From assembly GCF_014203325.1 (NCBI RefSeq), contig NZ_JACHIV010000001.1, forward strand, positions 1,675,501 through 1,739,500: a stretch of DNA of 64,000 bases. The letters are read 5' to 3'. The translations under genes were made by a program, and so were the position numbers. Each line of letters starts with the position of its first letter. The stretch's first letter is position 1. The notes beneath the pieces were generated by a model. That model was given only the letters and a program-made list of their open reading frames with translations. It made no database searches and was not told the DNA's origin. Below, one piece after another: positions 1 through 64,000 of this stretch. Origin of the DNA: Saccharopolyspora gloriosae (lineage in GTDB: Bacteria > Actinomycetota > Actinomycetes > Mycobacteriales > Pseudonocardiaceae).

Positions 1-270
1 GGTGCGCGGACCGTTGCCCGGTCCTGGCGCGGAACCCGCCGGACGCCCGCCGGAGTCCGGTCCGGGCCGTCGTGGCGGTTGCGGTCGGCCGGGCCGGGGT
101 CGGCGATGCTCTCCGCCGCCGGGAGGCCCTGCTGGAGGCACGTCGGTCACCGGCCAATCGTATGGGGTGCTCGCGTTCGCGCACCGCCGCTCCGCCACCG
201 CGCGATCACCGCAGCGCACCGCACCGGCACGACGCCACCACCGGATGAGGTGAACCCCCTGGACAAGTAA

Positions 271-286
271 TCGAAAATGTGTTCGA
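271..286 (+). promoter_or_regulatory. LexA (SOS) box
   Basis: The sequence TCGAAAATGTGTTCGA has the form TCGAA-N6-TTCGA and differs by one base from the actinobacterial LexA consensus TCGAAC-N4-GTTCGA. It ends 8 bp before the chosen start of the radical-SAM gene at 295. The mycobacterial homologue, Rv2578c, is known from the literature to belong to the LexA regulon, so gene and site agree. The site overlaps an upstream ATG at 277, which argues against that ATG as the start. Confidence 0.75.
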
Positions 287-294
287 CTCGAAGA

Positions 295-1361
295 ATGCGA
301 TGGGAGAGCCAACGGGTTTCGAACCAGCGGGAGCAGCTGCTCCCGCTGGTGGTCGACACGGGCGCGTCCGCGCGCGGCACCGGCAGGGCGGGCCTGGCCG
401 AACCGGGGCCGGGGCCGGTGGCGGCGGGCACCGAGGACGCGCTGGCCATCGAGGTCCAGGCCAAATCGATCATCAACCGGGTGCCCGGCGGCGCCGGTGT
501 GCCGTTCCGCTGGACGATCAACCCCTACCGCGGCTGCTCCCACGCGTGCCGGTATTGCTTCGCGCGCAGCACGCACACGTACCTGGACTTCGACTCCGGG
601 CACGACTTCGACCGCGCAGCAAGATCGTGGTCAAGGTCAACGCCGGAGCGCTGGTCCGGCTGGAGCTGGCGCATCCGCGCTGGGCGGGCGAAGCGGTCGC
701 GATGGGCACCAACACCGACCCGTACCAGCGCGCCGAGGGCAAGTACCGCCTGATGCGGGAGATCATCGCCGCGCTGCGGGACCGGGCGAACCCGTTCTCC
801 GTGCTGACCAAGGGCACGTTGATCTTGCGCGACCTGGACCTGCTGCGGCAGGCGGCCGAGGTGGCCCCGGTGTCGGTGGCGGTGTCCCTCGGGTCCTTGC
901 AGGAGCAGGTGTGGCGGGCGGTGGAGCCGGGTGCGCCCTCGCCGCTGCGGCGGCTGGACGTGGTGCGCCGGCTGGCGGACGCGGGCGTGGGGTGCTCGGT
1001 GATGATGGCGCCGATCCTGCCGGGGCTCAGCGACACGCCGGAGCAGCTGGACGAGACGGTCGCGGCGCTGGTGGGTGCGGGCGCCACGAGCATCACTCCG
1101 CTGGTGCTGCACCTGAGACCGGGTGCGCGGGAGTGGTATCACGCCTGGCTGAGCCGGGAGCGGCCGGAGCTGCTGCCGTTGTACGAGCGGCTCTACCGCA
1201 ACGGTGCCTACGCGCCGAAGTCCTACCAGGACGGCGTGGTCGAGCGGGTGCGCGCAGCGCAGCGACGGCACGGGATGCGGACGCCGCGGGAGGGGACGGG
1301 TTTCCGGATCGCGGGGGAGGAGCGGGTGCCGGAGGGCTCCGGTCAGCTCGCGCTGCTGTGA
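295..1361 (+). pseudogene. Rv2578c-type radical SAM protein, frameshifted
   Basis: The N-terminal part, read from ATG 295 (MRWESQRV), holds the radical-SAM cluster motif CxxxCxxC at about residue 81 (C-SHA-C-RY-C) and runs to about position 617. The rest of the protein (KIVVKVNAG..., a GTNTDPYQ motif, ending at 1361) continues in another frame. Family members read HDFD followed directly by something like SKIVVK. Here about five extra bases (around 616-622) separate the two, a net +2 or -1 change. Radical-SAM enzymes of this type use SAM and a 4Fe-4S cluster; the substrate of this family is not established. It is probably SOS induced through the adjacent LexA box. The break is either a real inactivation or a sequencing error; no slippery site suggests programmed frameshifting. 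Confidence 0.8.
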
Positions 1362-1642
1362 CGGCGGGAGGTCCAGTCCAGTCGGCGGCGGAATCGTCGG
1401 GCGCACGATTCGGGTTCGCTGCGAACTCGGGAAATCCGAACCGGCGGAGGTGTTTCCGAACGCGCGGAATCCGTGTTGAAAACCGTTGTCGAAATACCGA
1501 CGAAAGTAGTATTGAGCCGCGAATTTCTTTCGCGTGAACTAGTCGTGTCGTAGATCGAATCCGCAGGTCGCGCGGTTCGCCCACAGGCGGCGATGGCTAC
1601 TCTGAGTGTCGGAGCAACTTCCTCTAATGGAGCAGTGGCGCG
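1362..1642. other. intergenic, no gene seen
   Basis: This is the gap between two converging genes. The stretch from about 1420 to 1560 is poorer in G+C than the surroundings and has no open frame with coding character or ribosome-binding site. The only structure recognised is the hairpin next to it at 1643-1700. Confidence 0.5.
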
Positions 1643-1700
1643 GATCGAGGCGCCAGGCCGGCCGGGGCGGCGACGTGCGCCGCCCGTCCTCGCCTCGATC
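1643..1700 (-). terminator. hairpin at end of XRE regulator gene
   Basis: Arms GATCGAGGCG (1643-1652) and CGCCTCGATC (1691-1700) are perfectly complementary. An inner GC-rich hairpin (about GGGCGGCG / CGCCGCCC) sits between them. The right arm overlaps the TGA stop of the minus-strand regulator gene. There is no T-tract, which is usual for high-GC actinobacteria. Confidence 0.55.
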
Positions 1701-2718
1701 AGTGCCCGTCGAGCAGCGCGCGGCGCGACGGCTGCCAGCGGACGCCGAACACGCCCATGCCGAAGTCGAGCGTGACCGCGTGCGTGCGCGCGTGCCGGTC
1801 CAGCGACAACGGCTTGGGCTGCGCGGTCTCGTTCGCCGCCGAGTCGCCGACGAAGCTCTCCACGTGCTCCGGCGGGCAGGACGGGTCGAACTCGAGCTCC
1901 ACCACGTACTGGCGCACCGGCAGCCGGAACAGCCGGCAGAAGGTGTGCTCCGGCTCGTTCGCGCCGGTGGGCATGTCGGAGATCTCGTACTCCAGCAGCA
2001 TCGTCTCGCCGCGCTCCAGCGGGCGGTCGAACAGCAGCTCCGCGACGATCACGTCCCGCGCGTGGTCGGTGAGGACCTGGCCGATGCGGCAGGACCGCAG
2101 CGGCCGGATCGTCGGTGACACCGGGCTGGTCGAGGCGCCGTCGAACATCACGACCCAGCGGTCGGCCCCGTTGGCCTCCGCGCGCACCAGCTTGCTCGCG
2201 CGCACCATCCGCTGATCGCCGTAGGCGTCGATGTGCACCACGTCGTGCTGCGAGAGCCGGGTCAGCTTGCTGTCGTGGCTGGTGTCGATGCGGGTGAGCA
2301 GCTCCACCGCCGACTCGTTCTCCGACCACAGCTCGCTCAGCGGCGGCGCGTCGTGCGCGGCCTGCCTGGTCCGGCCGCGCGGGCGCGGCGGCCCGAGCAG
2401 CGCCGAGAGCGCGCAGTCGGGGACGCCGAGCACGCTCTCCAGCTGCTGCAGGGCCAGCAGCGAGTCGGGTCGTTCCGGGCGCCGGCGACCGGACTGCCAG
2501 TAGCTCAGCGCCGTGATGCTCACCGGTGTTCCGCGGGTTTGCAGGCGGTGCTGGATCCGTTCCAGGCTCAACCGGCTGGAGCGGATCGCCGCCCGCAGCG
2601 CCACCTCGAACGGTCCGGTTCGCAGAAGTTCGGCGAGCTCGGGTGAGACATGCGGCGCCGGGTCGCTTCGGACGGCAGTGCGCGACATGGAACGGATGTC
2701 GGTCTTCGGACCGGTCAT
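1699..2718 (-). CDS. XRE-family transcriptional regulator
   Basis: A 339-residue protein with a helix-turn-helix in its first 80 residues, in the stretch LSLERIQHRLQTRG followed by SITALSYWQSGRRRPERP, the usual XRE second-helix and recognition-helix pattern. The remaining 250 residues are a mixed alpha/beta region with no catalytic motif I recognise; proteins of this build are common in actinomycetes and their ligands are unknown. ATG 2718 is chosen because GAGGAG precedes it at good spacing on the minus strand and a promoter (2753-2781) lies just upstream. A later in-frame ATG lacks such a site. It is divergent from aspS, and a hairpin follows the stop. Confidence 0.8.
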   Translation of the reverse strand: MTGPKTDIRSMSRTAVRSDPAPHVSPELAELLRTGPFEVALRAAIRSSRLSLERIQHRLQTRGTPVSITALSYWQSGRRRPERPDSLLALQQLESVLGVPDCALSALLGPPRPRGRTRQAAHDAPPLSELWSENESAVELLTRIDTSHDSKLTRLSQHDVVHIDAYGDQRMVRASKLVRAEANGADRWVVMFDGASTSPVSPTIRPLRSCRIGQVLTDHARDVIVAELLFDRPLERGETMLLEYEISDMPTGANEPEHTFCRLFRLPVRQYVVELEFDPSCPPEHVESFVGDSAANETAQPKPLSLDRHARTHAVTLDFGMGVFGVRWQPSRRALLDGH

Positions 2719-2752
2719 GGTTACTCCTCGTGTCCGCCGAACTCGGGGCCTT

Positions 2753-2781
2753 ACGCTAATGAGTGAGACTCGGTGGCGCAA
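2753..2781 (-). promoter_or_regulatory. promoter of XRE regulator gene
   Basis: On the minus strand TTGCGC (2781-2776) and TAGCGT (2758-2753) are separated by exactly 17 bp. TAGCGT is a typical actinobacterial -10 form. Transcription would start about 30 bp before the ATG at 2718, leaving room for the ribosome-binding site. Confidence 0.55.
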
Positions 2782-2871
2782 CGATCAAGTTTCGGTTCCC
2801 GCCACCTACTAAAGTGTGAGGCGAATTCGCGGACTTTCTGCAGGAGGGCGTTATTTGCTCCAGCGGCCCTC

Positions 2872-2899
2872 TTGACATCGCGAAGTGGACGACGAGGGT
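2872..2899 (+). promoter_or_regulatory. possible aspS promoter
   Basis: A perfect TTGACA (2872-2877) is followed after 16 bp by GAGGGT, a weak -10. This would give a leader of about 260 bases before aspS. I looked in the leader (2900-3168) for a T-box or other riboswitch and saw none; the gap otherwise holds no gene. Confidence 0.35.
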
Positions 2900-3168
2900 C
2901 CGAACGCGTCCATTGCCTTCTCGAACGGTCCCGGCGGGTACCGGACTCGGACGGTGAATCCGCGGGCCGCCGGACTCCGGTCGCCGCCACCGCGGCCAAC
3001 ACGCCGCGCGGAAACCTGCTGGACGGCCTCCCCGCCTCGTTGGATAACCTTGACCTCCCATTGCGTCCACGCAGGACGGGCACCTCGTCTCCGAGTCGTG
3101 CGCACCCTGGCGGACGCCTCAGTCAGTCGTCGCCAGCCGACTCGAACTCGAAGAGGAGCTCAGTACCC

Positions 3169-4977
3169 GTGATGCGCACGCACGAGGCCGGATCGCTTCG
3201 CGCCGGTCATGCCGGGCAGTCCGTCACCTTGGCAGGCTGGGTGGCGCGCCGTCGCGATCACGGTGGAGTGATCTTCATTGATCTCCGTGACGCGTCCGGT
3301 GTCGCCCAGGTGGTCTTCCGCGAAGGCGAGATGGCCGAGCGCGCCCACCGGCTGCGGGCGGAGTTCTGCGTCCGCATCACCGGTGACGTCGTGCGCCGCC
3401 CCGAGGGCAACGAGAACGCCGAGATCGGCACCGGCGAGATCGAGGTCTACGCCACCGAGCTCGAAGTCCTCTCCGAGGCCGCGCCGCTGCCGTTCCCGCT
3501 GGACGAGCACCTCGAGGTCGGCGAGGAGATCCGGCTCAAGCACCGCTACCTGGACCTGCGCCGCGCCGGACCGGCCAAGATCATGCGGCTGCGCAGCGAC
3601 GTCAACCGCGTCGCCCGCGAGGTGCTGCACGAGCGGGACTTCGTCGAGATCGAGACGCCGACGATGACCCGCTCCACCCCGGAAGGCGCCCGCGACTTCC
3701 TGGTGCCCGCGCGGTTGCAGCCGGGCAGCTGGTACGCGCTGCCGCAGTCGCCGCAGCTGTTCAAGCAGCTGCTCATGGTCGGCGGCATGGAGCGCTACTT
3801 CCAGATCGCGCGCTGCTACCGCGACGAGGACTTCCGGGCGGACCGGCAGCCGGAGTTCACCCAGCTCGACGTCGAGATGAGCTTCGTCGAGCAGGACGAC
3901 GTGATCGAGCTCGGCGAGCAGATCATCGCCGGGCTGTGGAAGCTGATCGGGCACGAGATCACCACGCCGATCCCGCGGATCACCTACGCCGACGCGATGG
4001 CCCGCTACGGCAGCGACAAGCCGGATCTGCGCTTCGGGCTGGAGCTCACCGAGCTCACCGAGTACTTCGCCGACACCCCGTTCCGGGTGTTCCGCGCGCC
4101 CTACGTCGGCGCGGTCGTCATGCCCGGCGGCGCGAGCCAGCCGCGGCGCCAGCTCGACGCCTGGCAGGACTGGGCGAAGCAGCGCGGCGCCAAGGGCCTG
4201 GCCTACGTGCTGGTGGGCGAGGACGGCACGCTGTCCGGTCCGGTCGCGAAGAACCTCTCCGACGCCGAGCGCGAAGGCCTGGTCAAGGCCGTCGGCGCGA
4301 CGACGGGCGACTGCGTGTTCTTCGCCGCCGGCGAGCGCGCCCCGTCCCGCGGGCTGCTGGGCGCGGCCCGGCTGGAGATCGGCGAGCGCTGCGGCCTCAT
4401 CGACCACGACGCCTGGTCGTTCGTGTGGGTGGTGGACGCGCCGATGTTCGAGTCCATCGCCGACAGCGACGACGTCGCGGTCGGCACCGGGCGCTGGACG
4501 GCGGTGCACCACCCGTTCACCGCGCCCAACGCCGACTGGGCCGACACCTTCGACCAGGACCCGGAGAACGCGCTGGCCTGGGCCTACGACATCGTCTGCA
4601 ACGGCAACGAGATCGGCGGCGGCTCCATCCGCGTGCACCGCGGCGACGTGCAGGAGCGGGTGTTCTCGGTGCTGGGCATCTCCGAGGAGCAGGCGCGGGA
4701 GAAGTTCGGCTTCCTGCTCGACGCGTTCAAGTTCGGCGCGCCCCCGCACGGCGGCATCGCCTTCGGCTGGGACCGGATCTGCATGCTGCTGGCCGGGGCG
4801 GACTCGCTGCGCGAGGTCATCGCCTTCCCGAAGAGCGGCGGCGGTTTCGACCCGCTGACCAGCGCGCCCGCGCCGATCACCGACGCGCAGCGCAAGGAGG
4901 CGGGCGTGGACGCCAAGCCCGAGGTGAAGCCGAAGGACCCGGTGCCCACCGAGAAGCTGACCGAACAGCAGAGCTGA
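3169..4977 (+). CDS. aspS: aspartyl-tRNA synthetase
   Basis: About 602 residues, the length of the bacterial type. It attaches aspartate to tRNA in the cytosol. The N-terminal anticodon-binding OB fold includes [19 protein letters not shown]. Class II motif 2 is seen at [16 protein letters not shown], and motif 3 near the end at [16 protein letters not shown]. The bacterial insertion domain lies between them. GTG 3169 is followed directly by ATG 3172; GAGGAG at 3153-3158 fits the GTG better (10 versus 13 bases), but either could be used. In many actinobacteria this enzyme also charges tRNA-Asn for the transamidation route; the sequence alone does not decide that here. Confidence 0.96.
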
Positions 4978-5099
4978 GAAGTCCGTTCAGAATGGTCCGC
5001 GTGGTGGTTCGCCGTGCCGGACCTCAGCGGTTCCGCCGCTGACGGGACGCCGACGCGGACCAGTCCGGAAGGACTTCCGAGGCCGAGGCGGGGTTCGTC

Positions 5100-6035
5100 G
5101 TGCTGCACCTGCGGATAGTCAGCCCATCGGAGCGGACCGAGCAGGTGCTGGCGGTGCTGCGCGAGCAGCGCGGCACCGCGCACCTGTGCCTGTTCCCGCA
5201 GGCGGCGCTCGACCCCTCCGGTGACGTCATCGAGCTCGACGTGGCCAGGGAGGCGGCCGACGACGTCCTCGACGCCATCGCCGCCGACGAACTCGCCCAG
5301 GTGGGCGCGGTGCAGCTCACCGACGGCGGGACGGTGCTGTCCGAGCGCGCGGAGAAGGCGGAGTGGGCGGCTCCCGGCGACCCGTCGGACGCCGTGGTCT
5401 GGGACGACCTCATCGCTCGAACAGGTGAAGAGGCCCGGCTCAGCGGCACGTTCGTCGCGTTCTTGGCGCTGGCCTGCCTGCTGGCCGCGGTCGGGGTCAT
5501 CACCGACTCCGAAGTGACCGTGGTCGGCGCGATGGTGGTCGGCCCCGAGTTCGGTCCGCTGGCCGCGGTCGTCGTCGGCATCGCCCGGCGGCGCTGGGAA
5601 CTGGTGCGGCAGGCGCTGCTGGCGCTGGGCGTCGGGTTCCCGGTGGCGATGGTGATCACCGTCGGCGCGACGCTGCTGGGTGAGGCGCTGGGGCTGATCA
5701 GTCCCGGTTCGCTCGCGGACAACGACCAGGTGGCGTTCGTCTACCAGGTCGGCTGGGCCTCGCTCGTCGTGTCGTTGCTGGCCGGGGCCGCCGGAATGCT
5801 GTCGCTGACCTCCGCGAAGTCGGCGGTGCTGGTCGGCGTGTTCATCTCGGTGACCACGGTGCCCGCCGCCGGGTACGCCGCGGTGGCCGCGACGCTGGGC
5901 GCTTGGGACCGGTTCCTGGCGTCGACGGCGCAGCTCGCGGTGAACCTCACCGGGATCGTGCTCGCGGCGTCGCTGGTGCTGCTGGTGCGTTCCTCGCGCA
6001 GGCGCGCCGGAGACGGGGCGGTGCCGATCGCTTGA
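5100..6035 (+). CDS. DUF389 family membrane protein
   Basis: A 311-residue protein. The first 110 residues are soluble (LHLRIVSPSERTEQVLAVLRE...). A hydrophobic block of about six transmembrane segments follows, with the DUF389 hallmarks VGAMVVGPEFGPLAAVVVGIARRR and LTSAKSAVLVGVFISVTTVPA. A short arginine-rich tail ends the protein. The family is widespread in actinobacteria, sits in the inner membrane and has no proven function. Start GTG 5100 is chosen because it precedes the conserved N-terminus. It lies 122 bp after aspS in the same direction and is probably transcribed separately or by read-through. Confidence 0.85.
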   Translation: MLHLRIVSPSERTEQVLAVLREQRGTAHLCLFPQAALDPSGDVIELDVAREAADDVLDAIAADELAQVGAVQLTDGGTVLSERAEKAEWAAPGDPSDAVVWDDLIARTGEEARLSGTFVAFLALACLLAAVGVITDSEVTVVGAMVVGPEFGPLAAVVVGIARRRWELVRQALLALGVGFPVAMVITVGATLLGEALGLISPGSLADNDQVAFVYQVGWASLVVSLLAGAAGMLSLTSAKSAVLVGVFISVTTVPAAGYAAVAATLGAWDRFLASTAQLAVNLTGIVLAASLVLLVRSSRRRAGDGAVPIA

Positions 6036-6291
6036 GCTCCGGGCCGTTCGCACGCGGCCGTTCGAGCTTTCTTCTCACGGATGCAACGCGAGCGTCCCCC
6101 GGCTCCGTCAGGGTCAACGTGGGAGAGCCGGGCCGGTGCGGCGGCGACGTGTGGGCGTCCTCGCGCACTCGTCGGGGTGGCTGTGATTCAGCCGGATGAG
6201 CGCGAACGGTGTGCGTGCTACTACGAACGGTGGCGCACTTGACCGGTCTTGCCCATTCGGGTTCAGGTTGTGGGGGTAGTGTCTGGAGACG

Positions 6292-7509
6292 ATGAGCGTG
6301 GAGATCACTTCCGGCCCTCCGGAGGTTCGAGTGCCCGGCAGCACCACGGTGACCGACACCGTCGGCACCGCAGAAGCCGTGCTCAGCAAGCGCATGGGAG
6401 CTCCGGTCCGCCTCGCCGACGCCGAAGACCTGGGCGGCAGCGAGCGCTCGGTGGTGCTGCGCGTGCGGGTCGCCGAGACGCCGTACGAACTGCCGCGCAC
6501 CCTGGTGCTCAAGCACTACGGCGAATGCCCGGAAGAGGCCCGCTCCGACCCGTTCGCGCACGAGGCGGCGAGCTGCCAGCTGGCGACCGCGCTGCCCCCG
6601 GAGATCCGCGTCGGCCCCGAACTCATCGCGCACGACGCCGACCGGCGGCTGCTGGTGCTGGAGGACCTGGGGCGCGGTTCGACGCTCGCGGACGTGCTGT
6701 TCGGCGAGGATCCGCGGGCCGCCGAGCGCGCCCTGCTGGCCTGGGCTCGGGCGCTGGGCAGGCTGCACACGACGATGGCCGGCCGCGAAGCCGATTTCGA
6801 CGCGCTGATGCGGCGGGTGGGTGCGCGGTCCTGGACGGACCCGGTGGCCGACGACATCGTCCGCTCGCTGACGGACCTGCCCGGACTCATCGAGCAGTCG
6901 TTGGGCGTGAGCACGCCGCCGGAGGTGGTGTCGCGGCTGCAGACGGCCGCCGAGCTGCTGAGCCAGGGCCGCTACCGCTCGTTCAGCCCGTCGGACATCT
7001 GCCCGGACAACAGCCTCGTGACGGGGACCGGGGTGCGGTTCCTGGACTTCGAGTGGGGCTGCGTGCGGGACGTCGCGCTGGATGCTGCCTACCTGCAGTA
7101 CCCGTTCCCGTCGTCGTGGTGCTCGTACTCGCTGCCGGAGAACCTCGCGGACGGGATGCTGGCGACCTGGCGTTCCGAGATCGCCGAGGTGTGGCCGGAG
7201 CTCGACGACGACGCGGTGCTGATGCCGCGGCTGTTCAACGCCCAGGTGCTGTGGGTGTGGGTGTCGACGTGGTGGTTCCTGCCCCGCACGGGGGAGTCGG
7301 ACCGGCCGATCGACCTGCACATGCCCTCGCCGCGCCGCAGCACGGCGCTGGTGGACCGCTGGCGCAAGTTGCGCGACGACGCGGTGGAAAGCGGTGAGCC
7401 GCAGCTGGCGGGGTACGCCTCGGCGATGGTCGACGCGCTGGTGGAGCGGTTCGGCGCGGGCGCGCTGCAACTGCTGCGCTACCCGGCGTTCCGCGACGAG
7501 GAGAAGTGA
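6292..7509 (+). CDS. APH-family phosphotransferase
   Basis: A 405-residue protein of the aminoglycoside phosphotransferase/kinase-like fold. VLKHYG (about residue 75) matches the ATP-binding lysine strand, LLVLEDLGRGSTL is the hinge, and FLDFEWGCVRDVALD carries the metal-binding aspartate. The catalytic loop reads SPSDICPDN where relatives have HGDxxxxN: the aspartate and asparagine are kept but the histidine is replaced. The substrate is unknown. A TAGTGT -10 hexamer lies 9 bp before the ATG with a weak GGAG between. The stop overlaps the next gene by 4 bp, so it is co-translated with the acetyltransferase. Confidence 0.78.
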   Translation: MSVEITSGPPEVRVPGSTTVTDTVGTAEAVLSKRMGAPVRLADAEDLGGSERSVVLRVRVAETPYELPRTLVLKHYGECPEEARSDPFAHEAASCQLATALPPEIRVGPELIAHDADRRLLVLEDLGRGSTLADVLFGEDPRAAERALLAWARALGRLHTTMAGREADFDALMRRVGARSWTDPVADDIVRSLTDLPGLIEQSLGVSTPPEVVSRLQTAAELLSQGRYRSFSPSDICPDNSLVTGTGVRFLDFEWGCVRDVALDAAYLQYPFPSSWCSYSLPENLADGMLATWRSEIAEVWPELDDDAVLMPRLFNAQVLWVWVSTWWFLPRTGESDRPIDLHMPSPRRSTALVDRWRKLRDDAVESGEPQLAGYASAMVDALVERFGAGALQLLRYPAFRDEEK

Positions 7510-8279
7510 CCGGTCCGACCTCGTGCTCCTCGGGGCTCGACGCGGTCGACCGGATCTTCGAGGTCGAGCGGGCCGCCGCTGACACGTGGCCCGCGACGAC
7601 GGTGCGGGAGTCGCAGGGCTGGCTGCTGCGGCACTGCGAGCGGCTGCGCCGCGGCCGTTCAAACTCGGCGTTGCCCCCGCGGCACGTCCGCGACCTCGAC
7701 TCCTCGGTCGACGAGCTGGTGCGGTTCTACGCCGATCACGGCGCGCCGCCGCGGGTGCAGGTCGGGCCGATGCCGTGGCACGCGGAGCTGGACGAGCACT
7801 TGGCCGCGCGCGGGTTTCGCCGGGACGGCTCGGTGCGGGTGCTGACCTCCGGCCGGGTGCTCGACACCGCGGAGCACGCGCCGGAGGTGCGGGTGCGGCT
7901 GGACGCGGAGCCGACGCCGGACTGGCTGGCCGCCTCGGTGGCGGCGGGCGGGCGCGCGGAGCCCGCGCTGGCCGCGATCGGCGGCCCCGTCCGGTTCGCG
8001 ACGGCGGAGGTGGACGGCGTGGCCGCGGGAGTCGGCCTGTTCGTCGTGCGGGGTTCGTGGTGCGCGGTGTACTGCATGGCCACGGCAGCGGCGTTCCGCA
8101 GGCGCGGGATCGCCCGTTCCGTGCTGCGCGCGGGTGCGCGGTGGGCGCGGGACTCGGGTGCGGCGGAGCTGTTCCTCCAGGTGGCGGCGGACAACGAGCC
8201 CGCGGTGCGGCTGTACGCGGGATGTGGTTTCGAGTCGTCGCACGAGTACCACTACCGTGTTGCGGATACGCGGATTTAG
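7506..8279 (+). CDS. GNAT-family N-acetyltransferase
   Basis: A 257-residue protein whose C-terminal third is a GNAT fold: CAVYCMATAAAFRRRGIARSV gives the acetyl-CoA-binding R-R-x-G-I-A signature, and ELFLQVAADNEPAVRLYAGCGF the final strand with the N-x-x-A-x-x-L-Y motif. The N-terminal half is a degenerate second GNAT-like region. It begins with GTG inside the stop codon region of the phosphotransferase (4-bp overlap), so the two form one operon. Acceptor unknown; small molecules or protein N-termini are both possible. Confidence 0.82.
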   Translation: MTGPTSCSSGLDAVDRIFEVERAAADTWPATTVRESQGWLLRHCERLRRGRSNSALPPRHVRDLDSSVDELVRFYADHGAPPRVQVGPMPWHAELDEHLAARGFRRDGSVRVLTSGRVLDTAEHAPEVRVRLDAEPTPDWLAASVAAGGRAEPALAAIGGPVRFATAEVDGVAAGVGLFVVRGSWCAVYCMATAAAFRRRGIARSVLRAGARWARDSGAAELFLQVAADNEPAVRLYAGCGFESSHEYHYRVADTRI

Positions 8280-8453
8280 TTTAGCGCTCATCTTTTCGCA
8301 ACTCGGCCTGTTCGGAACCACTCGTTCGGGCGCGAAGTACCCGTGCGGGGGAGGACATGTAGCGAAACGCGCATGTCCGGGCGGTGAACGGGTGCCGCGC
8401 TTGCGGCTGAGCGAGTGAAGCGGTTTTAGTGCATTAATCTTTCTTCATGTTTG

Positions 8454-8499
8454 GGGTGATGATCACCCTTGCATTTACACTGGGTGCATCGGATAGGTT
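8454..8499 (+). promoter_or_regulatory. palindrome and possible promoter
   Basis: GGGTGAT-G-ATCACCC (8454-8468) is a perfect 7-bp inverted repeat in an AT-richer patch. TTGCAT (8469-8474) and TAGGTT (8494-8499) follow with 19-bp spacing, slightly long for a sigma-70-type promoter. The palindrome abuts the -35, as an operator would. It would drive the small secreted protein and perhaps carbonic anhydrase. The rest of the 404-bp gap (8280-8683) shows no gene. Confidence 0.4.
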
Positions 8500-8683
8500 G
8501 TGTCGAGCAACCGGTAGCCCGCCCCCTCAAAAGGCGAGGGCGGTGCATCGGCTGCGAGCGCCGGAGTGAGCGGTCCCGCGCTGCGGTGGGATGAACCGCC
8601 GGCATTCGGGACACCTCGGCTGGGCATCGTCGCCCCCGTTCTCCGTCGACCGCGGGTTCGAACAGGTTCTTCCAGGAGGCATC

Positions 8684-9049
8684 ATGCGCACCAGGATCGT
8701 GAGGGCGGGATTGTTCCTGCTGTTCACGGTTCTGCTCGCGGTCGTGGTGCCGTTCCAGTCGACGCTGTGCGCCGAGCTGGCCGTGCGCAACACCTCGGAG
8801 ATCAAGACCAACGAGATCAAGGAGCACAGCGAGAAGCTCCGTCAGCGCCCGATGCCCGCCTCCCCGTCCCGAAGGGAGGACCGCAAGCCGGAGCCGCGCG
8901 GACCGCTGCCCAAGATCTTCCAGCAGGACCTGGCCGCGCTGCACGCCCCGTGCTCCTCCAACGAGGTGGCGCACCCGATTTCCCAACCCGGCGCGAACTG
9001 CGTCCGGGAAAGACATGCGCCCGCCGTTCTCCAGGTCTATCGGCACTGA
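8684..9049 (+). CDS. small secreted protein, unknown function
   Basis: About 121 residues. The start at ATG 8684 is set by CCAGGAGGC six bases upstream. The first 26 residues are a signal peptide (MRTRIVRAGLFLLF...LLAVVVPFQSTLCA). The mature part is charged and proline-rich, with two cysteines near the C-terminus (APCSS and GANCV) that could form a disulphide. I do not recognise a family. It sits 67 bp upstream of carbonic anhydrase in the same direction, behind a palindromic promoter region. Confidence 0.6.
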   Translation: MRTRIVRAGLFLLFTVLLAVVVPFQSTLCAELAVRNTSEIKTNEIKEHSEKLRQRPMPASPSRREDRKPEPRGPLPKIFQQDLAALHAPCSSNEVAHPISQPGANCVRERHAPAVLQVYRH

Positions 9050-9116
9050 GCACATATCCGCGGCACGGATATGTCCGAACGTCCATGACCTTTCTTACGT
9101 CCAGTGAGGCGGCGCC

Positions 9117-9731
9117 ATGAATTTCGAACACCTGGTGGACCATGCACGGCGGCACCCCCGCATGGTCTCCGAAGCACATCGCAGGGAACTCGCCACGGGA
9201 CAACAACCGGTGGCATTGTTCATCACCTGTTCAGATTCGCGGGTGATGCCCTCCAAGATCACTGGTGCGGAACCCGGAAAGCTGTTCGAATTGCGCACCG
9301 CGGGGAATGTGGTGCCGCACTACGTGCCGGATTCGGCGTCCAGCGAAATGGCGACCATCGAATACGCGGTGCTGCAGCTGCGGGTGCCGGAGATCGTGGT
9401 CTGCGGGCATTCGCACTGCGGCGCGGTGACGGCCAAGTGCGTGGCAGGTCACGGCCTCGACCAGCTCCCCGCGATGCGGAGCTGGCTGGGCTTCGGCGAG
9501 CCGCCGCAGACCGCGGTGACCGCCCCGGAACCGGGAGTGCGCTCGGAGAGCAAAGCGCACGTCCGCGAACAGCTCGACACGCTGTTCGAGTACCCGTTCA
9601 TCCGCGACCGGGTTTCGAACGGGGACCTGCGCGTGCACGGGTGGTTCTACGAGATCGACACCGGTCTCGTCTTCCGCTCCCCGGATCGGACTCCTGATCA
9701 GACCGGAAATGTGGACTTCCTCCCGCTGTGA
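9117..9731 (+). CDS. beta-class carbonic anhydrase
   Basis: A 204-residue enzyme that interconverts CO2 and bicarbonate in the cytosol. The zinc ligands are visible: C38 in FITCSDSR, then H98 and C101 in CGHSHCGAV; D40 and R42 form the usual catalytic dyad. Length fits the beta class. The ATG at 9117 follows GAGGCGGCGCC. The next gene downstream in the same direction is a SulP anion transporter, so the pair probably supplies or balances bicarbonate. A strong hairpin between them suggests the transporter can be regulated on its own. Confidence 0.93.
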   Translation: MNFEHLVDHARRHPRMVSEAHRRELATGQQPVALFITCSDSRVMPSKITGAEPGKLFELRTAGNVVPHYVPDSASSEMATIEYAVLQLRVPEIVVCGHSHCGAVTAKCVAGHGLDQLPAMRSWLGFGEPPQTAVTAPEPGVRSESKAHVREQLDTLFEYPFIRDRVSNGDLRVHGWFYEIDTGLVFRSPDRTPDQTGNVDFLPL

Positions 9732-9824
9732 CCGGAACGGTGCGGATCGTGACCGATCACGCGCCATTCGAACGCCATTCGGCGTAGTTCGCTGAACCGA
9801 ATATCCCAAGAGCGGATCCGGTCG

Positions 9825-9853
9825 GGTGCGCGCTCATCGACGGAGCGCGCACC
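9825..9853 (+). terminator. hairpin between carbonic anhydrase and SulP genes
   Basis: GGTGCGCGCTC (9825-9835) and GAGCGCGCACC (9843-9853) are perfect 11-bp arms around a 7-base loop. It is about 95 bp after the carbonic anhydrase stop and 197 bp before the SulP start, so it could be a terminator or an attenuator. In the same gap GCCATTCG occurs twice, 11 bp apart (9763 and 9774). No gene was seen in 9732-10049. Confidence 0.6.
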
Positions 9854-10049
9854 GGCGGGATCGCCGTCGATGCCTCGTGTTCGCGGGGCGTCGATTCATC
9901 CCGAGCGGGACGGCACGAGCCGATCGCCGGCCGCGGAACTCCGCGGTGGCGCGCTCGTGCTCGGGCGCTGCGCCGCCCTCCCGCCTGCCGCCGCCTCCCG
10001 CAGGTGCCGCGGCGACCTGATCAACCAAGACATCCATGGAGAGTGCACA

Positions 10050-11567
10050 GTGACCGCTCAACTCGACGCGTCCTCGAAGAAGGGGCGCGGTGCCGGAGTT
10101 CCGCAGTGGCCGAAGGGGACCATCGGGGCCGACTTCGCCGCTTCGCTGGTGGTGTTCCTGGTGGCCCTGCCGCTGTGCGTCGGCGTCGCCGTCGCCTCCG
10201 GCGTGCCCGCCGAGCTCGGCATCATCACCGGTGTCATCGGCGGCATCGTGGTGGGGCTGCTCCCCGGCAGCACCATGCAGGTCAGCGGGCCCGCCGCCGG
10301 TCTGACCGTGCTGGTGGCCTCGGCGGTCTCCGACCACGGCCTCGGCACCCTGGGCGTGATCGTCCTCGGCGCCGGTCTGATGCAGATCGTGATGGGCATC
10401 GGCCGCATCGGCACCTGGTTCCGGGCGATCTCGCCCTCGGTCGTGACCGGCATGCTCGCCGGCATCGGCCTCGTGATCATGCTCGGGCAGCTCTACCCGG
10501 TCGGCGGGCTGGAGCAGCCCGCGCACACCGCGGAGAAGTTCACCGGACTGCCCGGCCTCGTCGCGGCGATGTTCACCACGCCGCAGGGGCAGGCGGGGCT
10601 AGGCGTCGCGGTGGTGACGCTGGTGATCCTGTTCGGCTGGCAGAAGATGCCGGAGAAGGTCCGCGGGATTCCCGCTCCGCTGGTCGCGGTCGTGCTGGTC
10701 AGCGCCGCGGCGTGGGCGCTCTCGCTGCCGTTGAAGATGACCGAGGTCGGATCGCTGCTGGACGCGATCAACATCCCGGCCGGTGACGCGTGGGCCTCGG
10801 CCGTCACGCCCGCCGTGATCGGTTCGATGGTGACCTTCGCGCTGATCGCCTCGGCGGAGAGCCTGTTCAGCGCCGCCGCCGTGGACCGGATGCACGACGG
10901 TCCGAAGACGCAGTACAACAAGGAGCTCCTCGCCCAGGGTGCGGGCAACGCTGCCTGCGGTCTGCTGGGCGCGCTGCCGATGACCGCGGTGATCGTGCGC
11001 TCCGGCGCCAACGTGCGCGCCGGTGCGAAGACGAAGGCGTCCCGCGTGCTGCACGGCGTCTGGCTGCTGCTGTTCGTGATGGCGCTGCCGGGCCTGCTCG
11101 GCTACATCCCGACCGCGGTGCTGGCCGCCCTGCTGATCCAGGCGGGCTGGAAGCTGCTTGAGCTCAACAAGGTCGTCGAGATGATCCGGACGAACCGGCC
11201 CGAGGCGCTCATCCTCGTGCTGACCGCCGTGATGATCGTGTCGACCGACCTGCTCATCGGCACCCTGATCGGCCTCGGCGCCGCCGTGATCAAGACCGCG
11301 TTCGACGTCTCGCGCCTGTCGGTGAAGGAGGAGGAGCACGACGACGGCCACCTGCGCCTGGAGTTCGGCGGCAACGCCACCTTCCTCCGCCTGCCGCGCC
11401 TGCTGGAGCGGCTGGAGAACGTTCCGGCGGACAAGAGCGTGCACCTCGACCTGAGCACCGTCCGGCACCTGGACCAGGCGTGCCACCAGGCGGTCGAGAA
11501 CTGGGTCGCGCAGCGCGAGCGGGACAACGCCCGCACCGAAGTGGCGATGCCCGCGGGCGTCCGCTGA
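10050..11567 (+). CDS. SulP family inorganic anion transporter
   Basis: About 505 residues with roughly 11 membrane segments, including the SulP signature region [35 protein letters not shown]. The last 90 residues form a short STAS-like cytoplasmic domain ([22 protein letters not shown]). GTG 10050 is preceded by GGAGAG with 6-base spacing. SulP proteins move sulfate, bicarbonate or similar anions across the inner membrane. Pairing with a carbonic anhydrase gene favours bicarbonate here, though this is context, not proof. Confidence 0.88.
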
Positions 11568-11584
11568 CCTCGACGAACCGCACG

Positions 11585-11623
11585 CCGCGCCGGAGGCCCT
11601 CCGCGGGAGGACCTCTGGCGCGG
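11585..11623 (+). terminator. terminator after SulP gene
   Basis: CCGCGCCGGAGGCCCTC (11585-11601) and GAGGACCTCTGGCGCGG (11607-11623) pair over 15 of 17 positions around a short loop, starting 17 bp after the stop. No U-tract follows. Confidence 0.65.
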
Positions 11624-11642
11624 TCGTGTCGGGGGCGGCGGG

Positions 11643-11648
11643 TAGCGT
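11643..11648 (+). promoter_or_regulatory. -10 element of leaderless rarA
   Basis: TAGCGT ends exactly 7 bp before the GTG at 11656, the spacing expected when transcription starts on the first base of the start codon. No ribosome-binding site lies upstream of that GTG. This supports GTG 11656 over the GTG at 11626. Confidence 0.55.
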
Positions 11649-11655
11649 CGGCGAC

Positions 11656-13008
11656 GTGAGTGACGGCCTGTTCGACGAGGGGTTGTTCGGCGCCGAGACC
11701 GAAGATCGCGCCGGGGAACGGCTGGCCGAGAACGCGCCGTTGGCGGTGCGGATGCGCCCGCGTTCGCTGGACGAGGTGCTCGGCCAGGACCACCTGCTGG
11801 GCGCCGGTGCGCCGCTGCGCAGGTTGGTGGAGGGCGCGGCCCCGGCGTCGATCCTGCTCTACGGTCCGCCCGGCACCGGCAAGACGACGCTGGCGAACCT
11901 GGTGTCCCGCGCGACGGGACGCCGGTTCGTGGCGCTGTCCGCGCTGTCGTCCGGGGTCAAGGAGGTCCGCGCCGTCATCGAGGAGGCCCGCCGCCGCCTC
12001 GGCCGCTCCGGTGAGGCGACGGTGCTGTTCATCGACGAGGTGCACCGGTTCTCCAAGACCCAGCAGGACGCGCTGCTCGGCGCCGTCGAGGACCGCACGG
12101 TGCTGCTGGTGGCCGCGACGACCGAGAACCCGTACTTCTCCGTGGTGGCCCCGCTGCTGTCGCGATCCCTGGTGCTGCAGCTGCGCAGCCTGGAGGAGGA
12201 CGACGTCCGGGAACTCGTGCGGCGCGCGGTCGCCGAGGAACGCGGCCTGGCCGGGGAGCTCGAACTCGACGAGGACGCGCTGGAGCACCTGGTGGCGCTG
12301 GCGGGGGGCGATGCCCGTCGCGCGCTGACCGCGCTGGAGGCCGCCGCGGAGTCCGCGGGCTCCACCGGCTCCGGCCGGATCGACCTGGGCACCGTGGAGG
12401 CCACGGTGAACCGGGCCGCCGTGCTCTACGACCGCGGCGGCGACCAGCACTACGACGTGGTCAGCGCGTTCATCAAATCGATCCGCGGCTCCGACGTGGA
12501 CGCCGCGCTGCACTACCTGGCCCGCATGGTGGAGGCGGGGGAGGATCCGCGGTTCATCGCGCGCCGCCTGGTGGTGCACGCCAGCGAGGACGTCGGCATG
12601 GCCGACCCGACCGCGTTGCAGGCCGCGGTCGCTGCCTCGCAGGCCGTGCAGTTCATCGGGATGCCGGAGGGGCGCTTGGCGCTCGCGCAGGCCACGATCC
12701 ACCTCGCCACGGCGCCCAAGTCGAACGCGGTGATCATGGCGATCGACGCGGCGATGGGCGACGTGCGCGCGGGCAAGTCCGGCACGGTGCCGCCGCACCT
12801 GCGCGACGGGCACTACGCCGGGGCGAAGAAGCTCGGCAACGCCAAGGGCTATCAGTACCCGCACGACCGCTCCGAAGGCGTGCTGGAGCAGCAGTACGCA
12901 CCGGACGAGCTGGTCGGCACCGACTACTACGAGCCGACCGGACGCGGAGCCGAGCGGGTCCTGGGCGAACGAGTACCCAAGCTGCGCGGCATCGTCCGCG
13001 GGGGGTGA
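11656..13008 (+). CDS. rarA: replication-associated recombination protein A
   Basis: A 450-residue AAA+ ATPase of the RarA/MgsA/WRNIP1 type, acting at stalled replication forks. Walker A is [16 protein letters not shown], Walker B is LFIDEVHRF, and sensor 1 is [15 protein letters not shown]. The C-terminal tetramerisation domain contains the family stretch [23 protein letters not shown] and [18 protein letters not shown]. The protein appears to be translated from a leaderless message. Its TGA stop lies at the very edge of repeat element 1. Confidence 0.94.
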
Positions 13009-13240
13009 CGGCTCTTTTTGCTCTGGTGGTCATTTGGCGGACCCTCAGCGTCCTTCTCGCTGCGGGATCTTTTTCCCGAGTGGCTCCGCCACGAGGGAAA
13101 AAGCCGTCCTCGCGAGAAGGACGCTGAGAACCCGCAGGTGGTCACCTTTTTGACGTGGGCTATGTGCTTCGCACATGCAGGCACGGCTTCGCCGCCAGGC
13201 AGGCGTGCTTCGCCGCCTAAGGCACGTCTTCGCCGCTGGT
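13009..13240 (-). repeat. dispersed structured element, copy 1
   Basis: Copy 1 of four related intergenic elements, in the opposite orientation to the others. The main stem is CTCAGCGTCCTTCTCGC (13044-13060) with GCGAGAAGGACGCTGAG (13112-13128), 17 of 17 paired. The stem encloses the conserved core: a pyrimidine run TTTTTCCC pairing with GGGAAAAA and a GTGGC/GCCAC tip. The small hairpin is ATGTGC-TTC-GCACAT (13162-13176), followed to 13240 by imperfect units of the type GGCACGGCTTCGCCG. Its conserved end GAGCCGTCA, read on the minus strand, is the complement of the rarA stop and the bases after it. No gene lies in this gap. Confidence 0.8.
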
Positions 13241-13317
13241 TGGGTGAGGATGAAGGTTATTCGAGCGCCCGGGTGTCGGGTGCTGTGAGAACGACTTGAA
13301 GTAGTCAGGAGTCAGCT

Positions 13318-14277
13318 GTGCGCATCGTCGTCACCCGCAACGTTCCCGAGGCGGCCGTGGAGTTGCTGCGCGGCGCCGGGCAGGTGCACGTGTGCGAGCG
13401 GGATCAGGCGCTGGACCCCGCGGAGCTGCGGGAGGTCGTGGCGGGGGCCGACGGGCTCGTGACGATGCTCGGCGATCAGGTGGACGGTGCGGTCGCCGAC
13501 GCGGCCGGCTCGCAGCTGAAGGTCGTGGCGAACGTGGCCGTGGGCTACGACAACCTCGACGTGCCCGCGCTGGCCGCGCGAGGCGTCACCGTGACGAACA
13601 CGCCCGGGGTGCTCACCGACGCCACCGCCGATCTCGCGTTCGCGCTGCTGCTGATGGCGACCCGCAGGCTCGGCGAGGCCGAGCGGTTGATCCGCTCCGG
13701 TGAGCCGTGGTTCTTCCACCTCGGGTTCATGCTGGGCACCGGCTTGCAGGGCAAGACGCTCGGCATCATCGGCCTCGGTGAGATCGGGCAGGCCGTGGCG
13801 CGCCGGGCGCGCGCGTTCGGCATGCGGATCGCGTACTCGGGACGCCGCCGGGTGGCCGCCGACGTCGAGTCCGAACTCGACGCCCGGTACCTGACCAGGG
13901 ACGAGCTCCTGCGCGAAGCGGACGTGCTGTCGCTGCACTGCCCGCTCACCGAGCAGACCCGGCACCTGATCGACGCGGCGGCGCTGGCGACGATGAAACC
14001 GTCCGCGGTGCTCGTCAACACCAGCCGCGGCCCCGTCGTGGACGAGGCGGCGCTGGCCGAGGCGCTGCGCGCGGGCCGGATCGCCGCGGCCGGGCTGGAC
14101 GTGTTCGAGCAGGAACCGGCGGTGCACCCCGGACTGCTGGAGCTGGAGAACGCGGTGCTCATCCCCCACTTGGGGTCCGCGACGGTGGAGACGCGCACGG
14201 CGATGGCCGAACTGGCGGCACGCAACGTGGTCGGCGTCCTCACGGGGAACGGCCCGGTCACCCCGGTGGAGGCTTGA
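13318..14277 (+). CDS. D-isomer 2-hydroxyacid dehydrogenase
   Basis: A 319-residue NAD(P)-dependent enzyme of the glyoxylate/hydroxypyruvate reductase type. The Rossmann motif is LGIIGLGEIGQAVARRARAFGM (about residues 145-165). The catalytic arginine lies in LVNTSRGPVVDEAAL, the glutamate in FEQEP and the histidine in IPHLGSATVETR. GTG 13318 follows CAGGAG at 6-base spacing. It probably reduces glyoxylate or hydroxypyruvate, or oxidises D-glycerate; the sequence does not separate these. It stands alone between repeat element 1 and the alaS operon. Confidence 0.88.
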   Translation: MRIVVTRNVPEAAVELLRGAGQVHVCERDQALDPAELREVVAGADGLVTMLGDQVDGAVADAAGSQLKVVANVAVGYDNLDVPALAARGVTVTNTPGVLTDATADLAFALLLMATRRLGEAERLIRSGEPWFFHLGFMLGTGLQGKTLGIIGLGEIGQAVARRARAFGMRIAYSGRRRVAADVESELDARYLTRDELLREADVLSLHCPLTEQTRHLIDAAALATMKPSAVLVNTSRGPVVDEAALAEALRAGRIAAAGLDVFEQEPAVHPGLLELENAVLIPHLGSATVETRTAMAELAARNVVGVLTGNGPVTPVEA

Positions 14278-14401
14278 CCGCCGGACGCGCCGACGCACCG
14301 GAAGCGCCCGCCGCGGGGTGGCACGGTAACCTGGCGCGCGATCAAGACACCGGTGAATCCTTGCCGGTGGCAGGAAAACCACGTGGAAACCGGGAGGGCA
14401 C

Positions 14402-14803
14402 GTGACGCCCACGCAGATCGCCGCGCTGATCGTCGCGGGCGCGTTCGTGCTGCTGGTCGTGCTGCTGGCGATCCCGCTGGTCAAGCTCGGCCGAACGCTG
14501 GACGAGGCGACCGTCGCGATCCGCAAGGCGCACGAGAACACCGACCCGATCTTCACCGGGGCCAACTCGACGCTGACGCACGTCAACACCCAGCTGGAAC
14601 GGGTGGACGGCATCACCGCCAACGCCAAGACGGTCAGCGGCAACGTCTCGGCGTTGTCGTCGCTGTTCACGGCTACACTGGGTGGCCCATTGGTGAAGAC
14701 CGCGGCCTTCTCGTACGGGGTGAGCAAGGCTCTGCGAGCTCGCCGCAAGCGCAAGGAAGAGCCGTGGGGCAAGCACTCCCGCCGCAAGGGAGGACGCAAG
14801 TGA
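14402..14803 (+). CDS. DUF948 family membrane protein
   Basis: A 133-residue protein with one N-terminal transmembrane segment (IAALIVAGAFVLLVVLLAIPLV), a central helical region of coiled-coil character rich in Asn/Thr, and a very basic C-terminus (RARRKRKEEPWGKHSRRKGGRK). This build is DUF948, found next to alaS in many actinobacteria, function unknown. GTG 14402 has GGGAGG four bases upstream. The stop overlaps the next start by 4 bp. Confidence 0.82.
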   Translation: MTPTQIAALIVAGAFVLLVVLLAIPLVKLGRTLDEATVAIRKAHENTDPIFTGANSTLTHVNTQLERVDGITANAKTVSGNVSALSSLFTATLGGPLVKTAAFSYGVSKALRARRKRKEEPWGKHSRRKGGRK

Positions 14804-15141
14804 GGCGGATGTTCTGGTTCGGGGCCGGAATCGCGGCCGGTATCGCGTTGACCCGCAAGGTCAACGAGACCGCCCGCAAGGCGACCCCGAGCGGCGCTGC
14901 CGAGCAGCTCGGCGGTGCGATGCGCGAGCTCGCGGGTGCCGTGGGCTCGTTCGGCGCGGACGTGCGCGCCGGGATGAGCGAGCGTGAGCAGGAGTTGCAG
15001 GACGTCGTCGACGGCACCTCGATGCCGCGGCGGAGGTTCGACACCGACGCGATCGACGCTCGCCCGGCGGACGGCCGGGGGCGCCCGGCCGGTGATGGTG
15101 TGCGCGCACCGGCTCGGCGAGCTCGCCGGGCGGAACGCTGA
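14800..15141 (+). CDS. DUF6167-like small membrane protein
   Basis: A 113-residue protein starting at GTG 14800 inside the stop codon region of the DUF948 gene (GTGA overlap). The N-terminus MRRMFWFGAGIAAGIALTRK is a short membrane-associated segment; the rest is a charged helix and a disordered Arg/Pro tail. It matches the small protein usually found between the DUF948 gene and alaS in actinobacteria. Function unknown. Confidence 0.72.
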   Translation: MRRMFWFGAGIAAGIALTRKVNETARKATPSGAAEQLGGAMRELAGAVGSFGADVRAGMSEREQELQDVVDGTSMPRRRFDTDAIDARPADGRGRPAGDGVRAPARRARRAER

Positions 15142-15279
15142 ACGGCGGGCGTTCCGGGGAACCGGTCCGTCCGCGCCGGCTCACCGGTCGCGAACTGCTC
15201 CGGTTCCCCGAACGCCCCGCCTGCCACGTCCCGCCGCAGCCCCGCCCCCGACTCCGCAGCACCCTTCGAAGGAACCACC

Positions 15280-17955
15280 GTGCAGACCCACGAGATCCAC
15301 AGCCGCTTCCTGGAGCACTTCCGCAGCACCGGCCACACCGTGGTGCCCAGTGCCTCCCTGATCCTCGACGACCCCACCCTGCTGTTCGTGAACGCGGGGA
15401 TGGTCCAGTTCAAGCCGTACTTCCTCGGTGACGCCCCGGCGCCGTACCCGCGCGCGACGAGCATCCAGAAATGTGTGCGCACCGGCGACATCGACGAGGT
15501 CGGCAAGACGACCCGGCACAACACGTTCTTCCAGATGGCGGGCAACTTCTCCTTCGGCGACTACTTCAAAGAAGGCGCCATGGAGCACGCGTGGAAGCTG
15601 CTGACCTCCTCGGTCGCCGAGGGCGGTTACGGCATCGACCCCGAACGCCTGTGGGTCACCGTCTACGAGCACGACACCGAGTCGGCCGCGCTGTGGCGCA
15701 ACACCACCGGCATCGACCCGGCCCGCATCCAGGTGCGCGGCGCGGAGGACAACTACTGGGACATGGGCGTGCCCGGTCCCGGCGGCCCCTGCTCGGAGAT
15801 CTACTACGACCGCGGCCCCGCCTACGGCGTCGAGGGCGGTCCGAACGTCGACGAGGACCGCTACATCGAGATCTGGAACCTGGTGTTCATGCAGGACATC
15901 CGGGGTGAGGAGAGCCCGAAGAAGGGCGCTCCGCTGCTCGGTGAGCTGCCCACGAAGAACATCGACACCGGCATGGGCGTCGAGCGGGTGGCGTGCCTGC
16001 TGCAGGGCGTGGAGAACGTCTACGAGACCGACCTGGTGCGCCCGGTGATCGCGAAGGCCGAGGAGCTCTCCGGCCGCCGCTACGGCGCGAACCACGAGGA
16101 CGACGTGCGGTTCCGCGTGATCGCCGACCACGCCCGTTCCGGCGTGATGCTCGTCGGCGACGGCGTCACCCCCGGCAACGAGGCGCGCGGCTACGTGCTT
16201 CGCCGCCTGCTGCGCCGCATCGTGCGCTCCACCCGGCTGCTCGGCGTGCAGGAACCGGTGCTGGGCGAGTTCACCCAGGTCGTGCGGGACGCGATGGCCC
16301 CGGCGTACCCGGAGCTGCGCACCGATTTCGAGCGCATCGACTCGGTGATCCGCAACGAGGAAGAAGCGTTCCTGACGACGCTCACCGCCGGCTCGAAGAT
16401 CTTCGACGTGGCCGTCGCCGACACCAAGAAGTCCGGTGCGTCCCAGCTGCCCGGCGCGAAGGCGTTCCAGCTGCACGACACCTACGGCTTCCCCATCGAC
16501 CTCACCTTGGAGATGGCCTCCGAGCAGGGCCTGTCGGTCGACGAGCACGGTTTCCGCGAGCTGATGGGCGAGCAGCGCCGCCGCGCCAAGGAGGACGCGA
16601 AGGCGCGCAAGACCGGCCACGGCGACCTCTCGACGTACCGGACGCTGCTCGACCAGCACGGCACCACCGAGTTCATCGGCTACACCGACCTGGAGTCGCA
16701 GAGCCGGGTGCTGGGGCTGCTCGTCGACGGCGCCCCGGCGAAGTCGGCCGCAGCGGGCACCGAGGTGGAGCTGGTGCTCGACCGCACCCCGTTCTACGCG
16801 GAGGGCGGCGGCCAGATCGCCGACACCGGCACCCTGGTCGGCCCCGGCGTCGAGGTGCGCGTCTCGGACGTGCAGCGGTCGGTGCCCGGCCTGTTCGTGC
16901 ACCGCGCGAAGGTCGTCTCCGGTGAGCTGGGCGTGGACACCATGCTGGAAGCCGGTGTGGACCGCGACCGTCGCCGCGCCATCGAGCGCTCGCACTCCGC
17001 GACGCACCTGGTGCACGCCGCGGTGCGCGGTGCCTACGGCAAGCGCGCGGCGCAGGCGGGTTCGCTGAACTCGCCGGGCCGGATGCGCTTCGACTTCACC
17101 GCGCCCAGCTCGGTGTCGGCCTCCGTGCTGGGCGGCGTCGAGGAAGAGGTCAACTCCTACCTGCAGAACGACGTCGAGGTCTCGTCGTACACCACGACGA
17201 TGGACAAGGCGATGGAGCTCGGCGCGATGGCGCTGTTCGGCGAGAAGTACGGCGACCAGGTGCGAGTGGTCGACATGGGCGACTACTCGCGGGAGCTGTG
17301 CGGCGGCACCCACGTGGGGCGCATCGGCCAGCTCGGCGTGGTCAAGCTCGTCGCGGACTCCTCGGTGGGGTCCGGCGTGCACCGGGTCGAGGCGCTGGTC
17401 GGCATGGACGCGATGCGCCACATCAGCAAGGAGCACCTGCTGGTCACCCAGCTCGCGGAGCAGTTCAAGGTCCCGGCCGAGGAACTGCCGGAGCGCATCG
17501 CCGGTGTGGTCAGCAGGCTGCGCGGCGCGGAGAAGGAACTCCAGCAGCTGCGCGTGCAGCAGGTGCTGTCCTCGGCGGGCGAACTCGCCGGCCGCGCGAG
17601 CGACGTGCACGGCGTCAGCCTGGTCGCCGAGCAGGTCCCGGACGGCGTGGACGGCGGCGGGCTGCGCGCGCTGGCGGGCGAGATCCGCGGCAGGCTCACC
17701 GGCCGCCCGGCGGTCGTGGCGCTGTTCGCCGCGGAGCCCTCGGAAGGCAAGGTCTCCTTCGTCGTCGGCGTCAACGACGCCGCGCGGGACCTCGGCCTGG
17801 CCGCGGGCAAGCTGGTGCCCTCGTTCGCCGCGGAGGTCGGCGGCCGTGGCGGCGGCAAGCCCGACATGGCCCAGGGCGGCGGGACGAACCCGGCGGGCGT
17901 GACGGCCGCGATCGGCGCGCTGCACCGCGAACTGGACAAGGCGGTCCAGGGGTGA
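15280..17955 (+). CDS. alaS: alanyl-tRNA synthetase
   Basis: A full-length (891-residue) class II synthetase. The aminoacylation domain begins TRSTFLEHF-like ([20 protein letters not shown]) and contains motif 2 in [20 protein letters not shown]. The editing domain carries the zinc/catalytic set HSATH (about residue 570) and CGGTH (about 670). The C-terminal oligomerisation domain has [15 protein letters not shown]. It charges tRNA-Ala and clears mis-acylated Ser/Gly. GTG 15280 has GAAGGAACC upstream. It overlaps ruvX by 4 bp. Confidence 0.97.
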
Positions 17956-18434
17956 CTTCAGGTAATCGGGGCGTCGGCCCGGCCGCCGACGCCCCGGACC
18001 CCGGAGCGGGACGCCGGATCGGTGTGGACGTCGGCGCGGTGCGCGTCGGCGTCGCGCTGACCGATCCGTCCCCGATGCTGGCGACGCCGTTGGTGACGCT
18101 CCAGCGCGATGAGGACGCGGGCAGCGATCTGACGGAGCTGGTGCGCCTGATCGCCGAGCACGAGGTGGTCGAGGTCGTGATCGGCCTGCCGAAGACGCTC
18201 GCAGGACGGCACGGCAGTGCCGCGGATTCGGCGCATTCCTACGCCGAAGCCCTGGCCACCAGGATCGCCCCGATCCCGGTGCGCTTTCACGACGAACGGT
18301 TGACCACGGTCACCGCGAGCCGCATGCTCTCCCAACGGGGGGTTCGCGGTAAGCGACAGCGCGCCGTGGTCGACCAAGCCGCCGCAGTGGAGATCTTGCA
18401 GGCATGGCTTGACGCCCGGTCGCAGACCACCTGA
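17952..18434 (+). CDS. ruvX: Holliday junction resolvase-like RuvX/YqgF
   Basis: A 160-residue RNase H-fold protein. The [16 protein letters not shown] motif holds the first catalytic aspartate, [16 protein letters not shown] the second conserved block, [12 protein letters not shown] the glutamate, and [14 protein letters not shown] the last aspartate. In bacteria this family is needed for pre-16S rRNA 5' processing and may resolve junctions. GTG 17952 overlaps the alaS stop. About 20 residues precede the core, slightly longer than usual. Confidence 0.92.
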
Positions 18435-18445
18435 GAGGACCTTTC

Positions 18446-19663
18446 GTGAGCGACGATCTCGGCCTGTTCGCGGACGACGCGGGCGAGCCGCCCCGGCGCA
18501 GCCGCAGGGAGGCCCGCGAGCAGCGGGCCCAACTGCGCCGCCGGAAACGACGCGGTTCGGTGACCGCCCTGGCCGGACTGCTGGTCCTGCTGCTGGTGGG
18601 CGGAGGCGTGGTGTACGGCGCCATGCAGATACTGCAAATCGGGTCCTACGACGACTACGAGGGCGCGGGGACCGGCGAGGTGGTCGTGGAGGTCTCCTCC
18701 GGTGACACCGTCAGCCACATCGCGCAGACCCTGTCCAAGGCCGATGTGGTGGCGTCGTCGACGGCGTTCACCAAGGCGGCCGCGGAGAACAAGCAGATCA
18801 ACAGCATCCAGCCGGGCTTCTACCTGATGAAGTCGAAGATGTCCGGCTCCGCCGCGGTCGGGCACATCCTGTCCGCCGAGGCGAAGACCGGCCGCATCGA
18901 GGTGCGCGGCGGGCAGCGGCTGGAGGACCAGCTCAGCCCGGACGGCGGCAAAACGCCGGGCATCCTCACCAAGCTGGCCGAAGCGACCTGCACCGGTGAT
19001 GAGAGCCAGTGCACGACCTCGGAGCAGATGCACGCCGCGGCGGGTTCCGCGGACCTGGCTTCGCTGGGCGTGCCGGAGTGGGCCATCGAGGGCGCGTCGA
19101 AGGCGGAGCCGGAGCGGCGCCTCGAAGGGCTGATCATGCCGGGCATCTACGACGTGAAGCCGGGCGAACCGCCGGAAGAGGTGCTGCGCCAGGTGGTGAC
19201 GAAGTCCGCTGCGCTGCTGGAGGCGGCGGGGCTGCCGCAGGCCGCCGACAGCACCGGTCGCACCCCGTACGAGCTGCTGACCATCGCGTCGCTGGTGCAG
19301 AGCGAGGGCATCGAGCGGGACTTCGACAAGGTCTCGCGGGTGATCTACAACCGCACCACCGACCCGCAGATGCGCCTGCAGTTCGACTCGACGATCAACT
19401 ACCCACTGGACAAGCCGACGCTGCTGACCAAGTCGGAGGACCGCCAGCGGCCGGGGCCGTACAACAGCTACCAGAACTACGGCCTGCCGCCGACGCCGAT
19501 CTCCACGGTGAGCAAGGCGGCGGTGACGGCGGCGGAGAAGCCGGCCGACGGAACCTGGGTGTACTTCGTGAAGTGCTACCCCGACGGCACGTCCTGCTTC
19601 GCCACGACGATGGCCGAGCACGACCGCTACATCACCGAGGCGCAGCAACGTGGCGCGTTCTGA
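18446..19663 (+). CDS. mltG: endolytic transglycosylase MltG
   Basis: A 405-residue inner-membrane protein that cleaves nascent peptidoglycan strands. A basic cytosolic segment (RRSRREAREQRAQLRRRKRR) precedes one transmembrane helix (about residues 40-62), then a LysM-like domain (VSSGDTVSHIAQTLSKADVV) and the YceG domain. The catalytic glutamate is in LLTIASLVQSEGIERDFDKVSRVIYNR, and the substrate loop is QFDSTINY and YNSYQNYGLPPTPIS. GTG 18446 has GAGAGGACC upstream. It overlaps aroE by 14 bp. Confidence 0.93.
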   Translation: MSDDLGLFADDAGEPPRRSRREAREQRAQLRRRKRRGSVTALAGLLVLLLVGGGVVYGAMQILQIGSYDDYEGAGTGEVVVEVSSGDTVSHIAQTLSKADVVASSTAFTKAAAENKQINSIQPGFYLMKSKMSGSAAVGHILSAEAKTGRIEVRGGQRLEDQLSPDGGKTPGILTKLAEATCTGDESQCTTSEQMHAAAGSADLASLGVPEWAIEGASKAEPERRLEGLIMPGIYDVKPGEPPEEVLRQVVTKSAALLEAAGLPQAADSTGRTPYELLTIASLVQSEGIERDFDKVSRVIYNRTTDPQMRLQFDSTINYPLDKPTLLTKSEDRQRPGPYNSYQNYGLPPTPISTVSKAAVTAAEKPADGTWVYFVKCYPDGTSCFATTMAEHDRYITEAQQRGAF

Positions 19664-20510
19664 TCCAGCGGCCCGCAAGGCGGCGGTGGTCGGTTCCCCG
19701 ATCGGCCACTCGCTGTCCCCGGTGCTGCACGGCGCGGCGTACCGCGAGCTCGGGCTGACCGGGTGGACCTACGAGCGGTTCGACCGGGACGCCGACGGGC
19801 TCGCCGAGCTGATCGGCGGGCTCGGCCCGGAGTGGGCGGGCCTGTCGGTGACGATGCCCGGCAAGCGCGCCGCTCTCGGGTTGGCGAAGGAGGTCACCGA
19901 GCGGGCGGCCGCGGTGGGCGTGGCGAACACGTTGACCCGGCTGGCCTCGGGGGAGTGGTCCGCGGACTGCACCGACGTCGACGGGGTGACGGGGGCGTTG
20001 CGCGCCGCGGGCGGGTTCACCGGTGGCAGCCGGGCGTTGCTGCTCGGCGCGGGTGGTACCGCGGCGGCGGCGATGGCGGCGTTCGCGGAGCTCGGGCTCA
20101 CCGATGTGACGCTCGCGGTCCGCGAACCGGCGCGGGCCGGGGACGTGGTGCTGACCGCGGAGCACGTGGGCCTGCGGGTCTCGGTGCAGCGGCTCGATTC
20201 GATCGACCTGGACGCCGCCGCGTCCGAAGTGGACGTGCTGGTGTCGACGTTGCCCGCCGGTGCGGCGGATCCGCACGTGTCGGCGTTGGCGCGGGCGGCG
20301 TGCGTGCTGGACGTGATCTACCACCCGTGGCCGACTCCGCTGGCGAGCGCCGTCTCCTTCGCGGGCGGCCGGCTCGCGACCGGACTGGACATGCTGCTGC
20401 ACCAGGCGTTCGGCCAGGTCGAGCTGTTCACCGGTCGTCCCGCGCCACGGGCCGCGATGCGGGACGCGTTGTCCGCCGCGACCGGTGGTGAACTGGACCT
20501 GCCGCTCTGA
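19650..20510 (+). CDS. aroE: shikimate dehydrogenase
   Basis: A 286-residue NADP-dependent enzyme of the shikimate pathway. The substrate-binding motif is VVGSPIGHSLSPVLHGAAYR, with the catalytic lysine in SVTMPGKRAALG and the aspartate in CTDVDGVTGALR. The dinucleotide-binding loop is LLGAGGTAAAAMAAF. GTG 19650 lies inside mltG, so translation is coupled. The other shikimate genes resume at 26.1 kb after the PTS island and the prepilin peptidase. Confidence 0.93.
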   Translation: MARSDPAARKAAVVGSPIGHSLSPVLHGAAYRELGLTGWTYERFDRDADGLAELIGGLGPEWAGLSVTMPGKRAALGLAKEVTERAAAVGVANTLTRLASGEWSADCTDVDGVTGALRAAGGFTGGSRALLLGAGGTAAAAMAAFAELGLTDVTLAVREPARAGDVVLTAEHVGLRVSVQRLDSIDLDAAASEVDVLVSTLPAGAADPHVSALARAACVLDVIYHPWPTPLASAVSFAGGRLATGLDMLLHQAFGQVELFTGRPAPRAAMRDALSAATGGELDLPL

Positions 20511-20682
20511 CCCCGCGCGGCGACCGCCGAGGCCGGGCTCGCGCATCGGAACCGCACGGGGACCGGTCGTCGTCCTGCGGAGGTCACCGCGTGCGAGTGT
20601 CTTGTCGCGGATCGTCGTGCGGTGACCGTAAGTCGTACTCCTCGTCGGCTCATCGGCCGATCCGCCGGGCCGCGTTGATCCA

Positions 20683-20688
20683 TAGCGT
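20683..20688 (+). promoter_or_regulatory. possible protease gene -10
   Basis: TAGCGT is a common -10 form in this window and lies 41 bp before the protease ATG, with the ribosome-binding site between. Upstream, GGTCACCGC (20582-20590) and GCGGTGACC (20619-20627) form a spaced inverted repeat that could be an operator. No clear -35 was found. Confidence 0.3.
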
Positions 20689-20729
20689 CGTGTTCCGCAA
20701 GGAGATCAGCGCGATGCGAGGAGCACTGC

Positions 20730-21533
20730 ATGACCGAACAACGGATCAGCCCGGCCCGTCGAGTCCGAAGGGGACGGTCGGCGGCGGTCGGGGCGCTGGG
20801 AGCGTTGGCGCTCGCGGCGGCGCTGGCACCGACGGCGGTCGCCGCGGAGGCGGGCCCGGCGGTCGTCGGCGGCCACGACGCCACGGAGGAATACCCGTTC
20901 ATGGTGTCCCTGCAGCAGCAGGGCCAGCACTTCTGCGGCGGATCGCTGATCCGGCCGGACTGGGTGGTGACCGCGGCGCACTGCGCCGCCGCCGTGGAAC
21001 CCGAGGACGTCACGACCCGCATCGGCAGCGGGGACCGCACGACCGGCGGGGCGGAGACCGGAGTCGCCGAGCTCGTCGTGCACCCCGGCTACGACCAGGC
21101 CGCGCCCGGTGACGACGTGGCGCTGGTGCGGCTGGACCGGCCCGTCGAGCAGCAGCCGATCTCGCTGGCCGCGGACTCCGGCGCCCCCGGCGATCCGACG
21201 CGGATCATCGGCTGGGGCGTCACGTGCGACGACCGGGAGCAGTGCCCCGAGCTGCCGACGCGGCTGCAGGAGCTGGACACCGAGCTCGTCGCCGACGACC
21301 GGTGCGCCGACTTCGACGGGGCCACCGAGCTGTGCACCGACAGCCCCACCGAGAACGCGCAGGGCTGCAACGGCGACTCCGGAGGCCCGCAGCTCAAGGG
21401 CGAACCGGGACGCTGGGAACTGATCGGCGCGACCAGCCGCGACGGCGACGAGAGCCCGATCTGCGGCACCGGCCCCGGAATCTGGACCGACGTCACCGCC
21501 TACGCCGACTGGATCGACCAGACGACGTCCTGA
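20730..21533 (+). CDS. secreted chymotrypsin-fold serine protease
   Basis: A 267-residue S1-family protease. The signal peptide covers about residues 1-39, a short propeptide follows, and the mature chain probably starts at VVGGHDATEEYPF. The catalytic triad is H84 (TAAHC), D129 (DDVALVRL) and S217 (CNGDSGGP). The residue at the position of trypsin Asp189, six before the serine, is Gln211, so Arg/Lys preference is not expected. Several cysteines fit the usual disulphides. Start ATG 20730 has GAGGAG upstream. Monocistronic, followed by a perfect terminator. Confidence 0.9.
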   Translation: MTEQRISPARRVRRGRSAAVGALGALALAAALAPTAVAAEAGPAVVGGHDATEEYPFMVSLQQQGQHFCGGSLIRPDWVVTAAHCAAAVEPEDVTTRIGSGDRTTGGAETGVAELVVHPGYDQAAPGDDVALVRLDRPVEQQPISLAADSGAPGDPTRIIGWGVTCDDREQCPELPTRLQELDTELVADDRCADFDGATELCTDSPTENAQGCNGDSGGPQLKGEPGRWELIGATSRDGDESPICGTGPGIWTDVTAYADWIDQTTS

Positions 21534-21540
21534 CACAGGA

Positions 21541-21575
21541 GTGCGGTGCGGGATCAGCTAGATCCCGCACCGCAC
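21541..21575 (+). terminator. terminator after serine protease gene
   Basis: GTGCGGTGCGGGATC (21541-21555) and GATCCCGCACCGCAC (21561-21575) are perfect 15-bp arms around AGCTA, 7 bp after the stop. Confidence 0.8.
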
Positions 21576-21589
21576 GAACACCTACCACC

Positions 21590-21905
21590 ACCGCAACCCA
21601 GAAGGCCAAGCGAAGCGAAGCCCGCCTCGCGGCCGAAGGCCGTGCAGTGGGCGGACGAAGTCCCGCCTGCTTCGCGGCCGAAGGCCGTGCCTGGGGCTGC
21701 GAAGCAAGCCTGCCTTGCGGCGTAGCCGTGCCTGTATTCGCGCAGCGAATAGCCCACGTCACAAAGCCGACCACCGGCGGGTTCTCAGTCGGTCTCTCGC
21801 GAGGACGGCTTTTTCCCTCGTGGCGGAGCCACTTGGGAAAAAGATCCCGCAGCGAGAGACCGACTGAGGTTCCGCTAAATGACCACCCAAGCAGAACGAG
21901 CCGTC
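21590..21905 (+). repeat. dispersed structured element, copy 2
   Basis: Copy 2 of the family. It starts with imperfect units of the type GCCGAAGGCCGTGC, then the small hairpin TATTCGC-GCA-GCGAATA (21735-21751). A conserved spacer leads to the main stem CTCAGTCGGTCTCTCGC (21784-21800) with GCGAGAGACCGACTGAG (21852-21868). The core between the arms matches the other copies. The 3' end GCAGAACGAGCCGTCA reaches the complement of the ptsH stop codon. It separates the converging protease and ptsH genes. Short open frames through it exist on both strands but follow the repeat, so I do not treat them as genes. Confidence 0.8.
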
Positions 21906-22170
21906 AGCTATCCAGATCAGACCCGACGAGTTCTGCTAGTTGGTCGAGGGCCGCGTCCGCGCCGTCGCCTTCGGCGGCGAGCACGACCTCGTCGCCGTGA
22001 CCGGCGCCCAGCGTCATCAGACCGAGGATGCTGCCGGCCTGCACCGGTTCGGTGTCCGACTTGCGGATGGTGATCTGCACGGACTGCGCGGCGGCGGCTT
22101 TGGCGACCAGCGCCGCGGGACGCGCGTGCAGGCCGACCTTGCTGGCCACGGTGACCCGTCGCTCGGGCAT
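21904..22170 (-). CDS. ptsH: HPr phosphocarrier protein
   Basis: An 88-residue protein that carries phosphate from enzyme I to the EIIA proteins of the PTS. The active histidine lies in KVGLHARPAALV (residue 15-16 region). The regulatory serine region QAGSILGLMTLGAG is also present. ATG 22170 has AAGGGA upstream on the minus strand. It is the last gene of a dasR-like/EIIC/ptsH operon. The ptsI (enzyme I) gene is not in this window. Confidence 0.93.
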   Translation of the reverse strand: MPERRVTVASKVGLHARPAALVAKAAAAQSVQITIRKSDTEPVQAGSILGLMTLGAGHGDEVVLAAEGDGADAALDQLAELVGSDLDS

Positions 22171-22215
22171 GGGATTCCCTTTCCTCGAGGAACTGCGGTG
22201 GGGTGGGTCGGGACG

Positions 22216-23532
22216 TCAGGCCTTGCCCGCGTCCTTGCCGTTCTCGTCTCCTCCGCCGGTTTCGGGCGGAGCGTCCTGGGTCATCGTCGCCTTGGTGGCA
22301 CTGGACGTTTCCCCTGTTTCGCCGCTGCCCTGGCCTTCGTCGAGCAGGGCGGAACCCTCTCCGTCGTCTTCGCGGCCCGGGGTGCGCAGGTTCCACTTGG
22401 TGATCACGAAGCGGAACACGAAGTAGTAGATGACGGCGTAGACCAGCCCGATCGGAATGAGCCACAGCGACTTCTGCGAGATGCCGAAGTTGAGCACGTA
22501 GTCGATGGCACCGGCGGAGAACCCGAACCCGGAGTGGATGTCCAGGAAGTTCACCAGCGCGTGCGAGGTGCCGGTGAGCACCGCGTGGATCAGCAGCAGC
22601 GGCCACGCCACGAAGATGAACGAGAACTCCAGCGGCTCGGTGATGCCGGTGAGGAACGAGGTGAGGCCGACCGAGAGCATCACGCCGCCGACGACGGTGC
22701 GCTGCGCGGGCGGTGCGCTGCGCCAGATGGCCAGGGCGGCGGCGGGCAGCGCGAACATGAAGATCGGGAAGAAGCCGGTCTGGAAGGTGCCCGCCGTCGG
22801 GTCACCGGCGAAGAAGCGGGCGATGTCGCCCTTCTCGCCGTTGTAGTCGCCGAACAGGAACCACACGACGTTGTTCGGGATGTGGTGCAGGCCGAACGGC
22901 AGCAGCAGCCGGTTGATCACGCCGTAGAGGCCGCCGCCGAGGACGGCGTTGGCGGTGACGAGGTCGCTGAACCCGGTCAGGACCGCGTCGAACAGCGGGA
23001 ACAGCAGCCCGAGCACAACACCGATCACCAGCATCGCCACGGCGGTGACGATGGGCACGAAGCGGCGTCCGCCGAAGAACCCGAGGTAGTCGGGCAGCTT
23101 GATCCGGTGGTAGCGCTGCCACAGCCAGGCCGCGACGAGACCGGCGATGATGCCGCCGAGCACCCCGTACGGACCCTTGTTGAAGGTGGTCCCGTCCTCC
23201 TGCTCGGTGATCTGCCACATCACCCCGGACAGCACCAGGTAGCCGACCGCGCCCGCGAGCGCGGTGGTGCCGTCGGCCTTGCGCGCGAATCCGATCGCGA
23301 CGCCGATGGCGAACAGCAGCGGCAGGTTGTCGAACAGGGCGCCACCGGCGGCGCCGATCACGCCGGCGACGGTCTGCAGACCCCCCACGCTGCCCAGCAG
23401 GTCATCCTGGCCGAGCCGCTGCAGCAGCGCGGCGGCCGGGAGCACCGCGATGGGCAGCATGAGGCTCCGGCCGAGCCGTTGCAGCAGCGCGAAGCCCTTG
23501 CTCGCGCCGCCGCTCGCTGAGCCGACGGTCAT
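22216..23532 (-). CDS. PTS EIIC, glucose/N-acetylglucosamine type
   Basis: A 438-residue membrane permease with about ten transmembrane segments. It resembles the NagE/PtsG class: NLPLLFAIGVAIGFARK, the substrate-site segments LLPFGLHHIPNNVVWF and FLTGITEPLEFSF, and a final SGFGFSAGAIDYVLNF region are visible. No EIIA or EIIB domain is fused; these are the two short genes on the other strand at 24.6-25.3 kb. The last 50 residues are hydrophilic and probably disordered. ATG 23532 overlaps the upstream regulator stop by 4 bp. Substrate is most likely N-acetylglucosamine, given the dre site and DasR-like regulator. Confidence 0.88.
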   Translation of the reverse strand: MTVGSASGGASKGFALLQRLGRSLMLPIAVLPAAALLQRLGQDDLLGSVGGLQTVAGVIGAAGGALFDNLPLLFAIGVAIGFARKADGTTALAGAVGYLVLSGVMWQITEQEDGTTFNKGPYGVLGGIIAGLVAAWLWQRYHRIKLPDYLGFFGGRRFVPIVTAVAMLVIGVVLGLLFPLFDAVLTGFSDLVTANAVLGGGLYGVINRLLLPFGLHHIPNNVVWFLFGDYNGEKGDIARFFAGDPTAGTFQTGFFPIFMFALPAAALAIWRSAPPAQRTVVGGVMLSVGLTSFLTGITEPLEFSFIFVAWPLLLIHAVLTGTSHALVNFLDIHSGFGFSAGAIDYVLNFGISQKSLWLIPIGLVYAVIYYFVFRFVITKWNLRTPGREDDGEGSALLDEGQGSGETGETSSATKATMTQDAPPETGGGDENGKDAGKA

Positions 23533-24305
23533 GGGGCTACCTCCTCGGATGGGCGGCCGGACTCTCCGGCCTCGGTTCGCAGTGGCATCGTCACTTGGTA
23601 CGCGTCGCCCCGGTACCAGGACCGCATGTCCTCGACGGGGATGTCGCGAGCGGTGGAGATCCGGCGGAACACCAGCAGCGGGCTTCCGGGATCGACTTCT
23701 AGCAGGCGCGCCGTCTCCGCGTCCGCGCTTTCGGCGAGGACGGTCTGCGTCGCGTGTTCGAGCCGCACGCCGTAGTGCCGGTGCAGCAGCGAGTACAGCG
23801 ACTCGGTGAGGTCGTGGCCGAGCAGGCCGGGAGCCGCGGCCGGGTGGAACCAGCCGCGCTCGACCGCGAGCGGCGCGCCGTCGGCCTTGCGCAGCCGGGT
23901 CAGCCAGTACGCGGGGTCACCGGGCGCGAGCCGCAGCGCCTCCGCGGTGTCCGGCGGCGGGGGTAGTTCGGCGTGGCCGAGCACCGTCGTCTCCGGGTGC
24001 AGGCCGCGTTGGCGCATGTCCTCGGTGAAGGAGGCCAGGTGCAGCCGGACGTCGACGCGGGGGCGGCCGGTGAAGGTGCCCTTGCCGCGGACCCGCACGA
24101 GCAGTCCTTCGGCGACGAGCTGCCCGATGGCTTCGCGCACGGTCAGCCGGGAGACGCCGTAGCGCAGCGTGAGGTCTCGTTCGGAGGGCATCGCGGAGCC
24201 GGGCGGCAGTTCCCTGGTGGCGATCTCGCGGAGGATCTCCCGCAACTGGGCGTGCTTCGGCGTGGGGCCGTCGAGCAGCGTGTCCGCTGTGCTGCGCTTG
24301 GCCAC
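23529..24305 (-). CDS. dasR: GntR/HutC regulator, DasR-like
   Basis: About 258 residues. The N-terminal winged helix reads PSERDLTLRYGVSRLTVREAIGQLVAEGLLVRVRGKGTF, and the C-terminal UTRA effector domain ends with RSWYRGDAYQVTM, as in Streptomyces DasR. DasR senses amino-sugar phosphates and represses PTS, chitin and other genes through dre sites. GTG 24305 is chosen for AGGGAG seven bases upstream; longer reading frames upstream run through the dre site. It is first in an operon with EIIC and ptsH and divergent from the EIIB and EIIA genes. Orthology to dasR rests on pattern and context. Confidence 0.8.
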   Translation of the reverse strand: MAKRSTADTLLDGPTPKHAQLREILREIATRELPPGSAMPSERDLTLRYGVSRLTVREAIGQLVAEGLLVRVRGKGTFTGRPRVDVRLHLASFTEDMRQRGLHPETTVLGHAELPPPPDTAEALRLAPGDPAYWLTRLRKADGAPLAVERGWFHPAAAPGLLGHDLTESLYSLLHRHYGVRLEHATQTVLAESADAETARLLEVDPGSPLLVFRRISTARDIPVEDMRSWYRGDAYQVTMPLRTEAGESGRPSEEVAP

Positions 24306-24414
24306 GACGCTCTCCCTGATCAGGGCCGGTTCCGGCCGTCCGTGCGGTGTCGGCCGGGTTGGTTCCGCTCGTGCGGTCGAATGCGTTCCACCGTGATGCG
24401 GATCATTGGTACTG

Positions 24415-24430
24415 TCCGGTCTATACCAGT
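24415..24430. promoter_or_regulatory. dre-type operator (DasR site)
   Basis: TCCGGTCTATACCAGT matches the dre consensus ACTGGTCTAGACCAGT at 13 of 16 positions, including the GGTCTA and ACCAGT halves. It lies between the divergent dasR-like gene (start 24305) and the EIIB gene (start 24594), placed to control both. The other 270 bp of the gap show no gene. Confidence 0.75.
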
Positions 24431-24593
24431 TGATGCGGAAGAATGCTGCCTCACACGGATGGGTGTCAAGGCGGGGATGTTTTTGTTGCCGCTTCGACAC
24501 TCGGTAACGCAAGATCGACCAACTGCGGGACCCTTCCGGCACCGCTAACGATCACCGACGGGCGAAGACCGCCGGAGTACGAAGGGAGCACGG

Positions 24594-24830
24594 GTGGCTC
24601 AGAACAAGGCCGCCGCGATCCTGGCCGCGCTGGGCGGCGGGGACAACGTGGTGGAGATCGAACCGTGCATCACGCGCCTGCGCTGCGAGGTCCACGACGA
24701 CTCGCGCGTGGACGAGGCCGGGTTGAAGTCGGCGGGCGCGCACGGGGTGCTGCGGCAGGGCTCGGTCGTGCAGGTCGTCGTCGGTCCGGAGGCCGACACG
24801 CTGGCGGGCGACATCGAGGACCTGTTGTGA
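24594..24830 (+). CDS. PTS EIIB, glucose/N-acetylglucosamine type
   Basis: A 78-residue stand-alone IIB domain. The phosphorylated cysteine is in VVEIEPCITRLRCEV (C26), the conserved PTS EIIB motif. GTG 24594 has GGGAG five bases upstream. It overlaps the EIIA gene by 4 bp. Together with the EIIC across the dre site it completes an N-acetylglucosamine-type permease. Confidence 0.92.
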   Translation: MAQNKAAAILAALGGGDNVVEIEPCITRLRCEVHDDSRVDEAGLKSAGAHGVLRQGSVVQVVVGPEADTLAGDIEDLL

Positions 24831-25285
24831 GCGTCGAGGTCCGCAGCCCGGTGACCGGCCTGGCCGCGTCGCTGGCCGACGTGCCCGACCCGGTGTTCTC
24901 GCAGGCCATGGTGGGCCCCGGCGTGGCGGTGAAACCGGCGGCCGGGCCCGCCGACGCGGTCGCGCCGATCGCGGGGACGGTCGCCACGCTGCACCCGCAC
25001 GCGTTCGTGGTCGCCTCCGCGGGCGGCACCGCGGTCCTGGTGCACCTGGGCATCGACACGGTGCAGCTCAAGGGCGAGGGGTTCACCTTGCACGTCGCCA
25101 AGGGCGACACCGTCGAGGCGGGTCAGCCGATCGTGACCTGGGACCCGTCGGCGGTGGAGGGCCACGGCTACTCCTCGGTGTGCCCGGTGGTCGCGCTGGA
25201 CCTGACTCCCGAGTCGCTGGGCGACCTGCGGGAGGACGGCCAGGTCGCGGCGGGCGATCCGCTGTTCACCGTCGAGGGCGGCTAA
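24827..25285 (+). CDS. crr: PTS EIIA, glucose family
   Basis: A 152-residue IIA(Glc) fold. The active-site histidines appear in TLHPHAFVVAS and VLVHLGIDTVQLKGEGF, and the C-terminal strand is VALDLTPESLGDL. It receives phosphate from HPr and passes it to EIIB. GTG 24827 lies in the EIIB stop region (GTGA). A terminator with a T-rich tail follows, closing the PTS operon. Confidence 0.92.
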   Translation: MSVEVRSPVTGLAASLADVPDPVFSQAMVGPGVAVKPAAGPADAVAPIAGTVATLHPHAFVVASAGGTAVLVHLGIDTVQLKGEGFTLHVAKGDTVEAGQPIVTWDPSAVEGHGYSSVCPVVALDLTPESLGDLREDGQVAAGDPLFTVEGG

Positions 25286-25303
25286 CTCGAAGTCGATCGG
25301 AAG

Positions 25304-25330
25304 GCGGCCCGCCGGGCTCCGGTGGGCCGC
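25304..25330 (+). terminator. terminator of EIIB-EIIA operon
   Basis: GCGGCCCGCCGG (25304-25315) pairs with CCGGTGGGCCGC (25319-25330) with one G-U pair and a 3-base loop. TCTTTCGT follows, one of the few T-rich tails in the window. Confidence 0.75.
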
Positions 25331-25415
25331 TCTTTCGTGTCCGCCGCCGCAGCGGTCCGACACGCCGACGAATGTCGGCACCTCGCTTTCCGCGTTCGTC
25401 GGTGACGCTGGGCGC

Positions 25416-26054
25416 ATGGATCACACGAGCGCGTTCGCGATGTTGTCCGCCGGAGCCTTGGGAGCGGTGGCGGGCCGAGCAGGCCGGTCGCTGCTGGCGT
25501 CCCGGCTGGTCGGAGTGCGACCTCCCCGGTGGTGCTGCGAAGCCGGCGTCGGAGTGCTGTGGGCGCTGGTCGCGGCGCGGACGGCGTCCGGGGCCTTACC
25601 GGTGTGGTGGGCGCCGGTGCCGCTGCTGCTGGGCTGGGCCGGGGTGCTGCTCGCGGTCTGCGACCTGATCGCCTCCCGGCTGCCGGACGTGCTGACGCTG
25701 CCCGCCTATCCGGTCGCCCTCGCGGCCGTCGGAGCCGCGGCCGTGGCCGTCGGTGAGCCCGCGCCGCTGTTCGCGGCGTTGCTGGGCGCGCTGCTGTTCG
25801 CGAGCTGCTACGCGCTGGTGCGCATGCTCTCGCCGCCCGCGCTGGGGCCGGGCGATCTGAAGCTGTCGGGATCGCTCGGCGCGGCCGTGGGCGCCGTCTC
25901 GGTTCCGGCGGTGCTGGGGTGCGTGCTCGCGAGCGCGGTGCTCACCGTGCTGCACGCCTGCTGCGCCCGGAAGCGGGCCGTGGCGCACGGTCCGGCGATG
26001 CTGCTGCCCGCCTGGCTGGTCACGGCGTTCGGCCCGATTCCGGGAGGTGGTTGA
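25416..26054 (+). CDS. prepilin peptidase (A24 family)
   Basis: A 212-residue polytopic membrane aspartyl protease. The first catalytic aspartate is D83 in VCDLIASRLPDVLTLP, the second D147 in the GxGD motif GPGDLKLSG. The methylase domain of long forms is missing, as in other actinobacterial members. The gene just before aroC in Mycobacterium tuberculosis is of the same type, so the position is conserved. Natural substrates would be type IV pilin or Flp/Tad-like leaders, none of which are in this window. Confidence 0.86.
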   Translation: MDHTSAFAMLSAGALGAVAGRAGRSLLASRLVGVRPPRWCCEAGVGVLWALVAARTASGALPVWWAPVPLLLGWAGVLLAVCDLIASRLPDVLTLPAYPVALAAVGAAAVAVGEPAPLFAALLGALLFASCYALVRMLSPPALGPGDLKLSGSLGAAVGAVSVPAVLGCVLASAVLTVLHACCARKRAVAHGPAMLLPAWLVTAFGPIPGGG

Positions 26055-26095
26055 CCGATCCGCACCCGCATCGGCCGTGCGCAGGTGCTGCGTGG

Positions 26096-26101
26096 CAGGA
26101 T
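26096..26101 (+). promoter_or_regulatory. -10 element of leaderless aroC
   Basis: CAGGAT ends 7 bp before GTG 26109 and no ribosome-binding site precedes that codon, the pattern of a leaderless message. Its first base departs from the TANNNT form. Confidence 0.4.
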
Positions 26102-26108
26102 TTCGGGT

Positions 26109-27314
26109 GTGTTGCGTTGGATGACAGCCGGAGAATCGCACGGTCCCGCCCTGGTGGCGGTGCTGGAAGGCATGGTCGCCGGAGTGGAGGTGACCACCGC
26201 TGACATCGCGACCCAGCTGGAGCGCCGCAAGCTCGGCTTCGGCCGCAGCCCGCGGATGAACTTCGAATCCGACGAGCTGGAGATCATTGGCGGGGTGCGT
26301 CACGGCCGCACCCAGGGCGGTCCGATCGCCGTCCGCATCGGCAACACCGAATGGCCCAAGTGGGAACAGGTCATGTCCGCCGACCCGGTGGACGAGGACG
26401 TGCTGGCCGGGCTGGCCCGCAACGAGCCGCTGACCCGGCCGCGGCCCGGCCACGCCGACCTGCCCGGCATGCAGAAGTACGGCTTCGAGGAATCCCGCCC
26501 GGTGCTGGAGCGCGCCAGCGCCCGCGAGACCGCCGCCCGCGTGGCGGCGGGCACCGTCGCGCGCCGCTTCCTGCACCAGCTGCTGGGCGTCGAGATCGTC
26601 AGCCACGTGGTGAGCCTCGGCTCCGTCAGCGTGGCCGGCGAAGCGCTTCCCGGCCCGGACGACCTCGCTGCGATCGACGAGAATCCCGTGCGGGCCTTCG
26701 GCGGCGACGCGACCGAGCGGATGATGGCGGAGGTCGACGCGGCCAAGGCCGACGGCGACACGCTCGGCGGCGTCGTCGAGGTCATCGCCTACGGCCTGCC
26801 CGCGGGCATCGGCTCGCACGTGCACTGGGACCGCAAGCTCGACGCCCGGCTCGCCGGTGCGCTGATGAGCATCCAGGCGGTCAAGGGCGTGGAGATCGGT
26901 GAGGCGTTCGCGAACGCCGCCCGCCGTGGCAGCGCCGCGCACGACGAGATCTACCCGGCCGACGGCGCCAAGTGGGTCAGCCGCGGCAGCAACCGCGCGG
27001 GCGGGCTCGAAGGCGGCATCACCAACGGCGAACCGCTGATCCTGCGCGCCGCGAAGAAGCCGATCTCCAGCCTGCCGCGCGCGCTGGCGACCGTGGACAC
27101 CGTGACCGGTGAACCGGCGCAGGCGATGCACCAGCGCTCCGACATCACCGCCGTGCCCAGGGCCGCCGTGGTCGCCGAGACGATGGTCGCGCTGGTGCTG
27201 GCCGAGGCGGTGCTGGAGAAGTTCGGCGGCGACTCGCTGCCGGAGACCCGCCGCAACGTCGAGGGCTACCTCGCCGCGCTGGCCGAACGCGCCGAGAAGC
27301 GGCAGGTGCGCTGA
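26109..27314 (+). CDS. aroC: chorismate synthase
   Basis: A 401-residue FMN-dependent enzyme making chorismate from EPSP, the last shikimate step. Family signatures are [18 protein letters not shown] at the N-terminus, [26 protein letters not shown] and, toward the end, [24 protein letters not shown] 26109 gives the usual N-terminus [11 protein letters not shown]. It overlaps aroK by one base (TGATG), so aroC-aroK translation is coupled. Confidence 0.96.
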
Positions 27315-27859
27315 TGTCACCGCGCGCCGTGGTGGTCGGCCCCCCGGGTTCGGGGAAGACGACGGTGGGGCGGCTGCTCGCCGACCACCTCGGGGTGGAG
27401 TTCCGCGACACCGACGACGACGTGGTGCGCCTGGCGGGCAAGCCGATCCCGGAGATCTTCACCGTCGACGGCGAAACCGCGTTCCGCGAGCTGGAGGAGC
27501 AGGCGGTGGCCACGGCCCTCGCCGAGCACCCCGGCGTGCTCTCGCTCGGTGGTGGCGCGGTGATCTCCGAGCGCACCCGCAAGCTGCTCGCCGACCACCC
27601 GGTGGTGTTCCTGACGGTCGGACTCGCCGAAGGTGCGCGGCGCACGGGGCTGGCGCAGACCTCCCGTCCGCTGCTGGCCGGGGTGAACCCCCGCGCGACG
27701 TTCAAGGCCCTGCTGGACGCGCGGCTCCCGCTGTACCGGGAGGCCGCTGACGTGGAACAACCCACCGACGGCCTGGAGCCGTGGCGCCTGGTGGAGCTGG
27801 TGGCGGGCAAGCTCGACGAGATTCGTCCGGGCGGCGCCACCCGCGACGGCGAAGCGTGA
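27314..27859 (+). CDS. aroK: shikimate kinase
   Basis: A 181-residue P-loop kinase that phosphorylates shikimate. Walker A is VVGPPGSGKTTVGRLL; the shikimate-binding DTDDDV, FRELEEQAV and LSLGGGAVI motifs are present, with the lid arginine in TSRPLLAG. The last ten residues are a charged tail. ATG 27314 overlaps the aroC stop. Confidence 0.95.
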   Translation: MSPRAVVVGPPGSGKTTVGRLLADHLGVEFRDTDDDVVRLAGKPIPEIFTVDGETAFRELEEQAVATALAEHPGVLSLGGGAVISERTRKLLADHPVVFLTVGLAEGARRTGLAQTSRPLLAGVNPRATFKALLDARLPLYREAADVEQPTDGLEPWRLVELVAGKLDEIRPGGATRDGEA

Positions 27860-29487
<1,628 letters not shown>

Positions 29488-29716
29488 GGATCAGGTGTCC
29501 GGTGGCGGAGGTCGCCTCGGCCTCCGCCGCGCGACCGCCGAGTCCGGTGTGGACGTCGCGGCCGGTTCCGTTGCGGAGATCACTGCTCATCGGCTTCGCA
29601 CCGGCGGAAAAGGCCCCGAGCCCGCCGCGGTGACCGCCTAGACTGAGCTTCGCCCGGCGGTGGCCGGGCGTCCCGCGGGTGGCGGGTGATCGCACGGGGG
29701 AAGGCTCTTTCCGCAC

Positions 29717-31204
29717 ATGGTCGAACGGTCCCGCCTGTCCTGGTGGGCGCGCAGGGCGGTGCCGATCGGCGTGGTGTTCGCGCTGGGCGCGGCCTGCGCG
29801 CCGGGAACCCCGCCGCCGCGGCTGGAGCGGCCCGTGGAGCGCAGCCTGACCACCACGACGCTTCGCACCGCGAACGAGCGGTCGAGCGGATCGGTGGTGG
29901 CTTCCGGCGGGAACCCGGCGCCGTACAACTACGGGCCGACGGTGCTGGCCGAACCGGACGGCGAGGGCATGCGGTACCGGGCGTGGTGGTGCAGCCAGCT
30001 CCCAGCGATCGGGCCGCCCGGCGACGACGTCCTGTTCGCCGAATCCGGGGACCTGCAAGGCGATTTCGGCTTCTCCGGAGCTCCGGCCGTGCCGGTGTTC
30101 ACGGGTGAGCCCGGCGCGTTCGACGGCAAGCACACCTGCGATCCCTCGGTGCTGCGGACCGGCGGCCGGTTCCACCTGTACTACACGGGTGCGGCCGGGG
30201 AGCACGCGCACGGCAACGCGATCGGCGTCGCGACCAGCGGTGACGGCAGGTCCTGGCGGCGGGCGGCGGCCGGTGGGCCGATCGTGCGGCCGTCCGGCGA
30301 GGTGCGGCGGGACAACGACTACGGCGCGGGCCAGCCGTCCGCGCTGTTCCTCGACGGCTGGTTCTACCTGCTGTTCACCGACACCACAGCGTCCGGTGCG
30401 GGCTGGAACGGGGCGGGGCAGTTCGTGCTGCGCGCCAGGGACGCGGAGTTCTCCGACCGGGTGCAGGCGTTGACGGACTCCGGTTTCGAGCCCGCGGGCA
30501 CCACGGACGCGCCGCGACGCCGCTCGGTGGTGGACGCGTTCAGCGCGGACTGGATGTGGAGCGACGCGCTGGCGGCGTTCGCGATCGCGCACCAGACGGA
30601 GCGGGGAACGACGATCACCTTCTGGGACCGCGATTTCACCGGTCACCCGTACGAGCCGCTCCTGCTGCCGGGGCCGTGGCGTGAGGGCCCCGGTTTGGTC
30701 CGGGCTGACGACGGCCGCGCTCCCACATCCACCGCGGACCCGTGCGGCACGGTGCCGGTGGACCTGCTGCGGGCGACCGAGCCGGCCCCGGCGCCCACCG
30801 CGCTGCGCTCGTTCGGACTGGACGTGCCGGGGGTGGCCGGCTGCGCTGATCCGGAGCGGGCGCGCGGGGTGCTGGAGGCGTTCGGCGTCCCCTCGCCGCA
30901 GCGGACCGTGGACGTGGTGCGCGGCGGCCGGAAGGTGCGCGTGGAGCGTCGTTCGGTGGCCGAGACGATGGTCCGCCGAGTCCTCGACGAACGGGTCCCC
31001 GCGCTGGAGGAGGTGCCCACCGAGGGCACCATCCGCGCCGGCGCACCGGTCCTGCGCTCCCCGTCGGGCGAACTCGCCATCGTCGACGACCACGGCCGGA
31101 CGTGGACGATCGGCCCGGACACGGCCGAAGCCAACGACTCACCGATCTCCGACACCGACCAGCGAACCTGGGACGCAAGACCCCAAGTCGGCGACCTCCG
31201 CTGA
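29717..31204 (+). CDS. secreted lipoprotein, beta-propeller glycosidase-like
   Basis: A 495-residue exported protein. The signal sequence ends in a lipobox (FALGAAC, Cys about residue 27). The body has repeated short strands with D-P-S-V-L-R-x-G-G-R-F-H-L-Y-Y-T-G and GQPSALFLDGWFYLLFTDT, as in five-bladed propellers of the GH43/GH62/GH32 kind. I cannot place it in a family or name catalytic residues, so enzyme activity is not claimed. It lies between aroQ and pepQ, which are close neighbours in related genomes, so it is probably an insertion into that order. Confidence 0.65.
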   Translation: MVERSRLSWWARRAVPIGVVFALGAACAPGTPPPRLERPVERSLTTTTLRTANERSSGSVVASGGNPAPYNYGPTVLAEPDGEGMRYRAWWCSQLPAIGPPGDDVLFAESGDLQGDFGFSGAPAVPVFTGEPGAFDGKHTCDPSVLRTGGRFHLYYTGAAGEHAHGNAIGVATSGDGRSWRRAAAGGPIVRPSGEVRRDNDYGAGQPSALFLDGWFYLLFTDTTASGAGWNGAGQFVLRARDAEFSDRVQALTDSGFEPAGTTDAPRRRSVVDAFSADWMWSDALAAFAIAHQTERGTTITFWDRDFTGHPYEPLLLPGPWREGPGLVRADDGRAPTSTADPCGTVPVDLLRATEPAPAPTALRSFGLDVPGVAGCADPERARGVLEAFGVPSPQRTVDVVRGGRKVRVERRSVAETMVRRVLDERVPALEEVPTEGTIRAGAPVLRSPSGELAIVDDHGRTWTIGPDTAEANDSPISDTDQRTWDARPQVGDLR

Positions 31205-31299
31205 ACAGCCCCCACCCACCGATAGTGCTGCAACGGCAACGAACAAGCCCCTCCCCATCAAGGTCAACGGCAAGAAACACCAGCTCAACCCGGCCGCGA

Positions 31300-31650
31300 A
31301 GTCGCGCCGCGCACAGGCGAAGCCCCGCCTGCTCGGCAGCCGACGGCCGTGCTTGTGCGGCGAAGCCGTGCCTCGGGCGGCGGAGCAAGCCTGTTCGGCG
31401 GCCGTAGCCCGTGCTTTGCGGCGTAGCCGTGTCTTTGGACGAGCGAAGCGAAGTCTGCCTTGCGGCCGTAGGCCGTGCCTGTATTCGCGCAGCGAATAGC
31501 CCACGTCACAAAGCCGCTCACCGGCGGGTTCTCAGTCGGTCTCTCGCGAGGACGGCTTTTTCCCTCGTGGCGGAGCCACTTGGGAAAAAGATCCCGCAGC
31601 GAGAGACCGACTGAGAACCCGCCACTCGATCCCCGAAGCAGAACGACCCG
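31300..31650 (+). repeat. dispersed structured element, copy 3
   Basis: Copy 3 and the longest. It has more of the GGCCGTAGGCCGTGC-type units than the others, then the small hairpin TATTCGC-GCA-GCGAATA (31482-31498). The main stem is CTCAGTCGGTCTCTCGC (31531-31547) with GCGAGAGACCGACTGAG (31599-31615). GGCGGGTT before and AACCCGCC after extend it to 25 perfect pairs. From the small hairpin to the end of the stem it is nearly identical to copy 2. It lies between the lipoprotein gene and pepQ. The gap 31205-31706 contains no gene. Confidence 0.8.
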
Positions 31651-31693
31651 TGGCGCCTTCCCGCTACGAAAGAAACAGCAGGGGGCGTCTCGT

Positions 31694-31699
31694 TAGGCT
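31694..31699 (+). promoter_or_regulatory. -10 element of leaderless pepQ
   Basis: TAGGCT ends 7 bp before ATG 31707 with no ribosome-binding site, fitting a transcript that begins at the A of the start codon. The GTG at 31701 is less likely for that reason. Confidence 0.5.
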
Positions 31700-31706
31700 G
31701 GTGCGT

Positions 31707-32816
31707 ATGCCCGAGACCCACTCCCGCCGCCGCCATGCCCTGCGCGAACTGCTCCGCGAAGCCGACCTCGACGCCCTCTTGGTGACCGATCTGCTCAACA
31801 TCCGCTACCTCACCGGGTTCACCGGTTCGCAGGCCGCGGTGGTGGTGCACGCCGCCGATGAGCCGGGCGCGGAGCGGGCCACCGCGTTCAGCACCGACGG
31901 GCGCTATTCGACGCAGGCGGCCGAGCAGGTCCCGGATCTGGAGCGGATCATCGAGCGGCCCAGCGAGCTCGTGCTGGCCGAGCACGTCGCCAAGGCGCCC
32001 GACCGGTACCGGCGAACGGGTTTCGAGAGCCAGCACGTCACGGTCGACGGCCGCGATGCGCTGGCCGAGGCGGCGCCGGGCATCGAGCTCACCCGTGCCC
32101 CCGGCCTGGTCGAACGCCTCCGGCTGGTCAAGGATGCCGCGGAGGTGGACGCGATCCGGATGGCGTGCGCCGCCGCCGACCGGGCGCTGGCGGATCTCAT
32201 CGAGCACGGCGGGCTGCGTCCCGGCCGCACCGAGCTGGAGGTGGCCCGCGAGCTGGAGGCGCGGATGCTGGAGCACGGTGCCGCGGGTCCCGCGTTCGAC
32301 ACGATCGTCGCGGCGGGCGCGCATTCCGCGATCCCGCACCACCGGCCGACTTCGGCCGCGTTGGCGGCCGGGGACTTCGTGAAGATGGACTTCGGCGCTC
32401 TGGTCGACGGGTACCACTCGGACATGACGCGCACCGTGGTGCTGGGTGCTCCGGCCGACTGGCAGCGCGAGGTCTACGAGCTGGTGCACGCCGCGCAGGC
32501 AGCGGGTCGCGGCGCGGTCCGGGTGGGCACCGATGTGCGCGACGTGGACGGCGCGGCGCGCCAGGTGATCGACGACGCGGGGTACGGCGAGCGGTACCCG
32601 CACAGCGTCGGACATGGCGTGGGTCTCGAGATCCATGAGGCACCGGCGTTGTCGCAGCGGGGGGACGGTAGGATCGAAGAGGGGATGGTGGTCACCGTCG
32701 AACCCGGCGTGTACTTGCCGGAGCGTGGCGGGGTCCGCATCGAGGACACCCTGGCCGTGCGCGAGAGCACGCCGGAACTCCTCACCTTGACGACCAAGGA
32801 GCTCGTCGCCGTCTGA
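31707..32816 (+). CDS. pepQ: M24-family Xaa-Pro peptidase
   Basis: A 369-residue cytosolic aminopeptidase P/prolidase-type enzyme. The metal ligands can be read in order: D-x11-D in [20 protein letters not shown] in [16 protein letters not shown] in [10 protein letters not shown] and E in [10 protein letters not shown]. The N-terminal creatinase-like domain contains [18 protein letters not shown]. It precedes efp, as in mycobacteria. Whether it prefers Xaa-Pro dipeptides or longer peptides is not decided by sequence. Confidence 0.9.
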
Positions 32817-32908
32817 GCGCGGTGCGCGTGCGGCCGACATGCAGCGGCGGCGCCGCACTCGACTCAGCGAGTCAACCGCAGCCCGCATCACATGGAGAGA
32901 CCGGACAC

Positions 32909-33475
32909 GTGGCATCCACGAACGACCTCAAGAACGGACTCGTGCTCAAGATCGACGGCCAGCTCTGGTCCGTCGTGAACTTCCAGCACGTCAAGCCGGG
33001 CAAGGGCGGCGCCTTCGTGCGCACCACGCTGAAGAACGTGCTCTCCGGCAAGACCGTGGACAAGACCTTCAACGCAGGCGTGAAGGTCGAGACCGCGAAC
33101 GTGGACCGCCGCGAGATGACGTACCTCTACGACGACGGCACCGATTTCGTGTTCATGGAGCAGGACACCTACGACCAGGTCCAGGTCTCGCGCGGCGTGG
33201 TCGGTGACGCGGCGGACTACATGCTGGAGAACAGCAACGTGGTCATCGCCCGCCACGAGGGTGAGCCGCTGTACGTCGAACTGCCCGCCTCGGTGGAGCT
33301 GCACGTGCAGCACACCGACCCCGGCGTGCAGGGCGACCGTTCGACCGGTGGCACCAAGCCGGCGAGCCTGGAAACCGGCGCGGAGATCCAGGTGCCGCTG
33401 TTCCTGAACACCGGCGACAAGGTCAAGGTCGACCCGCGCGACGGTCGCTACCTGGGTCGCGTCAACACCAAGTGA
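32909..33475 (+). CDS. efp: elongation factor P
   Basis: A 188-residue, three-domain factor that helps ribosomes through polyproline stretches. It starts [17 protein letters not shown]. The tip loop reads [17 protein letters not shown], and the C-terminal OB domain ends [23 protein letters not shown] 32909 has GGAGAG upstream. It lies between pepQ and nusB in the usual order, with a hairpin before nusB. Confidence 0.97.
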
Positions 33476-33491
33476 TTCGTTCCCGCCGCAC

Positions 33492-33526
33492 CCGCGGCCC
33501 CGCCGGTTCGTCCGGCAGGGCCGCGG
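33492..33526 (+). terminator. hairpin between efp and nusB
   Basis: CCGCGGCCCCGCCGG (33492-33506) and CCGGCAGGGCCGCGG (33512-33526) pair at 14 of 15 positions around TTCGT. It lies 17 bp after efp and 40 bp before nusB, so it may end most efp transcripts or attenuate nusB. Confidence 0.6.
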
Positions 33527-33565
33527 TTCGTGCCGGGCGGGGAACAGTGGAAAGAGAGATGTGAG

Positions 33566-34045
33566 TTGGGCTCACGGAGCAAGGCCCGCAAGCGGGCGGT
33601 GGACGTGCTGTACGAGGCCGACCTGCGCGGTCTCGACGCGGTGACGTTGCTGTCCGAGCGGCTCGCCGCGCCCGAGGCCGCGCCGGTCGGGGACTACACG
33701 GTCACCCTCGTGGAGGGCGTCGCCGGCAACCGGCAGCGCATCGACGACGTGCTCGTCGAGCACTCCGAGGGTTGGACGCTGGCCCGGATGCCCGCGGTGG
33801 ACCGGGCCGTGCTGCGGCTGGGGCTCTACGAGCTGCTGTGGAGCGAGGACGTGCCGCCCGCGGTCGCGATCGACGAGGCCGTGGAGCTGGTGAAGGCGCT
33901 GTCCACGGACGATTCGCCGCGGTTCGTCAACGGCGTGCTGGGCCGCATCGCGGGTATCAGCGATCGGCTGCGCACGTCGATCCGCAACCTGGAGGCGGCC
34001 GAGGCGGCGGCGAAGGAACGCGCGGACTCCGAAGCCCAGAGCTGA
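33566..34045 (+). CDS. nusB: transcription antitermination factor NusB
   Basis: A 159-residue all-helical RNA-binding protein that acts with NusE in rRNA antitermination. The N-terminus SKARKRAVDVLYEADLRG is the usual arginine-rich RNA-binding helix. MPAVDRAVLRLGLYELLW and AIDEAVELVKALSTDDSPRFVNGVLGRIA are the family blocks. The start is taken as TTG 33566, because family proteins begin just before the ARKRA stretch and no ATG or GTG is available there. GTG 33530 is the only longer choice. Confidence 0.92.
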   Translation: MGSRSKARKRAVDVLYEADLRGLDAVTLLSERLAAPEAAPVGDYTVTLVEGVAGNRQRIDDVLVEHSEGWTLARMPAVDRAVLRLGLYELLWSEDVPPAVAIDEAVELVKALSTDDSPRFVNGVLGRIAGISDRLRTSIRNLEAAEAAAKERADSEAQS

Positions 34046-34194
34046 CCCGCGCCCATCGCGGGGTTCGCCGATCCCGGCGTCCTCCCGCGATTTCTCGCGC
34101 CGGTCCCGGTAATCGGTTTCTCGGCCACCCATGATCTTGCCGCTCCCAGTGAGCGGGCCTTTTGGTCGTCGCCTTCTCAGCGGGTGAAGTCGCA

Positions 34195-34470
34195 ACGGCG
34201 GCAGAAGTCACGCTTGCCTTCGCCTTGCTGCCGAAGGCCGTGCCTAGCGGCGTAGCCGTGCCTTTGGGCTGCGGAGCAAGCCTGCCTTGCGGCGAAGCCG
34301 TGCTTGGATTCGCGAAGCGAATAGCCCATGTCGAAAAGCCGCTCACCGGCGGGTTCTCAGTGAGCCTCTCGCGAGGACGGCCTTTTCCTTCGTGGCGGAG
34401 CCACTTGGGAAAAAGATCCCGCAGCGAGAGGCTCACTGAGGTTCCGCTACCCGGACACCCGGGCAGAACG
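34195..34470 (+). repeat. dispersed structured element, copy 4
   Basis: Copy 4, between the converging nusB and bldD genes. GCCGAAGGCCGTGCC-type units lead to the small hairpin ATTCGC-GAA-GCGAAT (34308-34322). The main stem is CTCAGTGAGCCTCTCGC (34356-34372) with GCGAGAGGCTCACTGAG (34424-34440), perfect over 17 bp. The variable middle of the stem differs from copies 1-3 on both arms together. It ends GGGCAGAACGAC about ten bases before the bldD stop. The gap 34046-34478 holds no gene. Confidence 0.8.
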
Positions 34471-34478
34471 ACTGCGTT

Positions 34479-34967
34479 TCACTCCTCCCGAGCGGGTCGT
34501 GCCTCGGGCGGCAGGACACCCCAGTCGATGAGCTGTTCGGTCAGCTCGCCGGGGGTCATGTCGTAGATGATGGCGAGGGATCGCAGGTCCTCGGTCCGGA
34601 TGGACAGCACCTTGCCGTTGTAGTCACCGCGCTGGCTCTGGATGGTCGCCGCGTACCGGGCGAGAGGCCCGACCTTCTCGGCAGGCAGCTGCTGCAACCG
34701 TTCCAGGTTGATCACGACCTTGGTGGCCGGTTCGGCGCCGGAGGGCACCCGTCCCTCCGGGAGTAGCTCCGCGACCGGAACACCGTAGAAGTCGGCCAGT
34801 TCGGCGAGTTTCTGGACGGTGACCGCTCGGTCGCCACGTTCATAGGACCCGACGACCACGGCCTTCCACCGCCCGCCTGACTTCTGCTCGACGCCGTGCA
34901 GCGAGAGACCCTGCTGCTGGCGGATAGCGCGGAGCTTGCCGCCCAGCGCCTTGGCGTAGTCGCCCAT
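34479..34967 (-). CDS. bldD: developmental regulator BldD
   Basis: A 162-residue regulator with an XRE helix-turn-helix (about residues 8-68, including SLHGVEQKSGGRWKAVVVGSY) and a C-terminal c-di-GMP domain. The RxD-x8-RxxD ligand signature is complete: R113-G-D115 and R124-T-E-D127. In Streptomyces, BldD dimerised by tetrameric c-di-GMP represses sporulation genes during growth. ATG 34967 opens with MGDYAKALGGKLRAIR, the family N-terminus. It converges with nusB across repeat element 4, is divergent from pyrR, and has a matching promoter. Confidence 0.95.
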   Translation of the reverse strand: MGDYAKALGGKLRAIRQQQGLSLHGVEQKSGGRWKAVVVGSYERGDRAVTVQKLAELADFYGVPVAELLPEGRVPSGAEPATKVVINLERLQQLPAEKVGPLARYAATIQSQRGDYNGKVLSIRTEDLRSLAIIYDMTPGELTEQLIDWGVLPPEARPAREE

Positions 34968-35031
34968 GTGGCGTTTCTCCGTTTCATTCGCCCCGTCAGC
35001 CTAAATCGGATGCCGGGGAGGAAAGCTCAGA

Positions 35032-35068
35032 TTGATACGGAGAGTAATGTTCGCTCGCAAGTGTCACT
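35032..35068 (-). promoter_or_regulatory. bldD promoter with possible BldD site
   Basis: On the minus strand TTGCGA (35060-35055) and TATCAA (35037-35032) are 17 bp apart. Next to the -35, overlapping its outermost base, AGTGTCACT (35060-35068) is a short palindrome of GTGA/TCAC-type half-sites like those BldD binds. Autoregulation is known for Streptomyces bldD, so this is plausible but unproven. Confidence 0.45.
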
Positions 35069-35125
35069 AGGTCAAGTTGGTCTTCGTGTGGCGGCAGGGC
35101 GAGTACTCCCACACCACCCGGACGA

Positions 35126-35154
35126 TTGACCTCGGGACGCTGATAGCGTACAAG
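35126..35154 (+). promoter_or_regulatory. pyr operon promoter
   Basis: TTGACC (35126-35131) and TACAAG (35149-35154) are separated by 17 bp. Transcription would begin near 35161, giving a leader of about 125 bases that contains the PyrR-binding motif. Confidence 0.5.
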
Positions 35155-35251
35155 CCGAAGTCGGTGGTCACCTGGTGACCTGCCGATGTTCGCACCGGAG
35201 GGCGGGTGCAGGCGCATCCGGTCCACTGGGGAATCAACCATCCTTTAAGGA

Positions 35252-35269
35252 CCCGTCCAGTGAGGCGGG
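35252..35269 (+). promoter_or_regulatory. PyrR-binding RNA motif over pyrR RBS
   Basis: CCCGTCCAGTGAGGCGGG folds with a CCCG/CGGG stem, and its loop TCCAGTGAGG matches the PyrR-recognised consensus (A/G)UCCAGnGAGG(C/U). It ends one base before the ribosome-binding site AAGGAGG (35271-35277). The arrangement fits PyrR-UMP blocking translation, as described for mycobacteria, rather than transcription attenuation, since no terminator is seen in the leader. Confidence 0.8.
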
Positions 35270-35284
35270 GAAGGAGGCTCGCCC

Positions 35285-35893
35285 GTGGCGTCACGCCGGC
35301 AGGCGGGCGCGACGGACCCGGCCGGGCAGCGGGAGCTGCTTTCGGCCGGTGACGTTGCGCGCACGATCGCCCGCATCGCTCATCAGATCATCGAGAAGAC
35401 GGCACTGGACACCGCGTCGCACGACGCGGCGAGCGGCCCCCGCGTGGTGCTGCTGGGTGTTCCGACCCGGGGTGTGCCGCTGGCGCGGCGGCTGGCGGAC
35501 CGGATCGCCGAGTTCAGCGGTGTGGAGGTGCCCACGGGCACCCTGGACATCACGCTGTATCGCGATGACCTGCGCAAACGACCCAATCGGCCGTTGGAGC
35601 CGAGCAGTCTTCCGCCGTCGGGGATCGACGGCGCGCTGGTCGTCCTCGTGGACGACGTGCTGTTCTCCGGCCGCACGGTGCGCGCCGCTCTGGACTCGTT
35701 GCGGGACCAGGGCAGGCCCAGTGCGGTGCAGCTCGCGGTCCTGGTGGACCGGGGCCACCGGGAGCTGCCGATCCGCGCGGACTACGTCGGCAAGAACGTG
35801 CCGACGTCCCGCGCCGAGGACGTCGCGGTGCGGCTGGCCGAGGTCGACGAAGCCGATTCAGTGATCATCCGGCGCGTTGAGGAGGTGCGGTGA
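35285..35893 (+). CDS. pyrR: pyr regulator/uracil phosphoribosyltransferase PyrR
   Basis: A 202-residue bifunctional protein. The PRPP-binding loop is [20 protein letters not shown], and the RNA-binding and catalytic surface includes [17 protein letters not shown] and [11 protein letters not shown]. It senses UMP/UTP and binds the leader motif just upstream of its own start. GTG 35285 follows AAGGAGG at 7 bases. It overlaps pyrB by a few bases, and all genes to pyrF appear to be one operon. Confidence 0.94.
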
Positions 35894-36825
35894 TGCGGCA
35901 CCTGCTCTCCACCGAAGGCTTGGACGCGGCGACCGCGACGGCGGTGCTCGACACCGCGGACACCCTCAAGCAGACCTTGCTGGGGCGCGAGGTGCGCAAG
36001 CTTCCGACGTTGCGCGGGCGCACCGTGATGACGATGTTCTACGAGAACTCCACCCGGACCAGGGTGTCGTTCGAGGTCGCGGGCAAGTGGATGAGCGCCG
36101 ACGTGATCAACGTGTCGGCCTCGGCGTCCTCGGTCGGCAAGGGCGAGTCGCTGCGCGACACGGCGCTGACCCTCTCGGCGGCGGGCGCGGACTGCGTGAT
36201 CGTGCGGCACCCGGCTTCGGGTGCGGCGCACCGCCTGGCGGGTTGGCTGGACGAAGCCGGGACGCAGGTCGTGAACGCGGGCGACGGGATGCACGAGCAC
36301 CCGACGCAGGCCTTGCTGGACGCGGCGACGCTGCGGGAACGCCTCGGTGAGCTCGCGGGCCGCCGGATCGCGATCGTCGGTGACCTGCTGCACAGCCGGG
36401 TCGCCCGCTCCAACGTGCACCTGCTGCGCACCCTCGGCGTCGACGTGGTGCTGGTGGCGCCGCCGACGCTGGTCCCGCAGGGCATCGAGCACTGGGGTGC
36501 CGAGGTCGTGCACGAGCTGGACCCGGTGCTGCCGGGCGTGGACGCGGTGATGCTGCTGCGGGTGCAGGCGGAGCGGATGCACGGCGGGTTCTTCCCGTCG
36601 GCCCGCGAGTACTCGATCGCCTACGGCCTCAACGAGAAGCGGCTGGCGCTGCTGCCGGAGCACGCCGTGGTGCTGCACCCCGGTCCGATGCTGCGCGGCA
36701 TGGAGATCGCTCCGGCGGTGGCGGATTCGCCGCGCGCCGCCATCACCGAACAGGTCCGCAACGGGGTCCACGTGCGCATGGCGGTGCTCTACCACCTGCT
36801 CGCCGGAGAGGAGATCGCGGCATGA
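35893..36825 (+). CDS. pyrB: aspartate carbamoyltransferase catalytic chain
   Basis: About 310 residues. It joins carbamoyl phosphate to aspartate. The carbamoyl-phosphate site [13 protein letters not shown] and the HPTQALLDA motif are present, and the aspartate loop is near [12 protein letters not shown] 35893 is seven bases from GAGGAGG. The GTG just before it (35890) is possible but only four bases away. No regulatory chain gene (pyrI) is nearby, as in other actinobacteria. Confidence 0.95.
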
Positions 36826-38120
36826 GCCGGGTGCTGATCAAGGAAGTCCGTCCCTACGGCGACGGTGAAGCGGTGGACGTGCTGGTCGACGGCGAGCTGA
36901 TCGCCGAGATCGGCGCGGACCTGGACGTCGAGGCAGACGAGGTCGTGCACGGCGGGGGCGGTGTGCTGCTGCCCGGTTTCGTGGACCTGCACACGCACCT
37001 GCGCGAGCCGGGCCGCGAGGACACCGAGACGGTGGAGACCGGTTCGGCGGCGGCGGCGCTCGGCGGCTACACGGCGGTGTTCGCGATGGCCAACACCGAT
37101 CCGGTCGCGGACAACGCGGTGATCGTGGAGCACGTGTGGCGCCGGGGCCTGGAGATCGGCCTGGTCGACGTGCACCCGGTGGGCGCGGTGACGGTCGGGC
37201 TGGGCGGTGAGCAGCTCGCGGAGCTGGGCACGATGGCGCGTTCGGCGGCCGGGGTGCGGATGTTCTCCGACGACGGCAAGTGCGTGCACGATCCGCTGGT
37301 GATGCGCCGCGCGCTGGAGTACGCGAAGGCGTTGGGCGTGGTGGTGGCCCAGCACGCGGAGGAGCCGCGGCTCACGGTCGGCGCGCAGGCCCACGAGGGC
37401 GCGAACGCCGCCCGGCTGGGCTTGGCGGGCTGGCCCGCTCCGGCGGAGGAGTCGATCGTGGCGCGGGACTGCCTGCTGGCGGGGCACACCGGCGGCACGT
37501 TGCACGTCTGCCACGTGTCGACGGCGGGCACCGCGGAGATCTTGCGCTGGTGGAAGTCGCGCGAGTCCGCGGGCACCGTGTCGGCGGAGGTCACGCCGCA
37601 CCACCTGCTGCTGACCGACGAGCTGCTGTCGACCTACGACCCGGTGAACAAGGTCAACCCGCCGTTGCGCACCGACGAGGACGTGCGGGCGCTGCGGGAG
37701 GCGCTGGCCGACGGCACCGTCGACTGCGTGGCCACCGACCACGCGCCGCACGCGTCGCAGGACAAGGACTGCGAGTGGTCGGCGGCGAAGCCGGGCATGC
37801 TCGGCCTGCAGACCGCGCTGGGCGTGGTGGCGCGCACGATGGTGGAGCCGGGCCTGCTGGATTGGCGCGGCGTGGCGCGGGTGCTCAGCGAGCGGCCCGC
37901 CGAGATCGCCGGACTGGCCGACCAGGGCCGTCCGATCGCGGTGGGCGAGCCCGCGAACCTGGCCGTGGTGGACCCCGACGTCCGCTGGACGGTGCGGGGT
38001 GCTGAGCTGGCGAGCATCTCGGCGAACACGCCGTTCGAGGGCGTGGAGCTGCCGGGCCGGGTGCTGGCGACGGTGTTGCGCGGCCGGATCACCGCGCACG
38101 AGGGCGAGGTGCGGCGCTGA
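36822..38120 (+). CDS. pyrC: dihydroorotase
   Basis: A 432-residue class I dihydroorotase, an amidohydrolase that closes carbamoyl aspartate to dihydroorotate. Zinc ligands are visible in [15 protein letters not shown], the histidine pair in VCHVSTAG and EVTPHHLLL, and the catalytic aspartate in CVATDHAPH. It overlaps pyrB by 4 bp and the next gene by one base. Confidence 0.95.
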
Positions 38121-38646
38121 TGGAGCGGACGTTGTGGGTGCTGGCGCTGCTGTTGCTGCTGGCGCTGGTGTACTTCGGGATGCGGCGCGGCTGGCTCAAC
38201 CGCAAGCGGCGGCAGACCGCGGAGCTCGCGGAGTTCCCGGTGGCGCCCGAGGGCGTGGCCGAGCAGCCGGCGCTGCTGGCCGACGCGAGCGGGTTCTACG
38301 TGGGCAGCACGCGGGCCGGTGATTGGCAGGACCGCATCGCGGTCGGCGACGTCGGGCACCGCGCGAACGCGGTGGCGCGGCTGCGCGGTTCGGGCCTGCT
38401 GCTGGAGCGGACGGGCGCGAGCGCGCTGTGGATTCCCGCGGAGTCCGTGGTGGACGCGCGGGTGGATCACAAACTGGCGAACAAGGTCGTTCCCGGTGCG
38501 GGGATGCTCGTGGTGACCTGGCGCTTGGGGGGCCAGGGCATCGACACGGGCTTCCGCGCGGATGACAAGTCCACTCAGGACGAGTGGGCGGGTGCGGTGC
38601 GGGCATTGGCGCCTGCCGCAGGACGTGACGACATGGAGGGACAGGC

Positions 38647-38650
<4 letters not shown>
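38120..38650 (+). CDS. Rv1382-like membrane protein of pyr operon
   Basis: A 176-residue protein with one N-terminal transmembrane segment (LWVLALLLLLALVYFGMRRGW). The soluble part resembles a PH-like sheet (GSGLLLERTGASALWIPAESVVDARV). The same kind of gene sits between pyrC and carA in Mycobacterium (Rv1382). Function unknown; conserved position suggests a link to the operon. TGATG junction with pyrC and 4-bp overlap with carA. Confidence 0.78.
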
Positions 38651-39767
<1,117 letters not shown>

Positions 39768-39768
<1 letters not shown>

Positions 39769-40925
39769 TGGCTCCGGGCGCGTCGATCGAGCGGCTCCGG
39801 GTGCGCAACTACCGGGTGCTGCGCGACGTGACGTTCGAGAACCTGTCGCCGTTGACGGTGCTGTTCGGGCCGAACGGCAGCGGTAAGTCGACGGTGATCG
39901 ACGTGTTCGCCTTCCTGCACGAGGCGTTCACGACGAACCTGCGGCGGGCGTGGGACGCGCGCGGCCGGATGGCGGAGATCCGCAGCCGGGGATGCGACGG
40001 GCCGGTGGAGATCGAGCTGACGTACCGGCCTGGGGACGGGCTGCATCAGCGGCTGACCTACCTGCTCCGCATCGACGAAGCGGACGACGGCCGCCCGGTC
40101 GTGCTCGACGAGGCGCTCACGTGCGTAGGTGCGGGGCGGTTGCTCGACGTCGCGAAGGGGGCGGGCGTCTTCGAGGAGCGGAACGTTGCCCTGGACGGCT
40201 CGGACATGCTTGCAGCCCCGGCGCTGGGGCAGTTCGAGGACTTCCTTGAACTCGTAGAACTCCGGCGGTTCATCTCCAGCTGGTACCTGTCGCACCTCGG
40301 TGCTGGCGACCCTCGTGCGGTAGCTGAAATCGGTCCGCAGGAGCGGATTTCGGGCAGCGGCGAGAACCTGCCGAACGTGCTGCGGTACCTACGCGAGCAG
40401 CACCCGGGCCGCCTCGATCAGATCCTTAAGGCATTGCGTCAACGGGTGCCGAACCTGGAGCGGATCGAGCCGGAAGAGGTCGACGGCAGGCTGGCGTTGC
40501 GGCTGAAGGACCTGCCGTTCGACGAGCCGATCTACGCAAAGTTCGCCTCCGAGGGCACGCTGCGGCTGCTGGCTTATCTGATCGTTCTGCACGACCCCGT
40601 CCCCGCGTCGATCGTCGGGATCGAGGAGCCGGAGAACCAACTGCACCCGAGGTTGCTGCACGGGCTGGCCGAGGAGTGCCGATCGGCCGCTCAGCGCAGT
40701 CCCTTGCTGGTCACGACCCATTCGCCGCAGTTCGCCGACGCACTCCGCTTGGAGGAACTGTGGGCTTTGCACCGCGGTTCCGATGGTTTCGCGCTGGTGA
40801 CCAGGGCGAGCGAGATCCCGCAGGTCGTCGCGATGGCGGAGTCGGGCGGGACTCTCGGCGATCTCTGGATGGAGGGCTACTTCGGCGTCGGTGACCCGCT
40901 GGATCCCCCTGGACGGGACGGATGA
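39768..40925 (+). CDS. AAA ATPase of ABC/SMC type (COG4637-like)
   Basis: A 385-residue ATPase with the OLD/RecF-like arrangement. Walker A is GPNGSGKST (residues 34-42). A middle region of about 200 residues without motifs follows, then the ABC signature-like SEGTLRLLA (261-269), Walker B SIVGIEEPEN (281-290) with two acidic residues, and the H-loop TTHSPQF (316-322). Such ATPases pair with DUF4276 proteins in two-gene units resembling defence modules; the activity here is inferred only. It starts on the carA stop and overlaps the DUF4276 gene by 4 bp. Codons such as gta, ctt, cta and gct are commoner than in the flanking car genes, which suggests transfer. Confidence 0.85.
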
Positions 40926-41540
40926 GCACGGCGAACCTGGAGGTGCTGGTCGAGGAACCGTCCGCGGAGGCGGCGCTGTCCGCGCTGTTGCCGAAGATCG
41001 TTCCCGTGACGCCGTGGCAGCTGCGGGTCTTCCCCGGCAAGCAGGGGCTGCTGCGCCGGTTGCCGGCACGGCTGCACGGGTACTCCGCGTGGGCTCCGGC
41101 CACCGGAACGCGGCTGGTGATCCTGCTGGATCGGGATCGCGACGACTGCTTGGAGCTCAAGACCGAGGTCTCCAAGATGGTCGTGGACGCCGGGTTACGC
41201 GTCGCGTCCGCGACGGAACCGGCCGGGACGGTGCTGCCCAGGATCGTCGTGAAGGAGCTCGAAGCCTGGTTCCTCGGCGACGTTCCGGCCTTGCGAAGCG
41301 CCTTTCCCCGGCTGCCCGCCGGGCTCGCCCAGCGTGCGAAGTACCGCGATCCGGACGGGATCACCGACACCTCACGGGTCCTCGAATCCCTGCTCCAGCA
41401 ACACAACTACCACGTCAGCGGTCTGCAGAAGCTGGCCCTCGCGCATGAAGTGGCCCCGCACATGGACGTGGACAACAACAGCTCGCGCAGCTTCCAAGTC
41501 TTCCGGGACGGACTGCGTCGCCTAGCAAGTGAGGGAACTG

Positions 41541-41557
<17 letters not shown>
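40922..41557 (+). CDS. DUF4276 protein, TOPRIM-like partner
   Basis: A 211-residue protein. The acidic pattern [10 protein letters not shown] (E11, E12), then [11 protein letters not shown] (D70, D72, D74, D75), then [12 protein letters not shown] (E112, E114) resembles TOPRIM nuclease centres of OLD- and RloB-type partners. The name DUF4276 is from pattern recognition. It overlaps the ATPase gene by 4 bp, and its last 17 bases overlap the start of carB. It probably works with the ATPase; target unknown. Confidence 0.78.
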
Positions 41558-44854
<3,297 letters not shown>

Positions 44855-44858
<4 letters not shown>

Positions 44859-45697
44859 CGGTCCGGGCCGGTTTCGGGCGGCGGCTCGCGGAGTCGGTCG
44901 CCGCCCGCGGCGCGCTGTGCGTGGGCATCGATCCGCATCCGGCGCTGCTCAACGCGTGGGGCTTGGAGGAGAGCCCCGCCGCGCTGGAGCGGTTCGCGAT
45001 GACGGCGGTGGAGGCGCTGGCCGGTGAGTTCGCGGTGCTCAAGCCGCAGTCGGCGTTCTTCGAGGTGTACGGCTCGGCGGGCGTGGCGGTCCTGGAGAAG
45101 GTCGTCGCCGCGTCCCGCGAGGCCGGCGCGCTGGTGCTGCTGGACGTGAAGCGCGGCGACATCGGTTCGACGATGACGGCGTACGCGAACGCCTACCTCG
45201 ACGAGCACTCGCCGCTGGCGGCCGATGCGCTGACGGTGTCGCCGTACCTCGGTTTCGGTTCGCTGGCACCGGCGTTGGGCATCGCGGAGCAGACCGGGCG
45301 CGGCGTGTTCGTGCTGGCCCGCACCTCGAACCCGGAGGGCGCGGCGCTGCAGCGGTCCACTGCGGACGACGGCCGCACCGTCGGCCAGTCCATCGTGGAC
45401 GCGGCAGGGGAGAACAACGCCGGGGCCGACCCGTACGGCTACGTGGGCGTGGTCGCCGGGGCGACGATCAAGCCGGGCGAGCTGGACTTCTCCCGCCTGA
45501 ACGGCCCGATCCTGGCCCCCGGCCTGGGAGCCCAGGGCGCCACCGTGCAGAGCCTGCGCGCCACGTTCGGCGCGGCCCTGCCCTCGGTCCTGCCCGCCAC
45601 GGCCCGAGACGTACTGCGCCACGGCCCGTCCGTGGCGGACCTGCGCTCGGCGGCGCGCAGGGTGCGCGACGAACTGGGTGTGCTGCTGGAGTCCTGA
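44855..45697 (+). CDS. pyrF: orotidine 5'-phosphate decarboxylase
   Basis: A 280-residue actinobacterial (type 2) decarboxylase making UMP. The catalytic Asp/Lys array is in [18 protein letters not shown]. The N-terminus [11 protein letters not shown] and the phosphate-binding region [12 protein letters not shown] are typical. GTG 44855 overlaps carB by 4 bp. A strong terminator follows, closing the operon. Confidence 0.95.
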
Positions 45698-45708
45698 TTT
45701 CGCGGCAC

Positions 45709-45746
45709 GAACGGCCCCGTCGATCCTCGGATCGGCGGGGCCGTTC
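45709..45746. terminator. terminator of pyr operon, bidirectional
   Basis: GAACGGCCCCGTCGATC (45709-45725) and GATCGGCGGGGCCGTTC (45730-45746) pair at 16 of 17 positions around a 4-base loop. It lies between the converging pyrF and type VII-like genes and could serve both. Confidence 0.75.
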
Positions 45747-45779
45747 GCATGTCCGGGGAAGTGCTGGGGCACCTCGGCG

Positions 45780-47063
45780 TCACTTCGGGAAGTGCTCTTC
45801 CGCGGAGGGGATGGTGCCGGACAGGCGGTGCGAGGTGTCGTAGTAGTTCGTGCCGTTGTCCTCGTCGTAGGTCTGCTCGTGGTACTGCTCCGAGCCGAAG
45901 GCGCCGCGCGCGAGCTGGCTTTCGCCCGTACGGACGTCTGACACGGCCTCCGCCGTTTCGCGGGCGGCGGCGTTGTTGATGCTGCCGCCTTCCCGCCACA
46001 GCGTGGCGTCGTCGACGAAGGACTTGGTGGCGTTCTGCGCCGAGCGGCCCAGGTCGTCGGCGTTGCCCATCAGCCCGACGCCGCGTCCGCCGAGTTGTTC
46101 GGCGCTCTTGCCGAGGCCGGCCGCCGCGTCGGCGCCGCGCGTCCCGGCGGTGCCGAGCGCTTCGCTTCCCCTGCCGACGGCGCTCGCGGCGGAGCCCGCC
46201 GCGTCCGACGCGCGGGAGGTGGCCTGCCCGGCGGCGGTGGCGGCTCCGCCGAGTCCCGGCGAGGCCGGGAACACCTTCGCTCCACCGGTGGTGAGCTTGG
46301 CGCCGACCTTCGCGCCCGCCTCGGCCATGTCGTCGAGGGCCTTGGCCAGGTGCGTTCCGGCTTTGCCGAGCTTGCCGAGCAGCTGGCTGATCTTCGTGGC
46401 GATCTTGGACAGGGTCATCCCGATCCGTCCGGCCGCGTAGCCGAGGTAGCCGGCGACGGTCGCGCCGAAGCTGATGACGGAGCCGGCGAGCGCGGCCAGC
46501 GCGCCCTTGATGAGTTCGGCGACGATGGCGGCGATGATGTCCCGGATCAGGCCGCGGCAGGTGGCGACCATGGTGCCCGCGGTCGCCATCGCGCCGGAGG
46601 CGGTGCCCGCGCTGACCGACATGGCTTCGACGCCTTCGGCGAGTTCCGCGGACCGCTGCCGGTAGGCGTCGCAGGCCTGGCCCTGCCACTCGGCGCAGTC
46701 CGACTGGACCTGCCCGGGGATCTCCGCGGCCAGCTTCTCCAGGTCGGCCTTCACCTGCTGCCAGGTGTCCGCGCCCGCTTTGATCGCGTTCGGGTCGCCC
46801 GCGAGGAAGTCGAGGACTTCGCGCAGCGGCGCGAAGTGCTCCATGAGCCAGCCGACCCCGGCGGCCAGCGCGGAACCGATCGGGTCGATGGCGGTGATCA
46901 GCCCGTCCAGCGCGAGCACCCCGGCGCTGGCGGCGAACTCGCCCCAGTCCTCGTTGTTGAACGCCGTCCAGGTCGCCCGAGCGGAGTCGACGATCCCCGC
47001 GCCCGCGGTCACGGCGCCGGATTGGACCGCTTCGCTGCCGGTGTCGGTGAACATCCCGGTCAT
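45780..47063 (-). CDS. large WXG-type secretion substrate-like protein
   Basis: A 427-residue protein. The first 150 residues are helical with a W-Q-G turn (W126, in CAEWQGQACDAYRQR), as in type VII substrates with an internal WXG domain. A long Ala/Gly-rich region follows, with hydrophobic stretches (about 165-225), then low-complexity Ala/Ser sequence. The C-terminal 60 residues are polar (QYHEQTYDEDNGTNYYDTSHR). I see no known toxin domain. It overlaps the preceding gene by 4 bp and is the last of three genes of a type VII-like cluster. The secretion machinery is not in this window. Confidence 0.7.
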   Translation of the reverse strand: MTGMFTDTGSEAVQSGAVTAGAGIVDSARATWTAFNNEDWGEFAASAGVLALDGLITAIDPIGSALAAGVGWLMEHFAPLREVLDFLAGDPNAIKAGADTWQQVKADLEKLAAEIPGQVQSDCAEWQGQACDAYRQRSAELAEGVEAMSVSAGTASGAMATAGTMVATCRGLIRDIIAAIVAELIKGALAALAGSVISFGATVAGYLGYAAGRIGMTLSKIATKISQLLGKLGKAGTHLAKALDDMAEAGAKVGAKLTTGGAKVFPASPGLGGAATAAGQATSRASDAAGSAASAVGRGSEALGTAGTRGADAAAGLGKSAEQLGGRGVGLMGNADDLGRSAQNATKSFVDDATLWREGGSINNAAARETAEAVSDVRTGESQLARGAFGSEQYHEQTYDEDNGTNYYDTSHRLSGTIPSAEEHFPK

Positions 47064-47359
47064 ATCTGCACCTGCCCGAGATCGTCGGAGTTCTTGTCGT
47101 CGATGTCCTGGTAGTCGGTCGCGGTCGCGCTCACCCGATCACCGAGGTCGCTGGTCAGCTCGGAGAACTTCTGGATCTCGGCGGCGGCCTGCTGCGAGGT
47201 CTGCCGGGCCTGATCCGCGAAGAGCTGGCCCACCAGGCCGAAGCTGTCGACGCCGAACGAGACTCCCGCGCCCTGCTGTCCTGCCGCGGCGATGTCGCCC
47301 GCGAGTCCGGCGAGCCATTGCGAATGCGTGGTCAGCCGCGCCGGCATGACGTTGAACAT
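47060..47359 (-). CDS. EspC-like type VII secretion target
   Basis: A 99-residue all-helical protein (MFNVMPARLTTHSQWLAGLAG... SDLGDRVSATATDYQDIDDKN). Length and pattern fit the DUF2580/EspC group, whose members pair with a larger partner. It overlaps the downstream gene by 4 bp and follows the YbaB-like gene by 19 bp. Confidence 0.72.
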   Translation of the reverse strand: MFNVMPARLTTHSQWLAGLAGDIAAAGQQGAGVSFGVDSFGLVGQLFADQARQTSQQAAAEIQKFSELTSDLGDRVSATATDYQDIDDKNSDDLGQVQI

Positions 47360-47378
47360 GGTCTGCTGCTCCCGTTGA

Positions 47379-47789
47379 TCAGCGAAGGTAGCTTCGCGGC
47401 GGCTCGTCGTCGAAGTCCGGATCGTCGTTGCGACTCGCGGCGCCTTCGTCCGGTTCCGCGGGGAGCTGAGTTCGCAGGAATTCCATCGCCGAGGCGCCCG
47501 CGAACGGCTCCACGGTCTGCGCGACCTTGTGCGCGACCGCGCCCTGCGCCTGCGCGGACAGCCGCAGGATCGCGGCGCGCAGCTCGGACGGGCCGCGCTG
47601 CATCGAGCTCCGGTCGAACTGCACGTCCTGGAGCGCGCCGTTGGAGCCGACGGTGACCGAGACGCCGCCTTCGGTGGCGGTTTCGGTGAGCGAGCCGAGC
47701 TGCTCCTGGATCTGCTGGGACTGCTGCACCATCTCGTCGGCGCGGGTTTGCAGCGATTCCAGGAACTGCTGCGGTGACTGCTGATTCAT
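47379..47789 (-). CDS. YbaB/EbfC-family protein
   Basis: A 136-residue protein. The YbaB core is seen in LTETATEGGVSVTVGSNGALQDVQFD, preceded by a long coiled-coil helix (LESLQTRADEMVQQSQQIQEQLGS). The C-terminal 40 residues are acidic and disordered. Actinobacterial type VII clusters often start with such a gene; housekeeping YbaB is shorter. ATG 47789 follows GGGGAAACAAC on the minus strand. Confidence 0.75.
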   Translation of the reverse strand: MNQQSPQQFLESLQTRADEMVQQSQQIQEQLGSLTETATEGGVSVTVGSNGALQDVQFDRSSMQRGPSELRAAILRLSAQAQGAVAHKVAQTVEPFAGASAMEFLRTQLPAEPDEGAASRNDDPDFDDEPPRSYLR

Positions 47790-47994
47790 GTTGTTTCCCC
47801 AGTGTCGTGCTTGGTGCGGTGCGGCCTCGTGCCGGTTGAGGTCGGACCGGGTCCATCGAGATCGACGATCCGAGGGGCCCTGATGGTTTCCCGAATCCCG
47901 GAGGATTCCTCGCGGCAGGACGGACCGACCGGCACGAGCGCCCCCAGCGCTCGCGTCCATCCTCGTGCCACGGCCGTTCGGGCGTGCTCCGGGG

Positions 47995-48921
47995 TCAGCT
48001 CAGGGCGCGCAGGCGCCCCGCGACGAGTCGGCCGCGGACGCCGAACCCGGCGGCGACCAGCGGCAACGCGGTGAGCGCGACGATCCCGGTCGCAGGCTGC
48101 CCGCTGAGCAGCCCGCCGACGACGCCGACGACGCCGAGCCCGAGCAGCAGGTTCGCGCGCAGCAGCAGCCCGCCGGTGGCGACGGGGGGTTCCCGGTCCG
48201 GGTAGCCGTGGCGCCGCCGGGCGATGGCGAACGCGGCGCCGACGGCGAGGAACGCGTGACCGGCGATGATCACGACCACCGGCGACCACGTCAGGACGTC
48301 GAGCGAACCGCTGCCCAGCCCGCCCGCGACGACCAGCCACCACCCGGCGGCGAGGATCGCGGGCGGCCAGATCCCCAGCCGGGCCCGCCTGCGGCGTTCC
48401 GGATCCGGGCCGTGCGGCGGAATTCCGGGGATGCGGACTCCGAGCAGCGCCAGCCCGAGCAGCGGGACGAACAGCGCCCAGCCCAGCGCGGCGGGCGCGG
48501 CCGGGTCGGCGATGACGACGTTGCTGCCTCGGTTGTCGAGCTCGCGGCGTTCGACCGGGGCCGGCGTCGTGCGGTTGTCCGGGGTGAGGTCGGAGAACTT
48601 GAAGGTGCGCTGCTCGCTGGAGCCGTCCTCCCAGGTGACGGTGGCGTCGCAGACCCACCACCAGCCCAGGCCGGACATGCTGACAGGGCCGACCCGCTCG
48701 CACCGGGTGGCCAGCGCCGTGCCGCGGTCGGTGGGCGTGCCGTCGGTCGTCGTGATCCCGGTGGCGCCCATGACGGTGTGGAACACCAGCAGCACCAGCA
48801 GCCGCACCACGATCTGCGAGGCGATGTACCCGAGGCGCCCACCCCGGCCCGAGTCGTCCGGCTCTCGCGGTGCACGCCGCGGCTCGGTGTGTCCGGGCAG
48901 CATGTCGTCGGAAGGTGCCAC
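47995..48921 (-). CDS. DUF6346-like membrane protein
   Basis: A 308-residue protein. One transmembrane helix (about residues 32-52) precedes a periplasmic-side domain of about 90 residues with two cysteines (ATRCERVGP and WWWVCDATVTWEDGS). Four to five more hydrophobic helices follow. Proteins of this build accompany type VII-like substrate genes in Pseudonocardiales; function unknown. GTG 48921 has AGGA seven bases upstream on the minus strand. It precedes the YbaB-like gene by 205 bp in the same direction. Confidence 0.65.
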   Translation of the reverse strand: MAPSDDMLPGHTEPRRAPREPDDSGRGGRLGYIASQIVVRLLVLLVFHTVMGATGITTTDGTPTDRGTALATRCERVGPVSMSGLGWWWVCDATVTWEDGSSEQRTFKFSDLTPDNRTTPAPVERRELDNRGSNVVIADPAAPAALGWALFVPLLGLALLGVRIPGIPPHGPDPERRRRARLGIWPPAILAAGWWLVVAGGLGSGSLDVLTWSPVVVIIAGHAFLAVGAAFAIARRRHGYPDREPPVATGGLLLRANLLLGLGVVGVVGGLLSGQPATGIVALTALPLVAAGFGVRGRLVAGRLRALS

Positions 48922-49160
48922 GTTCGCGTCCTGTTCCCCCAGTGTCGCCTGCGGCGCGAACGTAACAGGGCGGTGTCCGGGGACGGCGCGGGACCTGTGC
49001 GAGCGGTGGCCGGGTTTCGGATCCCACTTCCGAGCGGGCGGCGGTCCGCCGGGGCGCGCGACCTGCCCGGCTTTCGACGGCATGACGGCGCGGGCAACGA
49101 TCCGCCGGATCGTCGCCCGCTTCAGCCCGTCGTCACGCTGCCGGTGCGGAGCTCAACCGC

Positions 49161-50744
49161 TCATCCGGCGCACCGCGCGCCCTCGGGCGGCGTGCGCGAG
49201 GTCTCCAGGTAGTCGGCGACGATGCCGTCGACGCAGGCGTTGCCGCCGAGCAGGACGGTGCCGTGGCGGGCGACGTCGACGGTCAGCAGGCTGCTGCCGA
49301 GCGTCTCGGCCAGGTTCACCCCGCCCTCGTACGGCGTCAGCGGATCGCCCGTCGCCGCCACCGCCAGGGTCGGCGGCAGGCCTTCGATCCCTTCGGCGTA
49401 GGGGATTCCGAGGGTCGGCCGCACCGGCCAGTCCTCGCACCCGTCGTGGGCGTCGACCACCGGACGACCCGGGTCGGTGAAGGGCGCGGCCGCGTAGACG
49501 GCGCGCTTCAGCGCGGTCTCCTCGGCCGGGGTCCGGCGGTCCTCGTCGAGGCAGTTGATCGCGAGGTTCGCTTCGAGCGCGTTGCTGTACTTCCCGTCGG
49601 GTGCACGGCTGGAGGCGGCGTCGCGCATCGCGAGCAGCATGTCGCCCCTGCCGCTGGTGAGTTCCGTGAGGCCTTGCACCAGGACCGGGTAGGCGGCTTC
49701 GTCGGCGAGACCGGTGATCGTGGCGTCGATGGCGTCGTTGAACGTGAGCCGCCGGCCGTCGAGTGCCGGGACCGGAGCGTCCAGCAGGGGCCGCACGATG
49801 TTCTGGAAGTTCTCGGTCGCCCGCGCGGGGTCGGTGCCCAGCGGGCATGCCGGGCCGGTGGCGCAGAACGCGGCCAGCTCGTCGAAGCTCCGCTGAGTCA
49901 CCGTCATCTGCGCCTCGAACCGGTCGAGGGTCTTCGCCGCCGGGTCGAGCGGCCCGTCGAGGACCAACGCGCGGACGTTCTCCGGGAACATCTCGGCGTA
50001 GACGGCGCCCAGCCGGGTGCCGTAGCTCTGCCCGAGCAGGTTCAGCTTCTCGTCGCCGAGCACCTCGCGGATGATGTCCAGGTCCTGCGCGGCGTCTCGG
50101 GTGCCGACGTGCTCCAGCACGTCGGAGCCGCCCGATCGCTCGGCGCACTGATCGGCCAGGTCACGAGCCTGCTGCTCGGTCCAGTCCACGGCGCCGAACC
50201 GCAACAGCATCGTCAGCGCGCCGTCTTCGCGTTCGGCGTCGGTGAAGCAGTCCAGCGCCGGGGTGGACGCACCCGTTCCGCGCGGGTCGAATCCGATCAG
50301 GTCGAACTTCTCGCCGATCGGGCTGGTGGTCAGCGGATCGGCCAGCATGGTCGCCGCGACGCTCATCCCGGACTGGCCGGGCCCGCCCGGGTTGTACTGC
50401 AGGGAGCCGATCCGCTCGCCGCGAGCCGGGATGCGCAGCATCGCGATCTGCGCGGTCGGCCCCTCCGGCCGGTCGTAGTCCAGCGGCACCTCGACGCGGG
50501 CGCACTCGAACCCGGGGTTCGCGAACGCCTCCCGATCTCCGTCGGTGGTGGCGTAGTCGGCGCACGGGCCCCACGCGGGTTCCTGGTCGTAGAAGCGCGC
50601 CAGCTTCTCCGGTGCCACGGCCGCCTGGGGCAGGGAGGGCAGGGGCGGCTTGGCGGGCAAGGGCGGGTGATCGCACCCGGTCGCCAGCAGCAGCAGCGGT
50701 AAGGCCACCGCCGCCAACGACGATCGGGTCACACGTGACAACAC
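49161..50744 (-). CDS. secreted lipoprotein alpha/beta-hydrolase peptidase
   Basis: A 527-residue exported hydrolase of the tripeptidyl aminopeptidase/SlpD type. The lipobox is LLLATGC (Cys about 24). The catalytic serine is in LNLLGQSYGTRLG, the aspartate in AVAATGDPLTPYEG and the histidine in VDVARHGTVLLG; the oxyanion loop is YNPGGPGQSG. A final cysteine-containing segment (GNACVDGIVADYL) is typical. GTG 50744 has GAGGAG upstream on the minus strand. It probably trims peptides outside the membrane. Confidence 0.88.
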   Translation of the reverse strand: MLSRVTRSSLAAVALPLLLLATGCDHPPLPAKPPLPSLPQAAVAPEKLARFYDQEPAWGPCADYATTDGDREAFANPGFECARVEVPLDYDRPEGPTAQIAMLRIPARGERIGSLQYNPGGPGQSGMSVAATMLADPLTTSPIGEKFDLIGFDPRGTGASTPALDCFTDAEREDGALTMLLRFGAVDWTEQQARDLADQCAERSGGSDVLEHVGTRDAAQDLDIIREVLGDEKLNLLGQSYGTRLGAVYAEMFPENVRALVLDGPLDPAAKTLDRFEAQMTVTQRSFDELAAFCATGPACPLGTDPARATENFQNIVRPLLDAPVPALDGRRLTFNDAIDATITGLADEAAYPVLVQGLTELTSGRGDMLLAMRDAASSRAPDGKYSNALEANLAINCLDEDRRTPAEETALKRAVYAAAPFTDPGRPVVDAHDGCEDWPVRPTLGIPYAEGIEGLPPTLAVAATGDPLTPYEGGVNLAETLGSSLLTVDVARHGTVLLGGNACVDGIVADYLETSRTPPEGARCAG

Positions 50745-50891
50745 TTGCTTCTCCTCTGCTCCAGGCCGGGTTCGACGTGGACGGTAGGGCGGCCTGCCGC
50801 GGGCGCGGATCGGTCGACGGCATCGGATCGCCCGACCAAAGTCGGAGCGGAGGGAGCCATGAGGGGGAGGTGGTCACGCGCGGCCGGTACC

Positions 50892-50897
50892 TACGCT
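50892..50897 (+). promoter_or_regulatory. -10 of leaderless histidine kinase gene
   Basis: TACGCT ends 7 bp before GTG 50905, without a ribosome-binding site, matching the leaderless pattern seen at rarA and pepQ. Confidence 0.45.
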
Positions 50898-50904
50898 CGG
50901 CACG

Positions 50905-52068
50905 GTGGACGGCACAGCAGGAGATCGGCGGGGGGCGCTCCGGAACCGGATCGTCGATGGCGGGCTGGTCGTGCTCACGGCCCTGGTCGGGTTCCTCCCG
51001 GCGGTGAACTGGTGGGAGGCCCCGCCGACGATGCCGCTCTGGGCGCTGCACCTGGACTACGCGATCGGCGCGCTCGGGTGCCTCGCGCTGTGGTGGCGGC
51101 GCCGCTTCCCGCTGGTGCTCGCGATCGTCCTGGTCCTGCTGAGCACCGTCTCGCTGTTCGTCTCGGCGGCGTCGCTGGCCGCGCTGTTCACCGTGGCCGT
51201 GCACCGTTCGGCGCGGGCGACAGCCGTGCTGGCGGTGGGCAATCTGCTGTCGTTCGGGGCTTTCCTGCTGGTGCGTCCCGAACCGACGACGTCGCTGTCG
51301 ATGCTGATCGCGCTCCAGGTCACGATCATCATCTGCGTGGCCGTGTCCGGTCTGCTCGTGCGCAGCAGGCGGCAGCTCATCGCGTCGTTGCGGGAGCGGG
51401 CCGCCGCGGCGGAGGTGGCGGCGCGGCTGCGGGCCGAGCGATCCCAGCACGAGGCGCGGGAGGCCCTCGCGCGGGAGATGCACGACGTGCTCGGTCATCG
51501 GTTGTCGCTGCTCAGCGTGCACGCGGGCGCGTTGACCTACCACCGCGGCGCGTCGGACGAGGAGATCGCGCGGGCTTCGGAGGTGGTGCGCGAGAACGCG
51601 CACCGCGCGCTGCAGGACCTGCGCGAGGTGATCGGCGTGCTGCGCGCCCCGGTGGGCGAGCTCCCGCTGCCGAACGTGGCGGACGTCGTCGAGCTGATCG
51701 ACGAGAGCGAGCGCGCCGGAACCCCGGTCGATGTGCAGGACGCCTGCGGTGCGACGACCGGTGGCCTCCCGCTGCCCGCGACGGTGGGCCGCACGCTCTA
51801 CCGGTTCGTCCAGGAAGGCCTGACCAACGCCCGCAAGCACGCGCCCGGTGCGCCCCTCGTCCTCCGGATCACCGGCGAACTCGGCGACCACGTGGCCGCC
51901 GAGCTCATCAACGAGCCGCCGCCCGCACCCTCCACGCGGCCCCTCGGTTCCGGGGAAGGGCTGCGGGGGCTGGGCGAGCGGGCCGCGCTCGTCGGCGGGC
52001 GGCTCGACCACGGCCCGACCGCGTCCGGCGGATGGCGGGTCGGGGTGTGGCTACCGTGTCCGGCGTGA
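50905..52068 (+). CDS. two-component sensor histidine kinase
   Basis: A 387-residue NarL-type kinase. Four to five transmembrane helices occupy about residues 20-150. A coiled-coil linker follows, then the HisKA_3 dimerisation domain with the phospho-accepting H193 in LAREMHDVLGHRLSLLS. The HATPase domain has the N-box QEGLTNARKHAPGAPL and GSGEGLRGLGERAALVGG. Signal unknown. The stop overlaps the response-regulator start. Confidence 0.93.
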   Translation: MDGTAGDRRGALRNRIVDGGLVVLTALVGFLPAVNWWEAPPTMPLWALHLDYAIGALGCLALWWRRRFPLVLAIVLVLLSTVSLFVSAASLAALFTVAVHRSARATAVLAVGNLLSFGAFLLVRPEPTTSLSMLIALQVTIIICVAVSGLLVRSRRQLIASLRERAAAAEVAARLRAERSQHEAREALAREMHDVLGHRLSLLSVHAGALTYHRGASDEEIARASEVVRENAHRALQDLREVIGVLRAPVGELPLPNVADVVELIDESERAGTPVDVQDACGATTGGLPLPATVGRTLYRFVQEGLTNARKHAPGAPLVLRITGELGDHVAAELINEPPPAPSTRPLGSGEGLRGLGERAALVGGRLDHGPTASGGWRVGVWLPCPA

Positions 52069-52745
52069 GCGATTCCGAACCGCGCATCGACGTGCTGGTC
52101 GCCGACGACGATCCGATCGTCCGCTTCGGCCTGGTCATGATGCTGCGAGGCGCCCCCGACGTGCGGGTGGTCGCCGAAGCGGGCGACGGCGCCGAGGCGG
52201 TGGAGCTGGCGGATCGCCACGCGCCGGACGTCGTGCTGATGGACATCCGGATGCCCGGCACCGACGGGCTCGAAGCGACCGAGACGCTGCGCCGCCGCCG
52301 GCGGGCACCGCAGGTCGTCGTGCTCACCACGTTCGACGCCGACGCGCACGTGCTGCGCGCCCTGCGGGCCGGGGCGGCCGGTTTCCTGCTCAAGGACACC
52401 CCGCCGGACGAGCTCGTCCTCGCCATCCGGCAGGTCGCGCAGGGGCGTCCCGTGCTCTCCCCGGAGGTGACCCGCCGGCTCATCGATCGCGTAGCCGGGG
52501 GCGAGCAGGACACCCGTCGCGACGCGGCACGCCGCAAGCTCGCTCCGCTCGCGGACCGCGAACGGACCGTGGCGATCGAGATCGGCGCCGGGCGCTCCAA
52601 CGCGGAGATCGCCGCCCGCAACCACATCGGCCTGGCGACGGTCAAGACCCACGTGTCGGCGATCCTGACCAAGCTCGACCTCAACAACCGCGTGCAGATC
52701 GCCCTGCTCGTGCACGACGCGGGTCTGGACTCGCCGCAGTCGTGA
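52065..52745 (+). CDS. LuxR-type response regulator
   Basis: A 226-residue regulator. The receiver domain has the acidic pocket VADDD (14-16), the phospho-acceptor D60 in LMDIRMPG, and the lysine in GFLLKDTPP. The C-terminal LuxR helix-turn-helix contains IGAGRSNAEIAARNHIGLATVKTHVSAIL. GTG 52065 overlaps the kinase stop. The pair is complete; targets are not evident, though the neighbouring genes are candidates. Confidence 0.93.
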   Translation: MSDSEPRIDVLVADDDPIVRFGLVMMLRGAPDVRVVAEAGDGAEAVELADRHAPDVVLMDIRMPGTDGLEATETLRRRRRAPQVVVLTTFDADAHVLRALRAGAAGFLLKDTPPDELVLAIRQVAQGRPVLSPEVTRRLIDRVAGGEQDTRRDAARRKLAPLADRERTVAIEIGAGRSNAEIAARNHIGLATVKTHVSAILTKLDLNNRVQIALLVHDAGLDSPQS

Positions 52746-52778
52746 CGCGGCGAACCCCGGAAGGAGGCCCGGCACCGG

Positions 52779-52991
52779 TCAACGCGAGCAGAGGGCTTCG
52801 ACGATGGTCTCCGCGTCGGCCTGGAACGCCATGTCGAGGTAGTAGAGCTTGTCGGCGAGCTCGCCGAGCTGCTCCTTCATGGCCTTGATCTCCACATCGC
52901 CTTGGGTGATCGCGATGCTCTGGCACCCGAGCGCGATCGTGATGCCACCCGTTCTCGCCGTCGCCGGAATTTCCCAAGTGGTGTCGGACAT
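52779..52991 (-). CDS. small protein of unknown function
   Basis: A 70-residue protein starting MSDTTWEIPATARTGGITIALG and ending in an amphipathic helix (MKEQLGELADKLYYLDMAF). The start is set by GGAGG four bases upstream. It is divergent from the XRE/DUF5753 gene. I do not recognise a family; small genes beside DUF5753 regulators are common in actinomycetes. Confidence 0.6.
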   Translation of the reverse strand: MSDTTWEIPATARTGGITIALGCQSIAITQGDVEIKAMKEQLGELADKLYYLDMAFQADAETIVEALCSR

Positions 52992-53137
52992 TGCGCCTCC
53001 CAAAACTCGAATCCTGTTGGTGTGCAGACCTTCGAGAGTTCCCGCGGTGGCACGCAATGAGTCTTTCGAGTGATCATGCTGGCTTGCCACGCCGGCAACT
53101 GGTGAAGCTGTCCCCGAGATCGACAGAAGGGGACACC

Positions 53138-54058
53138 ATGAGTGCGGGAAACGCCGTTCCAGTCCGAACTCGCCGCGTCGCGAGCCGAATCCGCCAGCTC
53201 CGGGAACGCAGCGGACTGGGGGCTCAGGAAGTGTCGCAGGCGCTCGGGATTTCGATGAGCAAGATCAGCCGGATGGAGTCCGGCCATCGCGGCCTCAACG
53301 CCGACGACGTCGCCGCCATGCTGGGACTTTACCGCGTGCCCACGGCGGAGCGGGCAGAGGTCCTGGAGCTGGTGCGCCACGGCGGCGACCGGAACTGGTG
53401 GAGCGTTCGGCCAGGTGATCCGGAATCGGTCGTCAGCGCGTGGGGCACGATCAGAAACTTCGAGTATGAAGCTACTTCGTTGAGCGTCTACCAGACGATG
53501 TTCGTGCCGGGGTTGCTTCAAACGCCTGATTATGTGGCAGCGGTCGCTGACGCGGTGGCCTCGTTGAATCCATCTGTTGATCTCGACGCGCTGCTGAAGC
53601 AACGGGTTGAACGGCAAACTCTGCTGCTCAGCTCACGTCAGTTCGAGTTCTTGATCGAAGAAGCGGTGTTGCAACGCCCAGTTGGCGGTGCGGAGGTGAT
53701 GTATCACCAGCTCCGGCGAATCGCTGCTGTCGCGGCGCGTCCGAACGTGAACGTGCAGGTGCTGAAGGTCGGAGTCGGTGCACATGCAGGAATCGATGGG
53801 CAGTTCTCCCACTTGGAGTTCGCTGATCACGCCGACCTTGTGCTGTGCGAGAACATCGGATCCTCGTCATACGTCGAGGAGGCCAATATCGTTGCTGACG
53901 CGGCGGAGGTTCTGCGTCGGCTCCGGAAGACCGCGCTACCCACGGACGAGTCGGTCGAGCTGATCAGGTACACCGCCGATCAGTGGTACCAGCACGCTGC
54001 CGTTGGAGGAAGCCTTGAAACGGAACAACTTGATGGCTCTGCGCTGGAAAAAGAGTAG
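53138..54058 (+). CDS. XRE regulator with DUF5753 domain
   Basis: A 306-residue regulator. The helix-turn-helix is residues 14-70 (LRERSGLGAQEVSQALGISMSKISRMESGHR). The C-terminal DUF5753 domain holds YQTMFVPGLLQTPDYVAAV, MYHQLRRIAAVAARPNVNVQVL and FSHLEFADHADLVLCENIG. Members act with downstream DUF397 proteins, as with BldB/AbaA-like pairs in Streptomyces. ATG 53138 has AGAAGGGG upstream. Its last 50 codons are the first half of a 311-bp tandem duplication. Confidence 0.9.
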   Translation: MSAGNAVPVRTRRVASRIRQLRERSGLGAQEVSQALGISMSKISRMESGHRGLNADDVAAMLGLYRVPTAERAEVLELVRHGGDRNWWSVRPGDPESVVSAWGTIRNFEYEATSLSVYQTMFVPGLLQTPDYVAAVADAVASLNPSVDLDALLKQRVERQTLLLSSRQFEFLIEEAVLQRPVGGAEVMYHQLRRIAAVAARPNVNVQVLKVGVGAHAGIDGQFSHLEFADHADLVLCENIGSSSYVEEANIVADAAEVLRRLRKTALPTDESVELIRYTADQWYQHAAVGGSLETEQLDGSALEKE

Positions 54059-54311
54059 CTACAGCAGCGCAACGCGCACCTGCGTCGAGATCGCACGCTC
54101 CGATCGCGCCGTCGCTGCGCGGGATTCGAAGAATCCGGACGGCGGTGTCCTGCTGTTCGGTGCGGCATCATGGACATCGTTCCTGAATGGCATCCGCACG
54201 GGCCGATTCGGTGGCGGAGATTGTGCTCCGGTTCCGCAAGACCGCGCTATCCCCGGAGGAGTCGGTCGAGTTGGCCAGACACACCGCCGATCGGTGGTAT
54301 CAGCATGGTGA
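54033..54311 (+). CDS. DUF397 protein, first copy, read-through C-terminus
   Basis: About 92 residues. The DUF397 core is complete (ALRWKKSSYSS, TCVEIA, VAARDSKNPDGGVLLFG, SWTSFLNGIRTGRF). The natural stop seen in the second copy is missing, so the frame runs some 30 codons into the next unit (GGGDCAPVPQDRAIPG...). Start ATG 54033 is conservative; TTG 54015 or 54003 would add LEEALKRNNL, which is also present in copy two. It overlaps the end of the regulator gene. Confidence 0.65.
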   Translation: MALRWKKSSYSSATRTCVEIARSDRAVAARDSKNPDGGVLLFGAASWTSFLNGIRTGRFGGGDCAPVPQDRAIPGGVGRVGQTHRRSVVSAW

Positions 54312-54369
54312 GGTTGGAGGAAGCCTTGAAGCGGAACGACTTGATGGCTCTGCACTGGCGAAAGAGTAG
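54214..54369 (+). pseudogene. duplicated C-terminal fragment of DUF5753 regulator
   Basis: This frame encodes EIVLRFRKTALSPEESVEL...WYQHGEVGGSLEAERLDGSALAKE, clearly the counterpart of the tail of the intact regulator (LRRLRKTALPTDESVEL...GSALEKE). It has no helix-turn-helix and no proper start, and arose from the 311-bp duplication. It is not expected to function. Confidence 0.75.
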
Positions 54370-54529
54370 TTACAGCAACGGAACGCGCACCTGCGTTGAG
54401 GTCGCGTGCGCCGATCGCGCTGTCGCTGCGCGGGATTCGAAGAGCCCGGATGGCGGTGTCCTGCTGTTCGGTGCCACCTCTTGGTCTTCGTTCCTGCACG
54501 GCGTTCGTGCCGGTCGCTTCGACGGCTGA
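54305..54529 (+). CDS. DUF397 protein, second copy
   Basis: A 74-residue DUF397 protein (ALHWRKSSYSNGTRTCVEVA, VAARDSKSPDGGVLLFG, SWSSFLHGVRAGRFDG). ATG 54305 has GGTGG seven bases upstream; ATG 54344 is the shorter choice. DUF397 proteins are small partners of DUF5753-type regulators in actinomycete development and specialised metabolism. Confidence 0.75.
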   Translation: MVRLEEALKRNDLMALHWRKSSYSNGTRTCVEVACADRAVAARDSKSPDGGVLLFGATSWSSFLHGVRAGRFDG

Positions 54530-54560
54530 TCTCGGATCGAGCGACGGGCAGGAGAAGACG

Positions 54561-54830
54561 ATGGCCGCACTGGATCCATCCACCCTCCGGTGGCGGAGGA
54601 GCAGCCGAAGCGCGAACTACACGAACTGCGTCGAGAGCGCCCATCTGGATTGGCGGAAGAGCAGCCGGAGTACGAACTACACGAACTGTGTTGAGGTCGC
54701 TCACACTGGTCACGCCGTCGCGGCCCGCAACTCGAAGGCTCCGGACGGCGGAGTGCTGCTGGTGAGCGCCGACTCCTGGTCCTCGTTCCTAGGCGGTGTT
54801 CGTGCTGGTCGCTTCGAGGTTCGATCCTGA
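54561..54830 (+). CDS. DUF397 protein with duplicated N-terminal motif
   Basis: An 89-residue protein with GGAGAAGACG before its ATG. The usual opening motif occurs twice as a 60-bp (20-codon) tandem repeat at 54591-54650 and 54651-54710: WRRSSRSANYTNCVESAHLD, then WRKSSRSTNYTNCVEVAHTG. The remainder (VAARNSKAPDGGVLLVS, SWSSFLGGVRAGRF) is a normal DUF397 C-terminus. It is the third DUF397 gene in a row. Confidence 0.78.
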   Translation: MAALDPSTLRWRRSSRSANYTNCVESAHLDWRKSSRSTNYTNCVEVAHTGHAVAARNSKAPDGGVLLVSADSWSSFLGGVRAGRFEVRS

Positions 54831-54844
54831 TGGCGAGCAGTGCG

Positions 54845-55792
54845 TCATGCGCGCTGCCGGTCGGTGCGGGCGCGGGGTTCGTCGCGGATCCGCTGTCGGT
54901 ACCGCAGTGGTGATTCGCCCACTTCTCGTTTGAACGCGGTGCTGAAGGCGCTCTCCGAGGCGTAGCCCAGTTCGGTCGCCAGTGAGCCGACTCGGGTGTC
55001 GCCGTCGCGGAGGGCGCGTTGTGCCAGCAGGATCCGCCAGCGGTGCAGGTAGGTCAGCGGCGGCGTGCCCGCCGCGGTGCGGAAGCGTTCGGCGAAGGTC
55101 GTGCGCGACATCGCTGCGGCCTGCGCCAATTCCTCCAGGCCCCAAGGCTTTCCGGGGTCGGCGTGCATGAGGTCCAGCGCGGGGCGCAAGCGTTCGTCGG
55201 CCAGCGCCTTGAGCCAGCCGGGAGGGAGTTCGGTCTGGTCGACGTAGGCGCGCAGCACCTCCAGCAGCAGGAGTTGGCAGTGCTGCCGGACGGCGAACGC
55301 GGACCCCATCCGGTCCTGGCGCACCTCCTCGAACAGCCGGTAGATGCCGCCCCGGAGGTTCGTCGCCGACACGCCCGATCCGCGCACGTGCGCCAGCGGC
55401 GGAAGTGCTTGCAGCAGCAGTGCGTCCCCGGTCGGGTTGAGGTCGATGCGCCCGCCGATGAGCACGTCGTCGGTGCCGAAGTCGGCGCCGCTGAGGTGCG
55501 GGGAGGGGAAGCCTTCCTCGGGTGAGATCTCGCGGGGCGGCCCGTCGCCGGTGCCGCCTTCGGCGTGCAGCCAGGAGCGGTTGTTCAGGATGGCGACGTC
55601 GCCGGGTTGGAGCTCGATCGGCTCGTCGACGCCGTCGGTGCGCACCCGGGCGCGGCCGGAGACCATCGCGAAGAACTTCAGCGGGGTCTCGACGGCTCCG
55701 CTCGCCACCCACGGGCCCCGCGTCGCGAACCCGCCCGAGAGCAGACCGCGGACCTCGACGAGTTCGAAGATCTCGGACAGCTGATCGACCAT
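54845..55792 (-). CDS. AraC-family regulator with cupin domain
   Basis: About 315 residues. The N-terminal cupin-type sensor (FFAMVSGRARVRTDG, ELQPGDVAILNNRSWLH) resembles the AraC_binding_2 group. The C-terminal double helix-turn-helix contains WGLEELAQAAAMSRTTFAERFRTAAG and VGSLATELGYASESAFSTAFKREVGESPLRYR. ATG 55792 (MVDQLSEIFELVEV) is taken over a start six codons earlier. It is divergent from an SDR gene, its likely target. Confidence 0.9.
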   Translation of the reverse strand: MVDQLSEIFELVEVRGLLSGGFATRGPWVASGAVETPLKFFAMVSGRARVRTDGVDEPIELQPGDVAILNNRSWLHAEGGTGDGPPREISPEEGFPSPHLSGADFGTDDVLIGGRIDLNPTGDALLLQALPPLAHVRGSGVSATNLRGGIYRLFEEVRQDRMGSAFAVRQHCQLLLLEVLRAYVDQTELPPGWLKALADERLRPALDLMHADPGKPWGLEELAQAAAMSRTTFAERFRTAAGTPPLTYLHRWRILLAQRALRDGDTRVGSLATELGYASESAFSTAFKREVGESPLRYRQRIRDEPRARTDRQRA

Positions 55793-55853
55793 GCCCGTAC
55801 TCTCGCGCAAATAGTCCGGACCTTCAATGATTCACAGTACGAGCACGCGTGCT

Positions 55854-55859
55854 TAGCGT
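55854..55859 (+). promoter_or_regulatory. -10 of leaderless SDR gene
   Basis: TAGCGT ends 6 bp before ATG 55866 without a ribosome-binding site. A GCACGCGTGC palindrome begins at 55843, overlapping the region between -35 and -10, and could be the AraC-family operator. Confidence 0.4.
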
Positions 55860-55865
55860 GGTCGT

Positions 55866-56870
55866 ATGACGCACAAGCAGCACCCCATCGGAACTGGTTT
55901 CACCGCCGCATCGACGGCGGACGAGGTCCTCGACGGCATCGACCTGTCGGGCAAGAACATCATCGTCACCGGCGGCCACGTCGGGCTCGGTTTGGAAACG
56001 ACCCGGGCGTTGAGCAAGGCCGGCGCCTCCATCACCGTGGGTTCGCGGAACCCGGAGCGGGCCGCTCCCGCGCTCGCCGGGATCGAGCGCGTCGAGGTCG
56101 ACCGGCTGGACCTCCTCGACCCGGCGTCGATCGAGGCTTTCGCCGCCCGCTACCGGGACTCCGGCCGCCCGCTGCACGCCCTGCTCAACAACGCGGGAAT
56201 CATGGGCGGGCCGCTGGTGCGGGACGCGCGCGGCTACGAATCGCAGTTCGCCACCAACCACCTCGGCCACTTCCAGCTGACCCTCGGTCTGCTGCCCGCG
56301 CTGCGCGCCGCTCGTGGCGCCCGCGTCGTCAACATGACCTCCGGCGGCCACCGGATCTCCGGCATCCGGTGGGACGACCCGCACTTCGCCACCGGGTACG
56401 AGCCGATGCTCGGCTACGGCCAGTCGAAGACGGCCAACGTCCTGTTCGCCGTCGAACTCGACCGGAGGTGGGCCGCCGACGGGATCCGGGGCTACGCCGT
56501 GCATCCCGGAGTCATCATCGGCACGGACCTGGGCCCGTCCCGGCCCGAGGACGGCGAGGCCGTGCCGGAGGACCAGCTGCGGGCGATGGGACTCATCGAC
56601 GACGCCGGTCGGCCGATCATCGCCCCGGAACGCGGGCGGAAGACCCCGCAGCAGGGCGCGAGCACCAGCGCCTTCGCCGCGACCAGTCCGCTGCTCGCCG
56701 ACCTCGGAGGTGTCTACCTGCTGGACAACGACATCTCCGCGCTGGACGTGCCGCGGCCGATCGACTTCGGAACCGACCAGGAGATCACGGCCGAGGTCGT
56801 GCCGCACGCGGTCGACCCCGAGTCCGCGCGGCGGCTCTGGGAGCTCAGCGAGCAGCTGCTCACGGCGTAG
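55866..56870 (+). CDS. short-chain dehydrogenase/reductase
   Basis: A 334-residue NAD(P)-dependent oxidoreductase of the light-dependent protochlorophyllide reductase/WWOX-like SDR group. The cofactor loop is IVTGGHVGLGLETTRAL, followed by LLNNAGIMGG, the serine in VVNMTSGGH and the catalytic Y-x3-K in LGYGQSKTANVLF. Substrate unknown. Divergent from the AraC-family gene, a very common pairing. Confidence 0.88.
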   Translation: MTHKQHPIGTGFTAASTADEVLDGIDLSGKNIIVTGGHVGLGLETTRALSKAGASITVGSRNPERAAPALAGIERVEVDRLDLLDPASIEAFAARYRDSGRPLHALLNNAGIMGGPLVRDARGYESQFATNHLGHFQLTLGLLPALRAARGARVVNMTSGGHRISGIRWDDPHFATGYEPMLGYGQSKTANVLFAVELDRRWAADGIRGYAVHPGVIIGTDLGPSRPEDGEAVPEDQLRAMGLIDDAGRPIIAPERGRKTPQQGASTSAFAATSPLLADLGGVYLLDNDISALDVPRPIDFGTDQEITAEVVPHAVDPESARRLWELSEQLLTA

Positions 56871-56947
56871 TCGCCGGGGCGGGGCCGCCGCCGGGCGGGA
56901 CCGGGATCGGGCGACGTCACGGGCGTTCGCGACGTCCAGGAGCCGCC

Positions 56948-57892
56948 TCACCAGGTCGCTGCGTCGTCCTTCAGCGCTCCCAGGAGTCGCCAGGTCCGGC
57001 GGCGGTCCTCGTCGCCCGTGAGGTCGGTCTGGGTGAGGGTGATCGCGGTGGCCCCGGCTTCGGCGTAGGCGCGGATCCCGGCGGCGACGGTGTCCTCGTC
57101 CCCGGCCAGCAGCAGGTCGGCGGCCTCGTTCGCGCCGGACTGCTCGATCGCTCGCCGGTAGGACGGCACCGAGTCGTAGAAGCTCATCTGCCGCTGCGCG
57201 CGGGCACGTGCCGCGGCCACGTCGTCGGTGACGACGGCGGGGATCGCGGCGACGATCTGCGGGGCCGGCCGGTCCGCTCGTCGCGCGGCCTCGTTGATCT
57301 GCGGCGCGATGTGCTCGGCGATGGCCTTCGGCCCGGCGAGGAAGGGCAGCGTGCCGTCGGCGAGCTCGCCGGTGACGCGCAGCGCCTGCGGGCCCATCGC
57401 GGCGACGATCACCGTGATCCGCGTTTCCGCACCGGGCACCGCCGTCGGCAAGGACGGGCGAGAGACCAGCGTCTCGCCCTCGAACGGATCGTCGCGGCCG
57501 TCGAGCAACGGGCGCAGCGCGCTCAGGTACTCGCGCAAATGCCTGATCGGCGGCGGATACGGCACGCCGTAGGCGGGTTCCAGCATGTTCTTCGCGCCGA
57601 GCCCGATGCCGAGCCGGAAACGCCCGCCGGTCGCCGCCTGCGCCGTGGTCGCGGCGGAAGCCAGCAGCAGCGGATGCCGCGGATAGACGGGCACGATCGA
57701 AGGGCCGACGCGGAGTCCGGGCACCTCCCGGCCCACCGTGGCGCTCACCGCGATCGCGTCGTAGCTGAACATCTGGCCGAACCACACCGCGTCGGCACCG
57801 GCGCCCGCCGCTTCGGCCGCGAGCCGCACGGCTTCGTCGATCACGTTGTCCGCGCCGGCCGCGAAGGTGGACAGCGACACCCCGAGTTCCAT
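56948..57892 (-). CDS. LLM-class F420-dependent oxidoreductase
   Basis: About 314 residues with the luciferase-like TIM-barrel pattern. MELGVSLSTFAAGADN opens strand 1, AVWFGQMFSYDAIAVSATVG and GRFRLGIGLGAKNMLEPAYG form the cofactor region, and PFLAGPKAIAEHIAPQI occurs later. Actinobacterial members mostly use F420 rather than FMN; substrate unknown. ATG 57892 matches the conserved start. Monocistronic. Confidence 0.86.
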   Translation of the reverse strand: MELGVSLSTFAAGADNVIDEAVRLAAEAAGAGADAVWFGQMFSYDAIAVSATVGREVPGLRVGPSIVPVYPRHPLLLASAATTAQAATGGRFRLGIGLGAKNMLEPAYGVPYPPPIRHLREYLSALRPLLDGRDDPFEGETLVSRPSLPTAVPGAETRITVIVAAMGPQALRVTGELADGTLPFLAGPKAIAEHIAPQINEAARRADRPAPQIVAAIPAVVTDDVAAARARAQRQMSFYDSVPSYRRAIEQSGANEAADLLLAGDEDTVAAGIRAYAEAGATAITLTQTDLTGDEDRRRTWRLLGALKDDAATW

Positions 57893-58096
57893 GCTCGCAA
57901 CCAACACGGCCCCACCGACCGTTATTCCGCCCCGGCGGCGGAATCCGCGCTCCTACTCCGGACGGGTCACGTCCAGGCCGTGGCGGGTGAGGCGGGTCGT
58001 GAGCAGGCGCGCGAGGTAGTGCGCGCGGAGCGCCGCGCGTACCTCGATCAGCCGCCGGGAGCGCGTGGAGCGGGGACCGCACCGGAACTCCGCGCT

Positions 58097-58129
58097 CGGG
58101 AGGCCCGTTCCACGCCGACGGGCCTCCCG
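58097..58129 (-). terminator. terminator after minus-strand SDR gene
   Basis: CGGGAGGCCCGT (58097-58108) and ACGGGCCTCCCG (58118-58129) are perfect 12-bp arms around a 9-base loop, lying just past the stop of the SDR gene at 58136. Confidence 0.75.
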
Positions 58130-58135
58130 CCCGGA

Positions 58136-58876
58136 CTAGCCCTGCTTGGTGGGGCGGATGGTCAGGTCGCCGATCTCGACGTCGTCGGGTTGCTCGACGG
58201 CGAACGCGATGGCGCGGGCCACGGCGTCGGGGCTGATGCCGAGCTCCGCCATCGTCTGCTGCGCCTGCTGCCGCTGCTCGGGGTCCTGCACGTGGTCGAC
58301 GAGTTCGGTGCGCACGAACCCCGGCGAGATGGAGGTGGTGCGCAGGACGCCGTCGGTGGATTCCTGGCGCAGCGCTTCCAGCACGGTGCGGACTGCGTTC
58401 TTGGTGCCCGCGTAGACGGCCTGCGACGGGACGATCTTCAGCCCGGACGTCGACACGGTGGTGACGAGATGTCCGCGGCCCTGCTCGCGGAACACCGGCA
58501 GCGCGGCGGCGATGCCGTGCAGCACGCCGCGCACGTTGACGTCGATCATCTGGTCCCAGTCGTCGACGTCGAGATCGGCCACCGGCGCGATCCGGGCGAC
58601 TCCGGCGTTGGCCACCAGCACGTCGAGACGCCCGAACCGGTCCACGGCCAGCGCCACCAGCCGGTCGAGGTCGGCGCGGTCGGTGACGTCGACGTCGAGC
58701 GGTTCCGCCCGGCCGCCTTCGGCGCGGATGCGCGCCACGAGCGCGTCGAGCCGGTCGGTGCGCCGGGCGCCGAGCACGACCGCCGCGCCGCGGTTCGCCA
58801 ACTCCAGGGCGGTCGCCGCGCCGATGCCGCTGCTGGCTCCGGTGATGGCGATGATCTTGCTGTCCAGTCCGCTCAT
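58136..58876 (-). CDS. short-chain dehydrogenase/reductase, classical
   Basis: A 246-residue classical SDR. Cofactor loop AITGASSGIGAATALEL, VLVANAGVARI, the catalytic serine in VTTVSTSGLKI and Y-x3-K in AVYAGTKNAVRTV, then SISPGFVRTEL. It resembles clavulanate-dehydrogenase/YdfG-like members; substrate unknown. ATG 58876 has GAGGAG eight bases upstream. Divergent from a TetR gene and probably repressed by it. Confidence 0.9.
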   Translation of the reverse strand: MSGLDSKIIAITGASSGIGAATALELANRGAAVVLGARRTDRLDALVARIRAEGGRAEPLDVDVTDRADLDRLVALAVDRFGRLDVLVANAGVARIAPVADLDVDDWDQMIDVNVRGVLHGIAAALPVFREQGRGHLVTTVSTSGLKIVPSQAVYAGTKNAVRTVLEALRQESTDGVLRTTSISPGFVRTELVDHVQDPEQRQQAQQTMAELGISPDAVARAIAFAVEQPDDVEIGDLTIRPTKQG

Positions 58877-58894
58877 CGGGACCACTCCTCTAAA

Positions 58895-58941
58895 CTGACA
58901 ACTGTCCGGTTATGGCGTCGACTGTACCGGACAGTTGTCCG
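58895..58941. promoter_or_regulatory. paired TetR-type operators
   Basis: Two copies of a palindrome occur: CTGACA-AC-TGTCCG (58895-58908) and CGGACA-GT-TGTCCG (58928-58941). Their centres are 33 bp apart, about three helical turns. They are inverted with respect to each other, so ACAACTGTCCGGT and ACCGGACAGTTGT also form a perfect 13-bp inverted repeat. They fill the space between the divergent SDR and TetR genes and probably bind the TetR protein encoded next door. Confidence 0.75.
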
Positions 58942-58971
58942 TTTGTTCGCGGGGAAGGTCGAGGAGGCGCT

Positions 58972-59532
58972 GTGCCAGGTCGGGAACGCAGGTCGGACGC
59001 GGTCGCCAACCGCGACCGCATCGTCGAGGTCGCACGGGCCGAGCTGAGCGAGTCCAACGGCGCCGTCGCCGACCTGAAGCTGCACCGCGTCGCGAAAGCG
59101 GCCGGCGTCGGGCAGGGCACGCTCTACCGGCACTTCCCGACGCGCGAACACCTGCTCGCGGAGGTGTACCGGCACGAGCTGACCCAGCTCGTCGACGCGG
59201 TCGCGCCACTGCTGGCCGAACACGCCCCGCTGCGCGCGTTGACCGGCTGGCTGCAGCGGCTGATCGAGTACGTCCGGGTCAAACGCGGTGTCATGGCGGC
59301 GATCGAAGCCTCGGCGTGGCACGACCTGCACGCCGACCAGGGCCACCGGCTCGACGAAGCGCTCGAAGCGCTGCTCGACGCGGGCCGGGCCTCCGGCGAA
59401 CTGCGCGCCGAGGTCGACGCGGCCGACGTCCTGCTCCTGCTGGGCGCGCTGGCGCGCATCCCCGAAGCGGAGTGGGACGCGCGGGCGCACACCGCCGTGA
59501 CCGTCATCGTCGACGGCCTCCGCCCCCGCTGA
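58972..59532 (+). CDS. TetR-family regulator
   Basis: A 186-residue regulator starting at GTG 58972, which has GAGGAGG four bases upstream. The helix-turn-helix is in LKLHRVAKAAGVGQGTLYRHFPTREHLLAEVY. The C-terminal half is the usual helical ligand/dimer domain. It is probably an autorepressor that also controls the divergent SDR gene through the two operators between them. Confidence 0.9.
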   Translation: MPGRERRSDAVANRDRIVEVARAELSESNGAVADLKLHRVAKAAGVGQGTLYRHFPTREHLLAEVYRHELTQLVDAVAPLLAEHAPLRALTGWLQRLIEYVRVKRGVMAAIEASAWHDLHADQGHRLDEALEALLDAGRASGELRAEVDAADVLLLLGALARIPEAEWDARAHTAVTVIVDGLRPR

Positions 59533-59542
59533 CCGGTGGTCC

Positions 59543-59875
59543 TCAGGAAGAACCGATCGCGTAAGCGATCAGCGAGACGAGCAGCATGACCCCGGTCAGC
59601 GCGGCCAGCGTCCAGAGCACGCCGCGCAGCCATCCGGCGGCGGCCAGCAGCACCACGGCGAGCCCGAGCGACCACGGAACGAGCCACAACGCGAAGAACA
59701 TCCCGATGAGCTGGTGGTTCGTCGCTCCCGGCCCGGTGTCGCCGGAGCCGGAGCCCGTCAGCGAAGCCCCGAGGTAGGGGAACCAGCCGGCCAGGCTGAA
59801 CGCCATCATGAGACCGCCCGCGACGAGGCCCGCGATCCGCAGCGGTTTGAGCTCGACGCCGTTCGCGGTCGGCAT
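59543..59875 (-). CDS. small membrane protein, unknown function
   Basis: A 110-residue protein with three hydrophobic segments: residues about 13-40, 55-80 and 82-107. A Gly/Ser loop (TGSGSGDTGPGATNHQL) follows the first. The ATG is seven bases from AGGAG; the GTG three bases earlier would also work. It overlaps the stop of the WXG/hydrolase gene, so the two are translationally coupled. It might protect against or help place that protein, but no homologue is recognised. Confidence 0.65.
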   Translation of the reverse strand: MPTANGVELKPLRIAGLVAGGLMMAFSLAGWFPYLGASLTGSGSGDTGPGATNHQLIGMFFALWLVPWSLGLAVVLLAAAGWLRGVLWTLAALTGVMLLVSLIAYAIGSS

Positions 59876-61587
59876 CACGGTGCTCCTGTTCGTCCGCCGA
59901 CGGTGCCCGTCATGATCCGAGCCATGCTCTCACGCGAAGGCGCCTCGTCCCAGTAATCGCTGTGGCCGCTGCTCGGCTCGGTCGGCATGATCCGCCCGCC
60001 GAAGCTCGGATCGGCCGGATCCACGCCGTACCGGGTGTGATCGGTGCCGCCGAACACGGTCGGCCCCCAATCGAGGGGGTTGGTCGACGGCGTCCAGTCG
60101 ATGAGGTCGTGGTCCGATTTGGCGACCCACACGTGCTCGCCGGGAACTCCGAGCTCGCTCGCGGAGTCCACGCCTACCCCGGGACTGCCGAGGAAGACGA
60201 CTTCGTCCGCATGAGCTCCGCCGTGCGCGGCGGCTTCACCCGCCACGACGGATCCGTAGCTGTGGCCGACCAGAGTGTTGTGCGAGGGCGTTTCTCCTTC
60301 GTGGGTGGCTCGGAGCCCTTCCTGGAACGTCGACAGGTCCCGGTGGGCGTTCTCCGCGTACCCACCCGAACCGGCATGGGGCAGCAGGTGATTCGGAGAT
60401 TCGTAGTTCACCCAGGTGATCGCGGCGTTCTTGCCGTCCGAGAGCTCGTTCGCCCGAGCGAGGACCTTGTCGTTCTGCGCGACGTAGTCGCTGGCGTCGC
60501 CGAGGTCGCTGAAGGTTCCCGGGACGAGCGTCATGGTGTTGTCCGCGTGGTCCGGGTTGCCGTGCGCGATGATGGTCTGCCCGCGCTGGGCGGCCGTCGA
60601 ATCGATGCCGAGCAGGTAGTGATCGCTGGCCGCCGCGGAAGCGCCGAGCCTGCCTTGCAGGGCGTCGAGCCCGCGGAGCGCTTCGGTGAGTTGCTTGATC
60701 TCCTTGCCCTTCGACGTGTCGCTGCGCCCGTGTCGTTCGAAGTCCGCGTGGATCCGGTTGCCGAGCACGTCGAGCTCGGCGGAGATCGCACGTCGCTGCG
60801 CACCGAGGATCGAACGGTTGGCCTGGTCCCGCGCCGCGACGGGCACCCCGTCGGTGTTGCCGACCAGCTGCGGGAACCGATCCGCCAGGTCGGCTCGTTG
60901 CGGGCCGGTCAGCGAGCCCCACAGTCCCCGGACGGCGGCGGGCCCGGTCGTCGCGGCTCTCTCGAAAGCACCCCTGGTCGCCTCCGCCGCGCGATCGTCC
61001 ATCACGGCAGCGGACCCGGCCAAAGCCGCGGCGGGCGGCCAGGTCGCCGCTGCCGCCACTCGCGCCCACACCTCGGCCCGGCCGATGTTCCGCAGGCCAT
61101 GGGCGTTGCTCCGGAGTGCGGCGATGAGGCGCTCATGAGCGACCTTCTCCCACGTCCTGGCTTGGGCGACGGTCTCCCGGGCCTCGTGGAACGCGCGTTG
61201 CTGGCGGCGCTGCTCGGCAGGCGGTAGCGGCATCGGGCCCGGTTCGAGGATGAGCGCGCTTCCCAGCATTCGGAGCCCGCCGCCGATCGCGACCTCCACG
61301 GCCTGCGCCATTCGCGCCTGGACCGTCGTCAACTCGTCCGCGAAAGCGGTCAGCGCCGAGGACAACCCGTCGAACAGGGCCGTGAGAGCGTCCGCGTCCT
61401 GACCGGTAGCGGTGGATTTCGAGCGGAAGGCATCTCCTGCCGTTCCCTCCCACACCGATTCCGAACCGGTAAGAGCGTGCTGCCAGCCGGAAGCGATGTC
61501 ATCGACGCCTCGTGCCAATCGGCTGACCGCTTCGGCCGTTGTTCGGACTGAGCCGGGGTTGCCGGCGACGAACGTGTTCAGCGGCAT
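59875..61587 (-). CDS. WXG-type protein with DUF1023 alpha/beta hydrolase
   Basis: A 570-residue protein. Residues 1-100 form a helical WXG100-like hairpin (W46-E-G48 in SESVWEGTAGDAFR). A helical linker leads to about residue 290. The C-terminal domain is a DUF1023 hydrolase with GTFSDLGDASDYVAQ, the nucleophile serine in NTLVGHSYGSVVAGEAA and the acid/histidine region VAKSDHDLIDWTP. The build suggests a type VII-exported lipase/esterase-type effector or envelope enzyme. It is preceded 21 bp upstream by a small WXG-like gene and followed by an overlapping membrane gene. Confidence 0.82.
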   Translation of the reverse strand: MPLNTFVAGNPGSVRTTAEAVSRLARGVDDIASGWQHALTGSESVWEGTAGDAFRSKSTATGQDADALTALFDGLSSALTAFADELTTVQARMAQAVEVAIGGGLRMLGSALILEPGPMPLPPAEQRRQQRAFHEARETVAQARTWEKVAHERLIAALRSNAHGLRNIGRAEVWARVAAAATWPPAAALAGSAAVMDDRAAEATRGAFERAATTGPAAVRGLWGSLTGPQRADLADRFPQLVGNTDGVPVAARDQANRSILGAQRRAISAELDVLGNRIHADFERHGRSDTSKGKEIKQLTEALRGLDALQGRLGASAAASDHYLLGIDSTAAQRGQTIIAHGNPDHADNTMTLVPGTFSDLGDASDYVAQNDKVLARANELSDGKNAAITWVNYESPNHLLPHAGSGGYAENAHRDLSTFQEGLRATHEGETPSHNTLVGHSYGSVVAGEAAAHGGAHADEVVFLGSPGVGVDSASELGVPGEHVWVAKSDHDLIDWTPSTNPLDWGPTVFGGTDHTRYGVDPADPSFGGRIMPTEPSSGHSDYWDEAPSRESMARIMTGTVGGRTGAP

Positions 61588-61608
61588 GCTTGTTGCACCC
61601 CCAGGTGT

Positions 61609-61884
61609 TCAGCGCGGACTGATCTGGTGGAACTGGTCCGCGTTGTTCGCGTCGATGTCGGTGTAGGTCGCTTTTCCGGTGTGCAAGTCGTCGACCGTGC
61701 GCGACGTGTCCTCGGCGAGACCTGCGGCCGCACGTATGAGTTCGCCCAAGGTCGTGTGCACCGCCGGGCCTGATGGCCCGGCGTCCGCTTCCGGGGCGGT
61801 AGCGGAGTCTGCGAGCGCGGTCGTGGAGCGTTCGAGGTCCTGTGCCAGTGCACCGAGTGCTTCTGGTTCCACACGGATGTTCAC
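61609..61884 (-). CDS. small type VII secretion target-like protein
   Basis: A 91-residue helical protein (MNIRVEPEALGALAQDLERS... LAEDTSRTVDDLHTGKATYTDIDANNADQFHQ). Length and layout match the EspC/DUF6317-like partners of larger WXG proteins. The start is GTG 61884 with GGAGG six bases upstream. It is the first of three genes with the hydrolase and the membrane protein. Confidence 0.72.
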   Translation of the reverse strand: MNIRVEPEALGALAQDLERSTTALADSATAPEADAGPSGPAVHTTLGELIRAAAGLAEDTSRTVDDLHTGKATYTDIDANNADQFHQISPR

Positions 61885-62168
61885 GAGAATCCTCCCATGA
61901 TCAATGCGCGTTGACCGGAGGAAACTGTATCGAATCGATTGGTGGGATGAAGGCGTAGAACTACGCGTCACACGGACGGCCGAAGATCGATTTTGAAAAG
62001 TGGTAATTGTGTCCGGGTGAAGATCTTCCTGCATATTCCAGTTCGAATGGCGGGAGGTGAATTCGATTAATCGAGTGCCTTCGCATTCGGTGGCCGAGTA
62101 GTGTGCGGAACTCGCTCGCAGGGATGGATGAACGCGCCGGGGAGTCGACGCCGGGAGGGGGGGCTCGG

Positions 62169-63359
62169 ATGCGGGTGTTGCTGGCGACCATCGGGTCGCG
62201 GGGTGAGGTGCAGCCGGTGGTGGCGCTGGCGCTGCGGCTGCGGGCGCTCGGGCACGACGCCCGGGTGAGCGTGCCGCCGGATTTCCGAGACCGGATCGAG
62301 GAGCTGGGGATGCCGGTCGTCGACCTCGGGCCGCGGATGCGGGCGGCGGAGTCCTGGGACCTGTCGTCGCCCGACGGCAAGCGGCGCGCGGCGCGGGAAG
62401 CGGTGGCCGCGCAGTTCGGCACGCTCCGGGACGCCGCTCGGGGCTGCGACGTCCTGGTGGGGTGCGGGGCCGTGATGGTGGCCGCGCGTTCGGTGACGCA
62501 ACTGCTGGGGATCGGCCACGTGCACGCGCACTTCTGCCCCGCCACCTTGCCGTCGCCGCACCACGCGCCGGCGCCGTGGCCCGGCTGGCCGCAGGACGAG
62601 GTCGGAGATCACCGCGACGCGTGGGCCGCCGACGCTCAGCGCTGGGAGGACACCTGGGGCGCCGCGCTCAACGCGCACCGCGTCGACGCCGGATTGGCTC
62701 CGGTCGAGGACGTGCGGGGCCACGTCCTGACGGATCGGCCTTGGCTGGCCGCCGATCCGGTGCTGGGGCCGTGGCCCGAACCCGGCGACCTCGGCGTGGT
62801 CCAGACGGGCGCTTGGCTCCTGCCCGGTGGCGGGCCGCTCCCCGTCGCGGTCGAGTCCTTTTTGGACGATGGTGCGCCGCCCGTCTACTTCGGACTGGGC
62901 AGCATGCCCGCTCCCGGTGGTGACGTAGGGCGGGTGGTGCTCGCGGCCGCGCGGGAGGCCGGACGCCGGGTGATCGTGTCGCGGGGATGGGCGGAACTCG
63001 ACCTCGATCGCGGCGGCGACCTCCTGGTGGTCGGCGAGGTCGACCACCGGGTGTTGTTCCCGCGGGTCGCCGCCGTCGTGCACCACGGCGGGGCGGGCAC
63101 GACCACCACCGCCGCGCGGGCCGGCGTGCCGCAGGTCCTGCTTCCCCAGGTCTACGACCAGCACTACTGGGCCGGGCGCGTCGAGGACCTCGGCATCGGG
63201 GCCGCGCACCCTGCGGGGATGCCGACTCCCGCGTCGCTGCTCGACGCGCTCGAACGCGCCTCGCGACCGGGCGTGCGAGCCCGCGCCCGTGCCGTCGCCG
63301 CCGAGGTGCGCACCGACGGCGCCCGGGTCGCGGCGGAGCGGTTGGTGGGCGGGAGCTGA
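62169..63359 (+). CDS. GT1-family glycosyltransferase
   Basis: A 396-residue UDP/NDP-sugar transferase of the macrolide/sterol type. The N-terminal Rossmann fold begins MRVLLATIGSRGEVQPVVALALRL. The C-terminal donor motif is VVHHGGAGTTTTAARAGVPQVLLPQVYDQHYW. ATG 62169 is at the conserved start, behind a purine-rich stretch. Acceptor unknown; no polyketide or other biosynthetic genes lie in the window, so it may act in drug modification or glycolipid synthesis. Confidence 0.88.
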   Translation: MRVLLATIGSRGEVQPVVALALRLRALGHDARVSVPPDFRDRIEELGMPVVDLGPRMRAAESWDLSSPDGKRRAAREAVAAQFGTLRDAARGCDVLVGCGAVMVAARSVTQLLGIGHVHAHFCPATLPSPHHAPAPWPGWPQDEVGDHRDAWAADAQRWEDTWGAALNAHRVDAGLAPVEDVRGHVLTDRPWLAADPVLGPWPEPGDLGVVQTGAWLLPGGGPLPVAVESFLDDGAPPVYFGLGSMPAPGGDVGRVVLAAAREAGRRVIVSRGWAELDLDRGGDLLVVGEVDHRVLFPRVAAVVHHGGAGTTTTAARAGVPQVLLPQVYDQHYWAGRVEDLGIGAAHPAGMPTPASLLDALERASRPGVRARARAVAAEVRTDGARVAAERLVGGS

Positions 63360-63617
63360 CGCCGCGTCCGGGGCGGACGAACGGGCACGCTGCGCGGTCG
63401 TTCGGGTAGTTCGCCGCCGCGCCTGGATCTCCCGCTGGTGTCCGGGATTCCTCGCGGTCGGCCCTTGGTAAGGGGAACCCCGCCGGAAATCGGCCGCCGC
63501 TTGCGTTTCCGGTGGGCACGGCCGTGGTTGCGCCATGTTCGAGGAGCACCGATGACGGTGCGGACGACGAGGCACCGGGTCGGACGATCCGGTGCGGTGA
63601 TCGGAAGAAGGACGTCG

Positions 63618-63842
63618 ATGAAGAAGTTCGCGACCGGCGCGCTGCTCGGTTTCGGGATGCTGGTGGCCACTGCCACGCCCGCCGCGGCCGTCGGCTGGTA
63701 CTACACGGGTTACTGGTACCCCTCGGCCGCCGCGTGCGAGCAGGGCTACCAGGACCTCGTGAACAACCCCGGCGGCGCCGACCTACCGCACGAGTGCCGG
63801 CACACCGGCGTCGGCGTGTACGAGCTCTGGCGCGTCGGCTGA
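63618..63842 (+). CDS. small secreted protein with signal peptide
   Basis: A 74-residue protein. The signal peptide MKKFATGALLGFGMLVATAT ends at PAAA; about 50 mature residues follow, with two cysteines (AACEQGY and HECRHTG) that could pair. Aromatic residues are frequent (GWYYTGYWYPS). The ATG has AAGGA five bases upstream. No family recognised; small exported two-cysteine proteins of this type are common in actinomycetes. Confidence 0.7.
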   Translation: MKKFATGALLGFGMLVATATPAAAVGWYYTGYWYPSAAACEQGYQDLVNNPGGADLPHECRHTGVGVYELWRVG

Positions 63843-63861
63843 CACTGCGGTGACCGCATGA

Positions 63862-63895
63862 TTCGGCGAGGCCTCCGCCGCGAGGCTTCGCCGAA
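63862..63895 (+). terminator. terminator after small secreted protein gene
   Basis: TTCGGCGAGGCCTC (63862-63875) pairs with GAGGCTTCGCCGAA (63882-63895) at 13 of 14 positions around a 6-base loop, 20 bp after the stop. Confidence 0.7.
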
Positions 63896-63955
63896 CGCCA
63901 TGGCCTCGAACAGCACCGTCAAGTGCTGATCCCAGCGAAACGTGAGGAGCGGTCC

Positions 63956-64000
63956 GTGCGCACCACATCCGGCATCGGATTCGACGTGTCCGGGCAGGGA
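63956..64000 (+). CDS. possible 5' end of a gene cut by the window
   Basis: GTG 63956 is preceded by GAGGAG at 6-base spacing and opens 15 codons (MRTTSGIGFDVSGQG) to the window edge. Too short to identify. Confidence 0.35.
   Translation, partial: MRTTSGIGFDVSGQG

Follow-up and report, generated by a model that had tools for sequence, protein, structure and literature searches.

Among the repeats described in bacteria, the closest counterparts of the hairpins analysed here are the REP/BIME/REPIN palindromes with their RAYT (TnpA-REP) partners, which are likewise high-copy and intergenic. MITEs and ERIC-like repeats, too, are short, non-coding, dispersed, palindromic and intergenic, as are the Saccharopolyspora elements, but the latter carry their variable part inside the stem, and a terminal inverted repeat with target duplication was not demonstrated for them. 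According to the REP literature, REP stems carry alternative complementary residues in different subfamilies, as is the case here (PMC3733652), and gene conversion has long been proposed for palindromes of this type (Higgins 1988, cited in PMC3116915). Quasipalindrome template switching, described in PMC8604942 and PMC8794818 as homogenising the arms of inverted repeats and inverting spacers, is a mutation mechanism and not an element family; in the present case its substrate would be hundreds of dispersed copies, among which sequence also appears to be exchanged. The hairpins bear on two questions. Selection on an RNA structure is usually argued from paired changes in its stems, the standard evidence, and here such change coincides with exchange and arm copying in hundreds of copies, so that the two causes become separable. 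The hairpins also make it possible to test in bacteria the long-standing idea of gene conversion as the way in which palindromic repeats evolve.

The four copies in the window (the whole 64,000-nt stretch of the Saccharopolyspora gloriosae genome that was analysed) belong to a large dispersed hairpin family in Saccharopolyspora. The original prediction of four dispersed copies with a perfect 17-bp stem CTCAG-N7-CTCGC holds for all four. Copy 1, on the minus strand, has its central hairpin at 13044..13128, with CGTCCTT as N7 and a core whose R site is G; its 5' arm, CTCAG-CGTCCTT-CTCGC, lies at 13112..13128 (reading 13128-13112) and its 3' arm, GCGAG-AAGGACG-CTGAG, at 13044..13060 (reading 13060-13044). 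The whole element, approximately 13009..13236 with outer limits set by eye, is of type I, made up of a mini-hairpin tract, the hairpin and a right tail, and is flanked by a RarA/MgsA-like gene (11626-13008, plus strand) and a D-2-hydroxyacid dehydrogenase gene (13318-14277, plus strand). The other copies are on the plus strand. In copy 2, the central hairpin is at 21784..21868, with TCGGTCT in both arms (21784-21800 paired with 21852-21868), and the element covers approximately 21585..21902, its right end adjoining the stop of a minus-strand gene called at 21904-22170, which we take to be HPr-like. The orthologous site in the NFXS83 genome lacks the element. Copy 3 has the same N7, TCGGTCT, in a central hairpin at 31531..31615 (arms 31531-31547 and 31599-31615), within an element of approximately 31290..31650 (outer limits by eye) that includes a mini-hairpin tract of period 64 at 31296-31482. 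Its right flank, AACCCGCC, is exactly complementary to its left flank, GGCGGGTT, and its NFXS83 ortholog has CGTCCTT in both arms and an identical core. Copy 4, with TGAGCCT as N7, has its central hairpin at 34356..34440 (arms 34356-34372 and 34424-34440) in an element of approximately 34200..34470, again with outer limits by eye, between the convergent genes 33599-34045 (plus) and 34479-34967 (minus); its NFXS83 ortholog is a short hairpin with the core missing. The positions originally given for the opposite arms are correct for copies 2-4, but 13112 in copy 1 is the inner end of the 5' arm, the opposite arm starting at 13060. RNA folding z-scores were -8.0, -9.3 and -5.7 for copies 1, 2 and 4, the three that were folded.

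The copies are built on one scheme, GCGGGTT-CTCAG-N7-CTCGC-GAGGACRGC-(variable inner stem and apical hairpin)-GATCCCGCA-GCGAG-N7'-CTGAG-GTTCCGC, a hairpin of about 85 nt set within an element of 200-600 bp, unlike the 20-40 bp of a REP palindrome. The majority foot of the palindrome in 46 aligned members is GCGGGTTCTCAG / CTGAGGTTCCGC, with neither the GTAG nor the CGTC tag of REP feet, and a conserved internal loop further sets these hairpins apart from REP. RAYT proteins (Y1_Tnp, PF01797) gave no match in the four genomes of the genus that carry core copies (G000-G003, G000 being the window's genome), and one and two matches in G004 and G005, respectively. Identity with REP/RAYT was thus rejected, since the core-copy genomes yielded no Y1 transposase and both foot and length differ. 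In the window's genome, 265 places match the core within at most three mismatches. The core pattern had no match in G004, G005 and 54 more distant relatives; the restriction to one clade that this suggested proved too narrow, as a covariance model recovered diverged members from 20 of the 80 family genomes sampled (the window's own included), which represent 12 of 46 genera. Diverged forms of the hairpin thus reach part of the family Pseudonocardiaceae, and actinomycetes reputed as antibiotic producers gain a further repeat family, a large one; the host is a soil bacterium.

The family is apparently undescribed. The titles and abstract openings among the matches listed, subscription journals lying outside the search, include no such repeat in Saccharopolyspora or Pseudonocardiaceae, and term searches of PMC12306157 (for Saccharopolyspora and Pseudonocardia) and PMC3733652 (for Saccharopolyspora) returned no mention. 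In Rfam, no family reaches the gathering score across the window. At relaxed stringency, 21500-21950 produced ten hits, every one below threshold, and a known RNA family was therefore discarded. So was a phage or plasmid origin, one window copy being unmatched in both collections, from which near relatives may be absent. A short core-less hairpin was likewise considered as an ancestor and rejected: the pattern, with at most one mismatch, is absent from the window's genome and occurs once in the NFXS83 stretches examined (locus L031), and this rarity leads us to read it as a deletion between GCGAG repeats. The elements are non-coding, high-copy, intergenic hairpins, for the most part located at the 3' ends of genes. 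Of 206 elements, 100 lie between convergent and 6 between divergent genes, compared with 150 and 200, respectively, of 800 background intergenic regions.

The complementarity of the arms did not arise by chance in the sampled copies. Of the 208 copies parsed in the window's genome, 161 have exactly complementary N7 arms, where 2000 shuffles gave 12.6 on average and 24 at most; the corresponding figures are 51 of 76 in NFXS83, against 10.4 by shuffling, and, as a plain count, 32 of 34 in G002. The inner stem covaries too. In the covariance model that had been called for, the two arms do not vary independently, and among 46 members picked for diversity double changes occur at 20 of 35 helix pairs. 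Linkage, measured as a share of the possible excess in 176 copies of the window's genome, is 0.63-0.77 between partner bases of the stem, 0.11-0.29 between neighbouring bases within one arm, and at most 0.05 between an arm and a middle site. The arms are locked to each other, and the sites between them are almost unlinked to them. Positions -8 and +8 of the flanks, on either side of the hairpin, show a linkage of 0.30, which does not reflect Watson-Crick pairing, C/C and G/T being the most frequent states.

Among 41 loci paired by their flanks between the window's genome and NFXS83, an imperfect pairing with a draft assembly of 70 contigs in which repeats are liable to misassembly, N5 is identical in two and N3 in three, compared with about 2.8 expected by chance from allele frequencies; N5 is identical in none of 15 pairs involving G002. 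The retention index is between -0.03 and 0.03 in nine of the ten segments spanning 15 nt to the left through 10 nt to the right of the stem, is 0.12 (p 0.19) in the tenth, the 5' strand beside the internal loop, and is 0.12-0.22 further out. Within the hairpin, a copy resembles its ortholog no more closely than it does a random copy. The right junctions appear collinear by eye at most of the 41 loci, although right-flank identity at 30-39 nt is 0.51 (ungapped) and the right flanks align poorly for the pairs at NFXS83 C36:23615, one of the two with the same N5, and C36:17207. Exchange among copies is not free, because the arms show associations both with the type of left module (z 6.4 and 8.5, 140 copies) and with single sites, namely, in the window's genome, +8 for the 3' arm (p 0.001) and R for the 5' arm (p 0.003), and, in NFXS83, Y for the 5' arm (p 0.003); linkage in G002 is weak (p 0.01-0.05). 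Nor is turnover universal, since both G004/G005 ortholog pairs examined keep the same arms, as judged by eye.

We consider it probable that resident hairpins are overwritten by gene conversion, and that pairing is maintained by arm copying and/or by selection. Other copies would overwrite the resident hairpin by ectopic conversion centred on the hairpin, perhaps when the hairpin or a cruciform stalls replication or is cut; the conversion is read from its outcome in the sequences at shared loci. Conversion with uncoupled arms would account for chimeric arms that combine two known alleles and for the common allele pool: of the 51 copies in NFXS83 with exact pairing, 45 have an allele also found in the window's genome. 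It is very improbable as a full account, because partner bases are linked far more strongly than neighbours or middle sites and because, in a toy simulation of 36 parameter sets with selection left out, exact pairing without arm copying ranged from 0 to 3% and never exceeded 3%. With arm copying it was 33-98%, bracketing the real value of 77%, although the best flank-to-flank linkage in the simulation, 0.10, was below the observed 0.30 in every setting. Template switching from one arm to the other would then re-establish pairing, and/or only copies that pair would survive or spread. Among 289 copies, we found five left-onto-right flank copies, no right-onto-left copy, three spacer inversions and 18 unclassified cases. 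Footprints of arm-to-arm copying thus exist, and the five flank copies, in which homogenisation extends into the non-stem flank, and the three spacer inversions support it, both being footprints of quasipalindrome template switching. The suggestion that template switching keeps the arms identical is to this extent upheld, but selection for pairing would produce the same arm statistics. Very frequent arm copying is disfavoured because clamp variants are mostly one-sided (88, some of them displaced by indels, compared with three paired and three changed on both sides without pairing).

Whether paired change means that the structure matters, as was originally argued, has to be judged in the same light. 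Paired change alone is no proof of selection, because hairpins appear exchanged at orthologous loci and arm-copy footprints exist. A role for the structure draws better support from the asymmetric internal loop. This loop is conserved, in other genera too, while both adjacent stems vary with compensation, and a putative trans-acting factor may recognise it and drive amplification. A functional RNA (a terminator, a 3'-end stabiliser or a protein-binding RNA) with N7 pairs kept by compensatory selection would explain this loop, the strong helix covariation and the sites at gene 3' ends. We nonetheless regard it as rather unlikely: G-U is not clearly preferred over its minus-strand equivalent (15 T.G and 10 C.A single mismatches in the window's genome and NFXS83 combined, a ratio that gives RNA no advantage over DNA), orientation relative to transcription is mixed, the inner T-tract is absent from some subfamilies, copy 2 lies directly after a different hairpin, which the element-free ortholog has as well, and compensation alone leaves the hairpin-wide scrambling at shared loci unexplained.

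A mobile non-autonomous element moved as single-stranded DNA by a putative transposase, N7 turnover reflecting repeated insertion and replacement at preferred sites, would fit the patchy distribution and high copy number, the presence/absence differences at copy 2 and NFXS83 C35:33134, the diverged member in opposite orientation upstream of the gene that also follows copy 3 in S. kobensis and S. indica, and the C(GNA)G motif, a very stable DNA fold, in 183 of 214 left-hand triloops. It is unlikely, however, given that the search for transposases, confined to Y1, found none in G000-G003, and that, where both flanks are available, a counterpart is missing for just one element out of 52 and one out of 45, in a sample biased towards copy-bearing places. 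The one clean empty site, in the window's genome opposite NFXS83 C35:33134, has no target duplication by eye, those of copy 2 and of position 2,146,160 in the window's genome being too diverged to read one, and the stretches examined contain no autonomous relative in which half-elements enclose a gene. We tentatively entertain, as a rather doubtful possibility, a drive-like cassette that encodes no enzyme: the structure would provoke a break or stall, repair would copy in another hairpin from the centre outward, and well-pairing hairpins would overwrite their siblings at fixed loci, so that N7 versions of its own would come to dominate each species, TTGGTCT in G002 and CGGCTTC in NFXS83.

The four hairpins near 13.0, 21.6, 31.3 and 34.2 kb of the window (copies 1 to 4; positions 1,675,501-1,739,500 of a 6.83-Mb chromosome) belong to a family of palindromic repeats present in high copy number, of a general kind that is known and with a distinct build. 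Both turnover at shared sites and arm-matched variation are clearly recorded in it; the mechanism is one that we infer. The original prediction described perfect 17-bp stems, CTCAG-N7-CTCGC, with three different versions of the variable middle (N7), and this holds in 4/4 window copies. RNA folding z-scores were -8.0, -9.3 and -5.7 for copies 1, 2 and 4, and DNA folding of copy 2 gave -8.1 and -7.5, one value per strand. The claim that the opposite arm is the exact complement also extends beyond the window: N7 is exactly complementary in 161 of 208 copies in the window's genome (G000), in 51/76 in Saccharopolyspora sp. NFXS83 and in 32/34 in another genome, G002, where the copies mostly have one exact core version and come from the first 1.6 Mb. 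The covariance model proposed at that stage was built from an alignment of 46 members with diverse arms and inner stems (47 picked, one omitted), and its paired positions do covary, with a score of 0.267 against 0.106 for shuffles and at most 0.087 for slid partners. Standard pairs fill 94.4% of pair cells, double changes occur at 20 of the 35 pairs, and the inner stem covaries too, at 6/9 of its pairs. One copy in a further genome (G017, locus L346) has CTGGC for the CTCGC clamp and the matching GCCAG as partner.

Read inward, the element consists of a left module, which is either a mini-hairpin tract (type I) or a single hairpin TCAGCGGCGAAGCCGCTGA (type II), then GCGGGTT and next the stem CTCAG-N7-CTCGC; inside the stem come an internal loop with strands GAGGACRG and ATCCCGCA, an AT-rich inner stem and an apical hairpin, and GTTCCGC with a short tail follows on the right. 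In a few copies (loci L012 and L028, G000 2,851,704 and 3,808,923) the 3' strand of this loop takes another form, which ends CCAGGGGCGCA and stands in place of GATCCCGCA. As judged by eye, some copies extend rightward by a small hairpin GTGGAAG...CTTCCAC and units of about 33 bp (L127 after 1580, G000 about 366,150-366,400; also L131, L160, L166, L174 and L270). In one composite element (L155, G000 about 2,745,076-2,745,107), halves with different inner stems are joined head to head at a CTCGCGAG palindrome.

A 37-nt core query with up to 3 mismatches, run against 60 genomes, matched 265 places in G000, 72 in G001 (the same count as for the NFXS83 genome), 144 in G002 and 30 in G003; the remaining 56 had no match. 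Parsing by the conserved frame rather than the core yielded 208 elements in G000, from stretches picked mostly around known copies, and 76 elements in NFXS83; several subfamilies of the inner stem were seen. For each of G000-G003 the covariance model gave at least 149-150 matches, at its ceiling of 150 candidates. These values do not count places, because a hairpin so nearly symmetric can be hit twice at a single place, once per strand; the 48 matches in G004 and 43 in G005 merge to 38 and 33 places. It matched 20 of 80 genomes of the family, the window's own included, from 12 of 46 genera, with no more than 51 candidates scored in any genome. A set of 80 named loci surrounding a single gene gave matches at six (weakest E 3e-4): NFXS83, S. 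kobensis, S. hirsuta, S. indica, S. rhizosphaerae and Actinopolyspora righensis. The diverged member in S. kobensis and S. indica (L036 9735-9827 and L037 9711-9804) lies directly upstream of the same gene as window copy 3, which we take to be peptidase-like, in the opposite orientation to that copy.

Turnover is seen against NFXS83, the closest named relative found (98% in one protein, and 94-97% in DNA over the three long syntenic blocks). At 41 loci paired by their flanks, drawn from examined stretches of both genomes, N7 agrees between the strains at 2 loci on the 5' arm and at 3 on the 3' arm; chance would give about 2.8, judging by how frequent the exactly paired alleles are. Orthologs are no more alike than random pairs in arms, clamps, inner parts and nearest flanks (p 0.19 to 1), and exceed them from about 10 nt on the right and 16 nt on the left (p 0.008 or less). 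Visual inspection showed collinear right junctions at most of the 41 loci; in two pairs, both from NFXS83 contig C36, this junction aligns badly, and one of them is among the two pairs that share the 5' N7. Pairs involving G002 share it in 0 of 15 cases, and the common N7 versions differ between genomes, TTGGTCT being found in 14/34 G002 copies and 0/208 G000 copies. G004 and G005 have by eye the same arms in L334/L335 and L320/L321, and turnover is therefore not seen there.

Linkage among 176 G000 copies with the common inner stem, measured as the share of possible excess information, runs mainly in the reverse order of linear decay. Partner bases of the two arms reach 0.63-0.77 and neighbours on the same arm 0.11-0.29, and arm bases against the two variable sites between the arms (R and Y) give at most 0.05. 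The flank sites -8 and +8, outside the hairpin, are linked across it at 0.30, and each gives at most 0.05 with the arm bases, R and Y. Exceptions are 5' arm-R (p 0.003) and 3' arm-+8 (p 0.001) in G000 and 5' arm-Y (p 0.003) in NFXS83; linkage in G002 is weak (p 0.01-0.05), and the arms are associated with the type of left module (z 6.4 and 8.5). This order fits a hairpin whose inside is replaced and whose outside is kept, plus some force that couples the partners.

Arm copying would be one such force, and the mechanism is already known elsewhere (PMC8794818, PMC8604942). In simulations from which selection for pairing was absent, 77% exact pairing was attained only with arm copying added, and no setting reached the -8/+8 linkage value. 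Among 289 copies, the right flank has become the complement of the left in 5, window copy 3 among them, and the reverse was found in 0; the spacer is inverted relative to its flanks in 3, and 18 could not be classified. Clamp variants speak against frequent arm copying: 88 are one-sided, 3 are paired, and 3 are altered in both arms but do not pair. No copy has an internal loop made symmetric (up to 3 mismatches allowed), except at a single composite locus that was matched in both orientations; this suggests constraint on the loop. Three or more N7 mismatches occur in 11 copies in G000 and 11 in NFXS83, and some of these are two alleles joined, each known from other copies. Single mismatches in the two genomes pooled comprise 15 T.G and 10 C.A, and therefore show no clear preference for either strand as the RNA.

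As for known systems, there was no Y1 transposase in G000-G003, no GTAG/CGTC foot in the aligned members, no Rfam match above the gathering score in the window and no phage or plasmid match for one window copy, and no copy in the examined stretches encloses a gene. According to our simple gene calls, 206 of the 208 G000 elements have a gene on either side; of the other two, one overlaps a gene and the other is without a neighbouring gene in the stretch examined. The 206 comprise 100 convergent, 67 both antisense, 33 both sense and 6 divergent arrangements; a background of 800 intergenic regions, each 50 bp or longer and counted whether or not they hold an element, has 150 convergent and 200 divergent. 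The right-hand gene ends towards the element in 167/206, at a median of 45 nt from the stem with all orientations pooled. This placement fits promoter avoidance or a 3'-end role, between which the data cannot separate. Of 308 hairpins in the 260 nt left of elements, 214 have triloops (183 of these C(GNA)G), and in the control flank 32 of 149 do; C(GNA)G-type loops are especially stable in DNA.

Elsewhere in the window, a two-gene insert at 39768-41557, encoding an AAA_21 ATPase and a DUF4276 protein, is missing at the orthologous NFXS83 site; its best PADLOC matches are HEC-01A and HEC-01B, and it is a candidate for anti-phage defence. At 53902-54496, a 311-bp unit is tandemly duplicated (1.9 copies, 84% matches).
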